A DNA stretch of 64,000 bases, taken from Pseudovibrio exalbescens. Its GTDB lineage: Bacteria > Pseudomonadota > Alphaproteobacteria > Rhizobiales > Stappiaceae. The DNA is taken from assembly GCF_028737195.1 (NCBI RefSeq), contig NZ_JAQZAJ010000006.1:62001-126000 (forward strand). The letters are read 5' to 3'. Under the pieces are notes generated by a model. The model was not told where the DNA came from, searched no databases, and worked only from the letters and a program-made list of their open reading frames with translations. Positions 1 to 64,000 of this stretch are shown piece by piece (the stretch's first letter is position 1; each line of letters starts with the position of its first letter). The position numbers were made by a program, and so were the translations under genes.

Positions 1-82
1 TATCTTCGATTTTCAAGTTCTTATTTTCAGCAGTTCGTCCCTCTATTTTGACTGTAATGGGATCCGGACACTGGAGGTACAC

Positions 83-964
83 ATGACGATCATCAGCAAA
101 AAACTACAATTTTCCGTAGAGGGCGACGTTCTTCAGGCGGTGCTTTACACCCCGGAACGCGCCGGGGATGGGCCTTTGCCGGGCGTTGTCGTGACCGGAG
201 CGTGGACCACCGTTAAAGAGCAAATGCCAACCACCTATGCCAAGGCCTTGGCGCAGCGCGGCTTTGCAGCACTGGTCTTTGATTTTCGCGGGTGGGGCCA
301 GTCTGCGGGCGAGCCAAGGTATCTGGAAGATCCAGCACGCAAAACGGAAGACACCCGCCATGCAGCGCGCTTTCTTGCCTCCTTGCCGGAGGTGGATGAA
401 GCATCTGTTTATGGCGTCGGGATATGCGCATCTTCGGGGTACATGGCAGACGCTGTTGCCACCGTGCCGGTTCTGCAAAAGCTTGCCCTTGTGGCTCCAT
501 GGCTGCATGACCCGGAAATGGCGACACAGATTTATGGCGGCCCGGACATGGCGCAGTCTCTGATAGCGGCAGGGCGTGAAGCAGCCAGTGCGGCGGAGCC
601 AACCTACATGGTTGCAGCCAGCGCGACCGATGAAAATGCGCTCATGTATCAGGCCCCATATTACACCGAGACGGACCGGGGCATGATTGCCGCTTATGAC
701 AACAAGTTCAACGTTGCCTCCTGGGAGCCGTGGCTGTCCTATGATGCGCAGAAAATTGCCGAGAAGTTGTCGAAGGCGACCTTGATTGTGGCCTCGGAAG
801 CAGCGGCTTTGCCCGCAAGCGCGCATGCGTTTGTAAAGCGCACCCATGCGCCAATTAGCGAAGTCTGGCTTGACGATGTTTCGCAGTTTGACTTCTACGA
901 CAAACCGGCAGTGGTGGAGCAGGTTGCGGACGAACTTGCTGTTTTCTTTAAAAGCGAGGGCTGA
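83..964 (+). CDS. alpha/beta hydrolase (YcjY/dienelactone-hydrolase-like)
   Basis: A 293-residue cytoplasmic alpha/beta hydrolase with no signal peptide. The oxyanion/HGG-like region and the segment FDFRGWGQSAGEP (about residues 67-79) are typical of the family. The nucleophile elbow reads GVGICASSGY, so the residue in the nucleophile position is probably a cysteine, as in dienelactone hydrolase and YcjY-like proteins, rather than the usual GxSxG serine. The start ATG follows a GGAGG ribosome binding site at a normal distance. Its stop lies 4 bases before the next gene, a SnoaL-like protein, so the two are probably one operon. The substrate is unknown. The fold assignment is firm, the catalytic details are inferred. 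Confidence 0.8.
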   Translation: MTIISKKLQFSVEGDVLQAVLYTPERAGDGPLPGVVVTGAWTTVKEQMPTTYAKALAQRGFAALVFDFRGWGQSAGEPRYLEDPARKTEDTRHAARFLASLPEVDEASVYGVGICASSGYMADAVATVPVLQKLALVAPWLHDPEMATQIYGGPDMAQSLIAAGREAASAAEPTYMVAASATDENALMYQAPYYTETDRGMIAAYDNKFNVASWEPWLSYDAQKIAEKLSKATLIVASEAAALPASAHAFVKRTHAPISEVWLDDVSQFDFYDKPAVVEQVADELAVFFKSEG

Positions 965-968
965 GGTC

Positions 969-1427
969 ATGCAGGACTATCACGCTCTTTGCAATTTGGT
1001 GTCCAAGTTTTTTGCTGCGGTCGATCGTCTTGATTGGCCGCAGGTATGGAGCCTCATGGCCGAGACGGTTCGGCTGGATTACCGTTCCTTGACGGGGCAA
1101 CCGGCAGAGCTGTTGAGGCCGCAGCAGATCACAGAAGCATGGGGCATGATGATGCCCAACTACGACGCCATTCATCATCAGATTGGCAACCTGATTGTTG
1201 AGGTAGAAGGCGACGAGGCTACGGTGTCTTGCCACGGGATGGCGTCTCACTTCATAAAAGGAACTTCAGGAAGCGGGCACCAGCTCATCGTCGGCACTTA
1301 CACGTTCAGGTTGGTGCGTCAGGATAAGGTATGGCGGATCGAAGAAATGACCTTTCACTTCAAGTTCGCGGCTGGCGATCATACGGTTGGTGAAGAGGCA
1401 AAGGCCCGGTCCTCTGGCGTTTCCTGA
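969..1427 (+). CDS. SnoaL-like / NTF2-like protein
   Basis: A 152-residue protein of the SnoaL/NTF2-like alpha+beta barrel type. It starts at the ATG at 969 just after the hydrolase stop, with GAGGT immediately upstream; the open frame extends further upstream only inside the hydrolase gene. The N-terminal helix pattern DYHALCNLVSKFFAAVDRLDW, the strand DEATVSCHGMASHF and the C-terminal W-RIEEMTFHFKF fit the family, which includes small isomerases, hydrolases and steroid/polyketide cyclases. Polar residues in the cone (Asp, His) are present but the substrate cannot be told. Tight spacing with the upstream hydrolase suggests the two act on the same compound. Confidence 0.7.
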   Translation: MQDYHALCNLVSKFFAAVDRLDWPQVWSLMAETVRLDYRSLTGQPAELLRPQQITEAWGMMMPNYDAIHHQIGNLIVEVEGDEATVSCHGMASHFIKGTSGSGHQLIVGTYTFRLVRQDKVWRIEEMTFHFKFAAGDHTVGEEAKARSSGVS

Positions 1428-1479
1428 AGACGCTTAAGGCACTGGGCCGTGATGTCACGCAAGCAGGGGAGGCCGCAGG

Positions 1480-2643
1480 ATGCATGACGTCAGTAAAGTG
1501 AACGCATGGCTAATAAATGAGGGGCGCACTAAGGGCGACCTGGAGTGGCTGGTTCGAGGCTATTGTGAAGCTCTCGTTGATCTTGGGGTGCCGCTGAACC
1601 GCGTTAGAGTGGGGCAGCACCTCGCCAGTCCGCTGCTTAGCGCATGGGGCGTTATCTGGACCCTGGAAGCCGGTACAGCGGCCTACGAGGTGCCGGTTGG
1701 GGCGCTCGATAGTGTCGCATGGAAGGGAAGCCCCTTTGAGTACATTGTGCAAGAGCGGAAACTGCTACGGGTACCAATTCATGAGCTCGACCTGGATCAG
1801 ACGCATAGCGTGTATCGGGAACAGGCAGAAGCGGGGGCGACTGACTTTCTCGCCATGCCATTAGAGTACGGGGATGGCACCGTTCAGGCCTCTAGTTTTA
1901 CAACGCGGCGGGAAGGGGGCTTTACAGCTGGTGATTTGGCTGCTCTGGGAGCCACACGGCACGCCCTCGCCGCAGCAGCTGAGCCGATGGCCATGCGGCG
2001 TTCCATGAATAGCCTGTTATGTACCTACTTGGGGAACGGGCCAGCTTCCGAAGTAATCAATGGAGTCATCCGGCGCGGTGAATACAATCGGATTTCAGCA
2101 GCGATCCTGTTTGCAGATCTGCGTGGCTTCACGGCCAAGTCTGAGAGCTGGGGCGAACAGGAGCTACTTCAGGCACTCTGTGACTACTTCGATGTTGTTG
2201 TATCTGCCGTGCTGCATCATGGTGGCGATGTTCTCAAATTTATCGGCGATGGTGTGGTCGCGATTTTTCCCGAAGGAGCCAGCCGAGGTGCAGCGGAGGT
2301 GTGCAAGCAGGCCGTTGCCGCTGCTCTGGAAGCGCACAATGAGCTGATCTCCTGTAACAAAAGGCGCCTGGACGACGGCAAGCCGGAAATTCAGTTTGTA
2401 ACCGGCATCAACCATGGGTCCGTGACCTATGGCAATATTGGGGGGCCGGATCGTCTCGATTTCACCGTTGTGGGTCCGGCAGTAAATGTCGCTAGTCGCG
2501 TTCAGGAGCTGTGTAAGTCCGTCGGTGCGGAAGCTTTGATGACAGCGGCGGTTGCCCAAGCCGCGAAGGTCGATGCCAGGTCCGAAGGACTGCACTCTAT
2601 CCAAGGGCTTGCTGAAAAAGTAGAGCTCTACCGGCTGAGATAG
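1480..2643 (+). CDS. class III adenylate/guanylate cyclase
   Basis: A 387-residue protein with a C-terminal class III cyclase catalytic domain (about residues 205-385). The motif ILFADLRGFTAKSE contains the first metal-binding Asp, and LKFIGDGVVAIF contains the second. The later VGPAVNVASRVQELCK segment is the usual dimer-interface/transition-state helix. The N-terminal about 190 residues resemble the GAF-like sensor region found in many alphaproteobacterial cyclases of this type; no membrane segment is seen, so it is probably soluble. It makes cAMP (or cGMP) in response to an unknown signal. It lies 52 bases after the SnoaL-like gene on the same strand and may belong to the same transcript. 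Confidence 0.85.
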   Translation: MHDVSKVNAWLINEGRTKGDLEWLVRGYCEALVDLGVPLNRVRVGQHLASPLLSAWGVIWTLEAGTAAYEVPVGALDSVAWKGSPFEYIVQERKLLRVPIHELDLDQTHSVYREQAEAGATDFLAMPLEYGDGTVQASSFTTRREGGFTAGDLAALGATRHALAAAAEPMAMRRSMNSLLCTYLGNGPASEVINGVIRRGEYNRISAAILFADLRGFTAKSESWGEQELLQALCDYFDVVVSAVLHHGGDVLKFIGDGVVAIFPEGASRGAAEVCKQAVAAALEAHNELISCNKRRLDDGKPEIQFVTGINHGSVTYGNIGGPDRLDFTVVGPAVNVASRVQELCKSVGAEALMTAAVAQAAKVDARSEGLHSIQGLAEKVELYRLR

Positions 2644-2861
2644 GTGCCAGTTCGTTTTGTCGCTCTGCCAAGTTTGGGGGATGTGAAAGCGGGTTCACGA
2701 GCCACACTTCAACATTGCATTGTTCCCGGTCTTGCCTCGAAGACTTGCACATTTTTGGAAAAACACTGTGATTCCCTAGGGTTTTTGCGCTAGTGGCCGG
2801 ATAGTTTGCCGTGTACGTTAAACTTGAAGGCAAGATACAAATTTAAACTTCTGTTTTGTTG

Positions 2862-3377
2862 ATGGGAAAGAACGTGCAGCAAACCCAAGTTAAAAGTGCA
2901 GAGGCATTTCCGTGGACCAAGGAATTCGAAGTTGGCATTCCGGTAATTGATGCTCAGCACCACAAACTGGTCGATCTCATCAACAGACTTTCTGATACGC
3001 TTTCTACTGGTGATGAGATGAGCATGTCGAACGTGATCGATGAAACGTTTGACTATGCGGCTTTTCATTTTCAGCAAGAAGAAAAGGTTTGGGCCAAATA
3101 CTTTGATACCAGCGATGTATGGTACAGGGAGCATGAACTGAATCACAGTACATTTCTGCCAAACATCATGCGCATTGGCGTGGTTGAACAGGACAAGCCT
3201 TGGCAGGAGAAGACAGAGAGAGTCTTGCAGATCCTTATACGCTGGCTCACTTTCCATATTCTCGGCGATGACAAGAAGATGGCTAATGTGGTTTTGGCCA
3301 TGAAAGAAGGCTTCAGCTTTGAGGATGCAAAGAAAATGGTTGAGCAAGATGAATTGGATATGCTTGCCAGCAGCTAA
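2862..3377 (+). CDS. bacteriohemerythrin
   Basis: A 171-residue single-domain hemerythrin. The di-iron ligands are visible in order: H in DAQHHKLVDLIN, H and E in FHFQQEEK, the pair in HELNHSTFLP, and H and D in FHILGDDKK. It binds oxygen reversibly at a di-iron site, for storage, delivery or sensing. The ATG at 2862 was chosen; two TTG codons directly upstream in frame are possible but less likely, and no strong ribosome binding site is visible. It stands alone between the cyclase and the rubredoxin gene. A C-terminal extension of about 25 residues follows the four-helix domain. Confidence 0.88.
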   Translation: MGKNVQQTQVKSAEAFPWTKEFEVGIPVIDAQHHKLVDLINRLSDTLSTGDEMSMSNVIDETFDYAAFHFQQEEKVWAKYFDTSDVWYREHELNHSTFLPNIMRIGVVEQDKPWQEKTERVLQILIRWLTFHILGDDKKMANVVLAMKEGFSFEDAKKMVEQDELDMLASS

Positions 3378-3622
3378 AGCATCCAATCAGCGGCTTCAAG
3401 GTGTGTGTGATACAACGCTGCGCGGGATCTTTTTATATCGGCCAAAGACGTTTTTCCAGAGACCAAGGGCGCGAAAAAAGTCTCCTGTTTCTTATCGTTG
3501 ATTGATCAGGGTCATGGCCGGATTTCACGTTCGCATCAAAATACGGACGTTAGGTAATTTACTCTGGCGGCTCTGATCCGTCCCCTGTCGGCCGCTGCCG
3601 TTTTTCTTTGCGAGGTGTCGCA

Positions 3623-3913
3623 ATGGTCAAGTTATTCTTGCAGTCTTGTACCCTGCCGCGTCGCCGCTTCCTTCAGGGCGTTGGTTCACAAGTGCTTGCG
3701 GCTTCGGTTGTTTTTGTGGCTGGCCACAAGGTAGCGCTTGCCGACGCCGTTGATCCCATGCGTCGGCGGCGGTGCCCTGAAGATCAGTGCGGCTATACCT
3801 ACAATCCTGCGCTTGGCGACAGAAGGGGCGGCATCCCCAAGGGAGTCGCCTTCGAGGATCTGCCAAAGGATTGGGTCTGCCCTATTTGTGGAACACCACA
3901 TGAGGATTGGTAG
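3623..3913 (+). CDS. Tat-exported rubredoxin-like protein
   Basis: A 96-residue protein whose N-terminus carries a twin-arginine signal ([11 protein letters not shown], about residues 12-22, followed by a hydrophobic stretch and an ALA-like cleavage site). The C-terminal about 45 residues are a rubredoxin domain: the second cysteine pair is the normal CPICG, but the first reads CPEDQCG, i.e. CX4C instead of the usual CX2C. The aromatic residues expected around the Fe site (YTYNP, W before CPICG) are kept. It is expected to be a one-iron electron carrier folded in the cytoplasm and exported. The ATG at 3623 was preferred because GAGGTG lies 8 bases upstream; an in-frame TTG lies further upstream. 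No partner enzyme is adjacent. Confidence 0.8.
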
Positions 3914-4259
3914 GGGCAGCTGAGGGTGCTGAAAGCCCCGGCATATTGAAGGGGCAGGCAAGACCTTGCCCTTGCGTTCAACTGGGCTATTTACACCTCC
4001 AAAGCACGTCAGCTGATTTATGATCAGTTCTGGCGATGAGTTCGCTTGTTTTTTCGTTATTGTCTGTTGTATTCGTCTGCGTAAAATTTCATGCGCATCC
4101 TATTTTATTTATTCACTGTATGGTTCAGCAGGAGAAATATTTGAGTAGATAACATAAAAAGTGTGATCCAGCGAACAAACTCTACGTAATATATAGTTGA
4201 CCGTGAACTATTATTTCGCACTGCAGCAATGGTCAGCTGTAGTAACTTCGTGGAGGAGT
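3914..4259. other. intergenic region upstream of the rhodopsin operon
   Basis: About 346 bases without a gene, clearly AT-rich in its second half. It must hold the promoter of the rhodopsin/carotenoid operon. A GAAC...GTT pair near 4171-4196 faintly recalls an EcfG-type promoter but the spacing is wrong, so no promoter is called. The GC-rich inverted sequence just after the rubredoxin stop (about 3945-3972) could be a weak terminator. Confidence 0.4.
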
Positions 4260-4979
4260 ATGATGGACGTACTACTACTTGACCCCCGTGATTATGTTGG
4301 GGTGTCGTTCTGGATCATCTCCGCTGCCATGGTAGCCGCAACTTTCTTTTTCTGGGTCGAACGTGATCGTGCCCACGGGAAATGGAAAACATCCTTGACA
4401 GTTGCTGCAATGGTGACGGGTATCGCAGCCATTCACTATTTTTACATGAGAGATGTTTGGGTTGCGACCGGAACAAGCCCGACAGTATTTCGTTATGTCG
4501 ATTGGCTTCTGACGGTTCCGCTGCAGATTATCGAGTTCTACCTCATTCTAACCGCTATTGCAGTGGTGTCGGTCGGTCTGTTCTGGCGCCTGCTGGTCGC
4601 CTCACTGGTTATGCTGATCGCGGGTTATCTGGGTGAAGTGAACCCATCCAGCGCGCTGGCGCTGTGGGGGCTGTTCGTCATCGGCACAGTCGCGTGGTTC
4701 TACATCATTTATGAGGTCTTCGCCGGAGAAGCGAGCGAGATCAACGCCTCGCAAGGTACTGTCGCATCCAAGAAAGCATTTCACGCCTTGCGCCTGATCG
4801 TGACTGTCGGTTGGTCCATCTATCCTCTGGGATACATCTACGGTTACGCCGCAGGTGGAGACATTGCCGCTCTCAACATCATCTACAACCTTGCCGATTT
4901 CGTGAACAAAATCGCCTTTGGTGTGGTGATTTGGGCCGCGGCCACTTCTGACGATGCCAACCAGAAGGCACGTGCATGA
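4260..4979 (+). CDS. proteorhodopsin, blue-tuned proton pump type
   Basis: A 239-residue seven-helix rhodopsin in the inner membrane that pumps protons out of the cell in light. With Met1 at 4260, the retinal Schiff-base lysine is K217 in ADFVNKIAFG. Helix C reads FRYVDWLLTVPLQIIEFY, giving the proton acceptor D81 and donor E92, equivalent to D97 and E108 of the green reference protein. H59 matches the conserved H75. The spectral-tuning position (reference 105) is Q89, the residue of blue-absorbing forms. Two consecutive ATG codons (4260, 4263) follow GGAGGAG; the second has better spacing. The operon continues with crtE 66 bases downstream, and all genes for making retinal follow, so the holoprotein can be made from this locus alone. 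Confidence 0.95.
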   Translation: MMDVLLLDPRDYVGVSFWIISAAMVAATFFFWVERDRAHGKWKTSLTVAAMVTGIAAIHYFYMRDVWVATGTSPTVFRYVDWLLTVPLQIIEFYLILTAIAVVSVGLFWRLLVASLVMLIAGYLGEVNPSSALALWGLFVIGTVAWFYIIYEVFAGEASEINASQGTVASKKAFHALRLIVTVGWSIYPLGYIYGYAAGGDIAALNIIYNLADFVNKIAFGVVIWAAATSDDANQKARA

Positions 4980-5045
4980 CGACCGGACGGGCAGAGTGGG
5001 TTGACCGCTCTGCCCTCCTTTTCGGGTCCGAGAGGAGTGACAGGA

Positions 5046-5888
5046 ATGACCAACGATAACCTTTTCGTCCTTACTGAAAACGCGGTGTGCGCAGCGGCTG
5101 GCGAGAATGGCTTGGTCAGCGAGGCCTGCCACTATCATCTCGCCGCAGGTGGGGGGCGCTTCCGTGCAAAGCTCGGGATCCATGCCGGCGAGCGGTTCGC
5201 ACTTTCGCCGACCACCATCGTGGCATTGGCGGCCAGCTGCGAGTTGCTGCACAATGCATCCCTCATTCACGACGATTTGCAGGATGGCGACAAGTATCGT
5301 CGCGGCCAGCAGTCCGTCTGGGCACGCTACGGCGCGGACACAGCCATATGTGCCGGTGATTACCTTCTTTCTGCCAGCTACAAGTGTTTGGCAAACGCGC
5401 AGACGAACCAGCTTGGCAAACTCATCAGCCACCTGCACGACCGCACCGCCGTGGTGATTGAGGGGCAAGCACAGGATTTGCAATCGGATGCATTGCCGCG
5501 CACATCGACAGCGTATCGCAGAACAGCAGAGGCGAAATCAGGCCCGCTGCTGGCATTGCCCCTCGAGCTGGCAGCGTTGGCCGCTGGCCAAGAGGCGTTG
5601 ATCGAGCCCATTCGCAGTGCCACCACACTTTTTGCTTTGGGCTACCAAATGGCGGATGACTTGAGCGATGCGGCCAAGGACTTCAAGGCGGGTGCGCACA
5701 ATGTGATCTGGATGTTCGAGCCTGAAACGGATTTTCAAAGAGCCGTTATAGAGGCCGCCCATTTGACACGGACCGTGCTGCAGGAAGCCAAGGAAGCATG
5801 TTCCGCCCTTCCGTTTGATCTTGGCAGTTTAATGGTGCGCCATGCGGACAAGATGCTGGCGCAACTGCCAGCGCAGGAGGCGGCATGA
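5046..5888 (+). CDS. crtE: geranylgeranyl diphosphate synthase
   Basis: A 280-residue trans-prenyltransferase that extends FPP/IPP to GGPP, the first dedicated step toward retinal. The first Asp-rich motif is HDDLQDGDKYRRG (about residues 75-87) and the second is ADDLSDAAKDFKAG (about residues 205-218). Both carry DDxxD. ATG 5046 was chosen because AGGAG lies 8 bases upstream; the frame is open to an upstream TTG. The protein is slightly shorter than typical CrtE because its N-terminus is short. Its stop overlaps the crtI start by 4 bases (ATGA), indicating translational coupling. Confidence 0.93.
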   Translation: MTNDNLFVLTENAVCAAAGENGLVSEACHYHLAAGGGRFRAKLGIHAGERFALSPTTIVALAASCELLHNASLIHDDLQDGDKYRRGQQSVWARYGADTAICAGDYLLSASYKCLANAQTNQLGKLISHLHDRTAVVIEGQAQDLQSDALPRTSTAYRRTAEAKSGPLLALPLELAALAAGQEALIEPIRSATTLFALGYQMADDLSDAAKDFKAGAHNVIWMFEPETDFQRAVIEAAHLTRTVLQEAKEACSALPFDLGSLMVRHADKMLAQLPAQEAA

Positions 5889-7399
5889 CCAACGCTGTTG
5901 TGATAGGCGGTGGCTTCGGCGGCATTGCGGCTGCGCTGCGCCTGAGGGCCAAAAACTACCATGTTACGCTGCTCGACCGCTGTGATGGCCTGGGCGGGCG
6001 AGCGCAAGTTTTTGAAAAGGACGGCTACCGGCACGATGCAGGTCCCACCGTGATAACCGCGCCGTTTCTTTTTGAAGAATTGTTTGCGCTGTTTGGGCGC
6101 AGGCTTGACGATTATGTCGATTTGGTCGCGCTTGATACGTGGTACGAGTTCTACTTTCAGGATGGGGTGCGGTTTCGCTATGGCGGAACACCAGAAGACA
6201 CCATCAACGAGATAAAGAAGTTGTCACCTCCGGATGCGGAGGGCTACGTCGAACTCCTGCGGACCTCCGAGAAAATCTACAAGGTCGGCTTCCAACAGTT
6301 GGCTGCGCAACCGTTCCACAAGCTCTCCGAGATGCTGAGGGTCTTGCCCGCCATGGTGAAACTCCGGAGTGACCGCAATGTATACCAGTTGGTCTCTCGG
6401 CATTTGAAGCATGAAAAGCTGCGGCAGGCCTTTTCGATCCAGCCGCTGCTGGTGGGCGGAAACCCGTTCGACACCACCTGCATTTACAACTTGATCCATT
6501 TTTTGGAGCGCGCGCATGGCGTGCATTTTGCCATGGGTGGAACAGGGGCCTTGGTAGAGGCGCTGCACAAGCTCATGGTGGAGGTCGGCATCAAGATTGA
6601 GCTGGGGCAAACCGTGTCACAGCTTGAGGTCGAGGATAATCGCGTGAGCGCGGTCAGACTGCAAACTGGCCAGCGGATCGGCTGCGATATGGTCGTGTCC
6701 AACGCGGACCCCGCGCAGTTGTATGGCACCATGATGGGGGCCTCTGAGGCTAAGCTCGGGGCGCGGCTAAAAACCAGATACGCCCGCAAATCCATGGGGC
6801 TGTTCGTGCTGTTTTTCGGGACGAACCGTCAGTATCCAGAGGTCGCGCATCACACCATCTGGATGGGGCCGCGCTATAAGGAACTGCTTGCTGACATCTT
6901 CAAGAAAAAGGTGCTGGCAGAAGACTTCTCTATTTATCTGCACCGACCAACAGCAACGGACCCTTCTTTCGCCCCGCCGGGTCATGACAGCTTTTACGCA
7001 TTGGTGCCCGTTCCAAATCTGGAGGCGAAAATCAACTGGGAACGGGAGGCGCCGCGTATGCGCGACCGTGTGGTCGATGCCCTGGGCAAAACCATTGTTC
7101 CCGGGCTTGAGCACCATATTCGCTCGGACTTCTGGATGACGCCTGAGGACTTCAAACATGACTATCTGAGCCCCGCCGGTGCCGGGTTTTCTATTGCGCC
7201 GATTTTCACTCAGTCAGCTTGGTTTCGGTTTCACAACAAGGCGGAGGGGCCGGAAAACCTCTATCTCGTCGGAGCAGGGACCCACCCCGGAGCAGGTTTG
7301 CCCGGAGTGCTGAGTTCGGCCAAGGTGGTTGATAGATTGGTGCCACCGGTGACAGCGGATGTGAACTCTGAACCACGGGCCAGATTGGCGGCGGAATGA
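5885..7399 (+). CDS. crtI: phytoene desaturase
   Basis: A 504-residue FAD-dependent phytoene desaturase that converts phytoene to lycopene. The N-terminal dinucleotide-binding motif VIGGGFGGIAAALRLRAKNY (residues 6-25) and the following LLDRCDGLGGRAQVFEKDG are typical. The C-terminal signature NLYLVGAGTHPGAGLPGVL (about residues 458-476) is intact. Length is usual for the family. It overlaps crtE and crtB by 4 bases on each side, so it is translated as part of the carotenoid operon. It is a peripheral membrane protein. Confidence 0.95.
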   Translation: MTNAVVIGGGFGGIAAALRLRAKNYHVTLLDRCDGLGGRAQVFEKDGYRHDAGPTVITAPFLFEELFALFGRRLDDYVDLVALDTWYEFYFQDGVRFRYGGTPEDTINEIKKLSPPDAEGYVELLRTSEKIYKVGFQQLAAQPFHKLSEMLRVLPAMVKLRSDRNVYQLVSRHLKHEKLRQAFSIQPLLVGGNPFDTTCIYNLIHFLERAHGVHFAMGGTGALVEALHKLMVEVGIKIELGQTVSQLEVEDNRVSAVRLQTGQRIGCDMVVSNADPAQLYGTMMGASEAKLGARLKTRYARKSMGLFVLFFGTNRQYPEVAHHTIWMGPRYKELLADIFKKKVLAEDFSIYLHRPTATDPSFAPPGHDSFYALVPVPNLEAKINWEREAPRMRDRVVDALGKTIVPGLEHHIRSDFWMTPEDFKHDYLSPAGAGFSIAPIFTQSAWFRFHNKAEGPENLYLVGAGTHPGAGLPGVLSSAKVVDRLVPPVTADVNSEPRARLAAE

Positions 7400-8373
7400 T
7401 GGAGAGGATGAGCTCAGGACCCGCCTCCATGGACGTCAAACAGGTGCTGCGTGCCCATGGCCGGTCGTTTGCGCTGGCTGAGCGGTTTCTGGGTGCTCGC
7501 CATGGGCAACGGGCTGCACAGCTTTATGCACTCTGTCGCTGGCTTGACGATATTGCGGATCGGGGCGGCGATGCCAATGAGGCGCGCCGTGAGCTGGCCT
7601 TGGTGCGCGACGCTGTGCGTGGTGACGCGCGCGCTGGTGCGCCGCGGCAGCTGGTGTTGTTTTTTGACTTGAAGGATCAGTGTGGCCTCAATCCTCAAAG
7701 CCTCTTGCACCTGATCGACGGCCTGGAAAGCGACCTGACCCTGACGCAGCTGGCAGACGAGCCTTCGCTCATTCGCTATGCTTATCGGGTGGCTGGAACG
7801 GTGGGGGTGATGATGTGTGCCCTGCTGGATGTGACGGATCGTCGGGCGTACCCCCATGCCATTGATCTGGGCATTGCCATGCAGTTGACCAACATTGCCC
7901 GCGACATCAGAGAGGATGCGGAGCGCGGACGGATCTACTTGCCAAAGACATGGACAGGAGAACTGCGCGCGGCCCGATTGGAGGATCCACCAGAGTTGTT
8001 GAAGCAAGTGCTTAAACCCCACCTGCAGCATCTCTTGGGCTTGGCTGATACCTACTATGCAAGCGGGTACTCTGGCCTTGCTTTTTTGCCTCGGCGGGCG
8101 CGATTTGCAATGCTTGTTGCGGGCCGCGTTTATCAGGAGATCGGCCGTGTGATTGAAAAACGCGCCTATGATGTATGGGAGGGGCGGGCGGTTGTTGGCC
8201 GCGCGGCAAAAGGCCGGTTGGTGACAACTTCTGCCATTGGTTTTCTGTGGGACGCCACTCTGCATCGCCCGCCACGCTATCATGTCGCGCGTCTGCATGA
8301 TGCGCTGGACAGGCTTGAACTGGAAGAGCTTGAACGCACGGCGGCCCGGGAGGCGACAGATGCAACTCCCTGA
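7396..8373 (+). CDS. crtB: phytoene synthase
   Basis: A 325-residue squalene/phytoene synthase that condenses two GGPP into phytoene. The first Asp-rich motif is seen in ALCRWLDDIADRGGD and the second in LTNIARDIREDAERGRIYLP. Start at 7396 overlaps the crtI stop by 4 bases; a later in-frame Met is possible because the family usually starts close to the conserved helix. Its end overlaps the start of crtY by 14 bases. Length and motifs are normal, with no sign of damage. Confidence 0.93.
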   Translation: MMERMSSGPASMDVKQVLRAHGRSFALAERFLGARHGQRAAQLYALCRWLDDIADRGGDANEARRELALVRDAVRGDARAGAPRQLVLFFDLKDQCGLNPQSLLHLIDGLESDLTLTQLADEPSLIRYAYRVAGTVGVMMCALLDVTDRRAYPHAIDLGIAMQLTNIARDIREDAERGRIYLPKTWTGELRAARLEDPPELLKQVLKPHLQHLLGLADTYYASGYSGLAFLPRRARFAMLVAGRVYQEIGRVIEKRAYDVWEGRAVVGRAAKGRLVTTSAIGFLWDATLHRPPRYHVARLHDALDRLELEELERTAAREATDATP

Positions 8374-9538
8374 CATGGCCGATGTGGTGATCTTGGGAGG
8401 CGGGTGCGCCGGGCTTGCACTTGCGAGGTGCTTGGCGGAAGGGAATGCGGCGCTGGACGTGCATGTGTTTGAGGCGCGCGACCATTATGAGGATGACCGC
8501 ACCTGGTGCTTCTTCGAGGATGGAGAACACGCGTTTTCTGCTCTGGTTAGCAAAAGGTGGCGCACTTGGCGGTTTTCCGATGCCGGGTGCAGCCTGTCCC
8601 ACCATGGGCAGAGGTTTACATATGCATGTTTGCGCAGCATCGACTATTACCGCCATTGCACAGCGCTAATCGAGGCGGCACCGCGTGTTCATCTTCATGG
8701 CGGCGCGAAGGTGTTGGGCTGCATTGAGGGCAGTGAAGATGTCCTGGTTCAAGGCGAAGGGTGGCAGCTGCGCGCCCGATATGTGATTGACACGCGACCT
8801 TCTGCTCTAACTGGGCGTCTTCCCGAGAGCGTTCTTTGGCAACAGTTTCGCGGCGTTGAGATCGAGCTTGACGCAAGCGCGGGGCGGGACCCAGATGCCG
8901 TGGAGCTGATGGCCCGCATGCGCGCAGATGCTGGCGGTTTTCGCTTCCTTTACGTGCTGCCGCTGTCGCGCACTCGGCTTCTCGTTGAAACAACGCGGTT
9001 TGCCGCTCAACCCGTTTCGCCAGGCTCGCTTCAGGCCGATCTCAAAGAAGATCTGGACGCCTATCTCGGCAGCTCTAGGTTTGAGGTGGTAAGAACCGAG
9101 CAAGGGGCCATACCAATGGGGCTCAGAACCAAACCCAGTCAAACAGCGCGCATGACCTACGCCGGGCAAGTCGCCGGAGCCGTGCGCCCATCCACCGGCT
9201 ATGGGTTTCGCCGCATTCAGAGCTGGGCCCATGCGTGTGCCACCGCGCTTTTGGAGGGCGGGATGCCGCCTGCGCCTGCTCAGGATCCGTTGCATCGGCG
9301 TGCCATGGATGCAATCTTCCTTGAGGCCGTGGCCAACGCGCCGCACCGGGCACCGAACTACTTCATGCGGATTGCCAAACAGCTGACCGCAGACCAATTT
9401 GCAGCCTTCATGAGTGGTCAGGAAACCTTGCCGGGTGTGCTTCGGCTGATTTCAGCCTTGCCGCCAGTACCGTTCCTGCGCAGTGCAGGGCGGCAGTGCG
9501 CTGCACAGTTGCGTTTCAGCGACGGGGTTCGGTCATGA
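8360..9538 (+). CDS. crtY: lycopene beta-cyclase
   Basis: A 392-residue CrtY-type lycopene cyclase, which closes both ends of lycopene to give beta-carotene. The N-terminal FAD/NAD-binding motif VVILGGGCAGLALARCL is followed by the conserved DRTWCFFE segment (DDRTWCFFEDGEH, about residues 50-62). The C-terminal PSTGYGFRRIQ motif is also present. The ATG at 8360 lies 6 bases after GGGAGG, inside the end of crtB; a longer open frame upstream lies inside crtB and is not needed. It overlaps blh by 4 bases. Confidence 0.93.
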   Translation: MQLPDMADVVILGGGCAGLALARCLAEGNAALDVHVFEARDHYEDDRTWCFFEDGEHAFSALVSKRWRTWRFSDAGCSLSHHGQRFTYACLRSIDYYRHCTALIEAAPRVHLHGGAKVLGCIEGSEDVLVQGEGWQLRARYVIDTRPSALTGRLPESVLWQQFRGVEIELDASAGRDPDAVELMARMRADAGGFRFLYVLPLSRTRLLVETTRFAAQPVSPGSLQADLKEDLDAYLGSSRFEVVRTEQGAIPMGLRTKPSQTARMTYAGQVAGAVRPSTGYGFRRIQSWAHACATALLEGGMPPAPAQDPLHRRAMDAIFLEAVANAPHRAPNYFMRIAKQLTADQFAAFMSGQETLPGVLRLISALPPVPFLRSAGRQCAAQLRFSDGVRS

Positions 9539-10392
9539 AGACAGCGCGGCCCATTGAAACGATGGTTCTGAGTGTGCTTGCCGTTCTTGCTGCAGTCTCC
9601 TATTACGCCGGGTTGCGTCTGCCGCTTTCGGTGGAAGTTGGCCTGCTGGCAACCGCTGTGGCGTTTCTGGGCGTCCCGCACGGGGCTGCTGACGCGCGGC
9701 TTGCGCTGTATCGGGGGCTGTGGCACTCGCCAAGAGGGCTCATGATTTTCCATGGGGTTTACATTGCGCTGGCGGCGCTGGCGTTGCTCCTCTGGTGGGT
9801 CTTTCCAATCGTGGGGCTGTCATCGTTTCTGCTATACTCTGCTTGGCATTTTGCGGGCGACTGGCGCGAGGCCTTGGCTCCGCTGCCGCGCTTCGTGGTG
9901 GGATTGGCGATGCTGAGTGCGCCGTGTTTACTGTTCCAAGAACAGGTCGCCTTCGTCTACCAAAGCCTCGCCGGGCAAGACGCCGCGTTCCTGAGCGCAG
10001 TGCAAGGCGTGATCGCGCCTGCCTTGCTGGCTGGGGGTGTGGGAGTTGCAGGGTTCTGCGCGCTCAAAAGCAAAAGAGCGGCTGGGGAGATCCTTCTTGT
10101 CCTGGCCCTTGCATGCCTGTTGCCGCCTCTTGTGTTCTTTGCGTTGTACTTCTGCTTCTTTCATAGCATCCGCCACTTTCGCGGTGCTTTGGAGCAGGCA
10201 GATCAACGCCAAGATGGCCAGTTCCTGCCTTGGACTGTCGGCTACAGCTTCGCCACACTGGTTGCCGCGACAATTGCGGTGGCGCTTGTGACTGATCCCG
10301 GTCACATGAACACCAGCGTGCTGCAGGCGGTTTTCATTGGCTTGGCCTGCCTTACCGTGCCTCACATGGTGCTCATGGATACACGGGCGTGA
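9535..10392 (+). CDS. blh: beta-carotene 15,15'-dioxygenase, Brp/Blh family
   Basis: A 285-residue polytopic membrane protein of the Brp/Blh family, which cleaves beta-carotene into two retinal molecules. The conserved histidines expected to bind the iron are visible in GVPHGAADAR, YSAWHFAGDW, CFFHSIRHFRGA and VPHMVLMD. About seven hydrophobic segments alternate with these motifs. The start ATG overlaps the crtY stop (ATGA). It is the last gene of the operon and supplies the chromophore for the rhodopsin at its other end. Confidence 0.92.
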   Translation: MKTARPIETMVLSVLAVLAAVSYYAGLRLPLSVEVGLLATAVAFLGVPHGAADARLALYRGLWHSPRGLMIFHGVYIALAALALLLWWVFPIVGLSSFLLYSAWHFAGDWREALAPLPRFVVGLAMLSAPCLLFQEQVAFVYQSLAGQDAAFLSAVQGVIAPALLAGGVGVAGFCALKSKRAAGEILLVLALACLLPPLVFFALYFCFFHSIRHFRGALEQADQRQDGQFLPWTVGYSFATLVAATIAVALVTDPGHMNTSVLQAVFIGLACLTVPHMVLMDTRA

Positions 10393-10637
10393 TCGCGATC
10401 TCTTCCGGTGTCGCCCTCTTCGCGTTGTCCCAATAATTCATTCTCTCAATAGTTGTATTTGACCAGCTTAACGCTAGGTTTGATTGCAATAAGCAGTCCG
10501 CCTTCCAGACTGAAGGCGTGTCCGCGAGGTTAAATGGGGCAGATGAGAGCTGAGCTGTGGCGTTTTTCAGCTTTTCTGGTCTTGCCCGCTCCTTTCTCGC
10601 GCGCAGAGTTCAACGATCTCTAGCTGTGGTAAGCCAT

Positions 10638-11231
10638 ATGAAAATCAGCAGTTTGTTCCGTGTCGCGGCGCTTCTATTCGTCGTCGGTCTAGCTGGGTGT
10701 CAGACAACCAAGCCAATTGCCATGAGCGTAACGGCCACTCCTACCGTGCCGGGCACGCAGAACGGTGATGTGCTGGCAAAGAAGCGCGCGGCTGGTCAGG
10801 ATATTCCGGAGCTGCGCGGGCAGGAAATTGTGACGGTTCGCACCTATGAGTATCATCGGGAGTCGAAAAATCAGGTCGCTTCCAAAAAAGAGATCGAAGG
10901 GATCTCCTGTGAGATCACGAGCGATGGCTACAAGGCGTCTTTGAAGACCCCAGCGGAGGTCCGCGTTCCCGACTATGGTTACGCCTCACGGCCAATCACG
11001 GCCAGCTGCAAGGCGCCTGACTACCGCGACGGGCACGCCAGCGTGACAGCTTTCAGCAAGACCTCTCAGGACCGGTTGTCCTCAGCCTCCGGCGGCGGGC
11101 TCTTGGGTGTGGTGGCCGTGGCCTTGATTGATGCTGCAACAGACCACAAGAAGCACGACTATGCTTATCCTACCCTGTCTGTGACCATGAACCGGATTGG
11201 CTGCGAGAAGTCCGTGGTGGGTTGCCGCTAG
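10638..11231 (+). CDS. putative lipoprotein of unknown function
   Basis: A 197-residue protein with a classical lipoprotein signal: a basic, hydrophobic N-terminus and the lipobox LAGC with Cys21. The rest is soluble and periplasmic, with paired cysteines (SCEITSD, TASCKAPDY) and a glycine-rich small hydrophobic segment GGGLLGVVAVALIDAAT that might touch the membrane. The ATG at 10638 starts the signal peptide; the longer frame upstream would put 27 residues before it and is rejected. No recognised domain. A strong terminator follows its stop. Confidence 0.65.
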   Translation: MKISSLFRVAALLFVVGLAGCQTTKPIAMSVTATPTVPGTQNGDVLAKKRAAGQDIPELRGQEIVTVRTYEYHRESKNQVASKKEIEGISCEITSDGYKASLKTPAEVRVPDYGYASRPITASCKAPDYRDGHASVTAFSKTSQDRLSSASGGGLLGVVAVALIDAATDHKKHDYAYPTLSVTMNRIGCEKSVVGCR

Positions 11232-11261
11232 ATCTTGTTGCGTGTCAACATGAACCCCTGC

Positions 11262-11294
11262 AAGGCGCTGTCATTGAGTTGGCAGTGCCTTTTT
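11262..11294 (+). terminator. rho-independent terminator
   Basis: An 11-bp stem (11262-11272 with 11281-11291, two G-U pairs) around an 8-base loop, followed by a T run. It lies 31 bases after the lipoprotein gene. Confidence 0.8.
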
Positions 11295-11870
11295 GCGTTC
11301 TGGTGCCGGAGGGTGCTTGAATGCGAGGCAAGCACAGACGGTTGACAGCGTCACGCCATACCTCCCCAAAAAAAGAAGAACCAGTCACCGCGAAGCTTGG
11401 GCACCCAATCCATATCAACACTTGCTTTGGATTCTGGACGCCAACGCCTGTCAGTAGAGCCTATGCCTGCGCGTCCAGGTGTCCCTGGCTAAGCCTCTAC
11501 TTTGCAAATTCATGTTGTTAGGCGTTCGCTTCGTTGTGCCAAAGTACTCTAGCAAATTGGCTTTGCCTCTTTCTTGAGCTTTCCCAAGGCTTGCGACTGC
11601 ATCGGGCGTCCTCTCTGATGTCGATGGTTACTCATGGGTACCTAATTGACAGTGGTAACCTGATTTCTGAATATGCGGGCCGAACTGAATGAACTCGGTG
11701 AGGCATTGTGGCTCTCGACTTTCCGGGGACTGAAAAAGGGTGCCGCGCGCTTCTTGAAGCTGTGGCGGGTCTTGTTCATTCCAGCGGCTAGAGCCGCGCC
11801 CCGGGTTCTCGGTTTGCGAGCGCAACACCGCACCTAATCACAGTATCAGAAGCGTAAGAGGGATCTCGTC
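11295..11870. other. intergenic region without a clear gene
   Basis: About 575 bases. Short open frames exist on both strands but none has a plausible ribosome binding site, domain or codon pattern. The last part must contain the promoter of the cupin gene. Confidence 0.4.
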
Positions 11871-12284
11871 ATGATCAAAAATTTTCTGGCAGCACTGGCC
11901 ATTGTATTTTCATCTACCGTAGCTTTGGCCGCTGACGGCCATGTCTTCAAGTTTGACGATGTTGCTTGGCAGCCTGCCGGGCTCGACGGCGTTGAGATGG
12001 CCGTTTTGTGGGGCGAAGAGGAAGACAGCAGCGCAATGTATGCGTTTCGCATTCAGCCGGGCGTTACGATTCCAGCCCACACCCACTCCAGCGACTACTG
12101 GGGCATCGCCGTGCAAGGAAACTGGGTGCATATTGATGCAGATGGACATGAAGTGATCACCGGCCAGGACAGCTATGCCTTGATCCGTGCAGATGATGTG
12201 CACGCGGACCGCTGCAACGGGCCTGAGGTGTGCATCAACCTGCTTGACTTTGTAGGCGCGCGTGACCTGACCTTTAAGGAGTAG
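11871..12284 (+). CDS. exported cupin-domain protein
   Basis: A 137-residue protein with a cleavable signal peptide (about residues 1-22, ending in VALA before ADGH). The mature part is a single small cupin barrel: IPAHTHSSDYWGIAVQGNW carries the two metal-binding histidines of cupin motif 1, and a later His in DDVHADRC fits motif 2. The usual glutamate of motif 1 is not obvious. Two cysteines (DRCNGPEVC) may form a disulfide in the periplasm. Role and ligand are unknown. A purine-rich stretch before the ATG serves as ribosome binding site and a strong terminator follows. Confidence 0.7.
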   Translation: MIKNFLAALAIVFSSTVALAADGHVFKFDDVAWQPAGLDGVEMAVLWGEEEDSSAMYAFRIQPGVTIPAHTHSSDYWGIAVQGNWVHIDADGHEVITGQDSYALIRADDVHADRCNGPEVCINLLDFVGARDLTFKE

Positions 12285-12316
12285 GTTTCTCAGCGCCAGC
12301 TCACGCCAACCCGTAC

Positions 12317-12359
12317 GCAAGCGCCGCCGAGCCGTTCTTGGTGGCGCTTGCTTCGGTTT
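12317..12359 (+). terminator. rho-independent terminator
   Basis: A 12-bp stem with one G-U pair (12317-12328 with 12340-12351) and an 11-base loop, followed by TTCGGTTT. It ends the cupin transcript. Confidence 0.75.
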
Positions 12360-12523
12360 CAGATCGGCCTCAGCGTTGGTGCGAGTGATAAAAGAGAGCC
12401 GTCATCTGGCTTGAAGAGCTGGCATCGGATCTTCTTGAACTACCCCCCCCCCCCCGGAAATTCGGACACTCACATAAGCTGCGATTTGCAGTCAGTTGAT
12501 CTTCGACGAGAAGGAGATCAGAG

Positions 12524-12817
12524 ATGTCGAAACGGAAGCAGCACGCGCCTGCGTTCAAGGCGAAGGTCGCGCTGGAAGCCCTGAAAAGGGAGGCGACGGC
12601 CGCCGAGCTGGCAAGCCGGTTCGGGGTTCATCCGACGATGATTCATCAATGGAAGCGAGCCCTGCTCGAAGGTGCCTCCGGCGTGTTCGAGCGCGGGAGC
12701 CGCAAGAAGCCGGAGATTGACAAGGAGCAGGTGAAGGAACTCCACGCCAAGATCGGGGAGCTGGCGGTGGCCAACTCTTTTTTGGAACGAAAGCTGAAGC
12801 CCTGGGGCGGGAAGTGA
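12524..12817 (+). CDS. IS3-family transposase OrfA
   Basis: A 97-residue DNA-binding protein with an N-terminal helix-turn-helix (AFKAKVALEALKREATAAELASRFG, written here only as a region, residues 9-33) and a leucine-zipper-like tail ending in NSFLERKLK. It starts at an ATG preceded by AAGGAG. It overlaps orfB by 4 bases; active members make an OrfAB fusion by ribosomal slippage here. Because orfB is broken the element cannot move on its own. Confidence 0.85.
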   Translation: MSKRKQHAPAFKAKVALEALKREATAAELASRFGVHPTMIHQWKRALLEGASGVFERGSRKKPEIDKEQVKELHAKIGELAVANSFLERKLKPWGGK

Positions 12818-13676
12818 GGCGCGGCATGATCGAGCCGGACCACCCGGCCCTGTCCATTGGGCAGCTGTGCAAGCTGTTGTCGATCGCGCGCTCGTCCTAT
12901 TACTACGAGCCGAAGGGCCAGACCGAGCAAAACCTTGGCCTGATGCGGCAGATTGACGAGCAGTTCCTTGAGACCCCGTTCTTCGGTGTCCGGCAAATGA
13001 CCTGGCACCTGCGCAACGACGGACACCTCGTGAACGAGAAGCGCATCCGGCGACTGATGCGCCTCATGGGGCTCATGCCGATATACCAGAAGCCCAACAC
13101 CAGCAGGCCGACGAAGGGGCACAAAACCTACCCCTACCTGTTGAGAGGTCTGCGGGTGGAACGTCCGAACCAAGTCTGGTGCTCGGATATCACCTACCTG
13201 CCCATGCGGCGCGGGTTCCTCTACCTGGTGGCGATCATGGACTGGCACACCCGCAAGGTTCTGGCCTGGGGATCTCGAACACGCTGGAGGCCGACTTCTG
13301 TGTCGAGGCGCTGAAAGAGGCCATTCACAACTTTGGCCTGCCCGAGATCATGAACACGGATCAGGGAAGTCAGTTCACGTCCTTCGCCTAGACGGATCGG
13401 CTCCGCCGATCTGGCGTGCGGATCTCGATGGATGGGAAAGGTCGGATCCTCGACAATATCTTCATCGAGCGGCTATGGCGAAACCTGAAATACGAGTGTG
13501 TCTACCTGCATGCCTGGGAGACCGGATCAGAAACGAAGGCGGCCATCCGGAAATGGATGACCTTTTACAACCACCAACGCCCACACTCAGCACTTGGCGG
13601 CAGGCCACCAGCCGTGGTCTACTGGCCGAGAAATGACAAAACACAAACCGATCAGCAGGTGCACAAAGTACTTTAG
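12814..13676 (+). pseudogene. IS3-family transposase OrfB, broken
   Basis: The integrase-fold DDE transposase is present nearly end to end but in three pieces. The first Asp lies in WCSDITYLPMRRG, the second in MNTDQGSQFTSF and the Glu in NIFIERLWRNLKYE. One base is missing near 13269 (expected TGGCGGATC, found TGGGGATC), shifting the frame. A TAG at 13389-13391 stands where related proteins have Trp. The C-terminal part through HNHQRPHSALGG-like residues (YNHQRPHSALGGRPPAVVYW) is intact. Two independent lesions indicate decay rather than a sequencing slip. Confidence 0.85.
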
Positions 13677-14005
13677 TTTACGCCAGATCCTGTCCAACGA
13701 TTGGGGAGTAGCTCAGGGGCAGTAATCAATTGTTACCACCTCAAAATGAGCACCTTCAGGCTGCACAGATAACGTTCACTAGGATATAATAATTATGCTT
13801 GGAGCAAACAGGTCCGAAATTGTTCATTTATCATTGGAAAAAGTTTCACCCGAACCGACTTTTTATAGGAAGGCAGACTGTCAACAGTCTAACATTTGCC
13901 ATGAAGGTGCGATCCAGTCTGACAAAAATAAAAACATGCTGTTCCAGCTATAAACCGAGATAAATATTGTATAGATGAGTAGTATCTAATGCATAGTGTG
14001 TATAG

Positions 14006-15796
14006 ATGAAAGAAGTTCAGGCTTTAACAGAATACCTTAAAACAACTTTAGCATATCAGGTTGGGTTGGCTTTAATTGATGCGAAGGGGTCTTTTTCAAA
14101 ATTACTTCTTCTTCCCTATGAGTTATATGTATTGAATCGGAAACACAAAAACAAAAGCAAACAATTACTGAAAAAGAAGAGCTTGGGTGTAGATGATATT
14201 GAAGATGAAGTTTTGGAACTCATAACCAATGAGCAGGACGATACATATGCCCTTTTGAGGCGGCGGGGGAGGGCGAATAGCCATATTTCTAAAGTGTTTT
14301 TGCTTGCGGCGCGTGTGTCGTTGAAGGTCTCTTTATCGAGAGCTAGGGCGCTAGCTGAAGACGCATTTAAGTTTGCTGCCGATCAAAAGCAAAAAGAAGC
14401 CGCTATTATAGTGATTTACGACAGTGGCTCAATTCAAGCGGCATATCAAAAGATACTAGAAATCCAGTTAGATCCCTATACTAGCAGTTCGAAAATAAGA
14501 CGCATTTTTGATGAATACAGAATTACTACAAACGGCTATGCTTTGCCAAGCAAAAGCATTGCTGTGAATTCAAATATTAATAATAGTAAGATTATTTACG
14601 TTTCTCACTTTAGTATTCCCTATCATTCATCAGGATACGCGACCAGAACGCATAGCATGTTGCAAGCTTTGGCGTGGTCTGGGATCGATGTTACATGCGT
14701 GACTAGGCCAGGTTACCCTCTAGACAGATCTGACAGCAAGTTCTTGTCCAGGGCCCGTAGTCATGAGGAAGTCGAAGGTATTGAGTACAGACATATTGGT
14801 TTGAATTCATTATTTAACGATGGGACGCTTAGTTATTTTAAGCAAGCTTCAGATGAGTTGGTCAGGGTATGTAAGCAGCAAGACCCGAAATTTATAATTG
14901 CAGGGTCTAATTACGTTAATGCTCTGCCTGCATTAATGACAGCGCGAAGGCTCGGCTTGTCTTTTGCTTATGATGTCCGTGGGCTGTGGGAATACACCAC
15001 TGCTTCCAAATTTAAGGGCTGGGAGTATACAGAACGTTTTGGGTTTATCCGGTATATGGAAACATTGGTGGCGGCAGAGGCTGACAGAGTTTTTGCTATA
15101 TCGTCGCCCTTGCGAGATGAACTAATTAATCGAGGAGTTGCGAGCGATAAGATATCCCTGCTGCCAAATGGGGTCGATCTAGAAAAGTTTAATGAACATA
15201 CCGTTTCTCATGAACTGAGAGATAAACTGAACATTGATATAAAATCTGTGGTGTTTGGTTTCATTGGTACGTTGGAGGTCTATGAGGGGTTGGATGAAGT
15301 CCTCCACGCAGTCAAGATGCTATTGAGTAGGGGGGTGAAATGCAATTTGGTTATTGTTGGGGACGGCAGCTGTGCTCGGCAGATAGGAGAGCTCATCTTA
15401 AGTTTGGGGTTGTCGGAACATGTGCGACTGATTGGAAGAGTTCCTTTCTCGGACGTCGGGAAGTATTACGAACTTTGTGATGTGTTTGTGTATCCTCGTG
15501 TAGAAACTCACGTCACGAGGATTGTTCCGGCGCTGAAACCACTAGAGGCTATGGCTTCAAAAAAAGCGGTAGTTGTCTCAAATCTTCCCGCTTTGGTGGA
15601 GTTAGTTGGAGGTGAGGCCAATGCAGCGATAGTCAAGCCAGGAAGTTCAAGTGATCTATTTGCGGCCATGTATAGATTGTGTAAAGAAGAAACCCGAAAC
15701 CATCTGGCTTCAGAAGGTTATCATTTTGTAGCAAAAAACAAAACATGGAAAAAGAGTATCGCTGAGTTAGTAGATTTTATTGAAAATCCCCAATAA
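14006..15796 (+). CDS. GT4-family glycosyltransferase
   Basis: A 596-residue protein. The N-terminal about 190 residues are a charged, helical, coiled-coil-prone region without a recognised domain. The C-terminal about 390 residues are a GT-B fold of family 4: ISHFSIPYHSSGYATRTHSM opens the acceptor-binding half (here YVSHFSIPYHSSGYATR), and VFGFIGTLEVYEGLDEVL, LVIVGDG and PRVETHVTRIVPALKPLEAM (the EX7E-like donor-site region) form the sugar-nucleotide half. It transfers a sugar in assembly of a surface polysaccharide, at the cytoplasmic face. Codon use is much AT-richer than that of the crt operon, which fits horizontal gain with the genes that follow. Confidence 0.8.
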   Translation: MKEVQALTEYLKTTLAYQVGLALIDAKGSFSKLLLLPYELYVLNRKHKNKSKQLLKKKSLGVDDIEDEVLELITNEQDDTYALLRRRGRANSHISKVFLLAARVSLKVSLSRARALAEDAFKFAADQKQKEAAIIVIYDSGSIQAAYQKILEIQLDPYTSSSKIRRIFDEYRITTNGYALPSKSIAVNSNINNSKIIYVSHFSIPYHSSGYATRTHSMLQALAWSGIDVTCVTRPGYPLDRSDSKFLSRARSHEEVEGIEYRHIGLNSLFNDGTLSYFKQASDELVRVCKQQDPKFIIAGSNYVNALPALMTARRLGLSFAYDVRGLWEYTTASKFKGWEYTERFGFIRYMETLVAAEADRVFAISSPLRDELINRGVASDKISLLPNGVDLEKFNEHTVSHELRDKLNIDIKSVVFGFIGTLEVYEGLDEVLHAVKMLLSRGVKCNLVIVGDGSCARQIGELILSLGLSEHVRLIGRVPFSDVGKYYELCDVFVYPRVETHVTRIVPALKPLEAMASKKAVVVSNLPALVELVGGEANAAIVKPGSSSDLFAAMYRLCKEETRNHLASEGYHFVAKNKTWKKSIAELVDFIENPQ

Positions 15797-15944
15797 CATT
15801 TACTAAAATTCATGCGCAGTGGAAAACTTACTCGTAACTTACTTTCGGCGTTGTCGATTGCGCATCGGGCCGTTTGAGCCTGTGTACAAATCCAAATGCT
15901 CTTGATAAAGAACTGGCAGGCGGCTATCATAATTAGGCTTAAAG

Positions 15945-17051
15945 ATGCATATATGGGTTATTGTAGGAACGCGCCCTGAGGGTATTAAGATGGCCCCGGT
16001 GGTTAGGGAGCTTCAACGTCGTGATGATATTAAAACGACTGTAGTTTCAACTGGCCAACATAGGGAGATGCTGCAGCCCGTTTTTGATGATTTCCAGATA
16101 TCTCCAAACATTGAATTGGATATTATGCGGCCAAACCAGACACTTGGGTCATTGACAGGGCGCTTGTTTCAAGAAATCGACAATGCGTTAACCAGTGCAA
16201 ATCCTGATTGGGTTCTGGTGCAAGGCGACACCACATCTGTTAAAGTTGGAGCCCTTTGTGCGTTTTATCGAGGAATTAAGGTCGGCCACGTCGAGGCAGG
16301 TCTTCGTAGCAATGATATTTATGCACCTTTTCCAGAGGAATTGAACCGCAGAGTCGCTGGGTTGGTGGCGAGCAAACACTTCGCTCCAACTGAAGGTGCC
16401 AAGTTTAATTTGATTAAAGAACATGTTAAAGAAGACAGTATCCATGTGACTGGAAACACTGGCATAGATGCACTGTTGCAAATGGCCCGACTTGTGAGTC
16501 AGAGGCCGCCTGTTCTTCGTAAAGAGATAAACGCTTTTCTAAAGCAGTACCCGAAATATGTTCTTATTACAGGGCATCGCAGAGAAAATTTCGGTGGCGG
16601 TTTCGAGAACATTTGTAAAGCCATTAAGTGCTTGAGCCTTAAGTGGCCAGAAATTGGTTTCCTATATCCCGTTCATCTCAATCCTAATGTCCAAGAGCCG
16701 GTTAATAGAATAATTTCGGGACAGAGTAACATTTTACTCTGCGAACCCCAAGATTATCGCAAGTTTGTGTATCTTATGTCTCACAGTCACATCATTTTAT
16801 CCGACTCCGGTGGCATACAAGAAGAAGCGCCAAGTCTTGGTAAGCCGATTTTGGTTATGCGAGAGAAAACTGAACGACCTGAGGGTGTCGAAGCCGGTTG
16901 TGCCGAGTTGGTTGGAACGTCGCTTGATAAAATTGTAAGAAGGGTATCTAGCCTCTTAAGAGACAATGGTGAATACCATAACTTTACGTTGGCAAAAAAT
17001 CCATACGGTGATGGCAAAGCCAGCGAAAAAATTGTAAACGAGCTATTTTGA
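15945..17051 (+). CDS. wecB: UDP-N-acetylglucosamine 2-epimerase (non-hydrolysing)
   Basis: A 368-residue epimerase that interconverts UDP-GlcNAc and UDP-ManNAc. The N-terminus VGTRPEGIKMAPVVREL and the motifs VQGDTTSVKVGA, GHVEAGLRS, LITGHRRENFGGGFENI and LSDSGGIQEEAPSLGKP are the standard signatures with their catalytic Asp, Glu and His residues. Length is normal. It starts 148 bases after the glycosyltransferase and is followed by wecC, so together they supply UDP-ManNAcA for polysaccharide assembly. Confidence 0.93.
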   Translation: MHIWVIVGTRPEGIKMAPVVRELQRRDDIKTTVVSTGQHREMLQPVFDDFQISPNIELDIMRPNQTLGSLTGRLFQEIDNALTSANPDWVLVQGDTTSVKVGALCAFYRGIKVGHVEAGLRSNDIYAPFPEELNRRVAGLVASKHFAPTEGAKFNLIKEHVKEDSIHVTGNTGIDALLQMARLVSQRPPVLRKEINAFLKQYPKYVLITGHRRENFGGGFENICKAIKCLSLKWPEIGFLYPVHLNPNVQEPVNRIISGQSNILLCEPQDYRKFVYLMSHSHIILSDSGGIQEEAPSLGKPILVMREKTERPEGVEAGCAELVGTSLDKIVRRVSSLLRDNGEYHNFTLAKNPYGDGKASEKIVNELF

Positions 17052-17072
17052 ATTTTTACCATTTGGAAAAAA

Positions 17073-18413
17073 ATGACAGAACTCAACGCTGCAAAAAACC
17101 AGAATTTGGATGCGTCTGTAACGCACTTCGCCAATGAAGTTGTTATTGAACAAAAAGGCTTCAAGAGCATTTCTGTTGTCGGGCTTGGTTACATTGGCCT
17201 TCCAACTGCGGCGATTTTCGCCTCCCGGAAAGTTCCGGTTTTAGGTGTAGATGTAAGTCAGCACACGGTTGATGCCATAAATCGTGGTGAAGCGCATATA
17301 GTCGAACCAGATTTGGATCTCGCGGTTCGTACCGTGGTATCCGAAGGTTATCTCAGGGCCTCTATGGAGCCAGAACCAGCTGATGCATACTTGATCGCGG
17401 TGCCCACCCCGTTCATAAGTAGTCAATGGAATGAAAAGGAGCCTGACTTAAGCTTTATTGAGGCGGCCAGTAGAAGAATCGCAGGCGTTTTGAAGCCAGG
17501 AGATCTAGTTGTTCTAGAATCTACAAGTCCGGTTGGCGCTACTGAGAAAATGGCGGCTTGGCTTGCTGAGGAACGGGGTGATTTGACTTTTCCTCAAACG
17601 CATGGTGAACAGTCAGATATACGTATCGCCCACTGCCCAGAGCGAGTGCTGCCAGGGCAGGTGTTGCGAGAGCTTGTAGATAATGATCGTGTGATCGGCG
17701 GTATGACACCGAGGTGCTCTAGTCGTGCTGTGGAGCTCTATAAATTAGTTGTAAAGGGCGAGTGTGTTGTCACAGATACCAGAACGGCAGAAATGGCGAA
17801 ACTTACAGAGAATAGCTTTCGTGATGTAAATATTGCATTTGCGAATGAGTTGTCAGTTATCTGCGACAATCTCGATATAGATGTTTGGGAGCTAATTTCA
17901 TTAGCCAATAGGCACCCGCGCGTCAATATCCTTAAGCCTGGTCCAGGTGTTGGTGGGCACTGTATAGCTGTAGATCCTTGGTTTATCGTAGCTAGTAGTC
18001 CTAGTGACGCTAATCTTATCCGTACTGCGAGAGAGGTCAACGACAGCAAGCCTCATTGGGTAATTGAAAAAGTGAAGAATCTTGTGAAGATTCATAGTTT
18101 TCTTCATTCAAAGCCAGTGCGAATTTCATGCTTTGGATTGGCATTCAAGCCGGATATTGACGATTTTCGAGAGAGTCCTGCATTGAAGATTGTTGATGAG
18201 CTTTCAAAGGCTTACCCGGGACAAGTTTGTGTTGTTGAGCCGTATGCCGAAACGCTCCCCGCGAGCCTTGAAGGGAAGGCTACTTTGACATCTTTTGAAA
18301 GTGCATTAGAGGCGGATATTGGAGTAATTCTTGTCGCGCACAAAATATACGCAGACAAATTTAATACATTGAGAAAGGATATGAAAATAGTCGACACGCA
18401 GGGTGTTTGCTGA
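17073..18413 (+). CDS. wecC: UDP-N-acetyl-D-mannosamine dehydrogenase
   Basis: A 446-residue UDP-sugar 6-dehydrogenase of the UDP-ManNAc type. The Rossmann motif VVGLGYIGLPTAAIF follows a roughly 30-residue N-terminal extension. The active-site region PGPGVGGHCIAVDPWF contains the catalytic Cys. ESTSPVGATE and HCPERVLPGQ are also typical. It oxidises UDP-ManNAc to UDP-ManNAcA with NAD. It lies 21 bases after wecB, in the same transcript. The extension is unusual; a later start is possible but the upstream ATG has the better context. Confidence 0.92.
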   Translation: MTELNAAKNQNLDASVTHFANEVVIEQKGFKSISVVGLGYIGLPTAAIFASRKVPVLGVDVSQHTVDAINRGEAHIVEPDLDLAVRTVVSEGYLRASMEPEPADAYLIAVPTPFISSQWNEKEPDLSFIEAASRRIAGVLKPGDLVVLESTSPVGATEKMAAWLAEERGDLTFPQTHGEQSDIRIAHCPERVLPGQVLRELVDNDRVIGGMTPRCSSRAVELYKLVVKGECVVTDTRTAEMAKLTENSFRDVNIAFANELSVICDNLDIDVWELISLANRHPRVNILKPGPGVGGHCIAVDPWFIVASSPSDANLIRTAREVNDSKPHWVIEKVKNLVKIHSFLHSKPVRISCFGLAFKPDIDDFRESPALKIVDELSKAYPGQVCVVEPYAETLPASLEGKATLTSFESALEADIGVILVAHKIYADKFNTLRKDMKIVDTQGVC

Positions 18414-19147
18414 TGTTTTTCATCTGCGCGTTGATCAAGAAACTCCTTTTGATGTGGAGAATCTCTTAGAGGGCCAAGTAGTGAGTACTGGAAGAAGTTG
18501 TGCTTTACTAGGGTGCGGAACACCATAATGAACGCGGTTCGAAGCTTAGCGAAAACCACTGCTTTGCTAACCTTTAGTGAATTAGGAGCGCCTTACCTAA
18601 TCTGTCTTTGTAAAATCAAAAATACGATCGATGCGAAAACACTGTAAGGCGTAAGTGTTGAGCTATATTACTCCTCCAGCTTTTAGTTGGGGCTTTAACA
18701 GGCAATAACCAAGATGCGAATGCTTCAACAAATGCAGTAATAGTTAGGTGGGTCGTTAATAAATTTAATTGTGCCTAAAGAGAGGTTTCGCTGCGACAGG
18801 GATCGCTTTCAGTTTGTGATCTCTAGTGAGAACCGGTAAATTTAGTGCAATATGTTCAAGTCATAGCATTTCGTGCCGGGCATCACCAAGGTCATAATCC
18901 GCTTCATAGTTTCCCAATTGTATTCCTAAACTCGCGGGCCAGGTACACTCATTGTGTTCACTCCGGTTTCCCGAAACCTTCGTTTGTTAACTACCAAAGA
19001 TGCAGCGAAGTTGGGGTGTGTTGACGAACAAAGAAAATAGACCTCGGGACGCAACCAAAATGTTTTGGACTTTTTTGAGTTAAGGGCGGATTCACAATGC
19101 AATGGTCAGAAACATTTAGCGTGAGTGTATATTTTTAGGTGAGATGC
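18414..19147. other. intergenic region within the polysaccharide island
   Basis: About 730 AT-rich bases with stops in all frames and no recognisable gene remnant, RNA or clear palindrome. It separates the wec genes from the next glycosyltransferase operon and likely contains that operon's promoter. It could be a scar of a deleted gene. Confidence 0.35.
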
Positions 19148-21187
19148 ATGAATATTTTGCGTAAAGTCGGGAGAAAAAATTCATTAGCGGCAGTTGCTGA
19201 GGAACATGACGATAGCTCTGGTGAATTCAGTTATCCAGAAGTGAATGCGCAGCTCACTATTGATCCGCTCTGGCACAGTATACCGGTCAAGGTCGGCCAG
19301 ACCCTAATTATTGAGGGCGCTGTTAAATATCACAATATCAAGGGCAATAGTAGTCGAAAAGCAGTTTTGCTGATCGACGCCCTAGACATCAATGGTACGC
19401 GCGTTGACACTCCCTGTGGTAGACTGGCGAAGTCCAATCATTTTGATGCTTACTTCAAGTATCTTCCCTGTACGCAGAATATGATCAAAGAGCTGCACAT
19501 TTTTACTGTGAAGGAGGGAATTCGCGCGATTCGCATAGCTGCATGCGGATTTAACCAAAGCGATGACGAATATGTGATACTACGCGAGCTGAAGGTGAAG
19601 CCCAAACCCAACAGTTCTCATACTCATCGGTTTCTGCGACCTAGCGCTCAAGCGGCAGAGATAAGTATACTTGGTTGGCCCGAGCAGCCGCCCAACGGTA
19701 AGCCATATGTTTTAGGTTTAATGGATGAGTTTACTACCGGCTGTTTCGAGCAAGATGTAAATTTGTTATTGCCTAGGCCAGACAATTGGTACGCACTAGC
19801 AGAGAAATACAAACCCAAGCTGTTCTTTATCGAGAGCGCTTGGAAGGGCAATTCCGGGAGCTGGCAATACAGAGTAGCAGATTATTCTAATAAGCCGGGT
19901 TCCGAAGTTGCGGAAATTTGCGAATACGCTCGAGAAAACGGCATTCCGACTTTGTTCTGGAACAAGGAAGATCCAGTTCATCACCAGAAGTTTATGTGTA
20001 GCGCAAAACTGGTAGATCACATATTCACCACCGACGCCAATATGAAGGATAGCTATCGAGCAAAGACTGGCAAAACAAATGTGCATTCATTGCCCTTTGC
20101 CGCGCAGCCTACGCTCCACAAACCGGCGCCTTTGGAAGGACGCACGCCTCTCGCGTGCTTTGCAGGCAGCTGGTATGGGAATCGTCATGCTGAACGAGGT
20201 GCGTCAATGCGCTGGTTGCTAAAAGCAGCAGACAGGCACGGATTGGAAATCTTCGATCGAAACTATAGAACCGGCATATTTCCGTTTCCTGAGGAGTATC
20301 GCGCTGGTATTAAAGGAAGCCTACCTTACAAAGACCTTTGCAAGCAGTATAGTCGCTATAGAGTTTTCCTTAATGTTAACTCGGTAATCGACTCGCCAAC
20401 CATGTTCTCACGGCGAGTGTTTGAACTGATGGCTTGTGGAACTCCGGTTGTCAGTACCTATGCGAAAGGTATCGAAAACTTGTTCGAAAGCGACGCGGTT
20501 TGGCTAGTGCACAGTGAGGAGGAGGCAGATGAAGCACTGCGTACCTTGATGAATGACGACATCGAGTGGCGCCGCCGAAGCCTGTTAGGTATTCGTGAAG
20601 TATTCGCTAAACATACCTACGCTCACCGTCTGAACTATATTTTCGATCTCCTCGGCATTGATGTGCACATTCCCGTAGAGCCCACCATTCGGCTGATCGC
20701 CGAGGCTCGCTCAGAACTCGAACTAGAGTCGTTAAGTACCTTTGTCCGTCGACAGAGTTATCGCGGCTTTAAGTTGGGCATTAAGTGCGCCTCTAACCTG
20801 ACAAACCAAGCTCACCGAATGCCGGATACAGTTTCGTTGCTCCGAGAGGGTCAGACAGAACAGTGGCTGGCTAGCCAACATACGGGTCCCGTTTTGTGCG
20901 GCTGCATCAGCCCGTTTCACCAGTATGGCGAGCACTACTTGCGCGATCTTGTTAACGCGAGCATCTACGAACCTAGCGCACGCGGCTGGGCGAAGGCGAA
21001 AGATCGTGATCTTTTCGCTTACGGTGGTGTAGCGTGTATGGGAGGAGCGCTTTGGCGCGCTAAAGAATTTCTAGAGCACCACATCAAGACTCCACCGGAG
21101 AAGTGCGCCTCCCACCCAGAACTCTTTATTTCAGACAGCGACCAATTTAAAAGAGCCGGCTTGGCTGCAGAAGTGGCGGTTAGTTAG
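19148..21187 (+). CDS. multidomain glycosyltransferase with CgeB-like domain
   Basis: A 679-residue protein. Residues about 25-170 form a beta-rich region of unknown type, possibly carbohydrate-binding. Residues about 170-500 resemble the CgeB/GT1_2-type GT-B fold. Its C-terminal half contains SRRVFELMACGTPVVSTYAKG, the typical donor-binding signature, preceded by LNVNSVIDSPTMFSR. The last about 160 residues look like part of a GT2-type domain of the kind paired with such proteins. The ATG at 19148 is preferred over a GTG three codons earlier. It is followed after 2 bases by another large glycosyltransferase. Acceptor and donor unknown. Confidence 0.7.
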   Translation: MNILRKVGRKNSLAAVAEEHDDSSGEFSYPEVNAQLTIDPLWHSIPVKVGQTLIIEGAVKYHNIKGNSSRKAVLLIDALDINGTRVDTPCGRLAKSNHFDAYFKYLPCTQNMIKELHIFTVKEGIRAIRIAACGFNQSDDEYVILRELKVKPKPNSSHTHRFLRPSAQAAEISILGWPEQPPNGKPYVLGLMDEFTTGCFEQDVNLLLPRPDNWYALAEKYKPKLFFIESAWKGNSGSWQYRVADYSNKPGSEVAEICEYARENGIPTLFWNKEDPVHHQKFMCSAKLVDHIFTTDANMKDSYRAKTGKTNVHSLPFAAQPTLHKPAPLEGRTPLACFAGSWYGNRHAERGASMRWLLKAADRHGLEIFDRNYRTGIFPFPEEYRAGIKGSLPYKDLCKQYSRYRVFLNVNSVIDSPTMFSRRVFELMACGTPVVSTYAKGIENLFESDAVWLVHSEEEADEALRTLMNDDIEWRRRSLLGIREVFAKHTYAHRLNYIFDLLGIDVHIPVEPTIRLIAEARSELELESLSTFVRRQSYRGFKLGIKCASNLTNQAHRMPDTVSLLREGQTEQWLASQHTGPVLCGCISPFHQYGEHYLRDLVNASIYEPSARGWAKAKDRDLFAYGGVACMGGALWRAKEFLEHHIKTPPEKCASHPELFISDSDQFKRAGLAAEVAVS

Positions 21188-21189
21188 AA

Positions 21190-23436
21190 ATGATCAAGCG
21201 TGTTCTCATATGCGGTAACCCTGACCTGAATTATATTGATGGCTCTGCGATTTGGTCGCAAACCATCGCACTGGCCACTGCTGCTACCGGTTCGGCGAAG
21301 GTTGACTTCTTGACCAGAAGCGCCCCGGCTCGAAGAGAGCTTTTTGCTCCGCTGCAAGCAAACTCCAACATTACTCTACTGAATGGCGCAGCACGCGAAC
21401 ATTGGAGTGGCAGAAGTTTTGCGCGAATTACTCCAGCGATGATGGGAGAGTTAGCCGCCCGCTTGGATGAGGACCAACCTTACGACATTATAATCATTCG
21501 AGGCTTGGAGATTGCAACTCAGTTTCTTGACAAACCTCGGTCGCTGGCCAAATGCTGGATCTACCTGACCGACATCCCCCAAGAAGCGAGTGCATATCGC
21601 CCTGATGAGCAGCTAACGATGCAGCGTATTGCCGAAGGCTGCAATCTTCTGTTATGTCAGACGGATGGATTTAAAGCCCTTTGGCAAGCATTGGTTCCTG
21701 ACTTAAAAGCCGACAAGATTAAGCTTTACACGCCGGTGATTCCGGACTTTACAGAAAGTCTGCCGCCTATAAGTCAGCGCCCTCAGATGAGCATCTACGC
21801 TGGCAAGTTTAAGGGCGATTGGATGACTTTAGAAATGGCTTTGGCTTGGCCCTATGTCCATCGAAAACTGCCAGGAAGCGAACTGGTTATGGTCGGCGAC
21901 AAGATCCACAATGAGTTGGAACGGCCTAACTATGCTGTGCAAATGAAGCGCGCACTAAAAGACACCCAGGGCCTGAAATGGCTAGGTGCTCAAACGCGTG
22001 AAGCTGTGCAACAGCAGCTGCGTCAAGCCAGAGTGGGTCTCTCGTGGCGCAATGAGGGTATGAACGATACCTTAGAGTATTCCACCAAAATTCTAGAGTA
22101 CGGAGGGGCAGGCTGCGCTGCCATTCTTAATAGAAATCCGCTGCACGAACGGCTCTTGGGAAAGGATTATCCGCTTTTTGCGAATAGCGAAGATCAGTTC
22201 AAGAAACAGCTAGTACGCGCTCTGAATGAACCAGAAGTATCCCAGCAGGCCGCCGATTCGCTCAAGTTGTTGGCAGAACGTCACACTTTCTCAGCTCGGG
22301 TCATAGAAATTCAGAAGTGGATGAACGACACATCCTATGCATTAATAACTAGGCCCAAACATCAAGCGCCGTTGGCGGAGCAGGTGCTCAAGGTGGTAGG
22401 GCCTGCATTGAAATTATATCAGCGGCTAGTAGCCTCCCCCAAACAGCCGCCAACAAAGAAAACAATCCGAGTACTAGTTGCAGGGCACGATCTCAAGTTT
22501 TTTACCCCGTTGCAGAAAAAATTGGAAGCGATGGGACGGCTAGAGTTCATAACCGACCAATGGCAGGGACACAATCTGCACGACAAGTCAAAGAGCCGAG
22601 CATTATTAAAGCAAGCCGACGTCATATTTTGTGAATGGTGCCTCGGCAATCTTAAATGGTACTCACACAATAAAATCCCTCATCAGCGGTTGGTGGCGCG
22701 TTTTCATTTGCAGGAACGGGAGCTACCTTATTTGGCGGAAGCCAACTGGAAACAAATTGATCATATCAGCTATGTCAGCGAGTTCATTCGCCGGGAAGGG
22801 CAAAAAGCGTTTAGCTTTCCTTTCGAGAAAACATCGGTAATCCCTAACCTGCTAGATGAAAGCAAGTTTACACCTAAGAAGAAGACAGCTGATGCTCGTT
22901 ATACCTTGGGCATCATCGGTGTTGCTCCGGCCCGGAAGCGCCTTGACCGAGCCTTGGATCTATTGGAAGCTCTGTTAGAAGAAGATAATCGCTACTGCCT
23001 TCGAGTGAAGGGAAAGCATCCATTGGAGTACGATTGGCTGCTAAAGCGCGAGGATGAACGGGAGTACTATCGAAACGTTTTTGAGCGGATCAACAGCAAC
23101 TCAAGGCTTCGCCACAAAGTTATCTTTGACCCGCCAGGTGATGACGTGAATGAGTGGTTTACTATGATTGGATATATCCTGTCACCATCAGACTTTGAGT
23201 CATTCCATATGGCTATTGGGGAAGGATTGTTAACTGGAAGTAAGCCGATCATCTGGGATTGGGAGGGTGCATCTGAGATCTGGGGTGAGAAGTGGATAAT
23301 CAGAACTGTTGAAGAGGCAAAACAAGCTGTGATTGACTATAGTCCAGAGAACGAATTGCGCACAGAGATTAAGGGTATCCTGTCGTCGCAGGAAACCAGT
23401 CAAAAGTGGTTGGATATTATCCAAAAGGGTCCATAA
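21190..23436 (+). CDS. tandem GT-B glycosyltransferase
   Basis: A 748-residue protein built of two GT-B-like halves joined near residue 400. The first half opens with VLICGNPDLNYIDGSAIWSQ and contains EYSTKILEYGGAGCAAILNR, a donor-site signature. The second opens with IRVLVAGHDLKFFTPLQKKL and contains LGIIGVAPARKRLDRAL and LSPSDFESFHMAIGEGLLTG with the expected glutamates. Both are predicted to be retaining family-4-like transferases working on the cytoplasmic side. It follows the previous gene by 2 bases and precedes the heparinase/FkbM fusion, so the three probably build and modify one polymer. Confidence 0.72.
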   Translation: MIKRVLICGNPDLNYIDGSAIWSQTIALATAATGSAKVDFLTRSAPARRELFAPLQANSNITLLNGAAREHWSGRSFARITPAMMGELAARLDEDQPYDIIIIRGLEIATQFLDKPRSLAKCWIYLTDIPQEASAYRPDEQLTMQRIAEGCNLLLCQTDGFKALWQALVPDLKADKIKLYTPVIPDFTESLPPISQRPQMSIYAGKFKGDWMTLEMALAWPYVHRKLPGSELVMVGDKIHNELERPNYAVQMKRALKDTQGLKWLGAQTREAVQQQLRQARVGLSWRNEGMNDTLEYSTKILEYGGAGCAAILNRNPLHERLLGKDYPLFANSEDQFKKQLVRALNEPEVSQQAADSLKLLAERHTFSARVIEIQKWMNDTSYALITRPKHQAPLAEQVLKVVGPALKLYQRLVASPKQPPTKKTIRVLVAGHDLKFFTPLQKKLEAMGRLEFITDQWQGHNLHDKSKSRALLKQADVIFCEWCLGNLKWYSHNKIPHQRLVARFHLQERELPYLAEANWKQIDHISYVSEFIRREGQKAFSFPFEKTSVIPNLLDESKFTPKKKTADARYTLGIIGVAPARKRLDRALDLLEALLEEDNRYCLRVKGKHPLEYDWLLKREDEREYYRNVFERINSNSRLRHKVIFDPPGDDVNEWFTMIGYILSPSDFESFHMAIGEGLLTGSKPIIWDWEGASEIWGEKWIIRTVEEAKQAVIDYSPENELRTEIKGILSSQETSQKWLDIIQKGP

Positions 23437-23441
23437 ATTTT

Positions 23442-25964
23442 ATGATGACTAGTGATCTACTATCCTATGTGACGCCGATGGCTAGAGATTATATCCAGGC
23501 AACAGTTAAGACATCCAACAAATCTCACTTTGAATTGCTAAAGAAGCTGATTGATAGAGGACAGTTTGAAGCGCAGAGCTTCGAAGACAGCAATCTAGAT
23601 ATATTGACTTTTGATTGGCAAAATCTTGAACGTGATCGAAACTGGTGGTGGCAATTGCAAGCGCTGCCATTTTTATCTTGGTACATTAATAGCTTTTCAT
23701 TGCAAAGCAAGGAAGAGCAAAAAATTTACTTTGCGGCCTGCTTGGACGCGGTCCACAATTGGATTGATAAAGCTAAACAGAATAAAGAATCGCCACTCGT
23801 CTGGCATGATCACGCAGCCGCATTTCGTATCCGCAATCTTACAAACTGGCTCGTTTTTTGCCGACACTACAACCTGCCTTTAGATAATGAGCCTCGAGTT
23901 GAAGCTCTTGGTGACCTTATTATTGAACATCTCGATTGGCTGCAGGAAGATAAACACTATTCGAAGCATACAAACCACGGCTTTGACCAGGCGATGATCG
24001 CGCTAATCATCTCGTCGATGTTTTCCTTTGACGGATCAGAAGATTACCGCCGCCTAAACCGCAAACGCTTGAAGGAAGAGGTTGCTTTTGCCTTCACCAA
24101 TGAGGGTGTACACAAAGAAAACAGCCCCAGCTATCAGAAGATGATGTTTAGCAGGCTGCAGCAGTTGAGGACCCTTGCACTTCTTGGAGACAAAGAAATT
24201 TCTAACATGAGCGACCAGTTTGTCGCTAAGGTAGAAGCCTTTTTGCGTGCCATTACTCTCCCAAATGGTTTGTTGCCAATGATTGGGGATACACGCGGAG
24301 ATGATGAGGGCCTAGTTTACGAGCAGAAGCAGCAAATTGATGTTTTGGACTATTCTGCGTCTGGCTATGTAATTGTCCGAGGTGACGTTGTCGGCAAAGA
24401 CTTCCATCTGGTTTTTAAGGCCAGCCACCTGTCTCATTATCACAGGCATGATGATGATCTCTCTATACATTTATACTTTGATGGGAAGGTCCTATTAGGC
24501 GACGGCGGACTTGGTTATTACAATGAGAGATGTGAGAAAAGAAAGGCACTGAGATCCTGCACCGCTCACAATGTGCCGTACATTATTGGTTCGGAGGCTG
24601 TCAGGAAAGTGGAAGATCTCAGAGGATCACCACCCACGGTGACGATGAACGGCAAAACTATTATCGGAAAGACGCACTGCTTTGGTACTGAGGTAACAAG
24701 AGAGCTAGACCTTTCTCGACTGCGTGACGGTAAGATAACAATCAAAGACATAGCAGGTGGCGACTCGGAAACACTCGCAGTGAATTTCTTTTCATCTGAA
24801 GGTCTATATCATGCTGAAGGCTGTTTATTTGTTCCCATCCATGCGGATAGAGCCTTAAAAGTAGATATGTTGTCCGAGGTAAATATAAAGGAAAATAGTA
24901 ATTTAATATCAAAAGAATTTTCCAAGTTCGCTACAGCTTCTTCTTGCACGCTGACTTCTTCAAAAAGAAAATCTAAGGCTATTGAATTTGAATTAGACCT
25001 TAATACGCGAATTGATGTTAACCGCACTGGGCTTGCCAATAGCGCTCATCCTCATGAAAGAAAGAGCAACGGGAGCAAGTCAACCTTTACTCTTGAAGTG
25101 GATGGTTTTCAGTATGCAATGGTCCTTCCACACTGGGAGACTGACTATATCCAAGGTATGCTCGCTGAAAAGGCAATGCCCTATGAGCTTCCGATGCTAC
25201 GTACCATGCGACAATTGCTGACAAGAGGTGATCTTGTTTTGGATATTGGCGCCAACATTGGCAACCATACGCTGTATTTGGCCGCAGCCACTGGCTGTAA
25301 TGTTATTGCGTTTGAACCCAACCCCATATTGGCTACACCTTTGCAAAGATCGATTGACCTCAATGATCTTGGTGAACGTGTCTCGTTGATAGCCAAAGGC
25401 GTCGGATCAGAGGAAGCCAAAGGTGTTTTCAAGGTCTCAAAACCAGATAATCTTGGCGCTCAAATGCTTACATTAATCGACACTGCTAATGAATCAGATA
25501 GTGAAGGACGTGCCGTCGATGTGGTGCCGCTGGACAGCATGAGTTTTGCTAGCCGAGTTAAAGCGATTAAAGTCGATGTCGAGGGGATGGAGCTAGATGT
25601 CCTCCGTGGGGCTAGGGAACTTATTGCAAGAGATCAGCCTAGCCTCTTCATTGAGTCGCAGAATGAAGCTGAGTTTGCCAAGATACATGAGTTTCTTGAG
25701 CCTTGGGGATACGTTTATTGGCGGACTTTCAATGCGACTCCTACCAACTGGTTCGTTCCCAAACATTTAGCTTCCCGAGCAGATCTCCAGCAGAATGGCT
25801 TGGAGCAAGGAACAGCTTTCTATAAGCTATGGGATGAGCGGCAGCGCCTAAGAAAGTCGAATTTAGAATTGCAGGAAAAATGCAAAACAGCCAATAGGCG
25901 ACTGACGGATATTCAGAAAATATTGGATGAACCAACAACCTCAACGTCTGCAAAAAACAGGTGA
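23442..25964 (+). CDS. heparinase II/III-like and FkbM methyltransferase fusion
   Basis: An 840-residue fusion. Residues about 30-540 match the heparinase II/III / alginate-lyase architecture: an alpha-toroid (HDHAAAFRIRNLTNWL, KHTNHGFDQAMIALI) followed by the beta-sandwich with HLSHYHRHDDDLSIHLYFDG. Residues about 570-780 are an FkbM-type SAM methyltransferase: VLDIGANIGNHTLYLAAATG (SAM loop), IAFEPNPILATPLQRSI and IKVDVEGMELDVLRGA. A coiled-coil tail ends the protein. It likely modifies the polysaccharide of this cluster. ATG 23442 was chosen; an earlier in-frame ATG lies inside the preceding gene. The C-terminus ends next to an IS5 remnant, so the last residues may be altered. Confidence 0.75.
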   Translation: MMTSDLLSYVTPMARDYIQATVKTSNKSHFELLKKLIDRGQFEAQSFEDSNLDILTFDWQNLERDRNWWWQLQALPFLSWYINSFSLQSKEEQKIYFAACLDAVHNWIDKAKQNKESPLVWHDHAAAFRIRNLTNWLVFCRHYNLPLDNEPRVEALGDLIIEHLDWLQEDKHYSKHTNHGFDQAMIALIISSMFSFDGSEDYRRLNRKRLKEEVAFAFTNEGVHKENSPSYQKMMFSRLQQLRTLALLGDKEISNMSDQFVAKVEAFLRAITLPNGLLPMIGDTRGDDEGLVYEQKQQIDVLDYSASGYVIVRGDVVGKDFHLVFKASHLSHYHRHDDDLSIHLYFDGKVLLGDGGLGYYNERCEKRKALRSCTAHNVPYIIGSEAVRKVEDLRGSPPTVTMNGKTIIGKTHCFGTEVTRELDLSRLRDGKITIKDIAGGDSETLAVNFFSSEGLYHAEGCLFVPIHADRALKVDMLSEVNIKENSNLISKEFSKFATASSCTLTSSKRKSKAIEFELDLNTRIDVNRTGLANSAHPHERKSNGSKSTFTLEVDGFQYAMVLPHWETDYIQGMLAEKAMPYELPMLRTMRQLLTRGDLVLDIGANIGNHTLYLAAATGCNVIAFEPNPILATPLQRSIDLNDLGERVSLIAKGVGSEEAKGVFKVSKPDNLGAQMLTLIDTANESDSEGRAVDVVPLDSMSFASRVKAIKVDVEGMELDVLRGARELIARDQPSLFIESQNEAEFAKIHEFLEPWGYVYWRTFNATPTNWFVPKHLASRADLQQNGLEQGTAFYKLWDERQRLRKSNLELQEKCKTANRRLTDIQKILDEPTTSTSAKNR

Positions 25965-26099
25965 GCTGCTTCCCATTGGTTGGACATGGGGAAAAGACTT
26001 CATGAACCTGCTGATCTTAGTTGGTATAGTGCGATTGCCTCTGACGTTGACCCTTGTAGCTGGACACCCGCAAATACCCAATGATTTTGGGTTTGGCTT

Positions 26100-26493
26100 G
26101 GCGGTGTAGCCGATTTCTTTCGATTTGAGGGCGATTTTGGCCTCGGCCCGGGCAAGGCCGATCGTGCGGATGAACAGGCCGTAGCGGTTTTTCTGATGGG
26201 CAAAGACATGCTCGACGCGAGCCCGGATCGAAGATTTCTTCGCATTGGCACGCCCGGTTGCCTCTGGCATCGGCTTGTTGGCCGGCTTACGCCGGTGGAT
26301 GCGGTGCACCAGCATGTTCTTGACCAGCCACTTCTCGTTCTTCTTTGATCGATAGGCGCTGTCCGCCCACACATCGGAGGCTGTATTGTCCTTTGTAATG
26401 ACGTGCTTCAACTGGCGGCCATCGGCGTCTGAAGCCGATGTCACCGCGCAGCCCCGGATAAAGCCCTAACGCCGGTCTATGCTGATATGGCTC
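26100..26493 (-). pseudogene. IS5-family transposase remnant (C-terminal part)
   Basis: Read on the minus strand, this encodes the C-terminal part of an IS5-family transposase: NTASDVWADSAYRSKKNE contains the second catalytic Asp, and RARVEHVFAHQKNRYGLFIRTIGLAR contains the Glu-bearing helix (given here in parts: ARVEHVFAHQK). There is an in-frame TAG at 26466-26468. The N-terminal half is missing, cut off exactly where the next IS begins at 26494. The reading frame runs on toward 25941 but that tail is not clearly homologous. Confidence 0.75.
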
Positions 26494-26547
26494 TGACCTG
26501 CCCCCCGTGGCTCCCTCATTCATAACGAGAGTTTGCAGATCTGGGTT

Positions 26548-27363
26548 TTATATTCTTCGGCGCGCTTCTGCGGGCGTTTGATTGCCGAGCGATGAGTGCG
26601 GCCTGACGTGGTTGTAGTCGTATCGCCAAAGCGCCAGCTTTCGACGGGCATCTTGCAGATTGTCGAACATCTCTTCATTCAAGAACTCGTCGCGTAGACT
26701 ACCGTTGAATGACTCGATGAACGCGTTCTGCTGCGGCTTACCTGGGTTGATGTAATGCTAGTCGACTTCGTTGTCGTTTGCCCATTTCAGGATCGCCCGG
26801 CTGGTGAACTCCGTCCCATTGTCCGAGACAATGCTCTTTGGCTTTCCGTAGACACGCACAAGAGCGTCCAGTTCGCGGGCGACCCTGGCACCAGAGATCG
26901 ATGTGTCTGCAACCAAGCATAGGTTTTCTCGGCAACAATCGTCGTTCACCGCCAAAATACGGAACCTTCGGGATGCACCGAACGTGTCGGACAGAAAGTC
27001 CAGCGACCAGCGTTCACCAGAACTCAGAGCCTCAGGCATCGGCGTACGCGATCCGCGAGCGCGTTTCCTGCCCCTTCGTCGTCTGACGCCCAGTTTCTCT
27101 TCTTTGTACAGGCGATAGAGCTTCTTGTGGTTCATCACATATCCTTCGCGCTCCAGCATCACGCCGATCCGGCGGTAACCAAACCGACGCCGCTTGGCCG
27201 CGATGGCCTTCATCTCTTTGCGTATCTCAGGATTGTCAGGCGGGCGCTCACGCCGGACATTCTTGGGATCGACACCGACAAGTCGGCAGGCCCGGCGCTG
27301 CGAGATGTCATGATCCCGCATCGCCCGGAGCGCTGCTTCGCGCCGCTCATTCGACGTCGTCAA
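26548..27363 (-). pseudogene. IS407-like transposase OrfB with amber stop
   Basis: A DDE transposase with HTH_21 and integrase core: SSGERWSLDFLSDTFGASRR carries the first Asp, IVSDNGTEFTS the second, and [18 protein letters not shown] the Glu. A TAG at 26760-26758 interrupts the frame at a position where relatives have Trp (EVD[13 protein letters not shown]). Downstream the frame continues cleanly to the natural end at 26548 with [20 protein letters not shown]. The protein therefore lacks its catalytic Glu unless the stop is read through. The start is a TTG overlapping the end of orfA. Confidence 0.85.
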
Positions 27364-27623
27364 CTCTTTCCCAGCAAGTCCTTCAACACGACGTTGTCCA
27401 GCATCTGGTCCGCGAGCAGACGCTCTAGTTTGGCATTCTCATCCTCCAACGCCTTCAGCTTGGCTGCATCGGACACTTCCATGCCGCCATACTTGGATTT
27501 GAACTTATAGAATTTGCCCTGACTTAGGCCATGCTTGCGGCAAACCTCCGCCGTCAGCATCCCGGCTTCATGTTCTTTGATCATTCCGATGATCTGCGCT
27601 TCTGTAAAACGGCTCTTGCGCAT
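27360..27623 (-). CDS. IS407-like transposase OrfA
   Basis: An 87-residue DNA-binding protein with the signature RKSRFTEAQIIGMIKEHEAG, a helix-turn-helix around EVCRKHGLSQGKFYKFKSKY and a leucine-zipper tail ending LLADQMLDNVVLKDLLGK. It is complete. It overlaps the broken orfB by 4 bases. Confidence 0.88.
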   Translation of the reverse strand: MRKSRFTEAQIIGMIKEHEAGMLTAEVCRKHGLSQGKFYKFKSKYGGMEVSDAAKLKALEDENAKLERLLADQMLDNVVLKDLLGKS

Positions 27624-27703
27624 CTGTTTGCTCCTTCGAAAGGTTGAGCAAACTTTACATTAAAGTGCAGGAGGGTTCGGGGGGCAGGTCATACCGAGCA
27701 TTG

Positions 27704-28555
27704 CTAAATTCGAGATCGTATTCTAATTATGCTCTTTAAGACAGCTCTAATGAGTCCAGAGAGTACGTTACCTTTTGATTTTCGAAAGTCTCGCGGGGCG
27801 CCAGCTATATAAATCTGCATTGCAATGTATTGTAACAACCACGACTTAAAACGCAACTTGGCCGCAGCCCGGTAACCACTGAGACGGCGTTCGGATGAGT
27901 TAGATATTCTTTCGATTGCTAGATCTCTAAAAATAAAATGTGTAGTTTGTAGATATTCAACTTTTCTTGATTGAGTTAACGCCTCATCATACATTAACCA
28001 GTCTTGCGATGCGGGAACATCATGAAAGCTAAGATTATTGACCACGCGCCTTCTAAAAGAGACACCACCTAAAGGGCCAACGATATTCATATATCTCTGC
28101 ACGTTAGTAAAAAGTTTTGGTTTGTGGACAAGCTTGGCCAGTTCCTCAGACCGAATGACCTCTTCTTTGTCTTGAGTTAGTTTTATTCTTGGCGTTATGA
28201 CCATATCTAAATTTGGCGTTGTTAAAAAAACCTTTACAATTTCCTCGACCCAGTTATCTGGAAGTAAATCGTCAGAGTCATGAAAGTGAATTATCTCACC
28301 TAAACTAATTGTCAATCCTTTTTTTCTTGAAATCGGTGCGCCAACACACTTATCGTTGCGAACGATAGATACGTCAAACGAATATTTAATATGATCCATG
28401 CACAAAGGTGGATCAGAGGCGTCGTCTATCACTATTACTTCTAACAAGCTTTTGTATTTAGTTTTCTGCTGTTCTATGGACAGCAGAAGTTCCTCCAATA
28501 AATGGTGGCGATTCCTGCAGGGAATAAGAACAGACAAAATTGGGGGTTCAATCAT
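27704..28555 (-). CDS. GT2-family glycosyltransferase
   Basis: A 283-residue family-2 glycosyltransferase (GT-A fold). The start LSVLIPCRNRHHLLEELLLS is the classical nucleotide-binding beginning, EVIVIDDASDPP follows, and the metal-binding DxD equivalent is HFHDSDDLLPDNWVE. ATG 28555 was chosen because AAGGTGG lies about 5 bases upstream; an open extension of 30 residues further upstream lacks a good site. The gene is antiparallel to the polysaccharide operon and its stop lies only 12 bases from the IS3-family element. The C-terminus may therefore have been trimmed. AT-rich codon use groups it with the polysaccharide island. Confidence 0.8.
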   Translation of the reverse strand: MIEPPILSVLIPCRNRHHLLEELLLSIEQQKTKYKSLLEVIVIDDASDPPLCMDHIKYSFDVSIVRNDKCVGAPISRKKGLTISLGEIIHFHDSDDLLPDNWVEEIVKVFLTTPNLDMVITPRIKLTQDKEEVIRSEELAKLVHKPKLFTNVQRYMNIVGPLGGVSFRRRVVNNLSFHDVPASQDWLMYDEALTQSRKVEYLQTTHFIFRDLAIERISNSSERRLSGYRAAAKLRFKSWLLQYIAMQIYIAGAPRDFRKSKGNVLSGLIRAVLKSIIRIRSRI

Positions 28556-28910
28556 GTATTCCACCTTTATCTTCCTGAGGGAGGGTGTGGGCAAAAGTAT
28601 ACGACTTGGGCGGTATGGTGTTGTCAAGACGCGTTTTGTGTTCATCTTCTAGATGTTGGCCTTCTAAAGCATTTCTTTCGCCCGTTCTTCAATTGACTTT
28701 TGCTGGGCTCATTTAAGGGCTCAGCATAGATAAGCGTAGCAGTGCTTAAAACGGTGCAGCGATGGGAGCTTAGTAAAAGCTCTGGTGCCTTATATACTGT
28801 GACAGCGGCAAAGCCGGATACGCGCACACTACCCCGAAGTGCGGCTCTTATTTGAAACCAATAGTTTGTAAAATGGTAGGATCTCCTCATAGGAGTAATA
28901 TATAGCCACC

Positions 28911-29835
28911 TTGCTCAAGCTGAAGGCGTGAAAATTGAACGTTGGCTGCGGGCTAAGGTGCCCGTGGAGGCAACAAGTGGGCGTTGTCATTCAACAATAT
29001 TCCGCGAGTTTAAACGGAACCACTTCGGAGACGCGGAACTGGCGCATGTGGTTGGTTACTTTGGCGCTGCTGCCCAGCAATCCGCGTTAAGGCGACACAG
29101 CAGACAACGGTAGTTGATCAGCCATAAGGCTCTGTGTCTTTCTGTGGTTGTGTGTATCTAGATAGCTGAACGCCGGAACAAATCGCCTGTCGCATGGGCC
29201 ATGAAACAACGTCTCCAAGAGAGTGCCCGCAACCAAGTATAGATAGATCAATTCCAAGGAAGGGGTGCGACAGGAACTTTCGTGGTATCTCCCAAGCACC
29301 GCGAGGCCCAGGCCGAGATGGGCTCGAATACGGCGCATCTCCAAATTCCACTGTGATGTTAGCTTTCTGTTTCGACCTAACAGTGAAGAGTTCGGCCACT
29401 AGGAAGCCGATTTAGCGCGTTTCAAACAACACTTTGGTCAGGGCAACGTCACCTCTTCGGTGAAACTTGTCGGGCGTTTCAAGGTTCTAAAAAAATAGCC
29501 GCAGGAAAACAAGCCGCTGATGGATAAGATCGTCGCAGCACTTGCAGCCCTGCCTCTTGGAGCACGCCAATCCATCACCTTTGATCGTGGAACAGAGTTC
29601 ATGTCTTGGCCTCACTTGCAGGCCGAGATCGGGAAGCGAAACTGGTTTTGCGATCCTGCCGCGCCTTGGCAATAGGAACGGTCGAAAATACAATGTGCCG
29701 TGCCAGACAATGGCTGCCACGCATACTGGATATGCGGCAGGTCTCTGATCCAAACTTGAAAGGATCAGTAACCGCCTCACCAACACGCCCCTCAAGGGTC
29801 TTGGCTGGAAGGCACGATAATCAACCCCAAAATTC
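28911..29835 (+). pseudogene. IS30-family transposase remnant
   Basis: Pieces of an IS30-family transposase are visible in different frames. The N-terminal part (28931-29110) reads IERWLRAKVPVE...STIFREFKRNHFGDAEL...GYFGAAAQQSALRR. A C-terminal part (29420-29830) reads GQGNVTS, then MDKIVAALAALPLGARQSIT, FDRGTEFMSWPHLQAEIG and WFCDPAAPWQ with several stops and shifts. The 300 bases between these pieces do not match the expected middle, and may be another inserted fragment. No functional protein can be made. Confidence 0.72.
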
Positions 29836-29885
29836 ACCGGGTTTAAAGTTGGCTTCTCCGGCCTGTGATGTGCTTGGAGAAGCAG

Positions 29886-30380
29886 ATGAAGAAGTCTCGA
29901 TTTACGGAAAGCCAGATCCTGGAAATTTTGAAGCAATGATGAGGACTAGAAAATGAAAGAGCTGTTTGAGGTGCCGATCTCTACCGGAAACATGGGATCA
30001 GCAACGCAACTTATTACAACTTGTGTTCAGAGTATGACGGTATGGACTCGCCGGTATGTCAGAAATGGAGGCCATGGTTCAGCAGGATCACCGTCTGAAG
30101 AAAAGGTATGCCGAGATGGCGATGCAGAACGAGTTGCTTAAGCACGCTGCGGGCAAAGGCCTTGAGGCCGTCTTAGCGCCGGGGGATGGTCATGAATGCA
30201 ATCAATCTGCGTGGTGTAAGCATTGCGCTTGCCTGCCGAACGTTCCAGACCGGCGAGAGTTGCTATCGTTGTGAGCGCAAACTGTTCGACGAAAATGCGG
30301 AGATCGCGGACCGGCTGGTTCGGCTGGCAACAACGCATCTAACTAGGAGCTTCGGCTTGTATTTCCTTTACTTGTGCATT
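29886..30380 (+). pseudogene. IS3-family remnant (orfA and start of orfB)
   Basis: Decayed IS3-family sequence. MKKSRFTESQILEILKQ at 29886 is the start of an orfA, followed by stops. RMYAEMAMQNELLK-like sequence near 30100-30150 is the orfA tail. From about 30190 INLRGVSIALACRTFQTGES...RKLFDENAEIADRLVRLATTH is the start of an orfB. It stops abruptly near 30380, where it is joined to an unrelated gene fragment. Confidence 0.7.
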
Positions 30381-30386
30381 GTCAAA

Positions 30387-30581
30387 GGCTTTCCCCGGAT
30401 TACCAAGAGCTTCGTCCAAGAAGGGGCGACAGTCTCGGAACTCTCTGCACGCTCGGACCTTTCACCGGCCGCCTATGCCGACGTTGCAGGGCACTGGGCG
30501 AAAATGGGCGCAACCATCATTGGCGGCTGCTGCGAGGTTGGCCCCGCTCATATTGCAGAACTCGTGCGGCGTTTGACCTGA
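30387..30581 (+). pseudogene. homocysteine S-methyltransferase fragment (C-terminus)
   Basis: The last about 60 codons of a homocysteine S-methyltransferase-family gene: SDLSPAAYADVAGHWAKMGA followed by TIIGGCCEVGPAHIAELVRR. GGCCEVGPAHI carries the paired zinc-binding cysteines of the family. Everything upstream is replaced by an IS3-family remnant, so the gene was cut by the insertion. The open frame starting at 30186 is a chance fusion of the two. Confidence 0.75.
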
Positions 30582-30624
30582 ACGCCAGAGACGCTGCAGA
30601 AGGGGGCTTCGGGTAAAGCACAGT

Positions 30625-31056
30625 TTGGATGGGGCGCTTAAACACAGCCTGCAAAGCCTCCAAGCAAAGAGGCAATCCCGCCTGATACGCAAAATCCGCG
30701 CGCGGGCGGCACGTAACCGGACCACGCTGGGTGAGGCGGAGATTCTCATCCGCGATGAGGACAGGCAGCAGGAGCCGGAGGAGAGCGGCGCAACCACCTC
30801 GCTCGCCTCCCTCAACCGCGACCTGACAACCGCCCAGGAAATCACCCGGGACGAAGAAGAATATCTCCGCGTCTATATCTCCGACGAAGCGGTGCGGGTC
30901 GTTCAAATCGGGATCACGGAAGCAATCAAGTCGGGCGGGTTTGTGGATACCTATCTGCTCGACAAGCAGCTGACCGAGGATGAAAGGCACCAGAACAAGC
31001 AGAGCATTCTAGCGCTGCGGCTGGCTACAAGGCTGCAACATAACCTGCGATCTTAA
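30625..31056 (+). CDS. hypothetical protein, possibly a truncated gene
   Basis: A 143-codon open frame with normal codon use for this replicon. The product is very hydrophilic and helical, with runs of basic residues at the N-terminus (KRQSRLIRKIRARAARNR) and acidic residues in the middle. No recognised domain. The only start is a TTG without a ribosome binding site, and it lies 43 bases after the cut methyltransferase fragment, so it may be the 3' end of a longer gene rather than a complete one. Confidence 0.35.
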   Translation: MDGALKHSLQSLQAKRQSRLIRKIRARAARNRTTLGEAEILIRDEDRQQEPEESGATTSLASLNRDLTTAQEITRDEEEYLRVYISDEAVRVVQIGITEAIKSGGFVDTYLLDKQLTEDERHQNKQSILALRLATRLQHNLRS

Positions 31057-31411
31057 CATAACTCAAGCCCGAGCCGTTCGGGACGACTGCTCCAAAGGCA
31101 TTAGGGCTGGTGGCGGGAGTCCAATCAAAAGCCAGGGACCTCGCGGTGGATACACCAAAGGTAGTGAAACATGTACCAGTGAAGCGAAGTGAGGTACGGC
31201 AATGTGCTTAGTTTTGCCTCAGCCGGCGTATGAAACTAGACAAGATTTTCTTTCTTCAGCCCGACTAAGGTGCTGGCGGGCATTAACCTAGACGCACCAC
31301 GCGATGGGAGCCAATTTGCCCAAGGTGATTCTCGATTAACCGATTAACTTCCATGAGTGAAATGAGAGGTGCGTTTTTTGACCCTGATACTATACTTCTA
31401 AATGAATTAAC

Positions 31412-31449
31412 ATGATTAATCATCGCATTGATTATTGATATCGATAATC
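31412..31449. promoter_or_regulatory. paired palindromes, candidate operators
   Basis: ATGATTAATCAT (31412-31423) is a perfect 12-bp palindrome. GATTATTGATATCGATAATC (31430-31449) is a 20-bp palindrome with one mismatched pair. Their centres are 22 bases apart, two helical turns, so dimers bound at both would face the same side of the DNA. A regulator gene is not seen nearby. Confidence 0.45.
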
Positions 31450-31578
31450 TAAAAAAAACTAATTCTCACTGCGTCTGAGAGAATTCTAGTTTTACAACCA
31501 ATAGAAAACCACTTGCCTTACGCTGAGTAATATTAAATAAAATTAGAATAATTTACGATCTAATACTATTGTAGAAAG

Positions 31579-31607
31579 TTGATAAACATTCATATTGCTG
31601 GTATCTC
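31579..31607 (+). promoter_or_regulatory. candidate sigma-70-type promoter of the precursor gene
   Basis: TTGATA (31579-31584), a 17-base spacer, and TATCTC (31602-31607). The -35 match is good, the -10 match is weak. Transcription would start near 31614, giving a leader of about 60 bases that contains the hairpin at 31629-31654. Confidence 0.3.
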
Positions 31608-31628
31608 GACACTCGGTCCAGTAGAGGA

Positions 31629-31654
31629 AGCCCATCTCATACAATCGATGGGCT
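31629..31654 (+). promoter_or_regulatory. leader hairpin before the precursor gene
   Basis: AGCCCATC (31629-31636) pairs perfectly with GATGGGCT (31647-31654) around a 10-base loop. No T run follows, so it is not a terminator. It ends 10 bases before the AAGGAG ribosome binding site (31665-31670) and may stabilise the mRNA or affect translation. Confidence 0.5.
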
Positions 31655-31676
31655 CTTGGCTATCAAGGAGTGTGTC

Positions 31677-31871
31677 ATGTCAAACATTGAAAATAGCACT
31701 TCAAATACTCAGGAAGAAGTCCGGGAAGACGTATCCAACACGACCGATGAAGTAAAATCTGTCGATGCGACTGTTCAACATGAAGAAAACCACGATGATC
31801 TGGACGACCTAGATGATCTGGACTTCGATCTTGAAGATGTTGAAGACAAGATCGCTCCCCTCGCTCTTTAG
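31677..31871 (+). CDS. acidic precursor (scaffold) peptide of the PEARL-type cluster
   Basis: A 64-residue peptide starting at ATG 31677, 6 bases after AAGGAG; an in-frame TTG seven codons earlier lies before the ribosome binding site and is rejected. Of 64 residues 22 are Asp or Glu, including a repeat DDLDDLDDLDFDLEDVED, followed by the hydrophobic end KIAPLAL. There is no Cys or Trp, and no Ser or Thr after residue 32. A LanB-type dehydratase would find nothing to work on in a C-terminal core, whereas a PEARL only needs a recognised C-terminus to which it adds amino acids. The gene is first in the cluster and lies between two hairpins. Its role as scaffold is inferred from position, size, composition and the four LanB-like genes downstream. 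Confidence 0.75.
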   Translation: MSNIENSTSNTQEEVREDVSNTTDEVKSVDATVQHEENHDDLDDLDDLDFDLEDVEDKIAPLAL

Positions 31872-31910
31872 CCGGTTTCGAGCAGCTTAATAGCTGGGCA
31901 ACTTCCGGCT
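31870..31910 (+). promoter_or_regulatory. stem-loop after the precursor gene
   Basis: AGCCGG (31870-31875) pairs with CCGGCT (31905-31910), enclosing a second perfect small hairpin CAGCT-TAAT-AGCTG (31883-31896). There is no U run. Such structures after a precursor gene often protect its transcript or reduce read-through so that peptide is made in excess over enzymes. Confidence 0.45.
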
Positions 31911-31935
31911 TCAAATCATAGTGTGGAGCAATCTC

Positions 31936-32553
31936 ATGAAGTTGATGATTATCTCTGGTAGCCCGCGCATGGGCTCCCAGTCGGGTAAGCTCGCCCATTT
32001 ACTTGCAAAACGTCTATCCAGGCGGCGTAAAGAGGTGACTTGCGCTGTGTTAGACCTTGCAGAGCCAATCCTGCCAGAGCTGACGGACGATGTTTTCAAA
32101 TCCCCGCCAACGCCGGGGTCACCTTGGCACAGCACCTTGGGTGACCTTTCTGATGCGGACGGCTTTGTGGTCATCACACCCGAGTTCCACGGCATGGTAC
32201 CACCTGGTTTGAAAACACTGTTCATGCTGTCTGGAGAGGGGCCGTTTTGTGACAAACCAGCCTTGCCGGTGGGAGTTTCGGATGGCATGGGCGGCGTCTG
32301 GCCCATCGCGGAATTGCGCGTCTCCAGCTTCAGGGGAAATCGGCTCTGCTGGATCCCTGATGACGTGGTGGTGCGGCGCGTGAGCGACGTCAACGCCGCA
32401 ACGGAACGGGCTTTCACCGAGCCGTCGCAGAAGTTTCCCGCCATCTGGGCGCGTTTGGATGCTTCCTGTGATCTTCTCATTGGTTATACCCGGGCGCTTT
32501 CAGAAGCGCGCAAGGATGGGGCCATTCAGAGAAAACACAAGGAAGCGGCATAG
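31936..32553 (+). CDS. NAD(P)H-dependent FMN reductase-like flavoprotein
   Basis: A 205-residue flavodoxin-fold protein. The phosphate-binding loop is ISGSPRMGSQSGKLA (residues 6-20), and the second signature is VITPEFHGMVPPGLKTLFML (about residues 80-99), as in NADPH-dependent FMN/azo/quinone reductases. ATG 31936 was chosen; a GTG five codons upstream is possible. It is the first gene after the precursor and is probably either the supplier of reduced flavin or an oxidoreductase acting directly on an added amino acid on the scaffold peptide. No membrane segment. Confidence 0.75.
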   Translation: MKLMIISGSPRMGSQSGKLAHLLAKRLSRRRKEVTCAVLDLAEPILPELTDDVFKSPPTPGSPWHSTLGDLSDADGFVVITPEFHGMVPPGLKTLFMLSGEGPFCDKPALPVGVSDGMGGVWPIAELRVSSFRGNRLCWIPDDVVVRRVSDVNAATERAFTEPSQKFPAIWARLDASCDLLIGYTRALSEARKDGAIQRKHKEAA

Positions 32554-32592
32554 CGCTGCTGTTCCGCTTGTCCATTTGATTTTGAGGTACGC

Positions 32593-33840
32593 ATGAAAAC
32601 GGCGCCCGACTGGCTGCGACTTGCCCGAAACCACGATTATCGTTTGCTGTGGCTGGGACAAACCATCTCCACCTTTGGCGAATCCATCTATCAGGTCGCG
32701 TTTTATTGGCTCGCCTACGAGATGACAGAAAGCGCGTGGCTGGCGGGTCTCGTGGTGTTTTGCGCCAGCGCCCCTTACCTACTGTTCGGATTGATCGGCG
32801 GCGTTTACGCGGACAAATGGAACCGCAAGTCATTAATGCTGTTTTGTGATCTGATCCGAGCAGTTGCCGTGGCGGTTGTGCCTGCGTTGGCGCTGGCAGG
32901 CATGTTGACGGTCTGGCACTTGGCATTGATTGCATTTGTCTTGACAAGCGCCCGCTGTTTCTTTCATCCGTCGTTGAATGCAGCGGTTGCTGGTGTCTTG
33001 GATGATGACACCCGGGCCCTTGGGGTGTCCCTCGTGGAGGGCGGTTTTCGGGCTGCGCGCCTGATTGGTCTGGCACTTGGTGGCATTCTCATCGAGCTTT
33101 GGGGCGCAGATCAGCTCTACACCATCGCTATTGTAACCTTTTTTGTTTCCATTGGTTTTGTAGTGCCGCTGCGCAATGTCGGCCATGCCGAAGGTGAGGA
33201 GTCCGAAGACAACCTGCTCGGTGCTCTTGGTGGCACGCTGCGCTTTCTGCAGGGCCATAGAGATTTGTTCTGGGGCATCATCTTGTTTGGTGTCGGCCTG
33301 ATGTTTGTTACGGGCCTGGAGCGTGTCGCGCTGCCGCACGTGGCAGACCAGAACTGGGGCGCAGGAGCCAGTGGCTTTGGTTGGGTTCTAGCCATGATCA
33401 CCATCGGCTACGTTTTTGCGTCCCTTGTGATCGGCCGTTTGCAAATCAAAAATCCATCGCTTTACATTTTCGGCGGATGGGCGCTTTGGGGCGTCTTTTT
33501 TGCCGCGCTTGGACTCTCTGAAAACATCTGGATAGCGCTGAGCTTCGCCCTGCTGGTAGGCGCTGTAGAAGCGGTCGTGGATATTCCGCTTGTGGTGCTG
33601 ATACAAACAAAAACGCCCGGTAACCGAATGGGCAAGGTGTTCAGCATGTGGTCCACCATCGCTTTTATCGGCGAGAGCTTGAGCGCGCTCATGATTGGTG
33701 CGTTGATCTCCCAGTCTACCGCCCCAGCTGCATTCATCATGTGCGCTGCCGGGACTGTGGCCATGGCCATCTTTGGACTGATTGCAAGCCGTTCGCGCGC
33801 TTCAGACGAACCGCAGGCCCTTGAAGGGGGCAAGTCATGA
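32593..33840 (+). CDS. MFS exporter (EntS/MFS_3-like)
   Basis: A 415-residue inner-membrane protein with about 12 hydrophobic segments. The loop between helices 2 and 3 reads GGVYADKWNRKSLMLFCDLI, the conserved MFS motif A region. The overall pattern (start HDYRLLWLGQTISTFGESIY) is typical of the EntS-like drug or siderophore exporters. It starts after GAGGTACGC and overlaps the M3 peptidase start by 4 bases. In this cluster it probably exports the finished small molecule and gives self-protection. Confidence 0.82.
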   Translation: MKTAPDWLRLARNHDYRLLWLGQTISTFGESIYQVAFYWLAYEMTESAWLAGLVVFCASAPYLLFGLIGGVYADKWNRKSLMLFCDLIRAVAVAVVPALALAGMLTVWHLALIAFVLTSARCFFHPSLNAAVAGVLDDDTRALGVSLVEGGFRAARLIGLALGGILIELWGADQLYTIAIVTFFVSIGFVVPLRNVGHAEGEESEDNLLGALGGTLRFLQGHRDLFWGIILFGVGLMFVTGLERVALPHVADQNWGAGASGFGWVLAMITIGYVFASLVIGRLQIKNPSLYIFGGWALWGVFFAALGLSENIWIALSFALLVGAVEAVVDIPLVVLIQTKTPGNRMGKVFSMWSTIAFIGESLSALMIGALISQSTAPAAFIMCAAGTVAMAIFGLIASRSRASDEPQALEGGKS

Positions 33841-35708
33841 CGATGACAGCCTCCCTTGCAACACCGGCGCCGGAGCCGTTCAGTTCGGGTGACGAGAGTG
33901 CTCACGAGGAAGTACGGTGGAAAATGATAGATCCCTTGTGGGATCCGGCTTCTGCAGAGTTCGCAGCTGCCCTGAGTAACGTCTGGGCGGGAGTAAAGCG
34001 GAGCCGAGAAGAGTTTGCTCGTTTCGCCAAGCAAGTAACGGCTGGGGCGCTGTCTGCCACCGCGCTGGAGCGACTTGATGCGGACTGGTCAGAACAGCGA
34101 GAGAGCATTCAGGAACTCTATGTGTTTTTGGAGTGCAAGCGCTCTCTTGGCGAAAGTTCCAAACACTTGATGAAGAATGCGGAACGTATTCGGCGCATTG
34201 CTACTGCGCATAAAAGTGCCCCTACGGAGTTTGTAGGGGTGATGCTCAAAGCAGGCCGGAGCGCCTCAGATTTATTCCCAAAAGGCGTGCCTGAAGAGGT
34301 TTTGAAGCGCTGGCAGAGTTGGGAAAGGGACGAGGAAAAAAGCAAGCGCAATGAACAGACAGACCGGCTCGGTGGACCCGGCTACAGACAGTGGTGGCAG
34401 GCCTACCGTGACACTCGAGCGCAGCTTTGTTTCCATCTGCCTGAGGACGGGATAGCCGATAACCAAGTCTCTGTGGTGGAGGCGACCCGCTTGTTGGCGC
34501 ACCCGGTTCGAAGCACTCGAGAAAGGATCTTCACAAGCGTGGAAACAGCTTGGCAGCCGCATCGAACCATGGCAGCCCACGCTTTGACCGGCCGCATTGC
34601 ATGGCGATGTCGAGCGGCTGAGATCAAGGGCGAAGATCGCTGGCAGGAGGCCCTTGCTGAAACGTCCCTCTCGCGCGGCGCAGTTGAGCGTTGTCTTGAG
34701 GCTGCAAACGCCCTTCGAGTTGACGCTCAAGCAGCGCTGACGGCTCAAGCGCACATGGCAGGCTACGAGAGGCTTGCACCTTGGGATCTGGATGCTTCCA
34801 GCCACTGGGTTGGTCCGGTTCCACTAAACGAGGCGCTGAGGGATACCGAGCGGGCGTTCAATGCGGTTGATCCGGAAATGGCTGGGTTTTTCCGTCTGAT
34901 GATGCAAGAGGGCTGGCTCGATGCCAGACCTCATCAGGCAGGACGCAGAACAGCGGACTTTCAAACCTCGATTGCCCGACGCGGCGTGCCACTCGTGCTC
35001 GTGAGCTATGATGGCCATGCTCTGAACGCGATCCGCATTGCCCATGAAACCTCGCACGCACATCATTTCTGGTGCATAAAAGATCTGCCCATGGAGCGGC
35101 ACTATGTGCCAACGGCCTCCGCAGAGACAGTGGCATCGTTTGCCGAACTTCTGCTGCGTAGCCAATGGCAGCGAAGCGGGGCGAACAGTTCTCAGCACCC
35201 ATGTGCCCAGTTCCGCCGCTACGCGTGGATGGAAGCGCAGGCCTTTATCGCCTTTGCGCTGATGCTGCCTGCCAACTTTACTTTTGAGAGGCAACTGACC
35301 GATGCGCCTTTCGCTCATACACCAGAGGAACTGGATCAGCGTTTCACGAAAGTCTGGTTGCACTGGTTCGGAGAGAACAACGTCAGCCCAGATGTGAGTG
35401 CGTGGTATCGCAAACCTGTATTCATTGCTTCTCAGTTTCATGGCTTGCCCTACATTGCCGGCTTTTTTCTTGCACACTTTCTTGAGGCGCAAAGACAGGC
35501 TTTAGGACCTCAGTTTGCTGGCGCCTACACCAGTCTTTTGCGCAGCATGGCTCAAAGCGACATCAATACCGCTTTCAAAACAACTTTTGGTGCTGATCTG
35601 GAAGAGGAGGCCGTGTGGGAAACGTGCCTGAGCGTGATGCGGGGCCGATTGAACCAACTGATGACAAGTGTCCTCGAGATGCCTGGGGAGGCTGCATCAT
35701 ATGCTTGA
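33837..35708 (+). CDS. M3-family oligoendopeptidase
   Basis: A 623-residue zinc metallopeptidase of family M3 (PepF-like). The active site AHETSHAHHF gives H403, E404 and H407 of the HExxH motif; in most relatives the residue before the second His is Gly (HExGH), here Ser. A downstream Glu in TASAETVASFAELL is the likely third zinc ligand, and the C-terminal YIAGFFLAHFLEAQ region fits the family. It is cytoplasmic with no signal peptide. It overlaps the exporter gene before it and the first LanB-like gene after it. M3 enzymes cut short peptides, so this one is a good candidate to release the modified residues from the scaffold or to degrade the spent peptide. Confidence 0.85.
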   Translation: MTMTASLATPAPEPFSSGDESAHEEVRWKMIDPLWDPASAEFAAALSNVWAGVKRSREEFARFAKQVTAGALSATALERLDADWSEQRESIQELYVFLECKRSLGESSKHLMKNAERIRRIATAHKSAPTEFVGVMLKAGRSASDLFPKGVPEEVLKRWQSWERDEEKSKRNEQTDRLGGPGYRQWWQAYRDTRAQLCFHLPEDGIADNQVSVVEATRLLAHPVRSTRERIFTSVETAWQPHRTMAAHALTGRIAWRCRAAEIKGEDRWQEALAETSLSRGAVERCLEAANALRVDAQAALTAQAHMAGYERLAPWDLDASSHWVGPVPLNEALRDTERAFNAVDPEMAGFFRLMMQEGWLDARPHQAGRRTADFQTSIARRGVPLVLVSYDGHALNAIRIAHETSHAHHFWCIKDLPMERHYVPTASAETVASFAELLLRSQWQRSGANSSQHPCAQFRRYAWMEAQAFIAFALMLPANFTFERQLTDAPFAHTPEELDQRFTKVWLHWFGENNVSPDVSAWYRKPVFIASQFHGLPYIAGFFLAHFLEAQRQALGPQFAGAYTSLLRSMAQSDINTAFKTTFGADLEEEAVWETCLSVMRGRLNQLMTSVLEMPGEAASYA

Positions 35709-38043
35709 TCAGCAATCCGCTTCTCACCAACAAAAAGCCCATGTCCGAGCTAGATGGCAATTTGGCCCTGAATTTGTTCTACGTTCTCCGGGCTTTCCGA
35801 TGGAGGTGCTTGAACTTTTTCGCATGCAGGACACCTTGGCAACCCTGCTGGAAATGGGTGCTAAAGACGCGAAGACGCAACAGGATTATAGCGAAGAAAA
35901 TCAACGCATTTTGGACAGTATTGGGCGTCTCTTGCAAAGGCAGGATATTCGCCAAGCGCTGTTTGTCTCAAGCCCGGATGTTTATCGCAACGCGGTACCG
36001 AAAGTTGAGCGAGCGCTTGCGAAATCCCATTTCAACTCTGATGCGCGGCGGGCGTTACGTACCGTGTTTGCCTACCTCCAGCGCTTCGCAGCCAAGAACG
36101 AGACCACAAGCTTTTTTGGTGCACTGAACTATGGCCGGATAGATGACGGTTGGGATGGCTGGGCAAGGCTTGAAACCACCGTAGATCGGAAAGAGGGGCC
36201 GGGGCTCGCCATGGGCGAGGATCTTGTTACTGAACGCCGCGTCTTTTTAACGTTTTGGGCCCTGTCGGCGCTTGCCGAAAAAATCGCTGAAGAACCTGAG
36301 TTCAGGAGCGCGTTGCCATTGCACCTTAATCCCATGGTCATCCTGAATGCGGATGGGTTGACTATGCCGGATCAATCCCATCGCCCGTTGCCACCTTGGG
36401 CGGTTGCAGTAATGGAGGCCATTGAAAACGGCCAGACCCGCAGCCAAATCCAGAAAACGCATGGCCCGCGCTCTCAGATTCTTATCGACAAGTTGGTTGA
36501 TTCCAGCATTTTGCGGCACGGCCCTATTGCTAGCTCCTCGCGCCTTGACGCCTTGGAAGAGTTGCTTGCCGTGGTCAGTGATTTGCCAGAAGGGTCCACA
36601 CGCGACAGGTGGGTTGAGCGACTGACAGCGTGGCAACGGTGGTGCGCGCAGATGAGCGCAGCGTCCTTCCAAGAGCGGCAAAAGCTGCTCGAAGAGGCAG
36701 CCTTGCAGTTTGAAACGCAGACCGGCTTGTCAGCATGGCGCGGAACCGGCGCGATGTATGAGGACCGCACCATCTACTATGAAGAAGCACGTGGCAGCAT
36801 CCGTGAGCTGACCTTTGGCCGCCGTCTTCATGAGGATCTTGTTCAACGGGCGGAGCCCTCTTTGCAACTCTCGGCAGCCATAGGGAATGCGCAATGGGAA
36901 GCCTTGCAACGCTCTGCCCGCGCCGTCTTCATGCATCTCTCACCGAATGGCACACCAGTGCCAGCCCCTCGGTTTATCGATGCAATGAAGGGTGAGGTGC
37001 CAACAATGCCTGCGGTGGGCACAAACGAGGTGCAACGCCGTCTGGAAGAGCTGGTCTCCAATCAATCTGCAGATGCGGACGGGTGCGTGCGCATTGCCCC
37101 AGAACAGTTGATGCTGAAGGAGATTGAGGGGCCGCGCTACTCGCTACTTGATGTCTTCATCGGAGCAAAGGACATGGACGCCTTGGCTTCTGGGAACTAT
37201 GAGCTCTTTGTTGGCAAGATGAACCATCATCTATTGCTGAACTCGTGGCTGACCACCTTTTTGCCAAGCCGGGATGAGTACTCATGCCAGCTCAACAACA
37301 GGCTGAATGAAGCGGGCCTGAGCGAACTTACCGCCCTTCAAGTGCGGCGGCGCAATAAAGGTTTCTATAGTTTCCCCGGTGAGCGCCTCGTTTACTCAGA
37401 TCCTATTGGCCGTTTCGACAAGGCTGACGGTGTCAGGGCGACATCTCTTGCGCGCGCTGAAGTCGGCCTTGATGATGAAGGTGTGGTGCGGTTGATGGTT
37501 GGCGGCAAGCCAATACCGCTCTACCTGACGTTGTCAGACCATCAAAAATACCCACCGTTCGCCGCGCTAGCCCTGCCTTGGCTGGCCGCGCCAGAGATTG
37601 ATCTTGGACAGCACACGCCACGCATTTACTTCGGCGACTGCGTGATACAACGGCAACGTTGGTCCTTTGCTGCGGAAGCTCTCAACGACATTACTGAGAT
37701 GTCAGGCGTTGCTTTGCTCAAGGCAGCGCAAACCTTCCGGCAAACATATGCACTGCCCGAACGGGTTTTTGCAAAGGCAGACGCAGAACGCAAACCCATC
37801 TACGTGGATTTCGCCGTTGAGCATTGTTTGGTGATGCTCGCTAATCTGCTCAAACGCAGCACCGCAGTACGTTTTGAGGAAATGTACCCTGATGCGGAGA
37901 GCCTTTGGTTGACGCAGGGAGGTGGTCGCTACCCGTGTGAGCTGCGAATTCATGCGATTTACCCCGGTCCAGTAGCGAAAGTACCAGAGACGACCAGAGC
38001 AATTGCAGGCGCCAAGCTCGCTGCTGGCGCGGAAATCGCTTAG
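35701..38043 (+). CDS. short LanB-like protein 1 (candidate PEARL)
   Basis: A 780-residue protein of the lantibiotic-dehydratase N-domain (glutamylation-domain) family. Landmarks in order: EFVLRSPGFPMEVLELF near the start, YLQRFAAKNETTSFFGALNY (about residues 123-142), YEDRTIYYEEARGS (about residue 350), GRYPCELRIH near the end, and TPRIYFGDCVIQRQRW. It is too short to include the roughly 250-residue elimination domain of full LanB enzymes, as in PEARLs, which use aminoacyl-tRNA to extend a peptide C-terminus. ATG 35701 was chosen for the GGGGAGG site 9 bases upstream. It overlaps the peptidase gene by 8 bases. Confidence 0.8.
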   Translation: MLDQQSASHQQKAHVRARWQFGPEFVLRSPGFPMEVLELFRMQDTLATLLEMGAKDAKTQQDYSEENQRILDSIGRLLQRQDIRQALFVSSPDVYRNAVPKVERALAKSHFNSDARRALRTVFAYLQRFAAKNETTSFFGALNYGRIDDGWDGWARLETTVDRKEGPGLAMGEDLVTERRVFLTFWALSALAEKIAEEPEFRSALPLHLNPMVILNADGLTMPDQSHRPLPPWAVAVMEAIENGQTRSQIQKTHGPRSQILIDKLVDSSILRHGPIASSSRLDALEELLAVVSDLPEGSTRDRWVERLTAWQRWCAQMSAASFQERQKLLEEAALQFETQTGLSAWRGTGAMYEDRTIYYEEARGSIRELTFGRRLHEDLVQRAEPSLQLSAAIGNAQWEALQRSARAVFMHLSPNGTPVPAPRFIDAMKGEVPTMPAVGTNEVQRRLEELVSNQSADADGCVRIAPEQLMLKEIEGPRYSLLDVFIGAKDMDALASGNYELFVGKMNHHLLLNSWLTTFLPSRDEYSCQLNNRLNEAGLSELTALQVRRRNKGFYSFPGERLVYSDPIGRFDKADGVRATSLARAEVGLDDEGVVRLMVGGKPIPLYLTLSDHQKYPPFAALALPWLAAPEIDLGQHTPRIYFGDCVIQRQRWSFAAEALNDITEMSGVALLKAAQTFRQTYALPERVFAKADAERKPIYVDFAVEHCLVMLANLLKRSTAVRFEEMYPDAESLWLTQGGGRYPCELRIHAIYPGPVAKVPETTRAIAGAKLAAGAEIA

Positions 38044-38055
38044 AGGAGGAAGACC

Positions 38056-39834
38056 GTGAGCGCAGAACTCCAGGAAACAGATTTGCCCGCCACTACAACC
38101 ATAGGTGGAAAGTGGTTTGAAGCGCTCAGGTCTGAGGTTGCAGCGGGGCACCGACAACTGTTCATCAACCCGCACGCACGTGGCGGACCAGAGGCATTTG
38201 ATGAAGCAATTGAGCAGTTGAAGCGCGAAGGTGAACTGGTCGATGTTTGGAGCTTTGCACCAAATCACACTGCACCCTTTCAAGGACTTGCTGGACTGGT
38301 AGCCAGGTTCCTGCCCAGCTTGTCCAAGGAATGCGAAGGGCTTGTATCGGGCAAAGCTGCAGAGCTTACCGCTGTGAACTTGCATGTGACGCCGGAGGAC
38401 CTGACGTTCATCACAATGGACGCGCTAGCGCTTCCAGCTTCCGAACGCCGCCTTTCCCGTGAGAGTGAATACACGTTTCGCATAACCAACGGCCTTGCGC
38501 GACTGGTCGTGGAAGGATTGGAGAAGACAGCTGCTTTTGTGGGCCAGAGACTCTGGATCTTTGTTCCTGACGTAACGCAAATCGACAGGGTGAGCCTGCT
38601 GTCACTCAATCAGTTACTCCAGTTCGTCAGTCAGAAGATAATAGTGGTTTATGGCGGTCCTTCCTCATTGAACGAACTGACGCATTGGGGGACCCAAGAG
38701 GTCTTGACAACTGAGCCAGCGTCGACCGCCGAACGACGCAAGTTCCTCAAGTCATTCCTGTGCCACCACGAGCCAACGCCACTTGGCACCATGGAGCCCG
38801 AAGAAGGCCGGCCCAGCCCGCTTGCCCCACTCCTTCTTGATGTTGATAGGTTCAGCGAAGACAGTTTGTTCGAGGCCATTCAAGTTGGTCAGTATGATCT
38901 GGCGCTTTCTGTCTTGGAACATCCCGACTTTGAGCTCGAGGCAGAGACAAGGGCGCGGCTCTTGGGTCTGGCGCATGCCTACATCGGTAACTTTCAATTT
39001 GCTCAAGAGATCTATCACCGGGCCATGAGCCAGGCGAAAGACCCGGTCATGAAAGCCCGCTTTTGTGTGTACACTTCGTTGCTCTCGGCAAAACGCCTCT
39101 CTGAATATGACAGGACGATTGCCCTGATCGATGAAGGCCTTGCGGCCTTAAAGGGTCATGGTGAGGCGGCGGCGTTGCTCGAAACTGGATGGTTGTTGAA
39201 TGTTCGTGCGCTGGTAATGTTTCGTACCAAGCGGATCGAAGAAGCGGCCGCCATTTGCAGGGAAGCCATTGCAACCATCAAGCCTCTACAGGGCAGTGAT
39301 GCACTTCACCTCAAAATCAACCTCATTTCCAACATGAGCATCCTGTTTGAGGCAGATGGCAACCTCCGTAAATCTCTGGCGGTGTGGGAACGATTTGAAG
39401 CCTTTAACACAGGACCAGCTCGTGCGTTGTTTGCCAAGATCTACCACTTTCGGAAAGCTGGCCTGTTGTTCGGGCTTGGGCAAATCGACATGGCAATGGA
39501 CCAGTACCTGGCATCCTGGCACGAGGCGCAGAGTATTCACGACACCTTCCACTCAGTGGTCATTGCTCAAACCCTCGGCAAGGCGGAGTTCCAGAGGCGG
39601 CGGTTCGAAGCTGCTGCAATCTGGTTTGAGCGGGCTGAGACAGAAGCCAAACGATGCGCCGACCATGCAGCAGCGAACAAATCGGCCGCCGCACGCTCCT
39701 TAGCACTCAAAATGGCGGAAAGATCGCGTGACGATCCCTCTGAGGTCGCGATCTCTGACTGCGAGGAATGGCTCCACCGTGCCCCGGAAACCAAGCTGGG
39801 GCGCCCTTTCTACCTTTATCATATTGCTGCTTAA
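38056..39834 (+). CDS. TPR protein with degenerate ATPase-like N-terminus, copy 1
   Basis: A 592-residue protein starting at a GTG 12 bases after LanB-like 1, with a strong AGAGGAGGAAG site. Residues about 30-235 have the layout of the ATPase part of MalT/STAND regulators: a first strand QLFINPHARGGP in the P-loop position but without the GxGK[ST] lysine, and LWIFVPDVTQIDRVSLLSLN resembling a Walker B region. Residues about 280-590 are TPR-like helical repeats (LALSVLEHPDFELEAETRARLL, AYIGNFQFAQEIYHRAM). It is homologous in layout to the protein at 47351-49249. No DNA-binding domain. It may scaffold the LanB-like proteins or recognise the peptide. Confidence 0.6.
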   Translation: MSAELQETDLPATTTIGGKWFEALRSEVAAGHRQLFINPHARGGPEAFDEAIEQLKREGELVDVWSFAPNHTAPFQGLAGLVARFLPSLSKECEGLVSGKAAELTAVNLHVTPEDLTFITMDALALPASERRLSRESEYTFRITNGLARLVVEGLEKTAAFVGQRLWIFVPDVTQIDRVSLLSLNQLLQFVSQKIIVVYGGPSSLNELTHWGTQEVLTTEPASTAERRKFLKSFLCHHEPTPLGTMEPEEGRPSPLAPLLLDVDRFSEDSLFEAIQVGQYDLALSVLEHPDFELEAETRARLLGLAHAYIGNFQFAQEIYHRAMSQAKDPVMKARFCVYTSLLSAKRLSEYDRTIALIDEGLAALKGHGEAAALLETGWLLNVRALVMFRTKRIEEAAAICREAIATIKPLQGSDALHLKINLISNMSILFEADGNLRKSLAVWERFEAFNTGPARALFAKIYHFRKAGLLFGLGQIDMAMDQYLASWHEAQSIHDTFHSVVIAQTLGKAEFQRRRFEAAAIWFERAETEAKRCADHAAANKSAAARSLALKMAERSRDDPSEVAISDCEEWLHRAPETKLGRPFYLYHIAA

Positions 39835-39838
39835 CGTC

Positions 39839-42304
39839 ATGAAATCACAAGATTCCCATTGGCAGATCATACCCGACATGGTGGTGCGTCACGCAGGTTT
39901 CGCTTTTGACCGCCTGACAGCTCTTCGCATGAACAAGACAGCTAATGAGCTGGACGTTCTTGTTGCGCTTGAACTTGAGAGGGAGCAACTGAAAGCCAAA
40001 TTGCTGGCAACGGGTTTTGTCTCCGCTGTTGATCGGGTGAAAAACGACAAGGCAGAGTTAAAACGGCTCTCGCGCGCCAGAACAAAGGTGGGACGAGGTA
40101 CATTCGATCGCATGGCATTGGCTGCGTGGGGAGATAGCCAGTCAGATCAGGATTTTGCTGAACAACTATCGGCGTTTGCACAGCTGACGGAACAAATTCG
40201 TGATGCTGAAAAGATATCGCAGGATGCGTTCGAAAGTGAAAGGCCACTGACCACACAAACAATTCGTCAGCTCTATGCAGAAGATCCTTGGTTGGCAGAA
40301 GCAATCTACATATCCAACCCGGACCTCTACGAGAAATCGTTCAAGCGGTTTGTTGAAGGGCGGGAACGCCGAAAGGCACAAGAGCGACGCCTTGCTCTTT
40401 ATCTCCATCGCGTTTGCGCGAAAAACGAAACGGCAAGCTTTTTTGGCCCGATGAACTATGGCGTTTTCAACGCGGACCATGAAGAGCCTGTCCGTATACG
40501 GAAAAACGGCAAAAAACTGAGTGAACGCCGCGTATACTATTCGTTCTGGATGGTGGAGGCGCTGGCTAAAGCCATTGCAGCCGATCCAAAGGTATCGGCA
40601 GGCTTGCCTGTGCGGCTGCACCCCTTGCTGGTTCTACAGACCGAGGGAGATGCTCCAAGCGCCTCGTTCGCCGGAACACCGTTAAAGTTGCCAGCCAGGG
40701 TGCTTGAGGCTTTTCAGCAAGTCGAGACTTGTTCCAGCTTAGAGCAGCTGCGCAAGGCCATTGGCGATGAACGGCTCTTGGACAAGATACTCGGTCGATT
40801 TGTGCTGGCTGAGATATCGCTGCCCTCAACTGTGTTCAATCCAATGGCAACGCTCGAACAAATGCTGCGCGAAATGCCATTGGAGAGCCGTGTGCAGGAA
40901 ACATGGCTCCCTGTGCTCAGCCATTTCAACGTTGAGTTGGAACGCCTCGCTGGCGCTGATGTGGACACCCGCGCGCACATCACGCGAGAGATTGAACAAT
41001 TTTTTACAAAAGTGACCGGTGTGGAGGCACGGCGAAAGGGTGGAGAAACCTATGCCGACCGCACATTGATGTATGAAGAATGCAGCGGCACGCTTGATGA
41101 GTTCTCATTCAATACGTCGTTCACAGAACAGATGATGGAACGCTTGCAGCCCGTGCTCAAGCTGCTCACGATCTACGGACATGTAGGACACCGGTCAAAT
41201 TTGGAGCGCGCACGACTGGCGTTCGATCAGATTGCGGAAGAGCGCACTCGCATTCCGTACCTGGAGTTCATTTCAGGCATTGATGCCCTAGAGAACAGTG
41301 GTGCCTTGCCCGATGCCGGTGCCGAAGTGCGGGGTTTCTTGGCCCAACTGAGCGCGCTGGTAAAAGAGCGGCAGCAGGACGGCGTTTCGCGGCTGAGGGC
41401 TGAAGACTTTACCCAGTTTGCGCATCTGGATACGGGATTGGCGGTGCACACGTCTCCGGATCTTATGCTGTGCGCCCCAACGCAACAGGACCTGAGCGAT
41501 GGTCGCTATCAGATCGTTATGGGGGAAGTGCACCAGTTCCTCGCAATGTGGGGGTCGCAATTCCTGTTTCATCATGATGCCAAAAGCGTGCGCCGCAGGG
41601 TCGAAGATCACATAGGCCAACTGGATGGGTATGGCAATCTTGCTACGGTTCTCAACGCGCGTCGGCACAAAGGCCTGATCAACGATGGTTTCCCCGGTAC
41701 CTTCATTGAACTGACCGGACTAGCAGGAGAGGGCACGGATCGAGTGGCGATCCGCGACCTGGATGTGGTACGCACCGCTGAAACAACGGACCCAGTATTG
41801 CACTTGGTCAGCCGTAAAGATGGACGACAGTTCAACCTTTATCACGCTGGGGATGACAAACTTCACCTGTGGGCGTTCTCGGTGCCACCGCTTGCTGCAC
41901 CGCCCGTTCGTTTTGAAGGGTATACGCCGCGCATCCTGGTTGGAGATGTCGTTTTTCAGCGAGCCCGCTGGGAGGTAACCCGCAAAGAGTTGCTCGACAA
42001 TCTGCACGAGCCCAACGAGTTGCAGATCATGCTCGCATTGCGGCGCGTTTGCCGACGGAATGGCATCCCAAATCTCAGTTTTGTTCGCGTGCCATCCGAG
42101 AAAAAACCCTTGTTCCTTGATCTTGATAATGTGAACGCATGCGCCAGCGTAATTCAGGCGCTTGGGGAGGATGAACGCCTTACATTTGTAGAAATGCTCC
42201 CCAACGACAAGGAGCTGTGGCTTTCAGACGCCGAGGGGAGCTACAGCGTAGAGATCCGCGGCACATGCGTCCGCCCTCGTGTTGAGACGGGGGTTGCCTC
42301 ATGA
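39839..42304 (+). CDS. short LanB-like protein 2 (candidate PEARL)
   Basis: An 821-residue LanB-like protein with the same landmarks: DMVVRHAGFAFDRLTAL at the start, HRVCAKNETASFFGPMNYGV (about residues 190-209), YADRTLMYEECSGTLDEF, TPRILVGDVVFQRARWEV and, near the end, EKKPLFLDLDNVNACASVIQ and FVEMLPNDKELWL. The last two are typical of the C-terminal part of the glutamylation domain. There is no elimination domain. It starts at ATG 39839, 4 bases after the TPR gene stop, with no clear ribosome binding site, so it is probably coupled. It overlaps LanB-like 3 by 4 bases. The N-terminal motif departs from RSxGFP (RHAGFA), the largest change among the four. Confidence 0.8.
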   Translation: MKSQDSHWQIIPDMVVRHAGFAFDRLTALRMNKTANELDVLVALELEREQLKAKLLATGFVSAVDRVKNDKAELKRLSRARTKVGRGTFDRMALAAWGDSQSDQDFAEQLSAFAQLTEQIRDAEKISQDAFESERPLTTQTIRQLYAEDPWLAEAIYISNPDLYEKSFKRFVEGRERRKAQERRLALYLHRVCAKNETASFFGPMNYGVFNADHEEPVRIRKNGKKLSERRVYYSFWMVEALAKAIAADPKVSAGLPVRLHPLLVLQTEGDAPSASFAGTPLKLPARVLEAFQQVETCSSLEQLRKAIGDERLLDKILGRFVLAEISLPSTVFNPMATLEQMLREMPLESRVQETWLPVLSHFNVELERLAGADVDTRAHITREIEQFFTKVTGVEARRKGGETYADRTLMYEECSGTLDEFSFNTSFTEQMMERLQPVLKLLTIYGHVGHRSNLERARLAFDQIAEERTRIPYLEFISGIDALENSGALPDAGAEVRGFLAQLSALVKERQQDGVSRLRAEDFTQFAHLDTGLAVHTSPDLMLCAPTQQDLSDGRYQIVMGEVHQFLAMWGSQFLFHHDAKSVRRRVEDHIGQLDGYGNLATVLNARRHKGLINDGFPGTFIELTGLAGEGTDRVAIRDLDVVRTAETTDPVLHLVSRKDGRQFNLYHAGDDKLHLWAFSVPPLAAPPVRFEGYTPRILVGDVVFQRARWEVTRKELLDNLHEPNELQIMLALRRVCRRNGIPNLSFVRVPSEKKPLFLDLDNVNACASVIQALGEDERLTFVEMLPNDKELWLSDAEGSYSVEIRGTCVRPRVETGVAS

Positions 42305-44856
42305 GCGTGATCCTTAACACCTCATCAGCCGATGGAGAGACGGCCCATCGACATACCACCTCTGCGCCTGAGCTTGTGCATCTCAGCCCGCAATGTGAGA
42401 TTTGGCGGCATTTCGTTCTGCGTTCAGCAGGTTTTCCGTTCGATCTCTTGAACCGTATTTCGCTTGATGAAGATACGATAGAGCAAATTGATCTTCTGGA
42501 TCGCCATGAAATGGAGCTTAATGAGGCTCAGCAGGACCTCAAGGTCCGCTTGTTACCCGAGTTGTTTGATGTTCTGAAGTCCGGATCAGCCGATAGGGCT
42601 CGTCCCTTGCGCAAAGACCTCAATCGTCTGAACAAGCAGGCACAACGTGGCGAACCGCTGCAAGGAGTTGAGGGGTTCATCGAAGCATTGGCCGCAGAGT
42701 ACGGCACGGATGCAGGATTGCGTGACTGGGCCAAAAACTATGGGGCACTGCAAAATGCCATGCGGCCGCTCCAACGCAGCACGACTTCAGCTTTCGAGAG
42801 TGCGTTTGCCGAAAGCCGTCGTGCGTTATGGGATCAGGCTTCTCAATCAGATTTCAAGCAAGCCGTCTTTCTCTCGAATGCAACTCTGGCTGACTTGTTT
42901 ACTCGGCTGGAATGCCCAGAAGGCAAGGAAAGAAACACCAAAGCGCGTCAGCGTGAGAACACGCTTTGGATGTATCTGCAGCGCTTTGCTTCAAAGAATG
43001 AGACCAACAGCTTCTTTGGCCCAATCAACTACGGCCGTATCGACCAAAATGCAGACGACGCGCCTGCACTCAACTTGAGCTATCAGGCCAAACGCCGGGT
43101 CGCCTATGCCGCAGAATGGTTGGTCGCAGAGATTCTTGACAAGATCTCGAAGGAGCCGGATCTGAAGGCAATCCTGCCTGTTGTGTTACAGGGACCAAGG
43201 CGACGCCACCGGGAAACCGATTGGATCCACGAAGGCATGTCGCAGCGAAAACTGGCGCAAGTACTCGGCACGAGCGAGGCATTTGTCGAACAGCGCCTTA
43301 CACCGCTTGTTGAGCAAGGCTTCGCCACGCGAAGATTGACCGTTCCCTCGGCAAGGGTCGACCAGCTGAGCGCGCTTATCGAAGCGCTCTTGGCCTTAGA
43401 GCCTGCGACTACGGCTGAAACCAGAGTGAGGGCGGATTGGCTGGCTTTCGCGTACCAGATCAACGATGCCCGTTTGGCCTTTGCTGAGGCGGACGAAGCG
43501 CAAAAACGGGATCTCTTGGAACGCGCAGAGCAGCTTTTTTCTCACAAGCTAGGGGGTGCAGCACGGCGCAATGAAGGGCGCATGTTCCGCACCCGCCAAC
43601 TGTTCTATGAAGAGGGATTTGGCGGCGCAAACTTGCATCTTGCGCAAAGCGCCTTGGATCCTATCACTGAAGACCTGGAAGCACTGGCGCTGGCCTGCAG
43701 GGTCAACACGCACTGGCTGCACAAGATCCACATGGCACGGTCCATGGCACAATATGACCTCTGGTTTCCGGGCCGTGAACGGGTGCGTTTTGATCAGTTT
43801 GCCAAGAGGATGATGCGTGTTGATGCCGGCGAGGCAGCGGCCGCGCTGATCAGTGACGAGACACGCGCCCTCGTGAGGGCACATGACGGTTTCAGGGCAA
43901 ACTGGTTTGAAATTCTGGAACGGGTAAGTGCCACAGAAGAGTGGCCGCGAGATCTGCAGCAACAGCTAGCAAGCGATCTTGAGCTTGATCCTGTGTGGTT
44001 CATGTCACCGGACCTTCTTATTGCCGAAAGTCTGGCAGGTGGCGAGCGACAACTTCAATGGGTTCTGGGTGAAGTACACCATGGCATCACCATGGATGGT
44101 TGGATGTTGGCTCTTCATCAATCCCATGATGAACTGCGTGGCCAGCTTGACGCCATTGTTCAAGAGCGAACGGGGCTAGATGAAAGGCTGGCGGCCAATC
44201 TTGTATTGGCGCGGCACATGAAGACTTCGCCGCAAGTCTACCCCGCATTGAATGTTGAGTTGACTGGAACCGCGCCCAACCGAACATCCGCCAAGTCCTT
44301 GGGGTTGGCAGATCTTCACGTAATACGGGAGCGAGAACGTCTGGTATTGCTCGATCCCCAAAGCCAGCGCGAGGTCAGTTTCCTGCCGCCAGCATTCGGT
44401 TTCGATCCAATGGCATACAGGCCGTTCGAGCTGTTTTCCTACCCAATTTTGCGTCTGCCTGAGCCACTGCCTTCTGAGAGGGATTTCTCGCCACGACTGG
44501 GACGTCACGCTTTTATCTTCAAGCGGGCGGAATGGACGATCGCCGCCCATGATTTGGCGCAGGTCAAGGCACACAAGGCTTTGATGGAGCGCTTTCGTGC
44601 CATGCGCCAGTTGGCGTCAGAGCGTTTCATTTCGCAGTTCAGTTTTGTCAAAATTGAAAGCGAACCCAAACCAATTCTGATGGACCTTGAGAACCCATTG
44701 TCTGTAGAGGCTGTGCTCGGTGCGGCCCGTGGTGACGGTGCATTGCGCCTGAGCGAAATGCTGCCAGATGGTGACCGCCTTTGGTTCAGCGGCCCAGATG
44801 GCAGGTCCTACACCAGCGAACTGCGGATGCTGATGGTGGGAGGAGCCAGCTCATGA
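42301..44856 (+). CDS. short LanB-like protein 3 (candidate PEARL)
   Basis: An 851-residue LanB-like protein, the longest of the four because of a roughly 40-residue N-terminal extension. Landmarks: HFVLRSAGFPFDLLNRI, LQRFASKNETNSFFGPINYG (about residues 225-244), an altered RMFRTRQLFYEEGFGG where the others have YxDRxxxYEE, FSPRLGRHAFIFKRAEW and KPILMDLENPLSVEAVLG. The missing Asp in the RTRQLFYEE motif suggests a changed activity. Residues about 300-350 look like a small winged-helix (QRKLAQVLGTSEAFVEQRLT), as in the inserts of the other copies. No elimination domain. It overlaps both neighbours by 4 bases. Confidence 0.8.
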   Translation: MSVILNTSSADGETAHRHTTSAPELVHLSPQCEIWRHFVLRSAGFPFDLLNRISLDEDTIEQIDLLDRHEMELNEAQQDLKVRLLPELFDVLKSGSADRARPLRKDLNRLNKQAQRGEPLQGVEGFIEALAAEYGTDAGLRDWAKNYGALQNAMRPLQRSTTSAFESAFAESRRALWDQASQSDFKQAVFLSNATLADLFTRLECPEGKERNTKARQRENTLWMYLQRFASKNETNSFFGPINYGRIDQNADDAPALNLSYQAKRRVAYAAEWLVAEILDKISKEPDLKAILPVVLQGPRRRHRETDWIHEGMSQRKLAQVLGTSEAFVEQRLTPLVEQGFATRRLTVPSARVDQLSALIEALLALEPATTAETRVRADWLAFAYQINDARLAFAEADEAQKRDLLERAEQLFSHKLGGAARRNEGRMFRTRQLFYEEGFGGANLHLAQSALDPITEDLEALALACRVNTHWLHKIHMARSMAQYDLWFPGRERVRFDQFAKRMMRVDAGEAAAALISDETRALVRAHDGFRANWFEILERVSATEEWPRDLQQQLASDLELDPVWFMSPDLLIAESLAGGERQLQWVLGEVHHGITMDGWMLALHQSHDELRGQLDAIVQERTGLDERLAANLVLARHMKTSPQVYPALNVELTGTAPNRTSAKSLGLADLHVIRERERLVLLDPQSQREVSFLPPAFGFDPMAYRPFELFSYPILRLPEPLPSERDFSPRLGRHAFIFKRAEWTIAAHDLAQVKAHKALMERFRAMRQLASERFISQFSFVKIESEPKPILMDLENPLSVEAVLGAARGDGALRLSEMLPDGDRLWFSGPDGRSYTSELRMLMVGGASS

Positions 44857-47333
44857 GAAAATGGAAGCTTGCACCGCATTTTCTGATCCGCTCCGCCGGG
44901 TTTCCGCTCGAACTTCTTCAAGGTCTGAACTGCTGCCAGACCGCACAGATGGTCGATCGATTGCTGAAGGAAGAACAGCGACTGGAGCAGCTTGCACAAG
45001 AGATGGCTTCAAGGTGGATGGAGCTTCCCAAATTGCCCGGCCTCAAGCGAAAGAGTTTGTTCAAGTCACTTGCGGGCAAGGCCGCGTTCTCCCAAGAACG
45101 ACTTGAGCTGGCAGCGGCCGAGCCTACGCTCAAGGCGGATATGGTTGCCTGGAATGAAGCCCTCTCAGCGCTGCCCCCACTTCAACAGGAAGTAGAGCAG
45201 ACATTGCGTCAAGAATTGCTGGCCGCACGCAAGCACTTGACGAACGCGTTTGACGATCCGCTGCTTCACGAGGCTGTGTTCCTCTCAAGTCCCAGCATGT
45301 ACAAGAACGGGCTTGAAAACCTGTCAGCACCGGCGGAAGAACGCACCAGTGCTGTCCGCCGACAGGAGCGACAACTTGCATTGTACCTGCAACGGTTTAC
45401 CGCAAAAAACGAGACGACCAGCTTTTTCGGGCCGATCAACTATGGCAAGGTACTTCATCACGCCAGCCCCGAGGAGGCGGAGACTTGGCCAATCCGCTAC
45501 TCACTCTCCGCTGAGGGGGTGAAACGCAGGGCCTTTATGGCTTTTTGGGCCGTCAAGGCGTTGGCGACAACGATTGCCAGCCATCCAACGGTACGCACTG
45601 GGTTGAAGCCGGTGTTGGTGCCGGGGTGCACGGTGCGAGAGGATGGTACGCTCTGGATAGCGGCAGCAAACCGGAGCGTAAAGCTCTCCAGGCAACAACG
45701 TGAGGTACTGAGTTGCCTCAACAAGGGCTGGTCACTTGGTGAACTGGCACGGGAAGCTGACCTCTGTCCAGAGGCTCTGGAGGACGTGCTACGGCCCTTT
45801 ATGGAAAAACGTCTGGTTGAGATGGGCATCCATGTGCCAATGCAGGAAGCGGATGCTCTGCAATGGCTGAAAGACTGGCTAGACGCACTTGACATTGACG
45901 ATGAACAGATCAGCATCTGGCGAGACTTGTTGGGCATGCTTTGCCGAAAAAAGGCACTCTATCCCCTTGCCGATGCGCCACAAAAACAGGCTCTCTTGAA
46001 AGAAGCAAACGAGCTGTTCACCAAGTTCACGGGGCAGGAGTCAAGCCGAAATCAAGGTTCCATCTACGCAGATAGGTTTCTGCTCTATGAAGAGGGTGTG
46101 GGGCCTCTTGAACATGGCGAAATGGCCTCGGCGTTTGCAGAAAAAATGACGGCAAACCTAGCTCCCTTACTCGATATCTGGGCTTTGGCTGGCCAGCAGC
46201 GCTCAGCGTTTTTGAAAACGCTTGGCAAACAGATTTATCAATCGCTCTACGGTGAAAGCACGGCCCAGGTTCCTTTTGCCAAATTCATGCGGGATGTGCT
46301 GGGCCATGAAAAGCTGAAAGAGTGGGAGAGTGAGGCCGCATCCTTTCAGTCAGCTGTTGCGCAACACCTAACAAATGAGGAGCTCCTTGAGCGCCTTGGG
46401 GATCGATACAAAGAAGACGGTATCGAAGTGCTGAAAGTGCCGGGATCCAGTTTGGTGGCGGCAGCTAAGCAGCTCGCTGACCAGCAGCATGATCAAACGC
46501 CTCTGATCTGTTCACCGGACATAATGATCGCCAAAACACCAGCAGGTGCTCCGCGCATGGTTTTGGGGGAGGTGCATGATACAGCCATGGTGTGGGGATG
46601 GGCCCTCGGCCTGCATCCTCAGCACCCCAAACCGCAAGAGGAAATGTGGGCTTTTCTGGCGCCAATAAGCGGCCCGAATTGCGCAAACATTGCCGGATCT
46701 ACTCGGCTGAAAATCACACCATTTCGGTATCCCGGAGTGACTATTCCTGTATCTGCCGGAGCCGATACAGATGGCGTTGAAACTATCGACCTTTCCGAGG
46801 TTTGGGTGAGGGTACAGCATGACGGCCTTGCATTGATGCACGACGCGAGTGAGGTCCCGCTCGCCCTCTTTAATGGGGAGCTGTCTTCTTTATTGCATCA
46901 AATCTTTGCGCTGCCACGCGTGGTACCTTTCACCATTTCGTTCGGCGCGTTTACGCCTCGCATTGAAGTGGATGAGATCGTTCTGCAGCGGGCGCGCTGG
47001 ATCCTTGATCGCACTGAGTTGGGGCTGGACAGCGGCAGTGGAGGCGATACCAGTGCCTTGATGACAGGTGTGCGCCGCGCGCAGCTGAAAGCCGGGCTGC
47101 CGGAACAAGTCTTTGCGAAAATTCCCGGTCAGCCCAAACCGGTTATGGTCGATTTCCGCAGCCCTTTAAGTCTGGAGTATCTGGAGGCGCTAATGCCGTC
47201 AGAAGGACACGCGGTGCTCACCGAGATGATGCCGGATGACAACGGACTCTGGCTTGATGTGGGAACAGGCAAGCCCCATACCGCCGAAATTCGCTGCACC
47301 TATGCCGCTGTTGCAGAGCACGAAGCCTCTTGA
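44853..47333 (+). CDS. short LanB-like protein 4 (candidate PEARL)
   Basis: An 826-residue LanB-like protein. Landmarks: HFLIRSAGFPLELLQGL at residues 9-25, YLQRFTAKNETTSFFGPINY (about residues 175-194), YADRFLLYEEGVGPLE, TPRIEVDEIVLQRARWI and KPVMVDFRSPLSLEYLEALM. A winged-helix-like segment (SRQQREVLSCLNKGWSLGEL) lies near residue 280. ATG 44853 overlaps the preceding stop by 4 bases and lies behind GGGAGGAG. As with the other three, the elimination domain of true dehydratases is absent. The next gene starts 17 bases after its stop. Confidence 0.8.
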   Translation: MRKWKLAPHFLIRSAGFPLELLQGLNCCQTAQMVDRLLKEEQRLEQLAQEMASRWMELPKLPGLKRKSLFKSLAGKAAFSQERLELAAAEPTLKADMVAWNEALSALPPLQQEVEQTLRQELLAARKHLTNAFDDPLLHEAVFLSSPSMYKNGLENLSAPAEERTSAVRRQERQLALYLQRFTAKNETTSFFGPINYGKVLHHASPEEAETWPIRYSLSAEGVKRRAFMAFWAVKALATTIASHPTVRTGLKPVLVPGCTVREDGTLWIAAANRSVKLSRQQREVLSCLNKGWSLGELAREADLCPEALEDVLRPFMEKRLVEMGIHVPMQEADALQWLKDWLDALDIDDEQISIWRDLLGMLCRKKALYPLADAPQKQALLKEANELFTKFTGQESSRNQGSIYADRFLLYEEGVGPLEHGEMASAFAEKMTANLAPLLDIWALAGQQRSAFLKTLGKQIYQSLYGESTAQVPFAKFMRDVLGHEKLKEWESEAASFQSAVAQHLTNEELLERLGDRYKEDGIEVLKVPGSSLVAAAKQLADQQHDQTPLICSPDIMIAKTPAGAPRMVLGEVHDTAMVWGWALGLHPQHPKPQEEMWAFLAPISGPNCANIAGSTRLKITPFRYPGVTIPVSAGADTDGVETIDLSEVWVRVQHDGLALMHDASEVPLALFNGELSSLLHQIFALPRVVPFTISFGAFTPRIEVDEIVLQRARWILDRTELGLDSGSGGDTSALMTGVRRAQLKAGLPEQVFAKIPGQPKPVMVDFRSPLSLEYLEALMPSEGHAVLTEMMPDDNGLWLDVGTGKPHTAEIRCTYAAVAEHEAS

Positions 47334-47350
47334 CAAAATTGGAGCCAAGC

Positions 47351-49249
47351 ATGTTGCAATCAATCCAGAACTCGCAAGTCTTGACCTCACCTCAGGCTTA
47401 CTTTGTGCCCGTTGCCCTTGAGCCTGATCGAGCAGAGGCTAGGCTCTTTGAACAGGTTCCGACCGCAAAGCCCTTGGTGCTGCGCGTTCGACCTGTGGTT
47501 GGCGACGCAACACTTGGCTTCGGCAGCATTGCCCCCTTGGTCGCCCGGGCTTTTTCCTGGGCGGAAGCAGATCCCGAGAACAAAGAGTTCTTGCAAAGCA
47601 TTGCGGCCGAACTGACTTGGCTCTTCCCTGAGCTGAGAAGTAAGGACTTCTCCAAAGCAGCGCCTGAGCTGACCGAGATTGCAATAGCGCCATCCCGGCG
47701 ACGCTTGCACAAGGAGTCCGAACAAATTTTGCGCGTGACCGTGGCGCTAGGGCGGTTGCTGCGCAAATGGCTATGCTCAGACGAATGCGAGATCGGCGTC
47801 GTGCATGCAGTGTATGTTGACGGGATGGACGAACAGTCTGTGAGGGTCATGCGCCGCGTCGCGGACATCATGCCAGAAGGTGGCCCGCTCATCCTCTTTT
47901 CCCGTGGCGGGGAGTTCAAAGAACCCGTTGTAGAGGGGCTGGCCCCTTGGATCGGCCAAAAAGAACGACGCGCTGCCATGATTGAAGGCGTCATGCAAAA
48001 TCTCAAGCATGTTGTGTTGGATCAAGACGCGAGATCACCAGTTTCAGCTCTTGAGATTGTTGAGATAGACGGCATTGCCAACCTTGGCACACGCGAGAAA
48101 GCACTGGTTGAGGCCCTGAACACGTCCATTGAGGAAGATGAACAACCCGAAACGCTTGCCGCTCATGCAATCGCGGCGATTGAAGAGGCAGTGTTCACAC
48201 TGAACTTCCCCCAGGCAAGGGCCGTTCTGGGGCGAATAGGTGAGCGCTTTCTCGAGTTTTCTCCCAAGCAACAGCATGAGCTCGTGCTGCATCTGGCTTT
48301 CGCTGAAGCGTTTGCCTGCCGTTTCGAAAGCGCGGCAGAGGCGTTGCAATATGCCATGTCTTTGGCTGATACGGCTGATGAAAAGGCGATGAGCCATTTC
48401 TTCCTTGCACTGTTAAAGATCAAACGCCTAGGTCAGCCACTGCAAGGCCGCGAGCACCTTGATAAAGCCATAGCGATGTTAAAGGACCGAACCGATGATG
48501 CCGCGCTGAATGACTTGGCCTGGCTCTACAACTTGCGGGCCCTGTCTTTCGTCGAGCTGCGCGACGTAGCGAATGCTCGCAAACAGGTCCTGATGGGCAT
48601 CAAGTACAACAAAGCCTGCAAACGGACGCCCGATTCAATACACCTCAAGATCAATCTGTTGTCTAACATGACGAACTTGGAGGAGTTCACGCGTCAGGTA
48701 CCAAAAGCAATTGAGCGGTGGTCTGTGTTTGAACCCATGCTGAACTCCGCCGCTGGAAGCTTTGCGAAGCACTATCACTATCGGATGGGCGGACTGCTCA
48801 CAAAGGTTGATCGGTTTGAAGAAGCCTCTGACCATTTCATGAAAGCATATGCGGAAGCTCGCAAGTCCCATGATCTCTTCTATGCGGTGTTGATTGCACG
48901 CGATCTGGGCGGAGTTCTCTATCGGGCGGGGCAGGTTGAAGAAGCCTCAACGTGGTTTGAAACGTGCGTACGTCTTCAGGATGAGATGGGCGCGGATGAT
49001 GCGATCAGTGCTGACTGGGTCGCGTTGTGGTACTGCCGATGGTGCGTAACCACCAAAACCGCCGGCGCCAACGCGGTGAAGCAACCACTCTACAAATCCA
49101 TCTCTTCTGGCAGTATGGGGCGTGAAGGCGAAGATCAGTCTGGTGCCAACGCTTTTGCGCCAGTCGAGTTCCAATTCTTGCCGCGCCCCGGCACCAAGCT
49201 GAACCGTCCGTTTGACATCACAAACTTGTACTGGGAGTCAGCGTCGTAA
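47351..49249 (+). CDS. TPR protein with degenerate ATPase-like N-terminus, copy 2
   Basis: A 632-residue protein with the layout of the TPR protein at 38056-39834. The two share the helix SRRRLHKESEQILRVTVALG (there ERRLSRESEYTFRITNGLA), a strand in the Walker B position (VVHAVYVDGMDEQSVRVMRR), and about eight TPR-like repeats in the C-terminal half (HLKINLLSNMTNLEEF in both, with small changes). No P-loop lysine is seen. It follows LanB-like 4 as the other copy follows LanB-like 1. ATG 47351 was chosen with TGGAG 7 bases upstream. The stop shares a base with the next start (TAATG). Function unknown; a partner or chaperone role for the LanB-like proteins is inferred. Confidence 0.6.
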   Translation: MLQSIQNSQVLTSPQAYFVPVALEPDRAEARLFEQVPTAKPLVLRVRPVVGDATLGFGSIAPLVARAFSWAEADPENKEFLQSIAAELTWLFPELRSKDFSKAAPELTEIAIAPSRRRLHKESEQILRVTVALGRLLRKWLCSDECEIGVVHAVYVDGMDEQSVRVMRRVADIMPEGGPLILFSRGGEFKEPVVEGLAPWIGQKERRAAMIEGVMQNLKHVVLDQDARSPVSALEIVEIDGIANLGTREKALVEALNTSIEEDEQPETLAAHAIAAIEEAVFTLNFPQARAVLGRIGERFLEFSPKQQHELVLHLAFAEAFACRFESAAEALQYAMSLADTADEKAMSHFFLALLKIKRLGQPLQGREHLDKAIAMLKDRTDDAALNDLAWLYNLRALSFVELRDVANARKQVLMGIKYNKACKRTPDSIHLKINLLSNMTNLEEFTRQVPKAIERWSVFEPMLNSAAGSFAKHYHYRMGGLLTKVDRFEEASDHFMKAYAEARKSHDLFYAVLIARDLGGVLYRAGQVEEASTWFETCVRLQDEMGADDAISADWVALWYCRWCVTTKTAGANAVKQPLYKSISSGSMGREGEDQSGANAFAPVEFQFLPRPGTKLNRPFDITNLYWESAS

Positions 49250-50415
49250 TGGAAGAGCGGTTTCGAAATCCAGCCCCTACGCAACCACCAAACACCACTG
49301 ACGCCCTTATTATTGGCGGAGGGGTGGTTGGCGTTGTAACCGCCCTGCGTTTACTGCAGGCCGGGAAGAAGGTGGTGCTGGTAGAAGCGCGAGACGCCCT
49401 CGGGCTTGAGGCGAGTGCTGCCCGGGCAGGTCTGTTAACGACTGTGGCTGAGGGGGAGGCAGGAACACCATACTCACGGCTATCCATTGCCGGTCTGCAG
49501 CGGTTTCGGCAACTGGTGGCGGAGGTCGGCGGCGAGCAGTACCACGCACGACATAGTGTGGTCGAAAGCCCGCATTTGCGCGTGGCACAAGACTCCAAAG
49601 AGCTTGAGTTGCTCTCAGCATATCTCGCCGATCCCGGCCTTGCTGATCCCCATGAGCGTCAACTGGATGCAGCTGCACTGCGGGCGCGTCACCCCTATAT
49701 TGCCGAGGGCATTGCAGGTGGCATTGTTGGCGCTCATGCGCATCACACATACCCACCCGCACTGGTGTCTGCCTTGGCACAGTGCGCGCTGGACTTGGGG
49801 CTGACACTCCTGACCCAAACCCGTGTTGAAACATTGGTGCACACAACTTCTCGTGTTATTGGCGGGCGCCTTTCCACGGGCGTTGAGATAAAAGCTGCGG
49901 AAACAATTGTCGCGACAGGTTACCAAACCGGCAGCCTGCTGGAAGGCATGGGGCTACAGGTGCCCATAAGCCCGGTTCGTGGGCAAATGATCGTCGTTGG
50001 ATTGCCTAGCCGTCACCGTTTCGACCCCGTGATTACTACGGGCCGCGGCTATATCGTGCCGAAGGCGGGTGGGCGCGTTGTGATTGGGGCTACTCATGAA
50101 GCGCGGAAGAGCACTCCAAATCATACCCTTGGAGGGCTCTCCAGTCTCGCCGAGATCGCGCGGGTCGTGCCGATACTCCTGCAAGCGCCTGTGCTTGATC
50201 AATTTGTGGGTATTCGCCCCATGACACCCGACGGCTATCCGTTGATTGGACGCTTTGCCGGGCTGGATGGGCTGATCATGGCTACTGGCCATGGCAGCCA
50301 TGGTGTCTTGCTGAGCGCCATCACCGCTGATGTTGTCTGTGGTCTTGCCTTGGGCGAACCAGCTCACAAAGACTTTGAGGCGTTCAGACCCGACCGTTTT
50401 TCGGTTGCCGCATAG
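49249..50415 (+). CDS. FAD-dependent oxidoreductase, DAO family
   Basis: A 388-residue flavoenzyme of the D-amino-acid-oxidase/glycine-oxidase (DadA/ThiO) family. The N-terminal FAD-binding motif DALIIGGGVVGVVTALRLLQ (residues 17-36) is followed by VVLVEARDALGLEASAARAG, where substrate-side family members keep a similar Ala/Ser-rich segment. The C-terminal signature reads GIRPMTPDGYPLIGRFAGLD and ATGHGSHGVLLS. It most likely oxidises a C-N bond in an amino acid or amine; in this cluster the substrate is probably a residue added to the scaffold peptide or the released product. It is cytoplasmic and coupled to the genes on both sides. Confidence 0.82.
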   Translation: MEERFRNPAPTQPPNTTDALIIGGGVVGVVTALRLLQAGKKVVLVEARDALGLEASAARAGLLTTVAEGEAGTPYSRLSIAGLQRFRQLVAEVGGEQYHARHSVVESPHLRVAQDSKELELLSAYLADPGLADPHERQLDAAALRARHPYIAEGIAGGIVGAHAHHTYPPALVSALAQCALDLGLTLLTQTRVETLVHTTSRVIGGRLSTGVEIKAAETIVATGYQTGSLLEGMGLQVPISPVRGQMIVVGLPSRHRFDPVITTGRGYIVPKAGGRVVIGATHEARKSTPNHTLGGLSSLAEIARVVPILLQAPVLDQFVGIRPMTPDGYPLIGRFAGLDGLIMATGHGSHGVLLSAITADVVCGLALGEPAHKDFEAFRPDRFSVAA

Positions 50416-50432
50416 TTTGGGAGAAATTGTTC

Positions 50433-52376
50433 ATGTCACTTCGCCTGATTTACCCGCCGCAAACGGATCCCACCGCGCCTGATGTTGAGTTGATAGATCT
50501 GGCGGCGCGTGTTTGCGCTATGGGTGGACACCTTCTTGACGCTAACCAATTGGCATTTCGACGCTTTCTCTCAGGTTCCCATGCTGCAGCCCGCTGTGCA
50601 CTTCTGGAAGAAAAGCTGGCTGATTCAGCGCCGGATGAGGGGCTGTTGAATGGCGATCACGCCTACGGTTATTACCGTCTGCTGCGCAGCAAGCTTTTGC
50701 AGTCTGACCTCAGCGAGGAAGATGCCGGGCATATGTTGAGTGCTTTACTTCAACAGGATGCATCGCCGCGCAGGCAAGATGTGTTACGCCAAGACATAGA
50801 ACGAAGGCTCGAAGTTGGCATTGCACCTTACTACGGGCAGCTTCGTCTCAACGACTTAACCGCTGTGCATAGTACAGAAGTGAGTTCGGATCTCCGTGCC
50901 GTTTGCGAGGATCAATCATTTCCCTATCACGATTTTTGGCGAGTCCTTATTAGAAGGGTCGGGGTGCAGGCCTCCGAGACTTGGCTTGTCTGGCTTGATG
51001 CAGACCAACAACTCCTTCCCGCTATGAGCTTGCTAGAGGCGCTCTCTGAGTTCAGCACGCATGGCGAAGACCTGCCGAACCTTGTTTTCTGCGGGCCGGT
51101 TTCGCCGAGCTTGAATAAAGCAAAGAAATGCGGCGCACTGCCAGACGTTCCCGTTGAAATCCTGCCAGACAAACCTAGCGTCATGGCAAAGCTGGCGGAT
51201 GCCGACATCGGTGTGTCCCCCCACCATTGGGTCAGTGCAATCGGGTCCTTTACACTTCAGCGGCCAGCGGTGCCTGTCCTGCGTGTAACAGCCTCTCCGG
51301 AGTCGAACCATGCGTTTCATTCCATGTTGGCAAGTGGCGCTCTGGATGAAACATCAGTGCGACTGCTGTTCGTGGCACCGAGCACGCCCGATGCCCTGTT
51401 GGATCTGGCGGGGCTTCTGGCCGGGAAGGAGGCTAAATGGTCGGCCACCCTTGGTTTCGGCCGAACGCTTTCACGGGAGGTCGCGCAGCGTTTGGCGCAT
51501 GGGGGCTTGAGCTCATTGATGTTTGAGGTCAAAGGGTTTGCGGGCTGGCCCGATGAGCCGTCAGCACAGGAAGGGTTGCTGGCCTCCTGGCGTGCTGCCA
51601 AGCAGGCTGGTCTATATGTATCGCTAACGTTGGTCTATGGCTTCCCACGGGATACGGCTGCGAGCTTCGAGAGGTTTATCTCGTTCCTTGAAATGAATAG
51701 GGATGAGATAGACCAAATCTTGCGTCTAAAGTTATACAGGGTGCCAATTGGCTCTCCTGCACACCAAACGCCTGAAGATTTTGGCATCGTCGAGCTGATG
51801 GATCCGGGAAATGCAGATCTTCCAAGAACTCTTCACTTTCGGAGTGAAACCGGGCTCAACAGTGAGAATTTTTTCCAAACCGCAGCTGAGTTGGCGCCCC
51901 GCCTCAAGCTCCGTGACAACGACTTGCCACCGTCGCCGCTTCATGCCGATGAAGGAACGCCTAACGCAATTCAGATACCAGAACAGACGAAATCAGGCCT
52001 AACGGGAGAGTTCGGGGACAATATGAAAGTCACCAAAGCGCCCGGTGTCCGGCTGGTCCAAACACAATTTGACTACCGCGCACTAGATGATCTTTATGGC
52101 GACTTCCGACCTCGGCCAAACACACCACCTCCGCAACCAACCAATGTGGCAGCGAAGAAAGCATGGCTCGCGTATAATGCGAACAATGGCCGCATTCTAA
52201 ACTTGAGTGACGTTTTGGGCGGATTGCTAAACAAAGCGGAAGAACCAGTTTCCTTGAAAGACTTGACGGGATCATTCCCGCCTGCTGCTCGGGAAAAGAT
52301 TGAACTGGCACTGAAGAAACTAATGGAGCACGGGCTCCTCGTGCCCGAGCGGCAAACTGCCGATATCTCAGCCTAG
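50433..52376 (+). CDS. radical-SAM-like protein without the iron-sulfur cysteines
   Basis: A 647-residue protein laid out like a B12-binding radical SAM enzyme. An N-terminal helical and Rossmann-like part (residues about 1-285) is followed by a TIM-barrel-like part. Family landmarks are visible: a helix-strand WSATLGFGRTLSREVAQRLA in the place of the arginine-containing strand, GLSSLMFEVKGF in the place of the GIES strand, and VSLTLVYGFPRDTAASFERF in the place of the GLPGET motif. Where CxxxCxxC should stand the sequence is ASPESNHAFH, with S288, N292 and F295 at the three ligand positions, and no other CxxxCxxC exists. The last about 80 residues look like a winged-helix peptide-binding domain. 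It is last in the operon and may act as a peptide-binding or non-radical SAM protein. Confidence 0.65.
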   Translation: MSLRLIYPPQTDPTAPDVELIDLAARVCAMGGHLLDANQLAFRRFLSGSHAAARCALLEEKLADSAPDEGLLNGDHAYGYYRLLRSKLLQSDLSEEDAGHMLSALLQQDASPRRQDVLRQDIERRLEVGIAPYYGQLRLNDLTAVHSTEVSSDLRAVCEDQSFPYHDFWRVLIRRVGVQASETWLVWLDADQQLLPAMSLLEALSEFSTHGEDLPNLVFCGPVSPSLNKAKKCGALPDVPVEILPDKPSVMAKLADADIGVSPHHWVSAIGSFTLQRPAVPVLRVTASPESNHAFHSMLASGALDETSVRLLFVAPSTPDALLDLAGLLAGKEAKWSATLGFGRTLSREVAQRLAHGGLSSLMFEVKGFAGWPDEPSAQEGLLASWRAAKQAGLYVSLTLVYGFPRDTAASFERFISFLEMNRDEIDQILRLKLYRVPIGSPAHQTPEDFGIVELMDPGNADLPRTLHFRSETGLNSENFFQTAAELAPRLKLRDNDLPPSPLHADEGTPNAIQIPEQTKSGLTGEFGDNMKVTKAPGVRLVQTQFDYRALDDLYGDFRPRPNTPPPQPTNVAAKKAWLAYNANNGRILNLSDVLGGLLNKAEEPVSLKDLTGSFPPAAREKIELALKKLMEHGLLVPERQTADISA

Positions 52377-52390
52377 CAATACAACACAGA

Positions 52391-52429
52391 AATGCCCACA
52401 GGACCTTGTTTCTGGGCATTGCTTTGGTT
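52391..52429 (+). terminator. terminator-like hairpin at the end of the cluster
   Basis: AATGCCCA (52391-52398) pairs perfectly with TGGGCATT (52413-52420) around a 14-base loop, followed by GCTTTGGTT. It lies 15 bases after the last gene of the cluster and between convergent transcripts. Confidence 0.6.
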
Positions 52430-52498
52430 CCATAATATGGATTATGGGGTTATCGTGTGTAGCGGGGTGTGCGCTGGCCCGAGGTGCTCACCCTATTT

Positions 52499-52675
52499 TT
52501 AGTTTAGCCCAACCCCGCCAGAGAGTGTTGTATTTAGAACTACTCCATGCTTTTTAGAAATCGCGGTCAGTCGAGCATCAAGAAATGCCTGCCGGTCATT
52601 GCTAAAAAACGAAACATTATCAAGAAGATCCTGAAGATCTTGATTTAGATCCGCCCACTTCCCTAAGTCTTGCAT
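52499..52675 (-). CDS. small protein of 58 residues, unknown
   Basis: An open frame on the minus strand starting at ATG 52675 with GGGAAA upstream, 19 bases after the exported-protein gene and probably on the same transcript. The product starts MQDLGKWADLNQDLQDLLDN and ends with TTLSGGVGLN. It has a helical acidic N-terminal half and a short glycine-containing end. No domain is recognised. The layout is reminiscent of a leader peptide with a GG site, but that is only a resemblance. Confidence 0.35.
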   Translation of the reverse strand: MQDLGKWADLNQDLQDLLDNVSFFSNDRQAFLDARLTAISKKHGVVLNTTLSGGVGLN

Positions 52676-52694
52676 AACAATTTCCCAATATATA

Positions 52695-53483
52695 CTAGTC
52701 AGAACAATTGACTTGCGAAATCTTTTTAAAGAATTCCTCTTGACCCATTCCATAAGAAACGAAGTCTGCATACAGCACATTCAGCGGACGCAACTTGAAC
52801 CACATAGGTGGATGAAAATCACCTATTGTGACCGAAGGTAAGTCGATCCACTGAATAATATTTGCATAATTTGACAGTCCGTAATGGATGCCCACCCCAG
52901 CCATCAGACATTGGATATAATTTGTATCATCTTCATCAGAAACAAAAATCGCAGTTTTTTCAATCTCAAAACCTGAAACAGTTCTAAGAATTTTACACTG
53001 CTCATCACCAAAATGCTGCGTCATTTCTGCAGAAACTTCGGTCGACGCCAAGTAATCGGAATAATAGTTATCAGGTGCAACCAAAATATCATAGGAAATG
53101 TCTTCTTCAAAGTTCAAACCATCTATATTGCCTTTATATGTGTTCCAAGTATAAAATGGCACATTAAGCCCGGTATCTTGAATTGATACTGAGTAAATCG
53201 CGTACTTACCTAAATCCACAGAGGTCATATTCAGCAAAGAGAATCTGAAACCGCGATATCTCCGAGCATTCGTCTTGTCGGTTCTCTTTTCCTTATGCCT
53301 ATAAACTTGAGTAATTCCAATTTCGTCATCAAACCAGAGATTATTGGATAGAGTAAATCCAACGTCTCCGAGCCAATCTCTTTCGCATACCACAATCGAT
53401 TTGTTGGCTGACTGAGCTAGCGCCGGCGTAAGAAAAACTAGACCGGAAACAACAAGCCTCGTGAAAGCATTAAGAGAGCGCAT
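52695..53483 (-). CDS. exported protein of unknown function
   Basis: A 262-residue protein with a clear signal peptide (residues about 1-22, RLVVSGLVFLTPALAQSA). The mature part is beta-rich and aromatic (FYTWNTYKGNIDGLNFEEDI), with three or four cysteines that could pair in the periplasm, and no transmembrane segment. ATG 53483 was chosen with AGGAAG about 5 bases upstream; GTG codons just upstream are possible. AT-richer codon use than the peptide cluster beside it suggests separate origin. It is convergent with the peptide cluster. No family recognised. Confidence 0.55.
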   Translation of the reverse strand: MRSLNAFTRLVVSGLVFLTPALAQSANKSIVVCERDWLGDVGFTLSNNLWFDDEIGITQVYRHKEKRTDKTNARRYRGFRFSLLNMTSVDLGKYAIYSVSIQDTGLNVPFYTWNTYKGNIDGLNFEEDISYDILVAPDNYYSDYLASTEVSAEMTQHFGDEQCKILRTVSGFEIEKTAIFVSDEDDTNYIQCLMAGVGIHYGLSNYANIIQWIDLPSVTIGDFHPPMWFKLRPLNVLYADFVSYGMGQEEFFKKISQVNCSD

Positions 53484-54027
53484 CACCACTTCCTGATTTC
53501 AACATTACCATCTTGACAGCGCCTCAGCTTCCAAGATTTTAGCGGTACCGCAGACCGCTTATGGAGCACATTGACCGCCTGAGAATTCATTATCTTTGGT
53601 CGGAACTAAACCCGACTTTCTTCAATAAGTTGCATTGATTATTCATAGTGAGTCGTTTTATCACGCGCACATAGTAAATTAATTTAAAAAAATTTAAAGT
53701 TTTATATAATCCAGAATATAAATTGTCGTCAATGCCCTATGCATATACCATAAATACACTGCTCATCCTTGTAGATTTCCGTAGTTAAATTAGGTAATTT
53801 GAACGTGTGAAACAGCCGAGCTCTAACAAGAAATACGTAATGTAAGAAGTCGAACTATCAAAATTCGTATGAAGATCACGCCCCGCAAGTGTCTTGGCTG
53901 GAAGCCACCTGCAGAAGTCTTTCAAGAAAAATGTGGGTATTTTGAACGCTAACCGCTACCCTAAAGCACGCTGGAGCCGCACCTCAGGGAGCGCGTATCG
54001 TGTTTGCACCTTCCTGATCTCTTGTTT
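53484..54027. other. AT-rich intergenic region
   Basis: About 540 bases with runs of A and T (around 53670-53720) and no gene. It contains the promoter for the exported protein on the minus strand and the downstream end of mcrC. No palindrome strong enough to call. Confidence 0.4.
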
Positions 54028-55344
54028 TCAATGGGGAACCTGAGGTTCTTGCATGAGGGCTGCAAAGAGCGTGTCCCGCAGCCGTGACACCGGATTCTTC
54101 CCATTCGCCACATCTACGCTGGCGGTCTCGATTAAGGTCTCCTGACCCGTGATCCGATATCGCGCTTGAACGCCCTCATTGGCACCTAGCCCATCGTGAT
54201 GGGGATAGAGCAGCGTCAGCTTGGGTGCGGTGTAGAGTTGGGCATACGCCATCATCTGGTACACATCCCCTTGCGAAATGCCCATCTTGGGATCATCAAT
54301 CCGCGCGGATATCCGTTTCCATTTCGTGTCAATCACATGGACGACCTGCCCAGCTCGCCGGATCAGGATGTCTGGCTTGGTCTGGAAAACGGGGTGATCG
54401 TCCTCAACTGAGGTAAGGCAGAAAAGTCGTCCCCCCTGCAGCGAAACGCCAAACTCCGTTCCTGCCAGTGCACGCGTGACCAGTCGACCGACATATTCCT
54501 CAAAAAGGGCGTTCATTTCGAAAAGCAGCGCCGTGCCGTGGCTCCGGCCAATGCTCGTCGTCTGATATCGGTTAAGCAGAAACAGGTGGGCCATGCCGAA
54601 CAGGTCTTGCCACGCACGATTGGTCCGGTCGATGATGACCTCGCCCCATTTCAAGGTCCGCACCGGTACATCAGAGATTTCAGCATAGGCGAAGGCAAGT
54701 TCGCGAAGGCTCCGTTGGTTGGCGGCGCTCCTCGACATTCTGGAGAGATGCACCACGGCTGCTTTCATGATCTGGTTGAGTGCAATGTCTTGTGACAACT
54801 CATCGAAGCGACAAGCAAGACGTTCGGGATTTGATGCATGGCGGGCGAACTGACGCGGCACATCAAGTGTACCGCGCAGCGCTGAAAGATCATCCTCATG
54901 CGCGCGATAACGACGAGGCAGGCCACGACGGACCGCTTCGGTCAGCTTATCACAAAATATCCGGATCAGGATCTCAAGAAGCGTCTCGCGCTGCCAATCG
55001 AGGTCCGTGATCCGCCCCATGTCGATCTTCAGATCCAGCGCAACTGCGAGCATATGGACAAGGCGTTTTCGGATCGCGGCATTCTGCCGATCCGGTGCCT
55101 CCCCCGGCCCAACGTCGATTTTTGGAAGAATCTCGAGGCTGCAATCCTGCGCAGCAACGACGCCAACCACCCCACGGGCCCTGAGTTCGTGCCGTCGATC
55201 CTCCAGTATCCCACCGCCACCGCGCCCGGAAAAAGACGACATCTTCGCGGCCGCAACCAACTGACTTGCCAACTCCACCGGAATGGCGCCCTCACCGTCA
55301 CCATGTGGTAGCGTGTCCCATTCACGTACGGTATAGGACGGCAT
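54028..55344 (-). CDS. mcrC: McrC, nuclease subunit of McrBC-type restriction system
   Basis: A 438-residue McrC-family protein. The C-terminal PD-(D/E)xK nuclease core is visible in KPDILIRRAGQVVHVIDTKW, with the catalytic Asp and the DTK. The N-terminal half (EWDTLPHGDGEGAIPVELA, GVVGVVAAQDCSLEILPKID) is the McrB-interacting part and matches the family. It shares one base with the end of mcrB (TGATG), so the two are translated together. McrC is recruited by McrB to cut DNA carrying modified cytosine, a defence against modified phage or foreign DNA. Confidence 0.9.
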   Translation of the reverse strand: MPSYTVREWDTLPHGDGEGAIPVELASQLVAAAKMSSFSGRGGGGILEDRRHELRARGVVGVVAAQDCSLEILPKIDVGPGEAPDRQNAAIRKRLVHMLAVALDLKIDMGRITDLDWQRETLLEILIRIFCDKLTEAVRRGLPRRYRAHEDDLSALRGTLDVPRQFARHASNPERLACRFDELSQDIALNQIMKAAVVHLSRMSRSAANQRSLRELAFAYAEISDVPVRTLKWGEVIIDRTNRAWQDLFGMAHLFLLNRYQTTSIGRSHGTALLFEMNALFEEYVGRLVTRALAGTEFGVSLQGGRLFCLTSVEDDHPVFQTKPDILIRRAGQVVHVIDTKWKRISARIDDPKMGISQGDVYQMMAYAQLYTAPKLTLLYPHHDGLGANEGVQARYRITGQETLIETASVDVANGKNPVSRLRDTLFAALMQEPQVPH

Positions 55345-57356
55345 CAGCCCTCGAACTCCGAGAAATCGAACTGGTCCTTGACCCGCCAGCTCAGCCTCTC
55401 ACCGGAAAAGTCATCCTCGGCCATACCCGCAGGCACTGCCAAGCGCCGCGCTTCCAGAAACCGTGGAGCGCCTTGATTTGTTTCACCAAGAACGGCGGCA
55501 ACCTTGGACCAATCCTCGTAGAAATACTCTGCCAGCAGTGGGATGACCTTGTGACGCATCACTTCCTCCACATCGGCACGGGTTGCGCAGCCAGTAAAAT
55601 AGGCGTGTCCGATTTGATGCTCACGATCAAAGAGATACTCGATCCGCTCGTTCATTGTGGTCAGGAGCTGCCGGAGATTGATCCCGCCCACATCCGTTGG
55701 AAGGACCAGCGGGTTCGGCATCAATTCGCAAAACGTAAAGCGGCGGCGCAATGCCGTGTCTAGAAGCGCAATAGAGCGGTCAGCCGTGTTCATCGTGCCA
55801 ATGATGTGGAGGTTCGGCGGCACAGCGAAGGACGCCTTTGAGTAAGGCAGCACGAGGCGGATCTCGTTCGCCGCGCCCAACCGCTTGTCGGGTTCTAGAA
55901 GCGTAATCAGTTCGCCAAAAACCTTAGAGATATTCGCCCGGTTGATCTCATCAATGATCAGGACATGATCCCGCGCGGACGAGTCATCCGCCGCATCAGC
56001 CAGTCTTGCCCGCTCACTGACGCGCTTGAACACGCCGTCGTGAGGTGTGAGGCGGAAACCAATGCCTACGTCCCCTTGTTCTGGCCCTTCCCCAGCAGCC
56101 TCACCGGTGCTCGGTCGCAAGCCTTCGACGAATTCCTCGTAGGACATGGACTGATGGAAGGTCACGAACTCGATCCGTCCCTCGCTTTCCAAACGCCGAT
56201 ACTCGGCCATCAGCGCATCACGCTTCTCGTTGCCCTGAAGGCCTGCCGCAGCCTGCTCGCCAAGACAAAGTCGGACCGCCTCCCATGCGGTGCGGTAGGT
56301 TTTGCCCGTCCCGGGCGGTCCGTAGAGGATCAGGTTGGTCGCCGAACGCGTTGGCACTGTCGTTTGTGTTGTCACGGTGGTCACCTCCGCTTGCGATGCG
56401 AGCGTGTAAGTGAAGAGGGTCGAACTGTCAGGATTAGTCTCGCTATAAGTTGGCGGTGGCACGTGGGCCAACTGCTGAAACTCTTCGCTGCCGAGAACCT
56501 GGCAAATGAGCGAGATTTCGTCTTGTAGCCCCATGGCGGTGGCCAGATCACCAGCCCGTATGGTGACCTCAGACTTGTTTTGCTCCCGTGCTGGTTCAAT
56601 GAAGTAGTTCAGCGCACATAGGCCGATGCGTTCGTCGGTTGAGATAAGGTGCGCGTACTTTACGGGTGCCGGGACAGGCTTATTGTCCTGATCAACGATT
56701 ATGAAACCGGCATTATGGAGCCTTGCTGCGGCAGACGTTTTCTGGCTCCATCCACCGTTCAGTTTAGCCGTCTCAAGCAGGTATCCAACAAGCGGCTTGC
56801 TGGGGTAGACAGGATCATCGCGTTCTCGGCTTGAGCGCACCCAATAGTCGCGCGGATCACCAAAGCCACCAAAAACGTCTTGATGCGCGCCACTTTCACG
56901 AAAGCGATCATAAGCGTCCATGGCCGCTTCGATCATCGTCTTGCTAAAACGTTCGTCGGCAAGCTGTTTCGAGCCCATCGCACCATACCATTCCAAAAAC
57001 TTTCCAAGGACATCTATACTCTCAACGTGGGCTGACATTTGCCGGCCCGGCTCCAGCCCCGCCCCGTTCCGCTTATAAGCCGAACTTGCGAACTGTCGTT
57101 CGGTGAGCGGTATGGACAACTGCTGCGAGACTTCGTCCCAGTCAAGATCTTTGCCATTGGGCGAACGCTCGCAAACGATTTTTGTCTTGCGCGCGTAGCC
57201 GCGAGATTTGGCATCATTTATCTCGACAGCAAAATGTCGACCTGACAAGGTCTGAAAAATCACAGCTTTGGTTGCTCGGGCTGCGGAACTGATCCGCCGG
57301 ATTTTTCGCTGCTCAACAAGGGACGTGACAAACTTCAGGGCATCTTCGCTATTCAT
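55344..57356 (-). CDS. mcrB: McrB, GTPase/DNA-recognition subunit of McrBC
   Basis: A 670-residue McrB-family AAA+ NTPase. The Walker A motif is LILYGPPGTGKTYRTAWEA (about residues 345-363), Walker B is HVLIIDEINRANISKVFGEL, and the GTP-specific sensor segment is GTMNTADRSIALLDTALRRR. The N-terminal about 330 residues are the DNA-recognition part and do not obviously match a known modified-base reader; TRP-rich segment DYWVRSSRERDDP lies there. The start ATG is at 57356. With McrC it forms a type IV system that senses modified DNA. Confidence 0.9.
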   Translation of the reverse strand: MNSEDALKFVTSLVEQRKIRRISSAARATKAVIFQTLSGRHFAVEINDAKSRGYARKTKIVCERSPNGKDLDWDEVSQQLSIPLTERQFASSAYKRNGAGLEPGRQMSAHVESIDVLGKFLEWYGAMGSKQLADERFSKTMIEAAMDAYDRFRESGAHQDVFGGFGDPRDYWVRSSRERDDPVYPSKPLVGYLLETAKLNGGWSQKTSAAARLHNAGFIIVDQDNKPVPAPVKYAHLISTDERIGLCALNYFIEPAREQNKSEVTIRAGDLATAMGLQDEISLICQVLGSEEFQQLAHVPPPTYSETNPDSSTLFTYTLASQAEVTTVTTQTTVPTRSATNLILYGPPGTGKTYRTAWEAVRLCLGEQAAAGLQGNEKRDALMAEYRRLESEGRIEFVTFHQSMSYEEFVEGLRPSTGEAAGEGPEQGDVGIGFRLTPHDGVFKRVSERARLADAADDSSARDHVLIIDEINRANISKVFGELITLLEPDKRLGAANEIRLVLPYSKASFAVPPNLHIIGTMNTADRSIALLDTALRRRFTFCELMPNPLVLPTDVGGINLRQLLTTMNERIEYLFDREHQIGHAYFTGCATRADVEEVMRHKVIPLLAEYFYEDWSKVAAVLGETNQGAPRFLEARRLAVPAGMAEDDFSGERLSWRVKDQFDFSEFEG

Positions 57357-57863
57357 GGCTTTCCAAAAATCGAACTTTGATCTGTAGATTGCGGCGTGCG
57401 ACGCCTGTCAAACTTCAGCAACCTCTCTTCATGCTCCAGCGCACAGCCTGTGCACCCACCGAATATGCTCTACAGGTCACATCGCGCCCCGCGCAAACGC
57501 TCGGTGGCAATGCCTCGTTCAGCGCGACTGCCGACACGCTCTGCGGCGCAACCGTACAGATTCTGGCATGGTGCATGGCTCTGCTAACGTTCAATGCAGG
57601 CACCTTGAATGGCAAAAGCACGTAATGATGGATGAAGCATCTTTTAGTATAAAACACCGTCAGGTTTTCTCACCAGTCGGCGCGCGCCAAAGGCCTTGAA
57701 CCCGCCTTGTCTCACGCAGTGCCGCTGTGCCTTCTACGGGTGTTGCGAGTGCAGTCCCTTGCCCACAGGGGCCCGTCATTCGCCCTGGTCAATCTTTCAA
57801 ATACTGTATAAACCTGAGGTTGTTTATTTACAGGATTTGCTGCAGTCAGCAGGCAGGGTCGCC
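57357..57863. other. intergenic region between divergent defence genes
   Basis: About 500 bases between mcrB (minus strand) and the HNH nuclease gene (plus strand). It must hold promoters for both. Open frames seen here are short and lack start signals. The upstream extension of the HNH frame (from 57696) is open but has no ribosome binding site. Confidence 0.4.
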
Positions 57864-58760
57864 ATGGGCTATTGTGTTTTCATGCATCGGTCGGATTCAA
57901 TATACGATGACAGTCCCGCTGAACGATACCAGTTTCCCAAGCAGTACCTCTCACGCGCCCGCTCCAGCATTGGCGACTGGGTTGTGTATCTTGAACCAAC
58001 CAAGGTAAGACACTCACGCGGCTATTTTGCTATTGCCCGCCTTCAAGCTATTATCGAAGACCCAAAGGCGCCGGGCATGTATCTGGCCGTAATCGAGCCC
58101 GGCAGCTATCTGGAATTTGCCAACCCGGTGCCCTTCAAGGGGCCAGACACCTACCATGAACGCGGCCTGCTGAACGAAACTGGCAAATTGACCGGCCGTG
58201 CGCAAGCTGCTGTACGGCCGATCTCGCCTCAGGATTTTCAGCGCATTGTGGACCTGGGCCTTGCAGAGGTGGCAGACACCCTGCCCCGCGAGGACGCAAC
58301 AACCACCCCGCACGGCTTTGAAGAGCCGCAAAGCACCTTTGTGTTCGACTATGGCGAGCGACCCACGCAGTTGGTGTCGCGACGGGCGCGCGATCAGGCA
58401 TTTCGCAGGCTGGTCATTCGCGCCTATGATGAGCGCTGCGCCGTCACGGGCCTCAAGTTCATCAACGGCGGCGGCCGCGCAGAGGTCAACGCGGCACATA
58501 TTCAGCCGGTGGAACACAACGGCCCCGACAGCATCAACAACGGCATAGCCCTGTCCGGAACCGCCCACTGGATGTTTGACCGCGGGCTCATCAGCCTTTC
58601 TGATGAAATGGAGATCCTGATTTCGCGTCACGTGAACGACCGTGACAGCCTCGCCGCGTTCATCCATGAAAGCGGCCACGCAACCCTGCCCCTGAGAGCG
58701 CAAGATCGGCCTCACGCCCGCTTCCTGCAATGGCACCGGGACAACTGCTTCAAAACCTGA
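57864..58760 (+). CDS. HNH endonuclease-family protein
   Basis: A 298-residue protein with a C-terminal HNH nuclease domain: RCAVTGLKFINGGGRAEVNA (about residues 195-214), then AHIQPVEHNGPDSINNGIAL with the catalytic His and Asn, and TAHWMFDRGLISL with the last His. The N-terminal about 170 residues resemble the recognition part of the HNH restriction enzymes of this type (SIGDWVVYLEPTKVRHSRGY). ATG 57864 follows AGGCAGGG; the frame is open further upstream but starts there are poor. It is divergent from mcrBC and likely belongs to the same defence island. Confidence 0.8.
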   Translation: MGYCVFMHRSDSIYDDSPAERYQFPKQYLSRARSSIGDWVVYLEPTKVRHSRGYFAIARLQAIIEDPKAPGMYLAVIEPGSYLEFANPVPFKGPDTYHERGLLNETGKLTGRAQAAVRPISPQDFQRIVDLGLAEVADTLPREDATTTPHGFEEPQSTFVFDYGERPTQLVSRRARDQAFRRLVIRAYDERCAVTGLKFINGGGRAEVNAAHIQPVEHNGPDSINNGIALSGTAHWMFDRGLISLSDEMEILISRHVNDRDSLAAFIHESGHATLPLRAQDRPHARFLQWHRDNCFKT

Positions 58761-58784
58761 TGCAGCGAAAGTACAGGTGACGCC

Positions 58785-59084
58785 TTAGTTGCGAATAAAT
58801 ATCATTTGCAGCAAGTGCTCTTTGACAACTCTATATAAATCATGGTGTTGTGACCTAGAGGTTTCGCAGTGGGGCTCTTTGCGACGCCAGTACACGGCCG
58901 CACCAGGCGCCAGAGGCAGACCGAACAACGCCAAGCTGAAGGCGACCGCATCACCTGCCAGAACTTGAAAGAACAGGGCACCTACAAGCAAACCAACGAC
59001 AATCAGCGTGAAGAACAAAGGCGGCACCCCGAAAATGGTGCCGGGTTGTTGGAGATGCCGATGCACGGCAGATTCAACGCGCAT
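58785..59084 (-). CDS. virB3: VirB3/TrbD-like type IV secretion protein, 3' end altered
   Basis: A 99-residue inner-membrane protein with two adjacent hydrophobic segments in the pattern of VirB3/TrbD: it starts MRVESAVHRHLQQPGTIFGV and has AVYWRRKEPH after the second segment. The last about 30 residues (ETSRSQHHDLYRVVKEHL onward) do not resemble the family, and the virB4 gene that should follow is missing, replaced by the HNH gene. The gene has therefore lost its natural 3' end. It lies 10 bases downstream of the virB2-like gene. Confidence 0.65.
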   Translation of the reverse strand: MRVESAVHRHLQQPGTIFGVPPLFFTLIVVGLLVGALFFQVLAGDAVAFSLALFGLPLAPGAAVYWRRKEPHCETSRSQHHDLYRVVKEHLLQMIFIRN

Positions 59085-59094
59085 TTCTGGAGCC

Positions 59095-59439
59095 TCACGC
59101 TGCGCCGACCAGCATCTCGATCGCCTGTGGGCCGTAGAAGATCAAAATCTCCCCGGCAACCACACCAAACATTTTCTTCTTGTCGATGTATCCGGAGCCG
59201 GCTGCCCACCCACCAATAATGACAATGCCAATGGCAATCACTCTCGAGGACATGCTCACAAGGCCAGTGGAAATATCTTCCAAAACACCCTCGGCTGGCT
59301 CTGCCCATCCAGAAGCCGCAACTTGGGTGGGCAGCACAGATGCCGCAATCAACATTGCCTAGAATAGTCTGCTGTGCGCAGCACGCCAGAATGCAGAGAT
59401 ACCGCGACAAAGGCTGCTTTGCCGGTTTTCGGTTCTCAT
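59095..59439 (-). pseudogene. virB2: VirB2/TrbC-like pilin with amber stop in signal peptide
   Basis: From ATG 59439 the frame encodes a basic start (MRTENRQSSLCRGISAFWRA), then a TAG at 59361-59359, then AMLIAASVLPTQVAASGWAE, two hydrophobic segments (VIAIGIVIIGGWAAG and VVAGEILIFYGPQAIEMLVG) typical of VirB2/TrbC pilins. The stop lies inside what must have been the signal peptide. A restart at ATG 59355 would make an 86-residue protein without the basic N-terminus, so export would be impaired. AAGGATC lies before the first ATG. Confidence 0.7.
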
Positions 59440-59452
59440 GGCTTGATCCTTG

Positions 59453-59932
59453 TTATTTGAAAAGAAAGACAGAGACAGCGAACAACACCAAAAGCGTCAG
59501 AAACGTGAAGGTGTGAGCGTAGGCCTTGAACTTCTGCAGCATGACGCCGAGCTGCACCATCAGTTGCGCTCCCTGCGCCACAACGTGGTCTGACGTGGCT
59601 TGTTCAAGCTGGGCGGATAGTGCCGACGACCGCTCATCAACCTTATCAAGAGCACCCTGCAAGGCTTCCGCAACAATGTGGGCACCCTCCGCCTGCACAG
59701 CCTTCAGCTTTAGAACCAACTGCGCATTTCGTTCGGCATGGTGAACAAGCAGCGCATCAAGGTCATCCAGCAACGCTTCGTTGATTGTGTGCGCAATCAG
59801 AATGGGGTCATCGTCACTCACCCGCAGCCCGTTATGGCTTCTGATCCGGTTTCTCACCGCATCCAGACCATGGCGCTCAGGCACAGCCTGCCCTGCCGCG
59901 TCGTTGGCGGCACCGGTGACATCTTCCAACAT
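59453..59932 (-). CDS. traM: TraM-like conjugal transfer protein
   Basis: A 159-residue protein: a soluble, helical, coiled-coil-prone part (DDPILIAHTINEALLDDLDA, then VAEALQGALDKVDERSSALS) and a C-terminal membrane anchor FTFLTLLVLFAVSVFLF. This layout and its place after traL match TraM of IncP plasmids such as RK2. ATG 59932 follows GAGGAGAG. The gene appears intact although its neighbours are broken. Confidence 0.6.
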   Translation of the reverse strand: MLEDVTGAANDAAGQAVPERHGLDAVRNRIRSHNGLRVSDDDPILIAHTINEALLDDLDALLVHHAERNAQLVLKLKAVQAEGAHIVAEALQGALDKVDERSSALSAQLEQATSDHVVAQGAQLMVQLGVMLQKFKAYAHTFTFLTLLVLFAVSVFLFK

Positions 59933-59943
59933 GCCACTCTCCT

Positions 59944-60461
59944 CTAAAGCTTTGTTTTCTCAAATGAGTGCCCGTCAAAGTCGATAAAACCGGAATGCTC
60001 ATTGAGCCAAACCACTACCTGCACTTCCGGGAAGTTGCGCAAAATGCCATCCAGACCATTCATCCTATCGTTGATGGCCGCACCCCCGGAAACCGGCACA
60101 GGAAACAACACTTCGCAGGCGTTCTCATGCAGCAGATCGATGCCATAAATATCGCGTAGATAAGAACACAGGGGAATGAAAGTTGAAGCACCCGTGCCCA
60201 CCACAAACACAGCGTCTTCTGCTGCCTCAACAAAAGCGCAGAACATACTGTCAAACTTGAGTGGTTGGACGGCATCACCTGCAACAAGCTGGATATGAGC
60301 AATATCTAACGCATCAAACGCGGAAAAACTGGCGTTGTCCGGATCTGTATCGACACAGTACGCCTGCTTCTCGCCGCGGTGAGATATTGAGCCAGATAGG
60401 CGCTCAGCGTTGTTTTTCCGCAGCCGCCCTTGTTCTGCAGCACCAGGTGAATTTTGCGCAT
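59944..60461 (-). pseudogene. traL: TraL-like ParA-type ATPase, frameshifted
   Basis: From ATG 60461 the frame reads MRKIHLVLQNKGGCGKTTLS with the Walker A motif NKGGCGKTT, then AYLAQYLT. Near 60375 it shifts frame; the expected continuation YCVDTDPDNASFSAFDALDI, with the Asp of the switch region, lies in another frame and runs through FVEAAEDAVFVVGTGASTFI to VVWLNEHSGFIDFDGHSFEK and stops. RK2 TraL has about 70 more residues at its C-terminus, so the gene is shortened as well. In IncP plasmids TraL is a ParA-like ATPase encoded beside the relaxosome. Confidence 0.68.
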
Positions 60462-60617
60462 GTTGGCTGTCCTTTAGTCGATCCAGCTACCGGGCTTATG
60501 CACCGGATCAAACTGAAAATTGTTGGATCGTTGCCGCTGTGCGCCGCACACCTTCGTCGGTTCTGGCAAAGTCCCAGTGTTTGCAGCATTGCTGTTTGCG
60601 GGCGTTGAAGGCGCATC

Positions 60618-60815
60618 CTAGTCAACCGCCCGTTCATCCGCTGGTCCCTGATCCTTTAATGCGCGATGCAACGAAGACAGTGACATGGTGAAATGCCCCT
60701 CGCCTACGAGTGCACGATAAGCAGCCGAAACCGACGGATACCGCCCGACATACTCCGAAATAATGTTATGGTTTTGGGCGAACTCCAGCCGCCGCGGACC
60801 CCACCGTGGCGCCAT
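60618..60815 (-). CDS. TraK-like oriT-binding protein (tentative)
   Basis: A 65-residue protein, basic at the start and with helices EFAQNHNIISEYVGRYPSVS and LHRALKDQG. Its size, place before traL and orientation away from the oriT at 61360-61392 match traK of IncP plasmids, whose product bends DNA at oriT. Sequence similarity is weak by eye. The start ATG 60815 has no clear ribosome binding site. Confidence 0.4.
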   Translation of the reverse strand: MAPRWGPRRLEFAQNHNIISEYVGRYPSVSAAYRALVGEGHFTMSLSSLHRALKDQGPADERAVD

Positions 60816-61359
60816 CGTTATTCAACCGCCCTTTAAAAATGGCGGCCCCTACTATTCATTAGAAAGATTTTCAGCTATCAAGCGCAGCAATAGCGTAAAC
60901 CCGTACCGAAAAGATACGAGCCTTGAAAGAAGTCGCTTAGCGTGAGCCGATCAGATGCAAGTTGTGCCGTAACATAAAAACCGTGGTGAGAGCGCTTCTC
61001 CAAATTGCGAGTTTGTACCTGCTTTACGCACTTGCTTGGCTCTGGTGACTTGACTTCCACATAAAGTCACCAGAGCCGCATCGACTATGTGTCGTGGTCG
61101 ATAACAAGCATGGCGTGTGTAACGCCGTTCCACGCTAGCTTCAACGGCAAAACAGCCTCACAACTTTCGTAACCATCTGAATTTATTAGATAAAATTTTC
61201 GCCAAAAGCAATTAGACGAGCTAAGCCACGGAAATTCAAATCAAGTTTTCATAGTATTTAATCGATTTCTTGTAAGCAAAATTGTTCACAGGTTACGTGT
61301 TGAACACCGCAAGGTGTGAATAAACAAAACGACATAATGACCAAGATCAGGTCAAATTC
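60816..61359. other. non-coding region next to oriT
   Basis: About 540 bases without a gene, AT-rich from 61170. It contains a small hairpin ACACC-GCAA-GGTGT near 61307-61320, with a GNRA-type loop. The traK promoter should lie here. The rest shows nothing further. Confidence 0.4.
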
Positions 61360-61392
61360 GCAAAGTGATATCACTTTGCCTATCCTGCCAGT
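61360..61392 (+). other. oriT: origin of transfer (oriT), IncP/T-border-like nick site
   Basis: GCAAAGTGATATCACTTTGC (61360-61379) is a perfect 20-bp palindrome. It is followed directly by CTATCCTGCCA. The core TATCCTG|C is the nick region shared by RK2-type oriT and T-DNA borders, and RK2 likewise has an inverted repeat immediately 5' of the nick. The expected nick lies between 61387 and 61388. TraK/TraL/TraM-like genes lie to the left and a possible TraJ-like remnant to the right, the same order as in IncP relaxosome regions. Confidence 0.75.
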
Positions 61393-61400
61393 CCCCCAAC

Positions 61401-61560
61401 TGACAAAGTCTGACAAGATCTGCACAACTCAGACAATATTTGAGACAATTTGCAGAAGTCTGACAAATCACAGATCAAAATCATCCAGCTCACTGCCTAT
61501 CTCTGACGAAATTTGCAAAATTCTGACCAACACAGCACATCTTTGACATACCCTGACACC
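61401..61560 (+). repeat. helically phased TGACAA-like repeats beside oriT
   Basis: TGACAA-like hexamers recur at about 10-base spacing: 61401, 61411, 61421 (TGCACA), 61431 (AGACAA), 61443 (AGACAA), 61451 (TGCAGA), 61461; then a second block at 61504, 61514, 61524, 61544, 61554. The period of one helical turn suggests an intrinsically curved or protein-wrapped region, as at TraK-binding or ParR-binding sites. The open frame that runs through it (61316-61546) is Ser/Thr-rich only because of the repeats. Confidence 0.6.
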
Positions 61561-61666
61561 GCCAGCCAGGAACTGGTTTTCCTCTCAGCACGTTGGGCAT
61601 AAACATCCCCGCCTTCAGCTGAGAAGACCCACCGACCTGTGTTTTCGACAAGCGAAAAGGAGGAGT

Positions 61667-61852
61667 GTGCCCTCTTCCAATCACCAGAGGTTTCCCCGTT
61701 GTGAGCGGCTCAGTTCAGCGTGTCCCGCTGAAACAGAAGGCGTCATCCGTTGCACGTGGGCTGAGTGGGCAAACAACAAGCACGTTAGTTACATCAAAGA
61801 AAGAGCACAGGCTGGTTTGCCGACGCTTTACCTTCTGTGGCTGATCTGTTGA
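61667..61852 (+). pseudogene. possible TraJ/MobC-like relaxosome gene remnant
   Basis: A short frame behind a strong AAAAGGAGGAG. The end of the frame reads NNKHVSYIKERAQAGLPTLY, resembling the ribbon-helix-helix start of TraJ/MobC-like accessory proteins (xxYIKERAxxAGLS). A more natural start (VPLKQKASSVAR) lies in a different frame, so a frameshift is likely. Position to the right of oriT and divergent from traK is where traJ would be. Weak evidence. Confidence 0.3.
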
Positions 61853-62364
61853 GGGAGTATTTCGGCCAATCTTTTTGCGGGCATGTCCTTCCGGCCCTTT
61901 TCCGGGTTTTCGAATGGCCGCGGTTAGCCCTCACCCGTTCAGTACCAGTTTGCCAAGCATAATTTGGGAATCCCCCATTTATGGAGGATTTTGGCATCCG
62001 CGGCCCATAGGTCGGCACTTCAAGACCTCGCTCCAGATATTTGCGAACGGTCTTCGCGATCCAGGCCAGTCTTGCAAGTAATCTCGCCGCAACACGGCTA
62101 TGGCTACAAGACTTTGTCAGCAGAACCTTTCCACCCAGCCCTTCAAGCCTTAACGATAAATCCCAAGCCGCGATTGAGGATACCCACTGCTCGTTGAAAC
62201 TCTAATCGGTTGATTGGAGTTTGTCGCGCGCGAAACTGGGGGCTCCACAGTCGGAGCGTGGCAGATGCTGGCCGTAGGGGGCTATTTTTTAAGACGCATT
62301 AAATGAAGGAGTGCAACGAAATTTTGCACACGAACGATACGTCTACATAGGTTGAATTTGGGTT
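61853..62364. other. intergenic region without a clear gene
   Basis: About 510 bases; no convincing coding frame or RNA is seen. A T run follows GGGGGCTA near 62290 and could end a transcript coming from the left, but no good stem precedes it. Confidence 0.35.
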
Positions 62365-63323
62365 GTGAACACAGGCCGTTACGCGTTACGCTTACAAAAA
62401 ACCGATCGAATTCAGGGCAATCTATTGAAAATCATCGACAACATTTCTGTCCTATTGGGAGATGAGTTGAAAGCAGGGTCTGAAGCCGGTGCAAAAATCC
62501 GAGTGGCGGCCAGTTGCTTCTCAATATTTGCATACGAAGCGCTACAGGATGAATTGGAAGGCGTCAAAGAACTGCAGTTTATCCTGACCGATCCAACGTT
62601 TATTCCGAACGAGGTTCTAGGACGTTCGAAGAAAGAGAAAAGGGAGTTTTTTATCCCGAAACAGCTTAGAGAAACTGCTCTCTATGGCACAGATTTCGAG
62701 ATTCATCTTCGGAACAAATTAACCCAGAAAGCCATTGCACGACAGTGTGCGGACTGGATCCGGAGGAAGGCCACCTTCAAATCCAATGCCACTGACGCCC
62801 CGATGCAGCAGTTCGCAACTATCGAAGCCCACAAAGGAAATAAGGTTTTCTCGCCTATCAGTGGCTTTTCAGCGGTCGATTTAGGCTACCAGCCAGGCAA
62901 CGCTGTTTCGAACTTCACCCATGCTTTCGAGGACGACCTTTCTACAAAGACCTATCTTTCATTGTTTGATCAGGTCTGGGCCAACCCCGCAAACGTTCAA
63001 GATGTGACGGATCAAGTCCTTCAACACATAGAAGCCGTTTACCAAGAGAATTCGCCACAACGAATTTATTTCCTGATCCTGTACAACATCTTCAGGGAAT
63101 TCCTTGAGGAAGTTGACGAGGATGTGCTGCCCAATGATCAGACGGGCTATCTGGATAGCCTCGTCTGGAACAAGCTGTTCAACTATCAACGCGATGCCGC
63201 CACTGGGGTCATCAACAAGCTGGAAAGCCATAACGGCTGCATCCTTGCGGACAGCGTCGGCTTGGGAAAAACTTTTACCGCCCTCGCAGTATCCATCTTA
63301 TGGAACAATAAGGAGGTGCTACG
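62365..63323 (+). pseudogene. SNF2/PLD-type helicase, truncated after motif I
   Basis: The first about 320 codons of a phospholipase-D-like plus SNF2-type helicase. The N-terminal part reads KIIDNISVLLGDELKAGSEA and AASCFSIFAYEALQDELEG, the middle YGTDFEIHLRNKLTQKAIAR, and motif I is GCILADSVGLGKTFTALAVS with the Walker lysine. Homology ends at about 63310-63323; what follows is sequence overlapping the quinone reductase gene on the other strand. More than half of the usual roughly 1000-residue protein is missing. Starts at GTG 62365 or TTG 62425. Such helicases are common in defence islands. Confidence 0.75.
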
Positions 63324-63350
63324 ATCTTCTATGTATCCACGCCGACCCGA

Positions 63351-63393
63351 CGATAGCGCCTCAATCTGGCAGTATCAGACTGAGGTGCTATCG
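63351..63393. repeat. inverted repeat at the helicase breakpoint
   Basis: CGATAGCGCCTCA (63351-63363) and TGAGGTGCTATCG (63381-63393) form a 13-bp stem with one G-U pair and a 17-base loop. A partial third copy, GAGGTGCTACGAT, lies at 63312-63324, exactly where the helicase homology stops. It may be a remnant of a recombination or insertion site, or a terminator for the minus-strand gene. Confidence 0.5.
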
Positions 63394-63450
63394 CACGTCA
63401 GAAACGGTGTTGTCTCTGGGTTGAGGACAGTCCGGTCGGTGTGTTCTCGG

Positions 63451-64000
63451 TCAACTGATGGCCGCCGCCTGAGCTTGATCCTCAGCAATTTGCTTCAACA
63501 GGCGCGCTTGCTTAATCTTGGGATCCAATTCTGGATCAAGAACATGAGAAAGCATTGCGGGTACCGAGGCGGCAAGATCTGTCTCTTCGGCAACGGCAAG
63601 GCCATTAAGCACAAAGGGACGCAAATATGTCATACCAGTGAGGTTCGCGGTTTGCTGGTATGGTTTCAGCAACTCGTCCATTGTGAATTGATTGTATCCG
63701 CCTGCGTGGTAGGATTCTGCCGGCCCACCCGTTGATACGAGTACCAAGCATTCACGGCCCTTAAGCTTGTCACCATTCGGGCCATAAGCGAAGCCATAGG
63801 ACAGGACCTGATCTATCCAAGCTTTCAGGACGGCAGGTGCTGAGTACCAATACCATGGAAACTGAAAGACGATGCGCTCGTGTGCCAACAGCAGGGTTTG
63901 TTCCGTCTCAACATCAAATTGCTGAGTTTCTCCGCCTATCGCAGTCAGATCTCTGGTGGTGGTATTTTCCTGTTCGCTTAATGCGACAAACCACAGTCGG
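63451..64000 (-). CDS. NAD(P)H:quinone oxidoreductase (partial, 5' end beyond window)
   Basis: The C-terminal about 180 residues of a flavodoxin-fold quinone reductase of the KefF/YwrO (general stress protein 14) type. HERIVFQFPWYWYSAPAVLK, WIDQVLSYGFAYGPNGDKLK and CLVLVSTGGPAESYHAGGYN are the FMN-site and dimer motifs. The frame stays open to the window edge (RDLTAIGGETQQFDVETEQT), so the start and the first about 25 residues lie to the right. The TTG at 63888 is not the real start. It reduces quinones or electrophiles with NAD(P)H. Confidence 0.85.
   Translation of the reverse strand, partial: RLWFVALSEQENTTTRDLTAIGGETQQFDVETEQTLLLAHERIVFQFPWYWYSAPAVLKAWIDQVLSYGFAYGPNGDKLKGRECLVLVSTGGPAESYHAGGYNQFTMDELLKPYQQTANLTGMTYLRPFVLNGLAVAEETDLAASVPAMLSHVLDPELDPKIKQARLLKQIAEDQAQAAAIS

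Follow-up and report, generated by a model that had tools for sequence, protein, structure and literature searches.

The diagnostic enzyme of the pyrroloiminoquinone pathway, as described for the bha cluster of Bacillus (Halalkalibacterium) halodurans C-125 and the amm cluster of Streptomyces, is the TPR protein BhaC1/AmmC1, an FMN-dependent tryptophan hydroxylase. The bha cluster makes a cryptic product and only part of its PEARLs have been assigned (PMC11117183, available in part), and a TldD/E protease has been demonstrated for amm and, in the available portions of these papers, for amm only. Which organisms make the pyrroloiminoquinones of sponges is an open question (PMC9787360, available in part). 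In this study, we describe a 12-gene operon within a 64-kb window (the whole stretch of DNA analysed) that, with a probability of about 85%, represents the bha kind of pyrroloiminoquinone-type pearlin cluster within the Pseudovibrio/Nesiotobacter group, its pathway steps being our own predictions.

The operon runs on the plus strand from the precursor gene to a SAM-like gene, and every gene named in a first-pass annotation of this DNA was found there. It opens with an acidic scaffold (precursor) peptide of 64 residues (31677..31871, ATG at 31677; profile match E 3.5e-12, the window peptide being one of the profile's seven seeds), an NADPH-dependent FMN reductase (31936..32553; PF03358, E 3.9e-20), a predicted MFS exporter (32593..33840; PF07690, E 1.1e-31), and an M3-family oligoendopeptidase with the HExxH motif HETSH (33837..35708; TIGR02290, E 2.6e-58, 198 bits against a cut-off of 561.7). 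The LanB-like proteins P1 (35701..38043; 780 residues), P2 (39839..42304; 821), P3 (42301..44856; 851), and P4 (44853..47333; 826) follow, with the TPR protein C1a (38056..39834) between P1 and P2 and a second one, C1b (47330..49249), behind P4. A DAO/ThiO-like flavoenzyme (49249..50415; PF01266, E 1.9e-59; TIGR02352, 200 bits against a cut-off of 250.8) and the SAM-like protein (50433..52376), labeled from weak matches, complete the set. The description of the genes as mostly overlapping just holds: 6 of the 11 junctions overlap (by 4, 8, 4, 4, 4, and 1 bases) and 5 are gaps (64, 39, 12, 4, and 17 bases). Downstream of the last gene lies a terminator-like hairpin with a poor T tail (52391..52420, plus strand; read by eye and unscored), whose stem is preserved in Pseudovibrio exalbescens through paired changes, likewise compared by eye.

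The prediction that the four LanB-like proteins are PEARLs, not lanthipeptide enzymes, is supported by several features. Lant_dehydr_N (PF04738) is the sole Pfam domain in each of them, as the first-pass annotation had expected, and none carries Lant_dehydr_C. Full and split LanBs match Lant_dehydr_N as well, which is what a class I lanthipeptide or thiopeptide cluster—a dehydrated RiPP whose split LanBs glutamylate Ser/Thr—has in its favor, yet such a cluster is hardly credible here. Pfam detected no elimination domain among the operon proteins, and a search of the genome was equally empty, with none of its 14 controls detected and hence little weight; Cys is missing from the precursor, and Ser and Thr from its conserved tail, so that neither an elimination domain nor a Ser/Thr/Cys-rich precursor was seen in the operon. 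Moreover, the residues at R34, Y205, R208, R429, D558, R715, F755, E813, and R815 of BhaB-Trp, published as binding ATP or tRNA, are the same in all four proteins (numbers placed by alignment and spacing, without the BhaB sequence), and the Asp and Arg whose places are taken by Tyr and Leu in split LanBs (PMC11117183, available in part) are, by alignment, also present in all four. Two departures lie nearby, with Thr replacing a conserved Asp of the 429 loop in P3 and Asn replacing a conserved His near the matched residues in P1. Lanthipeptide identity was rejected for want of an elimination domain and of Cys in the precursor.

The pathway type, previously given as perhaps pyrroloiminoquinone-like, is now firmer because the scaffold tail, the C1-type TPR flavoenzymes, the glycine-oxidase-like enzyme, and the FMN reductase all match bha/amm. 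The acidic scaffold ends in KIAPLAL (VEDKIAPLAL), in line with the KIAPLAL(A) tail of the bha/amm pathway and resembling the scaffolds of lymphostin/ammosamide-type clusters, and its core and tail are common to clusters of Salinispora, Streptomyces uncialis, and others. The FMN reductase and glycine-oxidase-like genes of this pathway are present at the family level, with the ThiO cut-off unreached. The bha-type identity of the cluster thus stands on homology and synteny, and its individual steps are predicted; most likely, it builds a Trp-derived, ammosamide-related quinone alkaloid at the end of a reusable small peptide. It does not qualify as an ammosamide cluster, since family searches of the operon proteins found neither TldD/E nor a halogenase, a methyltransferase, or an amide synthetase; ammosamide identity was rejected on these missing tailoring genes and on the phylogenies, where no window PEARL falls in the AmmB4-position (Arg) clade in either tree.

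The amino acids that the four PEARLs may use were predicted from trees in which gene order served to assign the amm positions of S. uncialis and many PEARL rows are of odd composition. The firmest prediction is that P1 is Gly-tRNA dependent, in the AmmB3/BhaB5 role, as it groups with the AmmB3-position enzyme in both the smaller tree (bootstrap/aLRT 100/99) and the 69-row tree (aLRT/bootstrap 97.7/98). P2 has orthologues in Anoxybacillus and Paenibacillus (100/100). Holding it with the AmmB1 (Leu) orthologues gave a tree 17 log units better than that of the free search (AU p 0.75), but the 69-row tree places it beside the Gly clade (aLRT/bootstrap 100/99), and AmmB1 orthology is one possible reading of P2. 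P3 belongs to a clade (100/99) with the Anoxybacillus and Paenibacillus enzymes Anoxy_a4 and Paeni_p1, and is predicted to be Ala-tRNA dependent (BhaB-Ala role) by analogy with the neighborhood of its Paenibacillus orthologue: there, C1b, p1, and the precursor lie side by side, and BhaC1, BhaB-Ala, and BhaA have consecutive accessions (BAB05752, BAB05753, and BAB05754). For P4, mixed evidence points to Trp-tRNA dependence (BhaB-Trp/AmmB2 role). It groups with the AmmB2-position enzyme in the smaller tree (94/91) and stands apart from the actinobacterial Trp clade in the 69-row tree, and a placement with the AmmB1 position is also unrejected (AU p 0.44). Among 68 PEARLs, Paeni_p7, a member of the P4 clade, best fits the BhaB-Trp spacing (4), P4 itself (32) fitting worse than P2 (19). 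Because two AmmB1-position enzymes fit this spacing well (7 each) and the AmmB2-position ones poorly (49 and more), we used it only to rank Bacillota enzymes.

Both TPR proteins are homologous to BhaC1/AmmC1; a TPR pair is not foreign to a pathway whose diagnostic enzyme is itself a TPR protein. The Lys/Asn/Lys triad of C1, matched by spacing, corresponds to K346/N426/K580 in C1a and K365/N446/K623 in C1b, and the spacing in the Paenibacillus C1b (81/182) equals that of BhaC1. C1b, with tree support of 100/99 and then 98/97, is predicted to be the FMN-dependent Trp trihydroxylase in the BhaC1/AmmC1 role, and C1a is, by homology, a paralogue of this hydroxylase; both sit on long branches. The DAO-type flavoenzyme is a candidate glycine oxidase (BhaG/Amm14 role) and the FMN reductase a candidate quinone reductase (BhaH/Amm17 role). 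An MFS homologue precedes the PEARLs in Anoxybacillus (327 bits). Of the earlier "cluster-less radical SAM" protein, the absence of CxxxCxxC stands, for it and for its two homologues, in the Anoxybacillus and Paenibacillus clusters, but the SAM-like label depends on weak matches. Its predicted structure, with a mean pLDDT of 51, was kept out of fold searches, and its C-terminal end may resemble the N-terminal region of LanB. Searches of solved structures returned no usable match.

The remaining alternatives concern the chemistry, the integrity, and the last step of the cluster. Eight different amino acids are known as PEARL substrates (PMC12424672, available in part), the roles of P2 and C1a are unassigned, and the Trp assignment of P4 is mixed, so that the operon might instead be a pearlin cluster of another chemistry (Cys-derived and 3-thiaglutamate-like, or based on an oxidized amino acid other than Trp), with C1 hydroxylating something else. 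We consider this improbable, given that the clusters of S. uncialis and Salinispora combine the scaffold tail, C1, a Gly-clade PEARL, and a glycine-oxidase-like gene. The unit is patchily distributed, being present in 2 of 41 relatives and 1 of 397 genomes of an order-wide sample (its own genome counted in both, and the only one in the latter), as one might expect if a transferred cluster survived as a decaying or silent remnant. An insertion-sequence-like gene, recognized by eye, adjoins it in P. exalbescens and fits the same picture. The unit was recently transferred: it (31277..52414; blastn, E 1e-10) is 97.2% identical to that of P. exalbescens over 21,144 bases (∼21.1 kb), compared to 86.8% for the rpoB region, and nothing aligns outside it at the same threshold (the upstream comparison spanning 358 bases only). 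Decay, by contrast, is very unlikely: all 12 genes are open in both species, with dN/dS of 0 to 0.38. The cluster genes are under purifying selection, and their arrangement, intact in a second species, is more than chance.

As for product release, the M3 peptidase occurs only in this group (the window and P. exalbescens) among 44 sequence sources, duplicates included and most of the loci extending no further than 10 kb from C1; by analogy, it is a candidate release protease replacing TldD/E. The window contains no TldD-like ORF, and with TldD/E demonstrated for amm only, we did not take an in-cluster pair as a strict criterion. Two TldD/PmbA genes lie elsewhere in the same genome, on contig C22, and TldD/E is the protease demonstrated for amm, so housekeeping TldD/E could release the product while M3 recycles or degrades the scaffold. 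This is a somewhat unlikely division of labor, as each of the two Bacillota clusters retains a TldD/E pair of its own between the precursor and MFS genes; the present operon has none at that place and instead an M3 gene beyond the MFS gene, overlapping both neighbors. Of the gene combination that the first-pass annotation did not know to be described, the M3 peptidase alone is peculiar to this group among the sources scanned; the TPR pair and the SAM-like protein recur in two Bacillota clusters.

On our preferred reading, a bha-type pyrroloiminoquinone cluster, the peptide ending in PLAL would serve as a reusable scaffold, to whose C terminus P3 would add Ala and P4 Trp. C1b, using FMN, would trihydroxylate the indole, and the FMN reductase would set the quinone/hydroquinone state. 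P1 would then attach Gly to the quinone ring; its oxidative removal as glyoxylate by the DAO enzyme would leave an amine behind. One further change, either another ring amination or an added C-terminal residue, might be the work of P2, perhaps together with C1a. M3 would cut the modified Trp from the scaffold, perhaps as Ala-Trp*, because the encoded scaffold stops before Ala, and the MFS protein would export the product. For the SAM-like protein, presentation of the peptide is a possible role in place of radical chemistry.

Our literature search found no paper on such a cluster in Pseudovibrio/Nesiotobacter, but older supplements may mention one, the P. exalbescens genome having been public for years. 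A speculative and, as a whole, unlikely idea is that these marine bacteria produce an undescribed pyrroloiminoquinone lacking halogen, which M3 instead of TldD/E would release as an Ala-Trp* dipeptide and for which the second C1 would perform a new indole oxidation; if true, it would reveal a proteobacterial route to the core of alkaloids known from sponges. The pathway is extended to a genus that, by the title of a cited reference, includes sponge isolates, which bears on the question of the makers of the sponge compounds, with the relevance to sponges limited by the origin of P. exalbescens DSM 16456, a hypersaline lagoon isolate. With four PEARLs, intact genes, and a named type strain that carries it, this relative of bha offers a smaller system for assigning steps, those of P2 and C1a types included. 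Should M3 prove to release the product, the last step would have been solved in another way.

Compared to known systems, the bha cluster, as described in the available parts of the papers (PMC11117183; PMC11962472; PMC9850906; PMC12550832), shares a tail, EDKVA-PLAL when pieced from the paper, that parallels VEDKIAPLAL here, as well as Ala, Trp, and Gly PEARLs, a C1 flavoenzyme, a glycine oxidase, a quinone reductase, and further TPR proteins. By the paper's numbering, it has seven PEARLs against four here, and it differs, on paper descriptions only, from our locus with its alphaproteobacterial host and operon-encoded M3 peptidase. Anoxybacillus sediminis PCH 117 and Paenibacillus polysaccharolyticus BL9 have orthologues of P1 to P4 and homologues of both C1 proteins and the DAO, MFS, and SAM-like proteins, with scaffolds ending in PLA and PLAL. 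In Anoxybacillus, even the order from P1 to the SAM-like gene is the same, save one extra PEARL between P4 and C1b. In contrast to the window, each has seven PEARLs, of which one is split in Anoxybacillus, and carries a TldD/E pair but lacks M3. A third C1-like protein is found in Paenibacillus, together with a methyltransferase. The best 5 of 20 other C1-matching Bacilli genomes yielded no scaffold, and PEARL pieces in one. The ammosamide/ammosester (amm/ame) clusters of Streptomyces share the scaffold core (KIAPLALA), C1, Gly- and Trp-position PEARLs, and a glycine-oxidase-like gene, but their scaffold encodes the Ala, a single C1 and no P3-clade PEARL were found, and they include an Arg PEARL, TldD/E, a dipeptidase, a halogenase, and a methyltransferase (PMC12424672, available in part). 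The TglB-type 3-thiaglutamate pearlins, compared through mentions in partly available papers only, share the PEARL enzyme class and the scaffold logic and are set apart by their Cys-derived chemistry. What distinguishes the present locus is its host group, its four-PEARL set, and an M3 peptidase without TldD/E in the operon: a known pathway type, found in another bacterial group and equipped with a different candidate release protease.

A single plus-strand operon, carried by a genome of 4.39 Mb in 26 contigs, runs from the gene for a 64-aa acidic peptide (31677-31871) to a SAM-like gene (50433-52376), in the order precursor, FMN reductase, MFS, M3 peptidase (33837-35708), P1 (35701-38043), C1a (38056-39834), P2 (39839-42304), P3 (42301-44856), P4 (44853-47333), C1b (47330-49249), DAO, and SAM-like. 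Pfam and NCBIfam searches place these proteins in the FMN_red, MFS, M3 peptidase, Lant_dehydr_N (P1 to P4), TPR (C1a and C1b), and DAO/ThiO-like flavoenzyme families, with the SAM-like protein alone left without an assigned family. The gene set read from the sequence in the first-pass annotation was confirmed, as was its claim that the LanB-like proteins lack an elimination domain, since the N-terminal LanB family is the sole LanB family matched. The functions proposed here are transferred from published homologues and are putative to that extent.

Judged from sequence, the two TPR proteins are the signature enzyme type of the pathway. BhaC1, from the Bacillus halodurans (bha) pathway, and AmmC1, from the ammosamide (amm) pathway, are described as FMN-dependent TPR proteins that add three hydroxyl groups to a C-terminal Trp, with published residues K391/N472/K654 and K350/N432/K602, respectively (PMC9850906). 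C1a and C1b are homologous to one another and to an actinobacterial C1, and the Lys/Asn/Lys columns, matched by spacing, are invariant save in an odd Paenibacillus C1c (K346/N426/K580 in C1a; K365/N446/K623 in C1b). The spacing of 81 and 182 is identical in Paenibacillus C1b and BhaC1, and that of Streptomyces uncialis C1 is 82/168, compared to 82/170 in AmmC1. In a 20-row tree rooted on the very long C1c branch, C1b clusters with Bacillota C1b (100/99), and both then join the 13 actinobacterial and myxococcal C1 rows of the tree (98/97). C1b is likely the Trp trihydroxylase. C1a is an unassigned C1 paralogue with identical key residues, a second type limited within this tree to Bacillota and the window's group; both proteins are long-branched.

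A scan of named genomes yielded 35 loci, of which that of Pseudovibrio exalbescens DSM 16456, also called Nesiotobacter exalbescens (PMC12080928), is closest, with 98% identity for C1a. Because the rpoB region (4.7 kb) is only 86.8% identical, the window's genome is, by this measure, a different species, and because positions 31277-52414 are 97.2% identical across 21,144 bases, transfer of the unit postdates the species split. Beyond these positions, nothing aligned at E 1e-10 (63,487 bases compared) bar 106 bases at 61357, in a comparison that is long downstream of the unit and limited upstream to 358 bases of the P. exalbescens contig. All 12 genes are open in both genomes, with dN/dS of 0 to 0.38 in a position-by-position comparison; when aligned as nucleotides, precursor, M3, and P2 show 2 to 4 gaps. 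The unit is rare, being found in 2 of 41 relatives, own genome counted, and in its own genome only among 397 of the order; among 398 genomes of the phylum, five matched at E 1e-3, the own match being strong and the other four reaching 18 to 23 bits. By these sequence comparisons, the unit is discrete, transferred, and under selection.

Several neighboring genes may be recorded here. Immediately upstream, a 131-aa ORF (30186-30581) matches only the C-terminal end of homocysteine S-methyltransferase (241-282 of 283) and is perhaps a gene remnant. Downstream lie a minus-strand McrBC-like pair (54028-57356; a PF10117 protein and an AAA_5 protein) and an HNH nuclease (57696-58760). In P. exalbescens, an insertion-sequence-like transposase gene flanked by two copies of a ~20-base sequence was seen by eye directly downstream of the cluster. 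Farther off are carotenoid-type genes (5885-9538; amine-oxidase family, squalene/phytoene synthase, and lycopene cyclase by Pfam) and surface polysaccharide genes (14006-28645; glycosyltransferases, UDP-GlcNAc 2-epimerase, and UDP-sugar dehydrogenase), among them a heparinase-like/FkbM methyltransferase fusion (23406-25964); GC is 43 to 46% in five of six 2-kb bins across 14 to 26 kb.

The scaffold peptide of the window ends in ...DDLDFDLEDVEDKIAPLAL. Seven tails of this kind served as seeds for a profile that, across 49 sources, matched 29 rows representing 25 distinct clusters; one scaffold is diverged (L051; E 1.7e-4), and the match of another (L050) stops short of its C terminus. KIAPLALA, sometimes with a short extension, is present in 19 of the 25 (Salinispora, S. 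uncialis DCA2648, Kitasatospora, Actinomadura, and others, with L046 read separately from the search). Four end sooner, at PLAL in the window, P. exalbescens, and Paenibacillus and at PLA in Anoxybacillus. The profile found no peptide in eleven myxococcal-type loci (L022-L030, L032, and L033), one of which, L023, is titled Comamonas sp. KCTC 72670, has a layout like the Myxococcus loci, and may be misnamed. In BhaA, an EDKVA stretch is reported to precede PLAL, to which a PEARL adds Ala to give PLALA (PMC11962472), and the AmmA-derived fragment is given as IAPLALA-Trp (PMC11117183).

Amm8, Amm9, Amm11, and Amm18 are described as LanB-like, with Amm9 being AmmB2 (PMC8210675); we took the four as AmmB1-4 and assigned S. 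uncialis positions from gene order. Two PEARL trees were built, one of 36 rows (bootstrap/aLRT; flagged by the program for long branches and, in 25 rows, for odd composition) and one of 69 rows under a simpler model (aLRT/bootstrap). P1 groups with the AmmB3-position enzyme (Gly) in both (100/99 and 97.7/98). P4 groups with the AmmB2-position enzyme (Trp) in the smaller tree (94/91) and falls outside the actinobacterial Trp clade, at weak nodes, in the larger. Published BhaB-Trp residue numbers give a spacing of 174-221-129-157-40-58-2, against which 68 PEARLs were scored by total difference. The closest is Paeni_p7, a Paenibacillus member of the P4 clade (4), with two AmmB1-position enzymes at 7, P2 at 19, the Anoxybacillus enzyme Anoxy_a5 at 25, and P4 itself at 32; the 157 interval, a feature noticed post hoc, occurs among Bacillota and window PEARLs only in P4, Anoxy_a5, and Paeni_p7. 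Because the trees disagree and the spacing fit is mixed, P4 is likely, not firmly, the Trp enzyme. The P2 (100/100) and P3 (100/99) clades of the 36-row tree have only Anoxybacillus and Paenibacillus as co-members, and both are seen only in clusters whose scaffold ends before the final Ala. The consecutive accessions of BhaC1 (BAB05752), BhaB-Ala (BAB05753), and BhaA (BAB05754) imply that the three genes are neighbors; in Paenibacillus, C1b, p1 (a P3-clade member), and precursor adjoin. P3 is predicted from this neighborhood to be the Ala enzyme, and the distribution of its clade, though shared by the P2 clade, is as expected for one. P2, placed beside the Gly clade in the 69-row tree (100/99), may by analogy either aminate the ring a second time, like AmmB1, or add a C-terminal residue, like BhaB4 and AmmB4.

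The SAM-like protein is harder to place. CxxxCxxC is absent from the three homologues checked, and their NCBIfam matches are weak, mixed, and found in one member each (PpsR, E 0.0095; RiPP radical-SAM methyltransferase, 0.0097; CarH, 0.087; pseudo-SAM family, 0.11). The C terminus touches the LanB N-terminal family in two of the three (lowest E 0.0068; 0.07 for the window protein), and the predicted structure is poor. Our guess would be a peptide-binding helper whose cluster has been lost.

In the amm pathway, a TldD/E step is reported to follow Arg addition by AmmB4 (PMC12424672). The operon contains neither TldD/E nor an AmmB4-type gene, TldD/E genes lying elsewhere in the genome. In a scan of 44 sources, duplicates counted, 21 have a TldD-like ORF, and M3-like ORFs occur only in the window and both copies of the P. 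exalbescens locus; as most loci are cut, absences there weigh little. The M3 peptidase is inferred to carry out product release. That an entire enzyme is retained for attaching Ala, a residue a single codon would provide, suggests that this Ala would depart together with the product. A related cluster on a Kitasatospora sp. NBC_00039 plasmid (L011, 15747-38457) bears scaffold, C1, seven PEARLs, an oxidoreductase, and TldD-related proteins. In the Anoxybacillus sediminis cluster, one PEARL gene is broken into two overlapping frames and one stop was counted within another match. Its order is precursor, TldD, TldE, MFS, split PEARL, P1, C1a, P2, P3, P4, extra PEARL, C1b, DAO, SAM-like, and further PEARL; TldD/E thus precedes MFS there, whereas in the window M3 comes after MFS.
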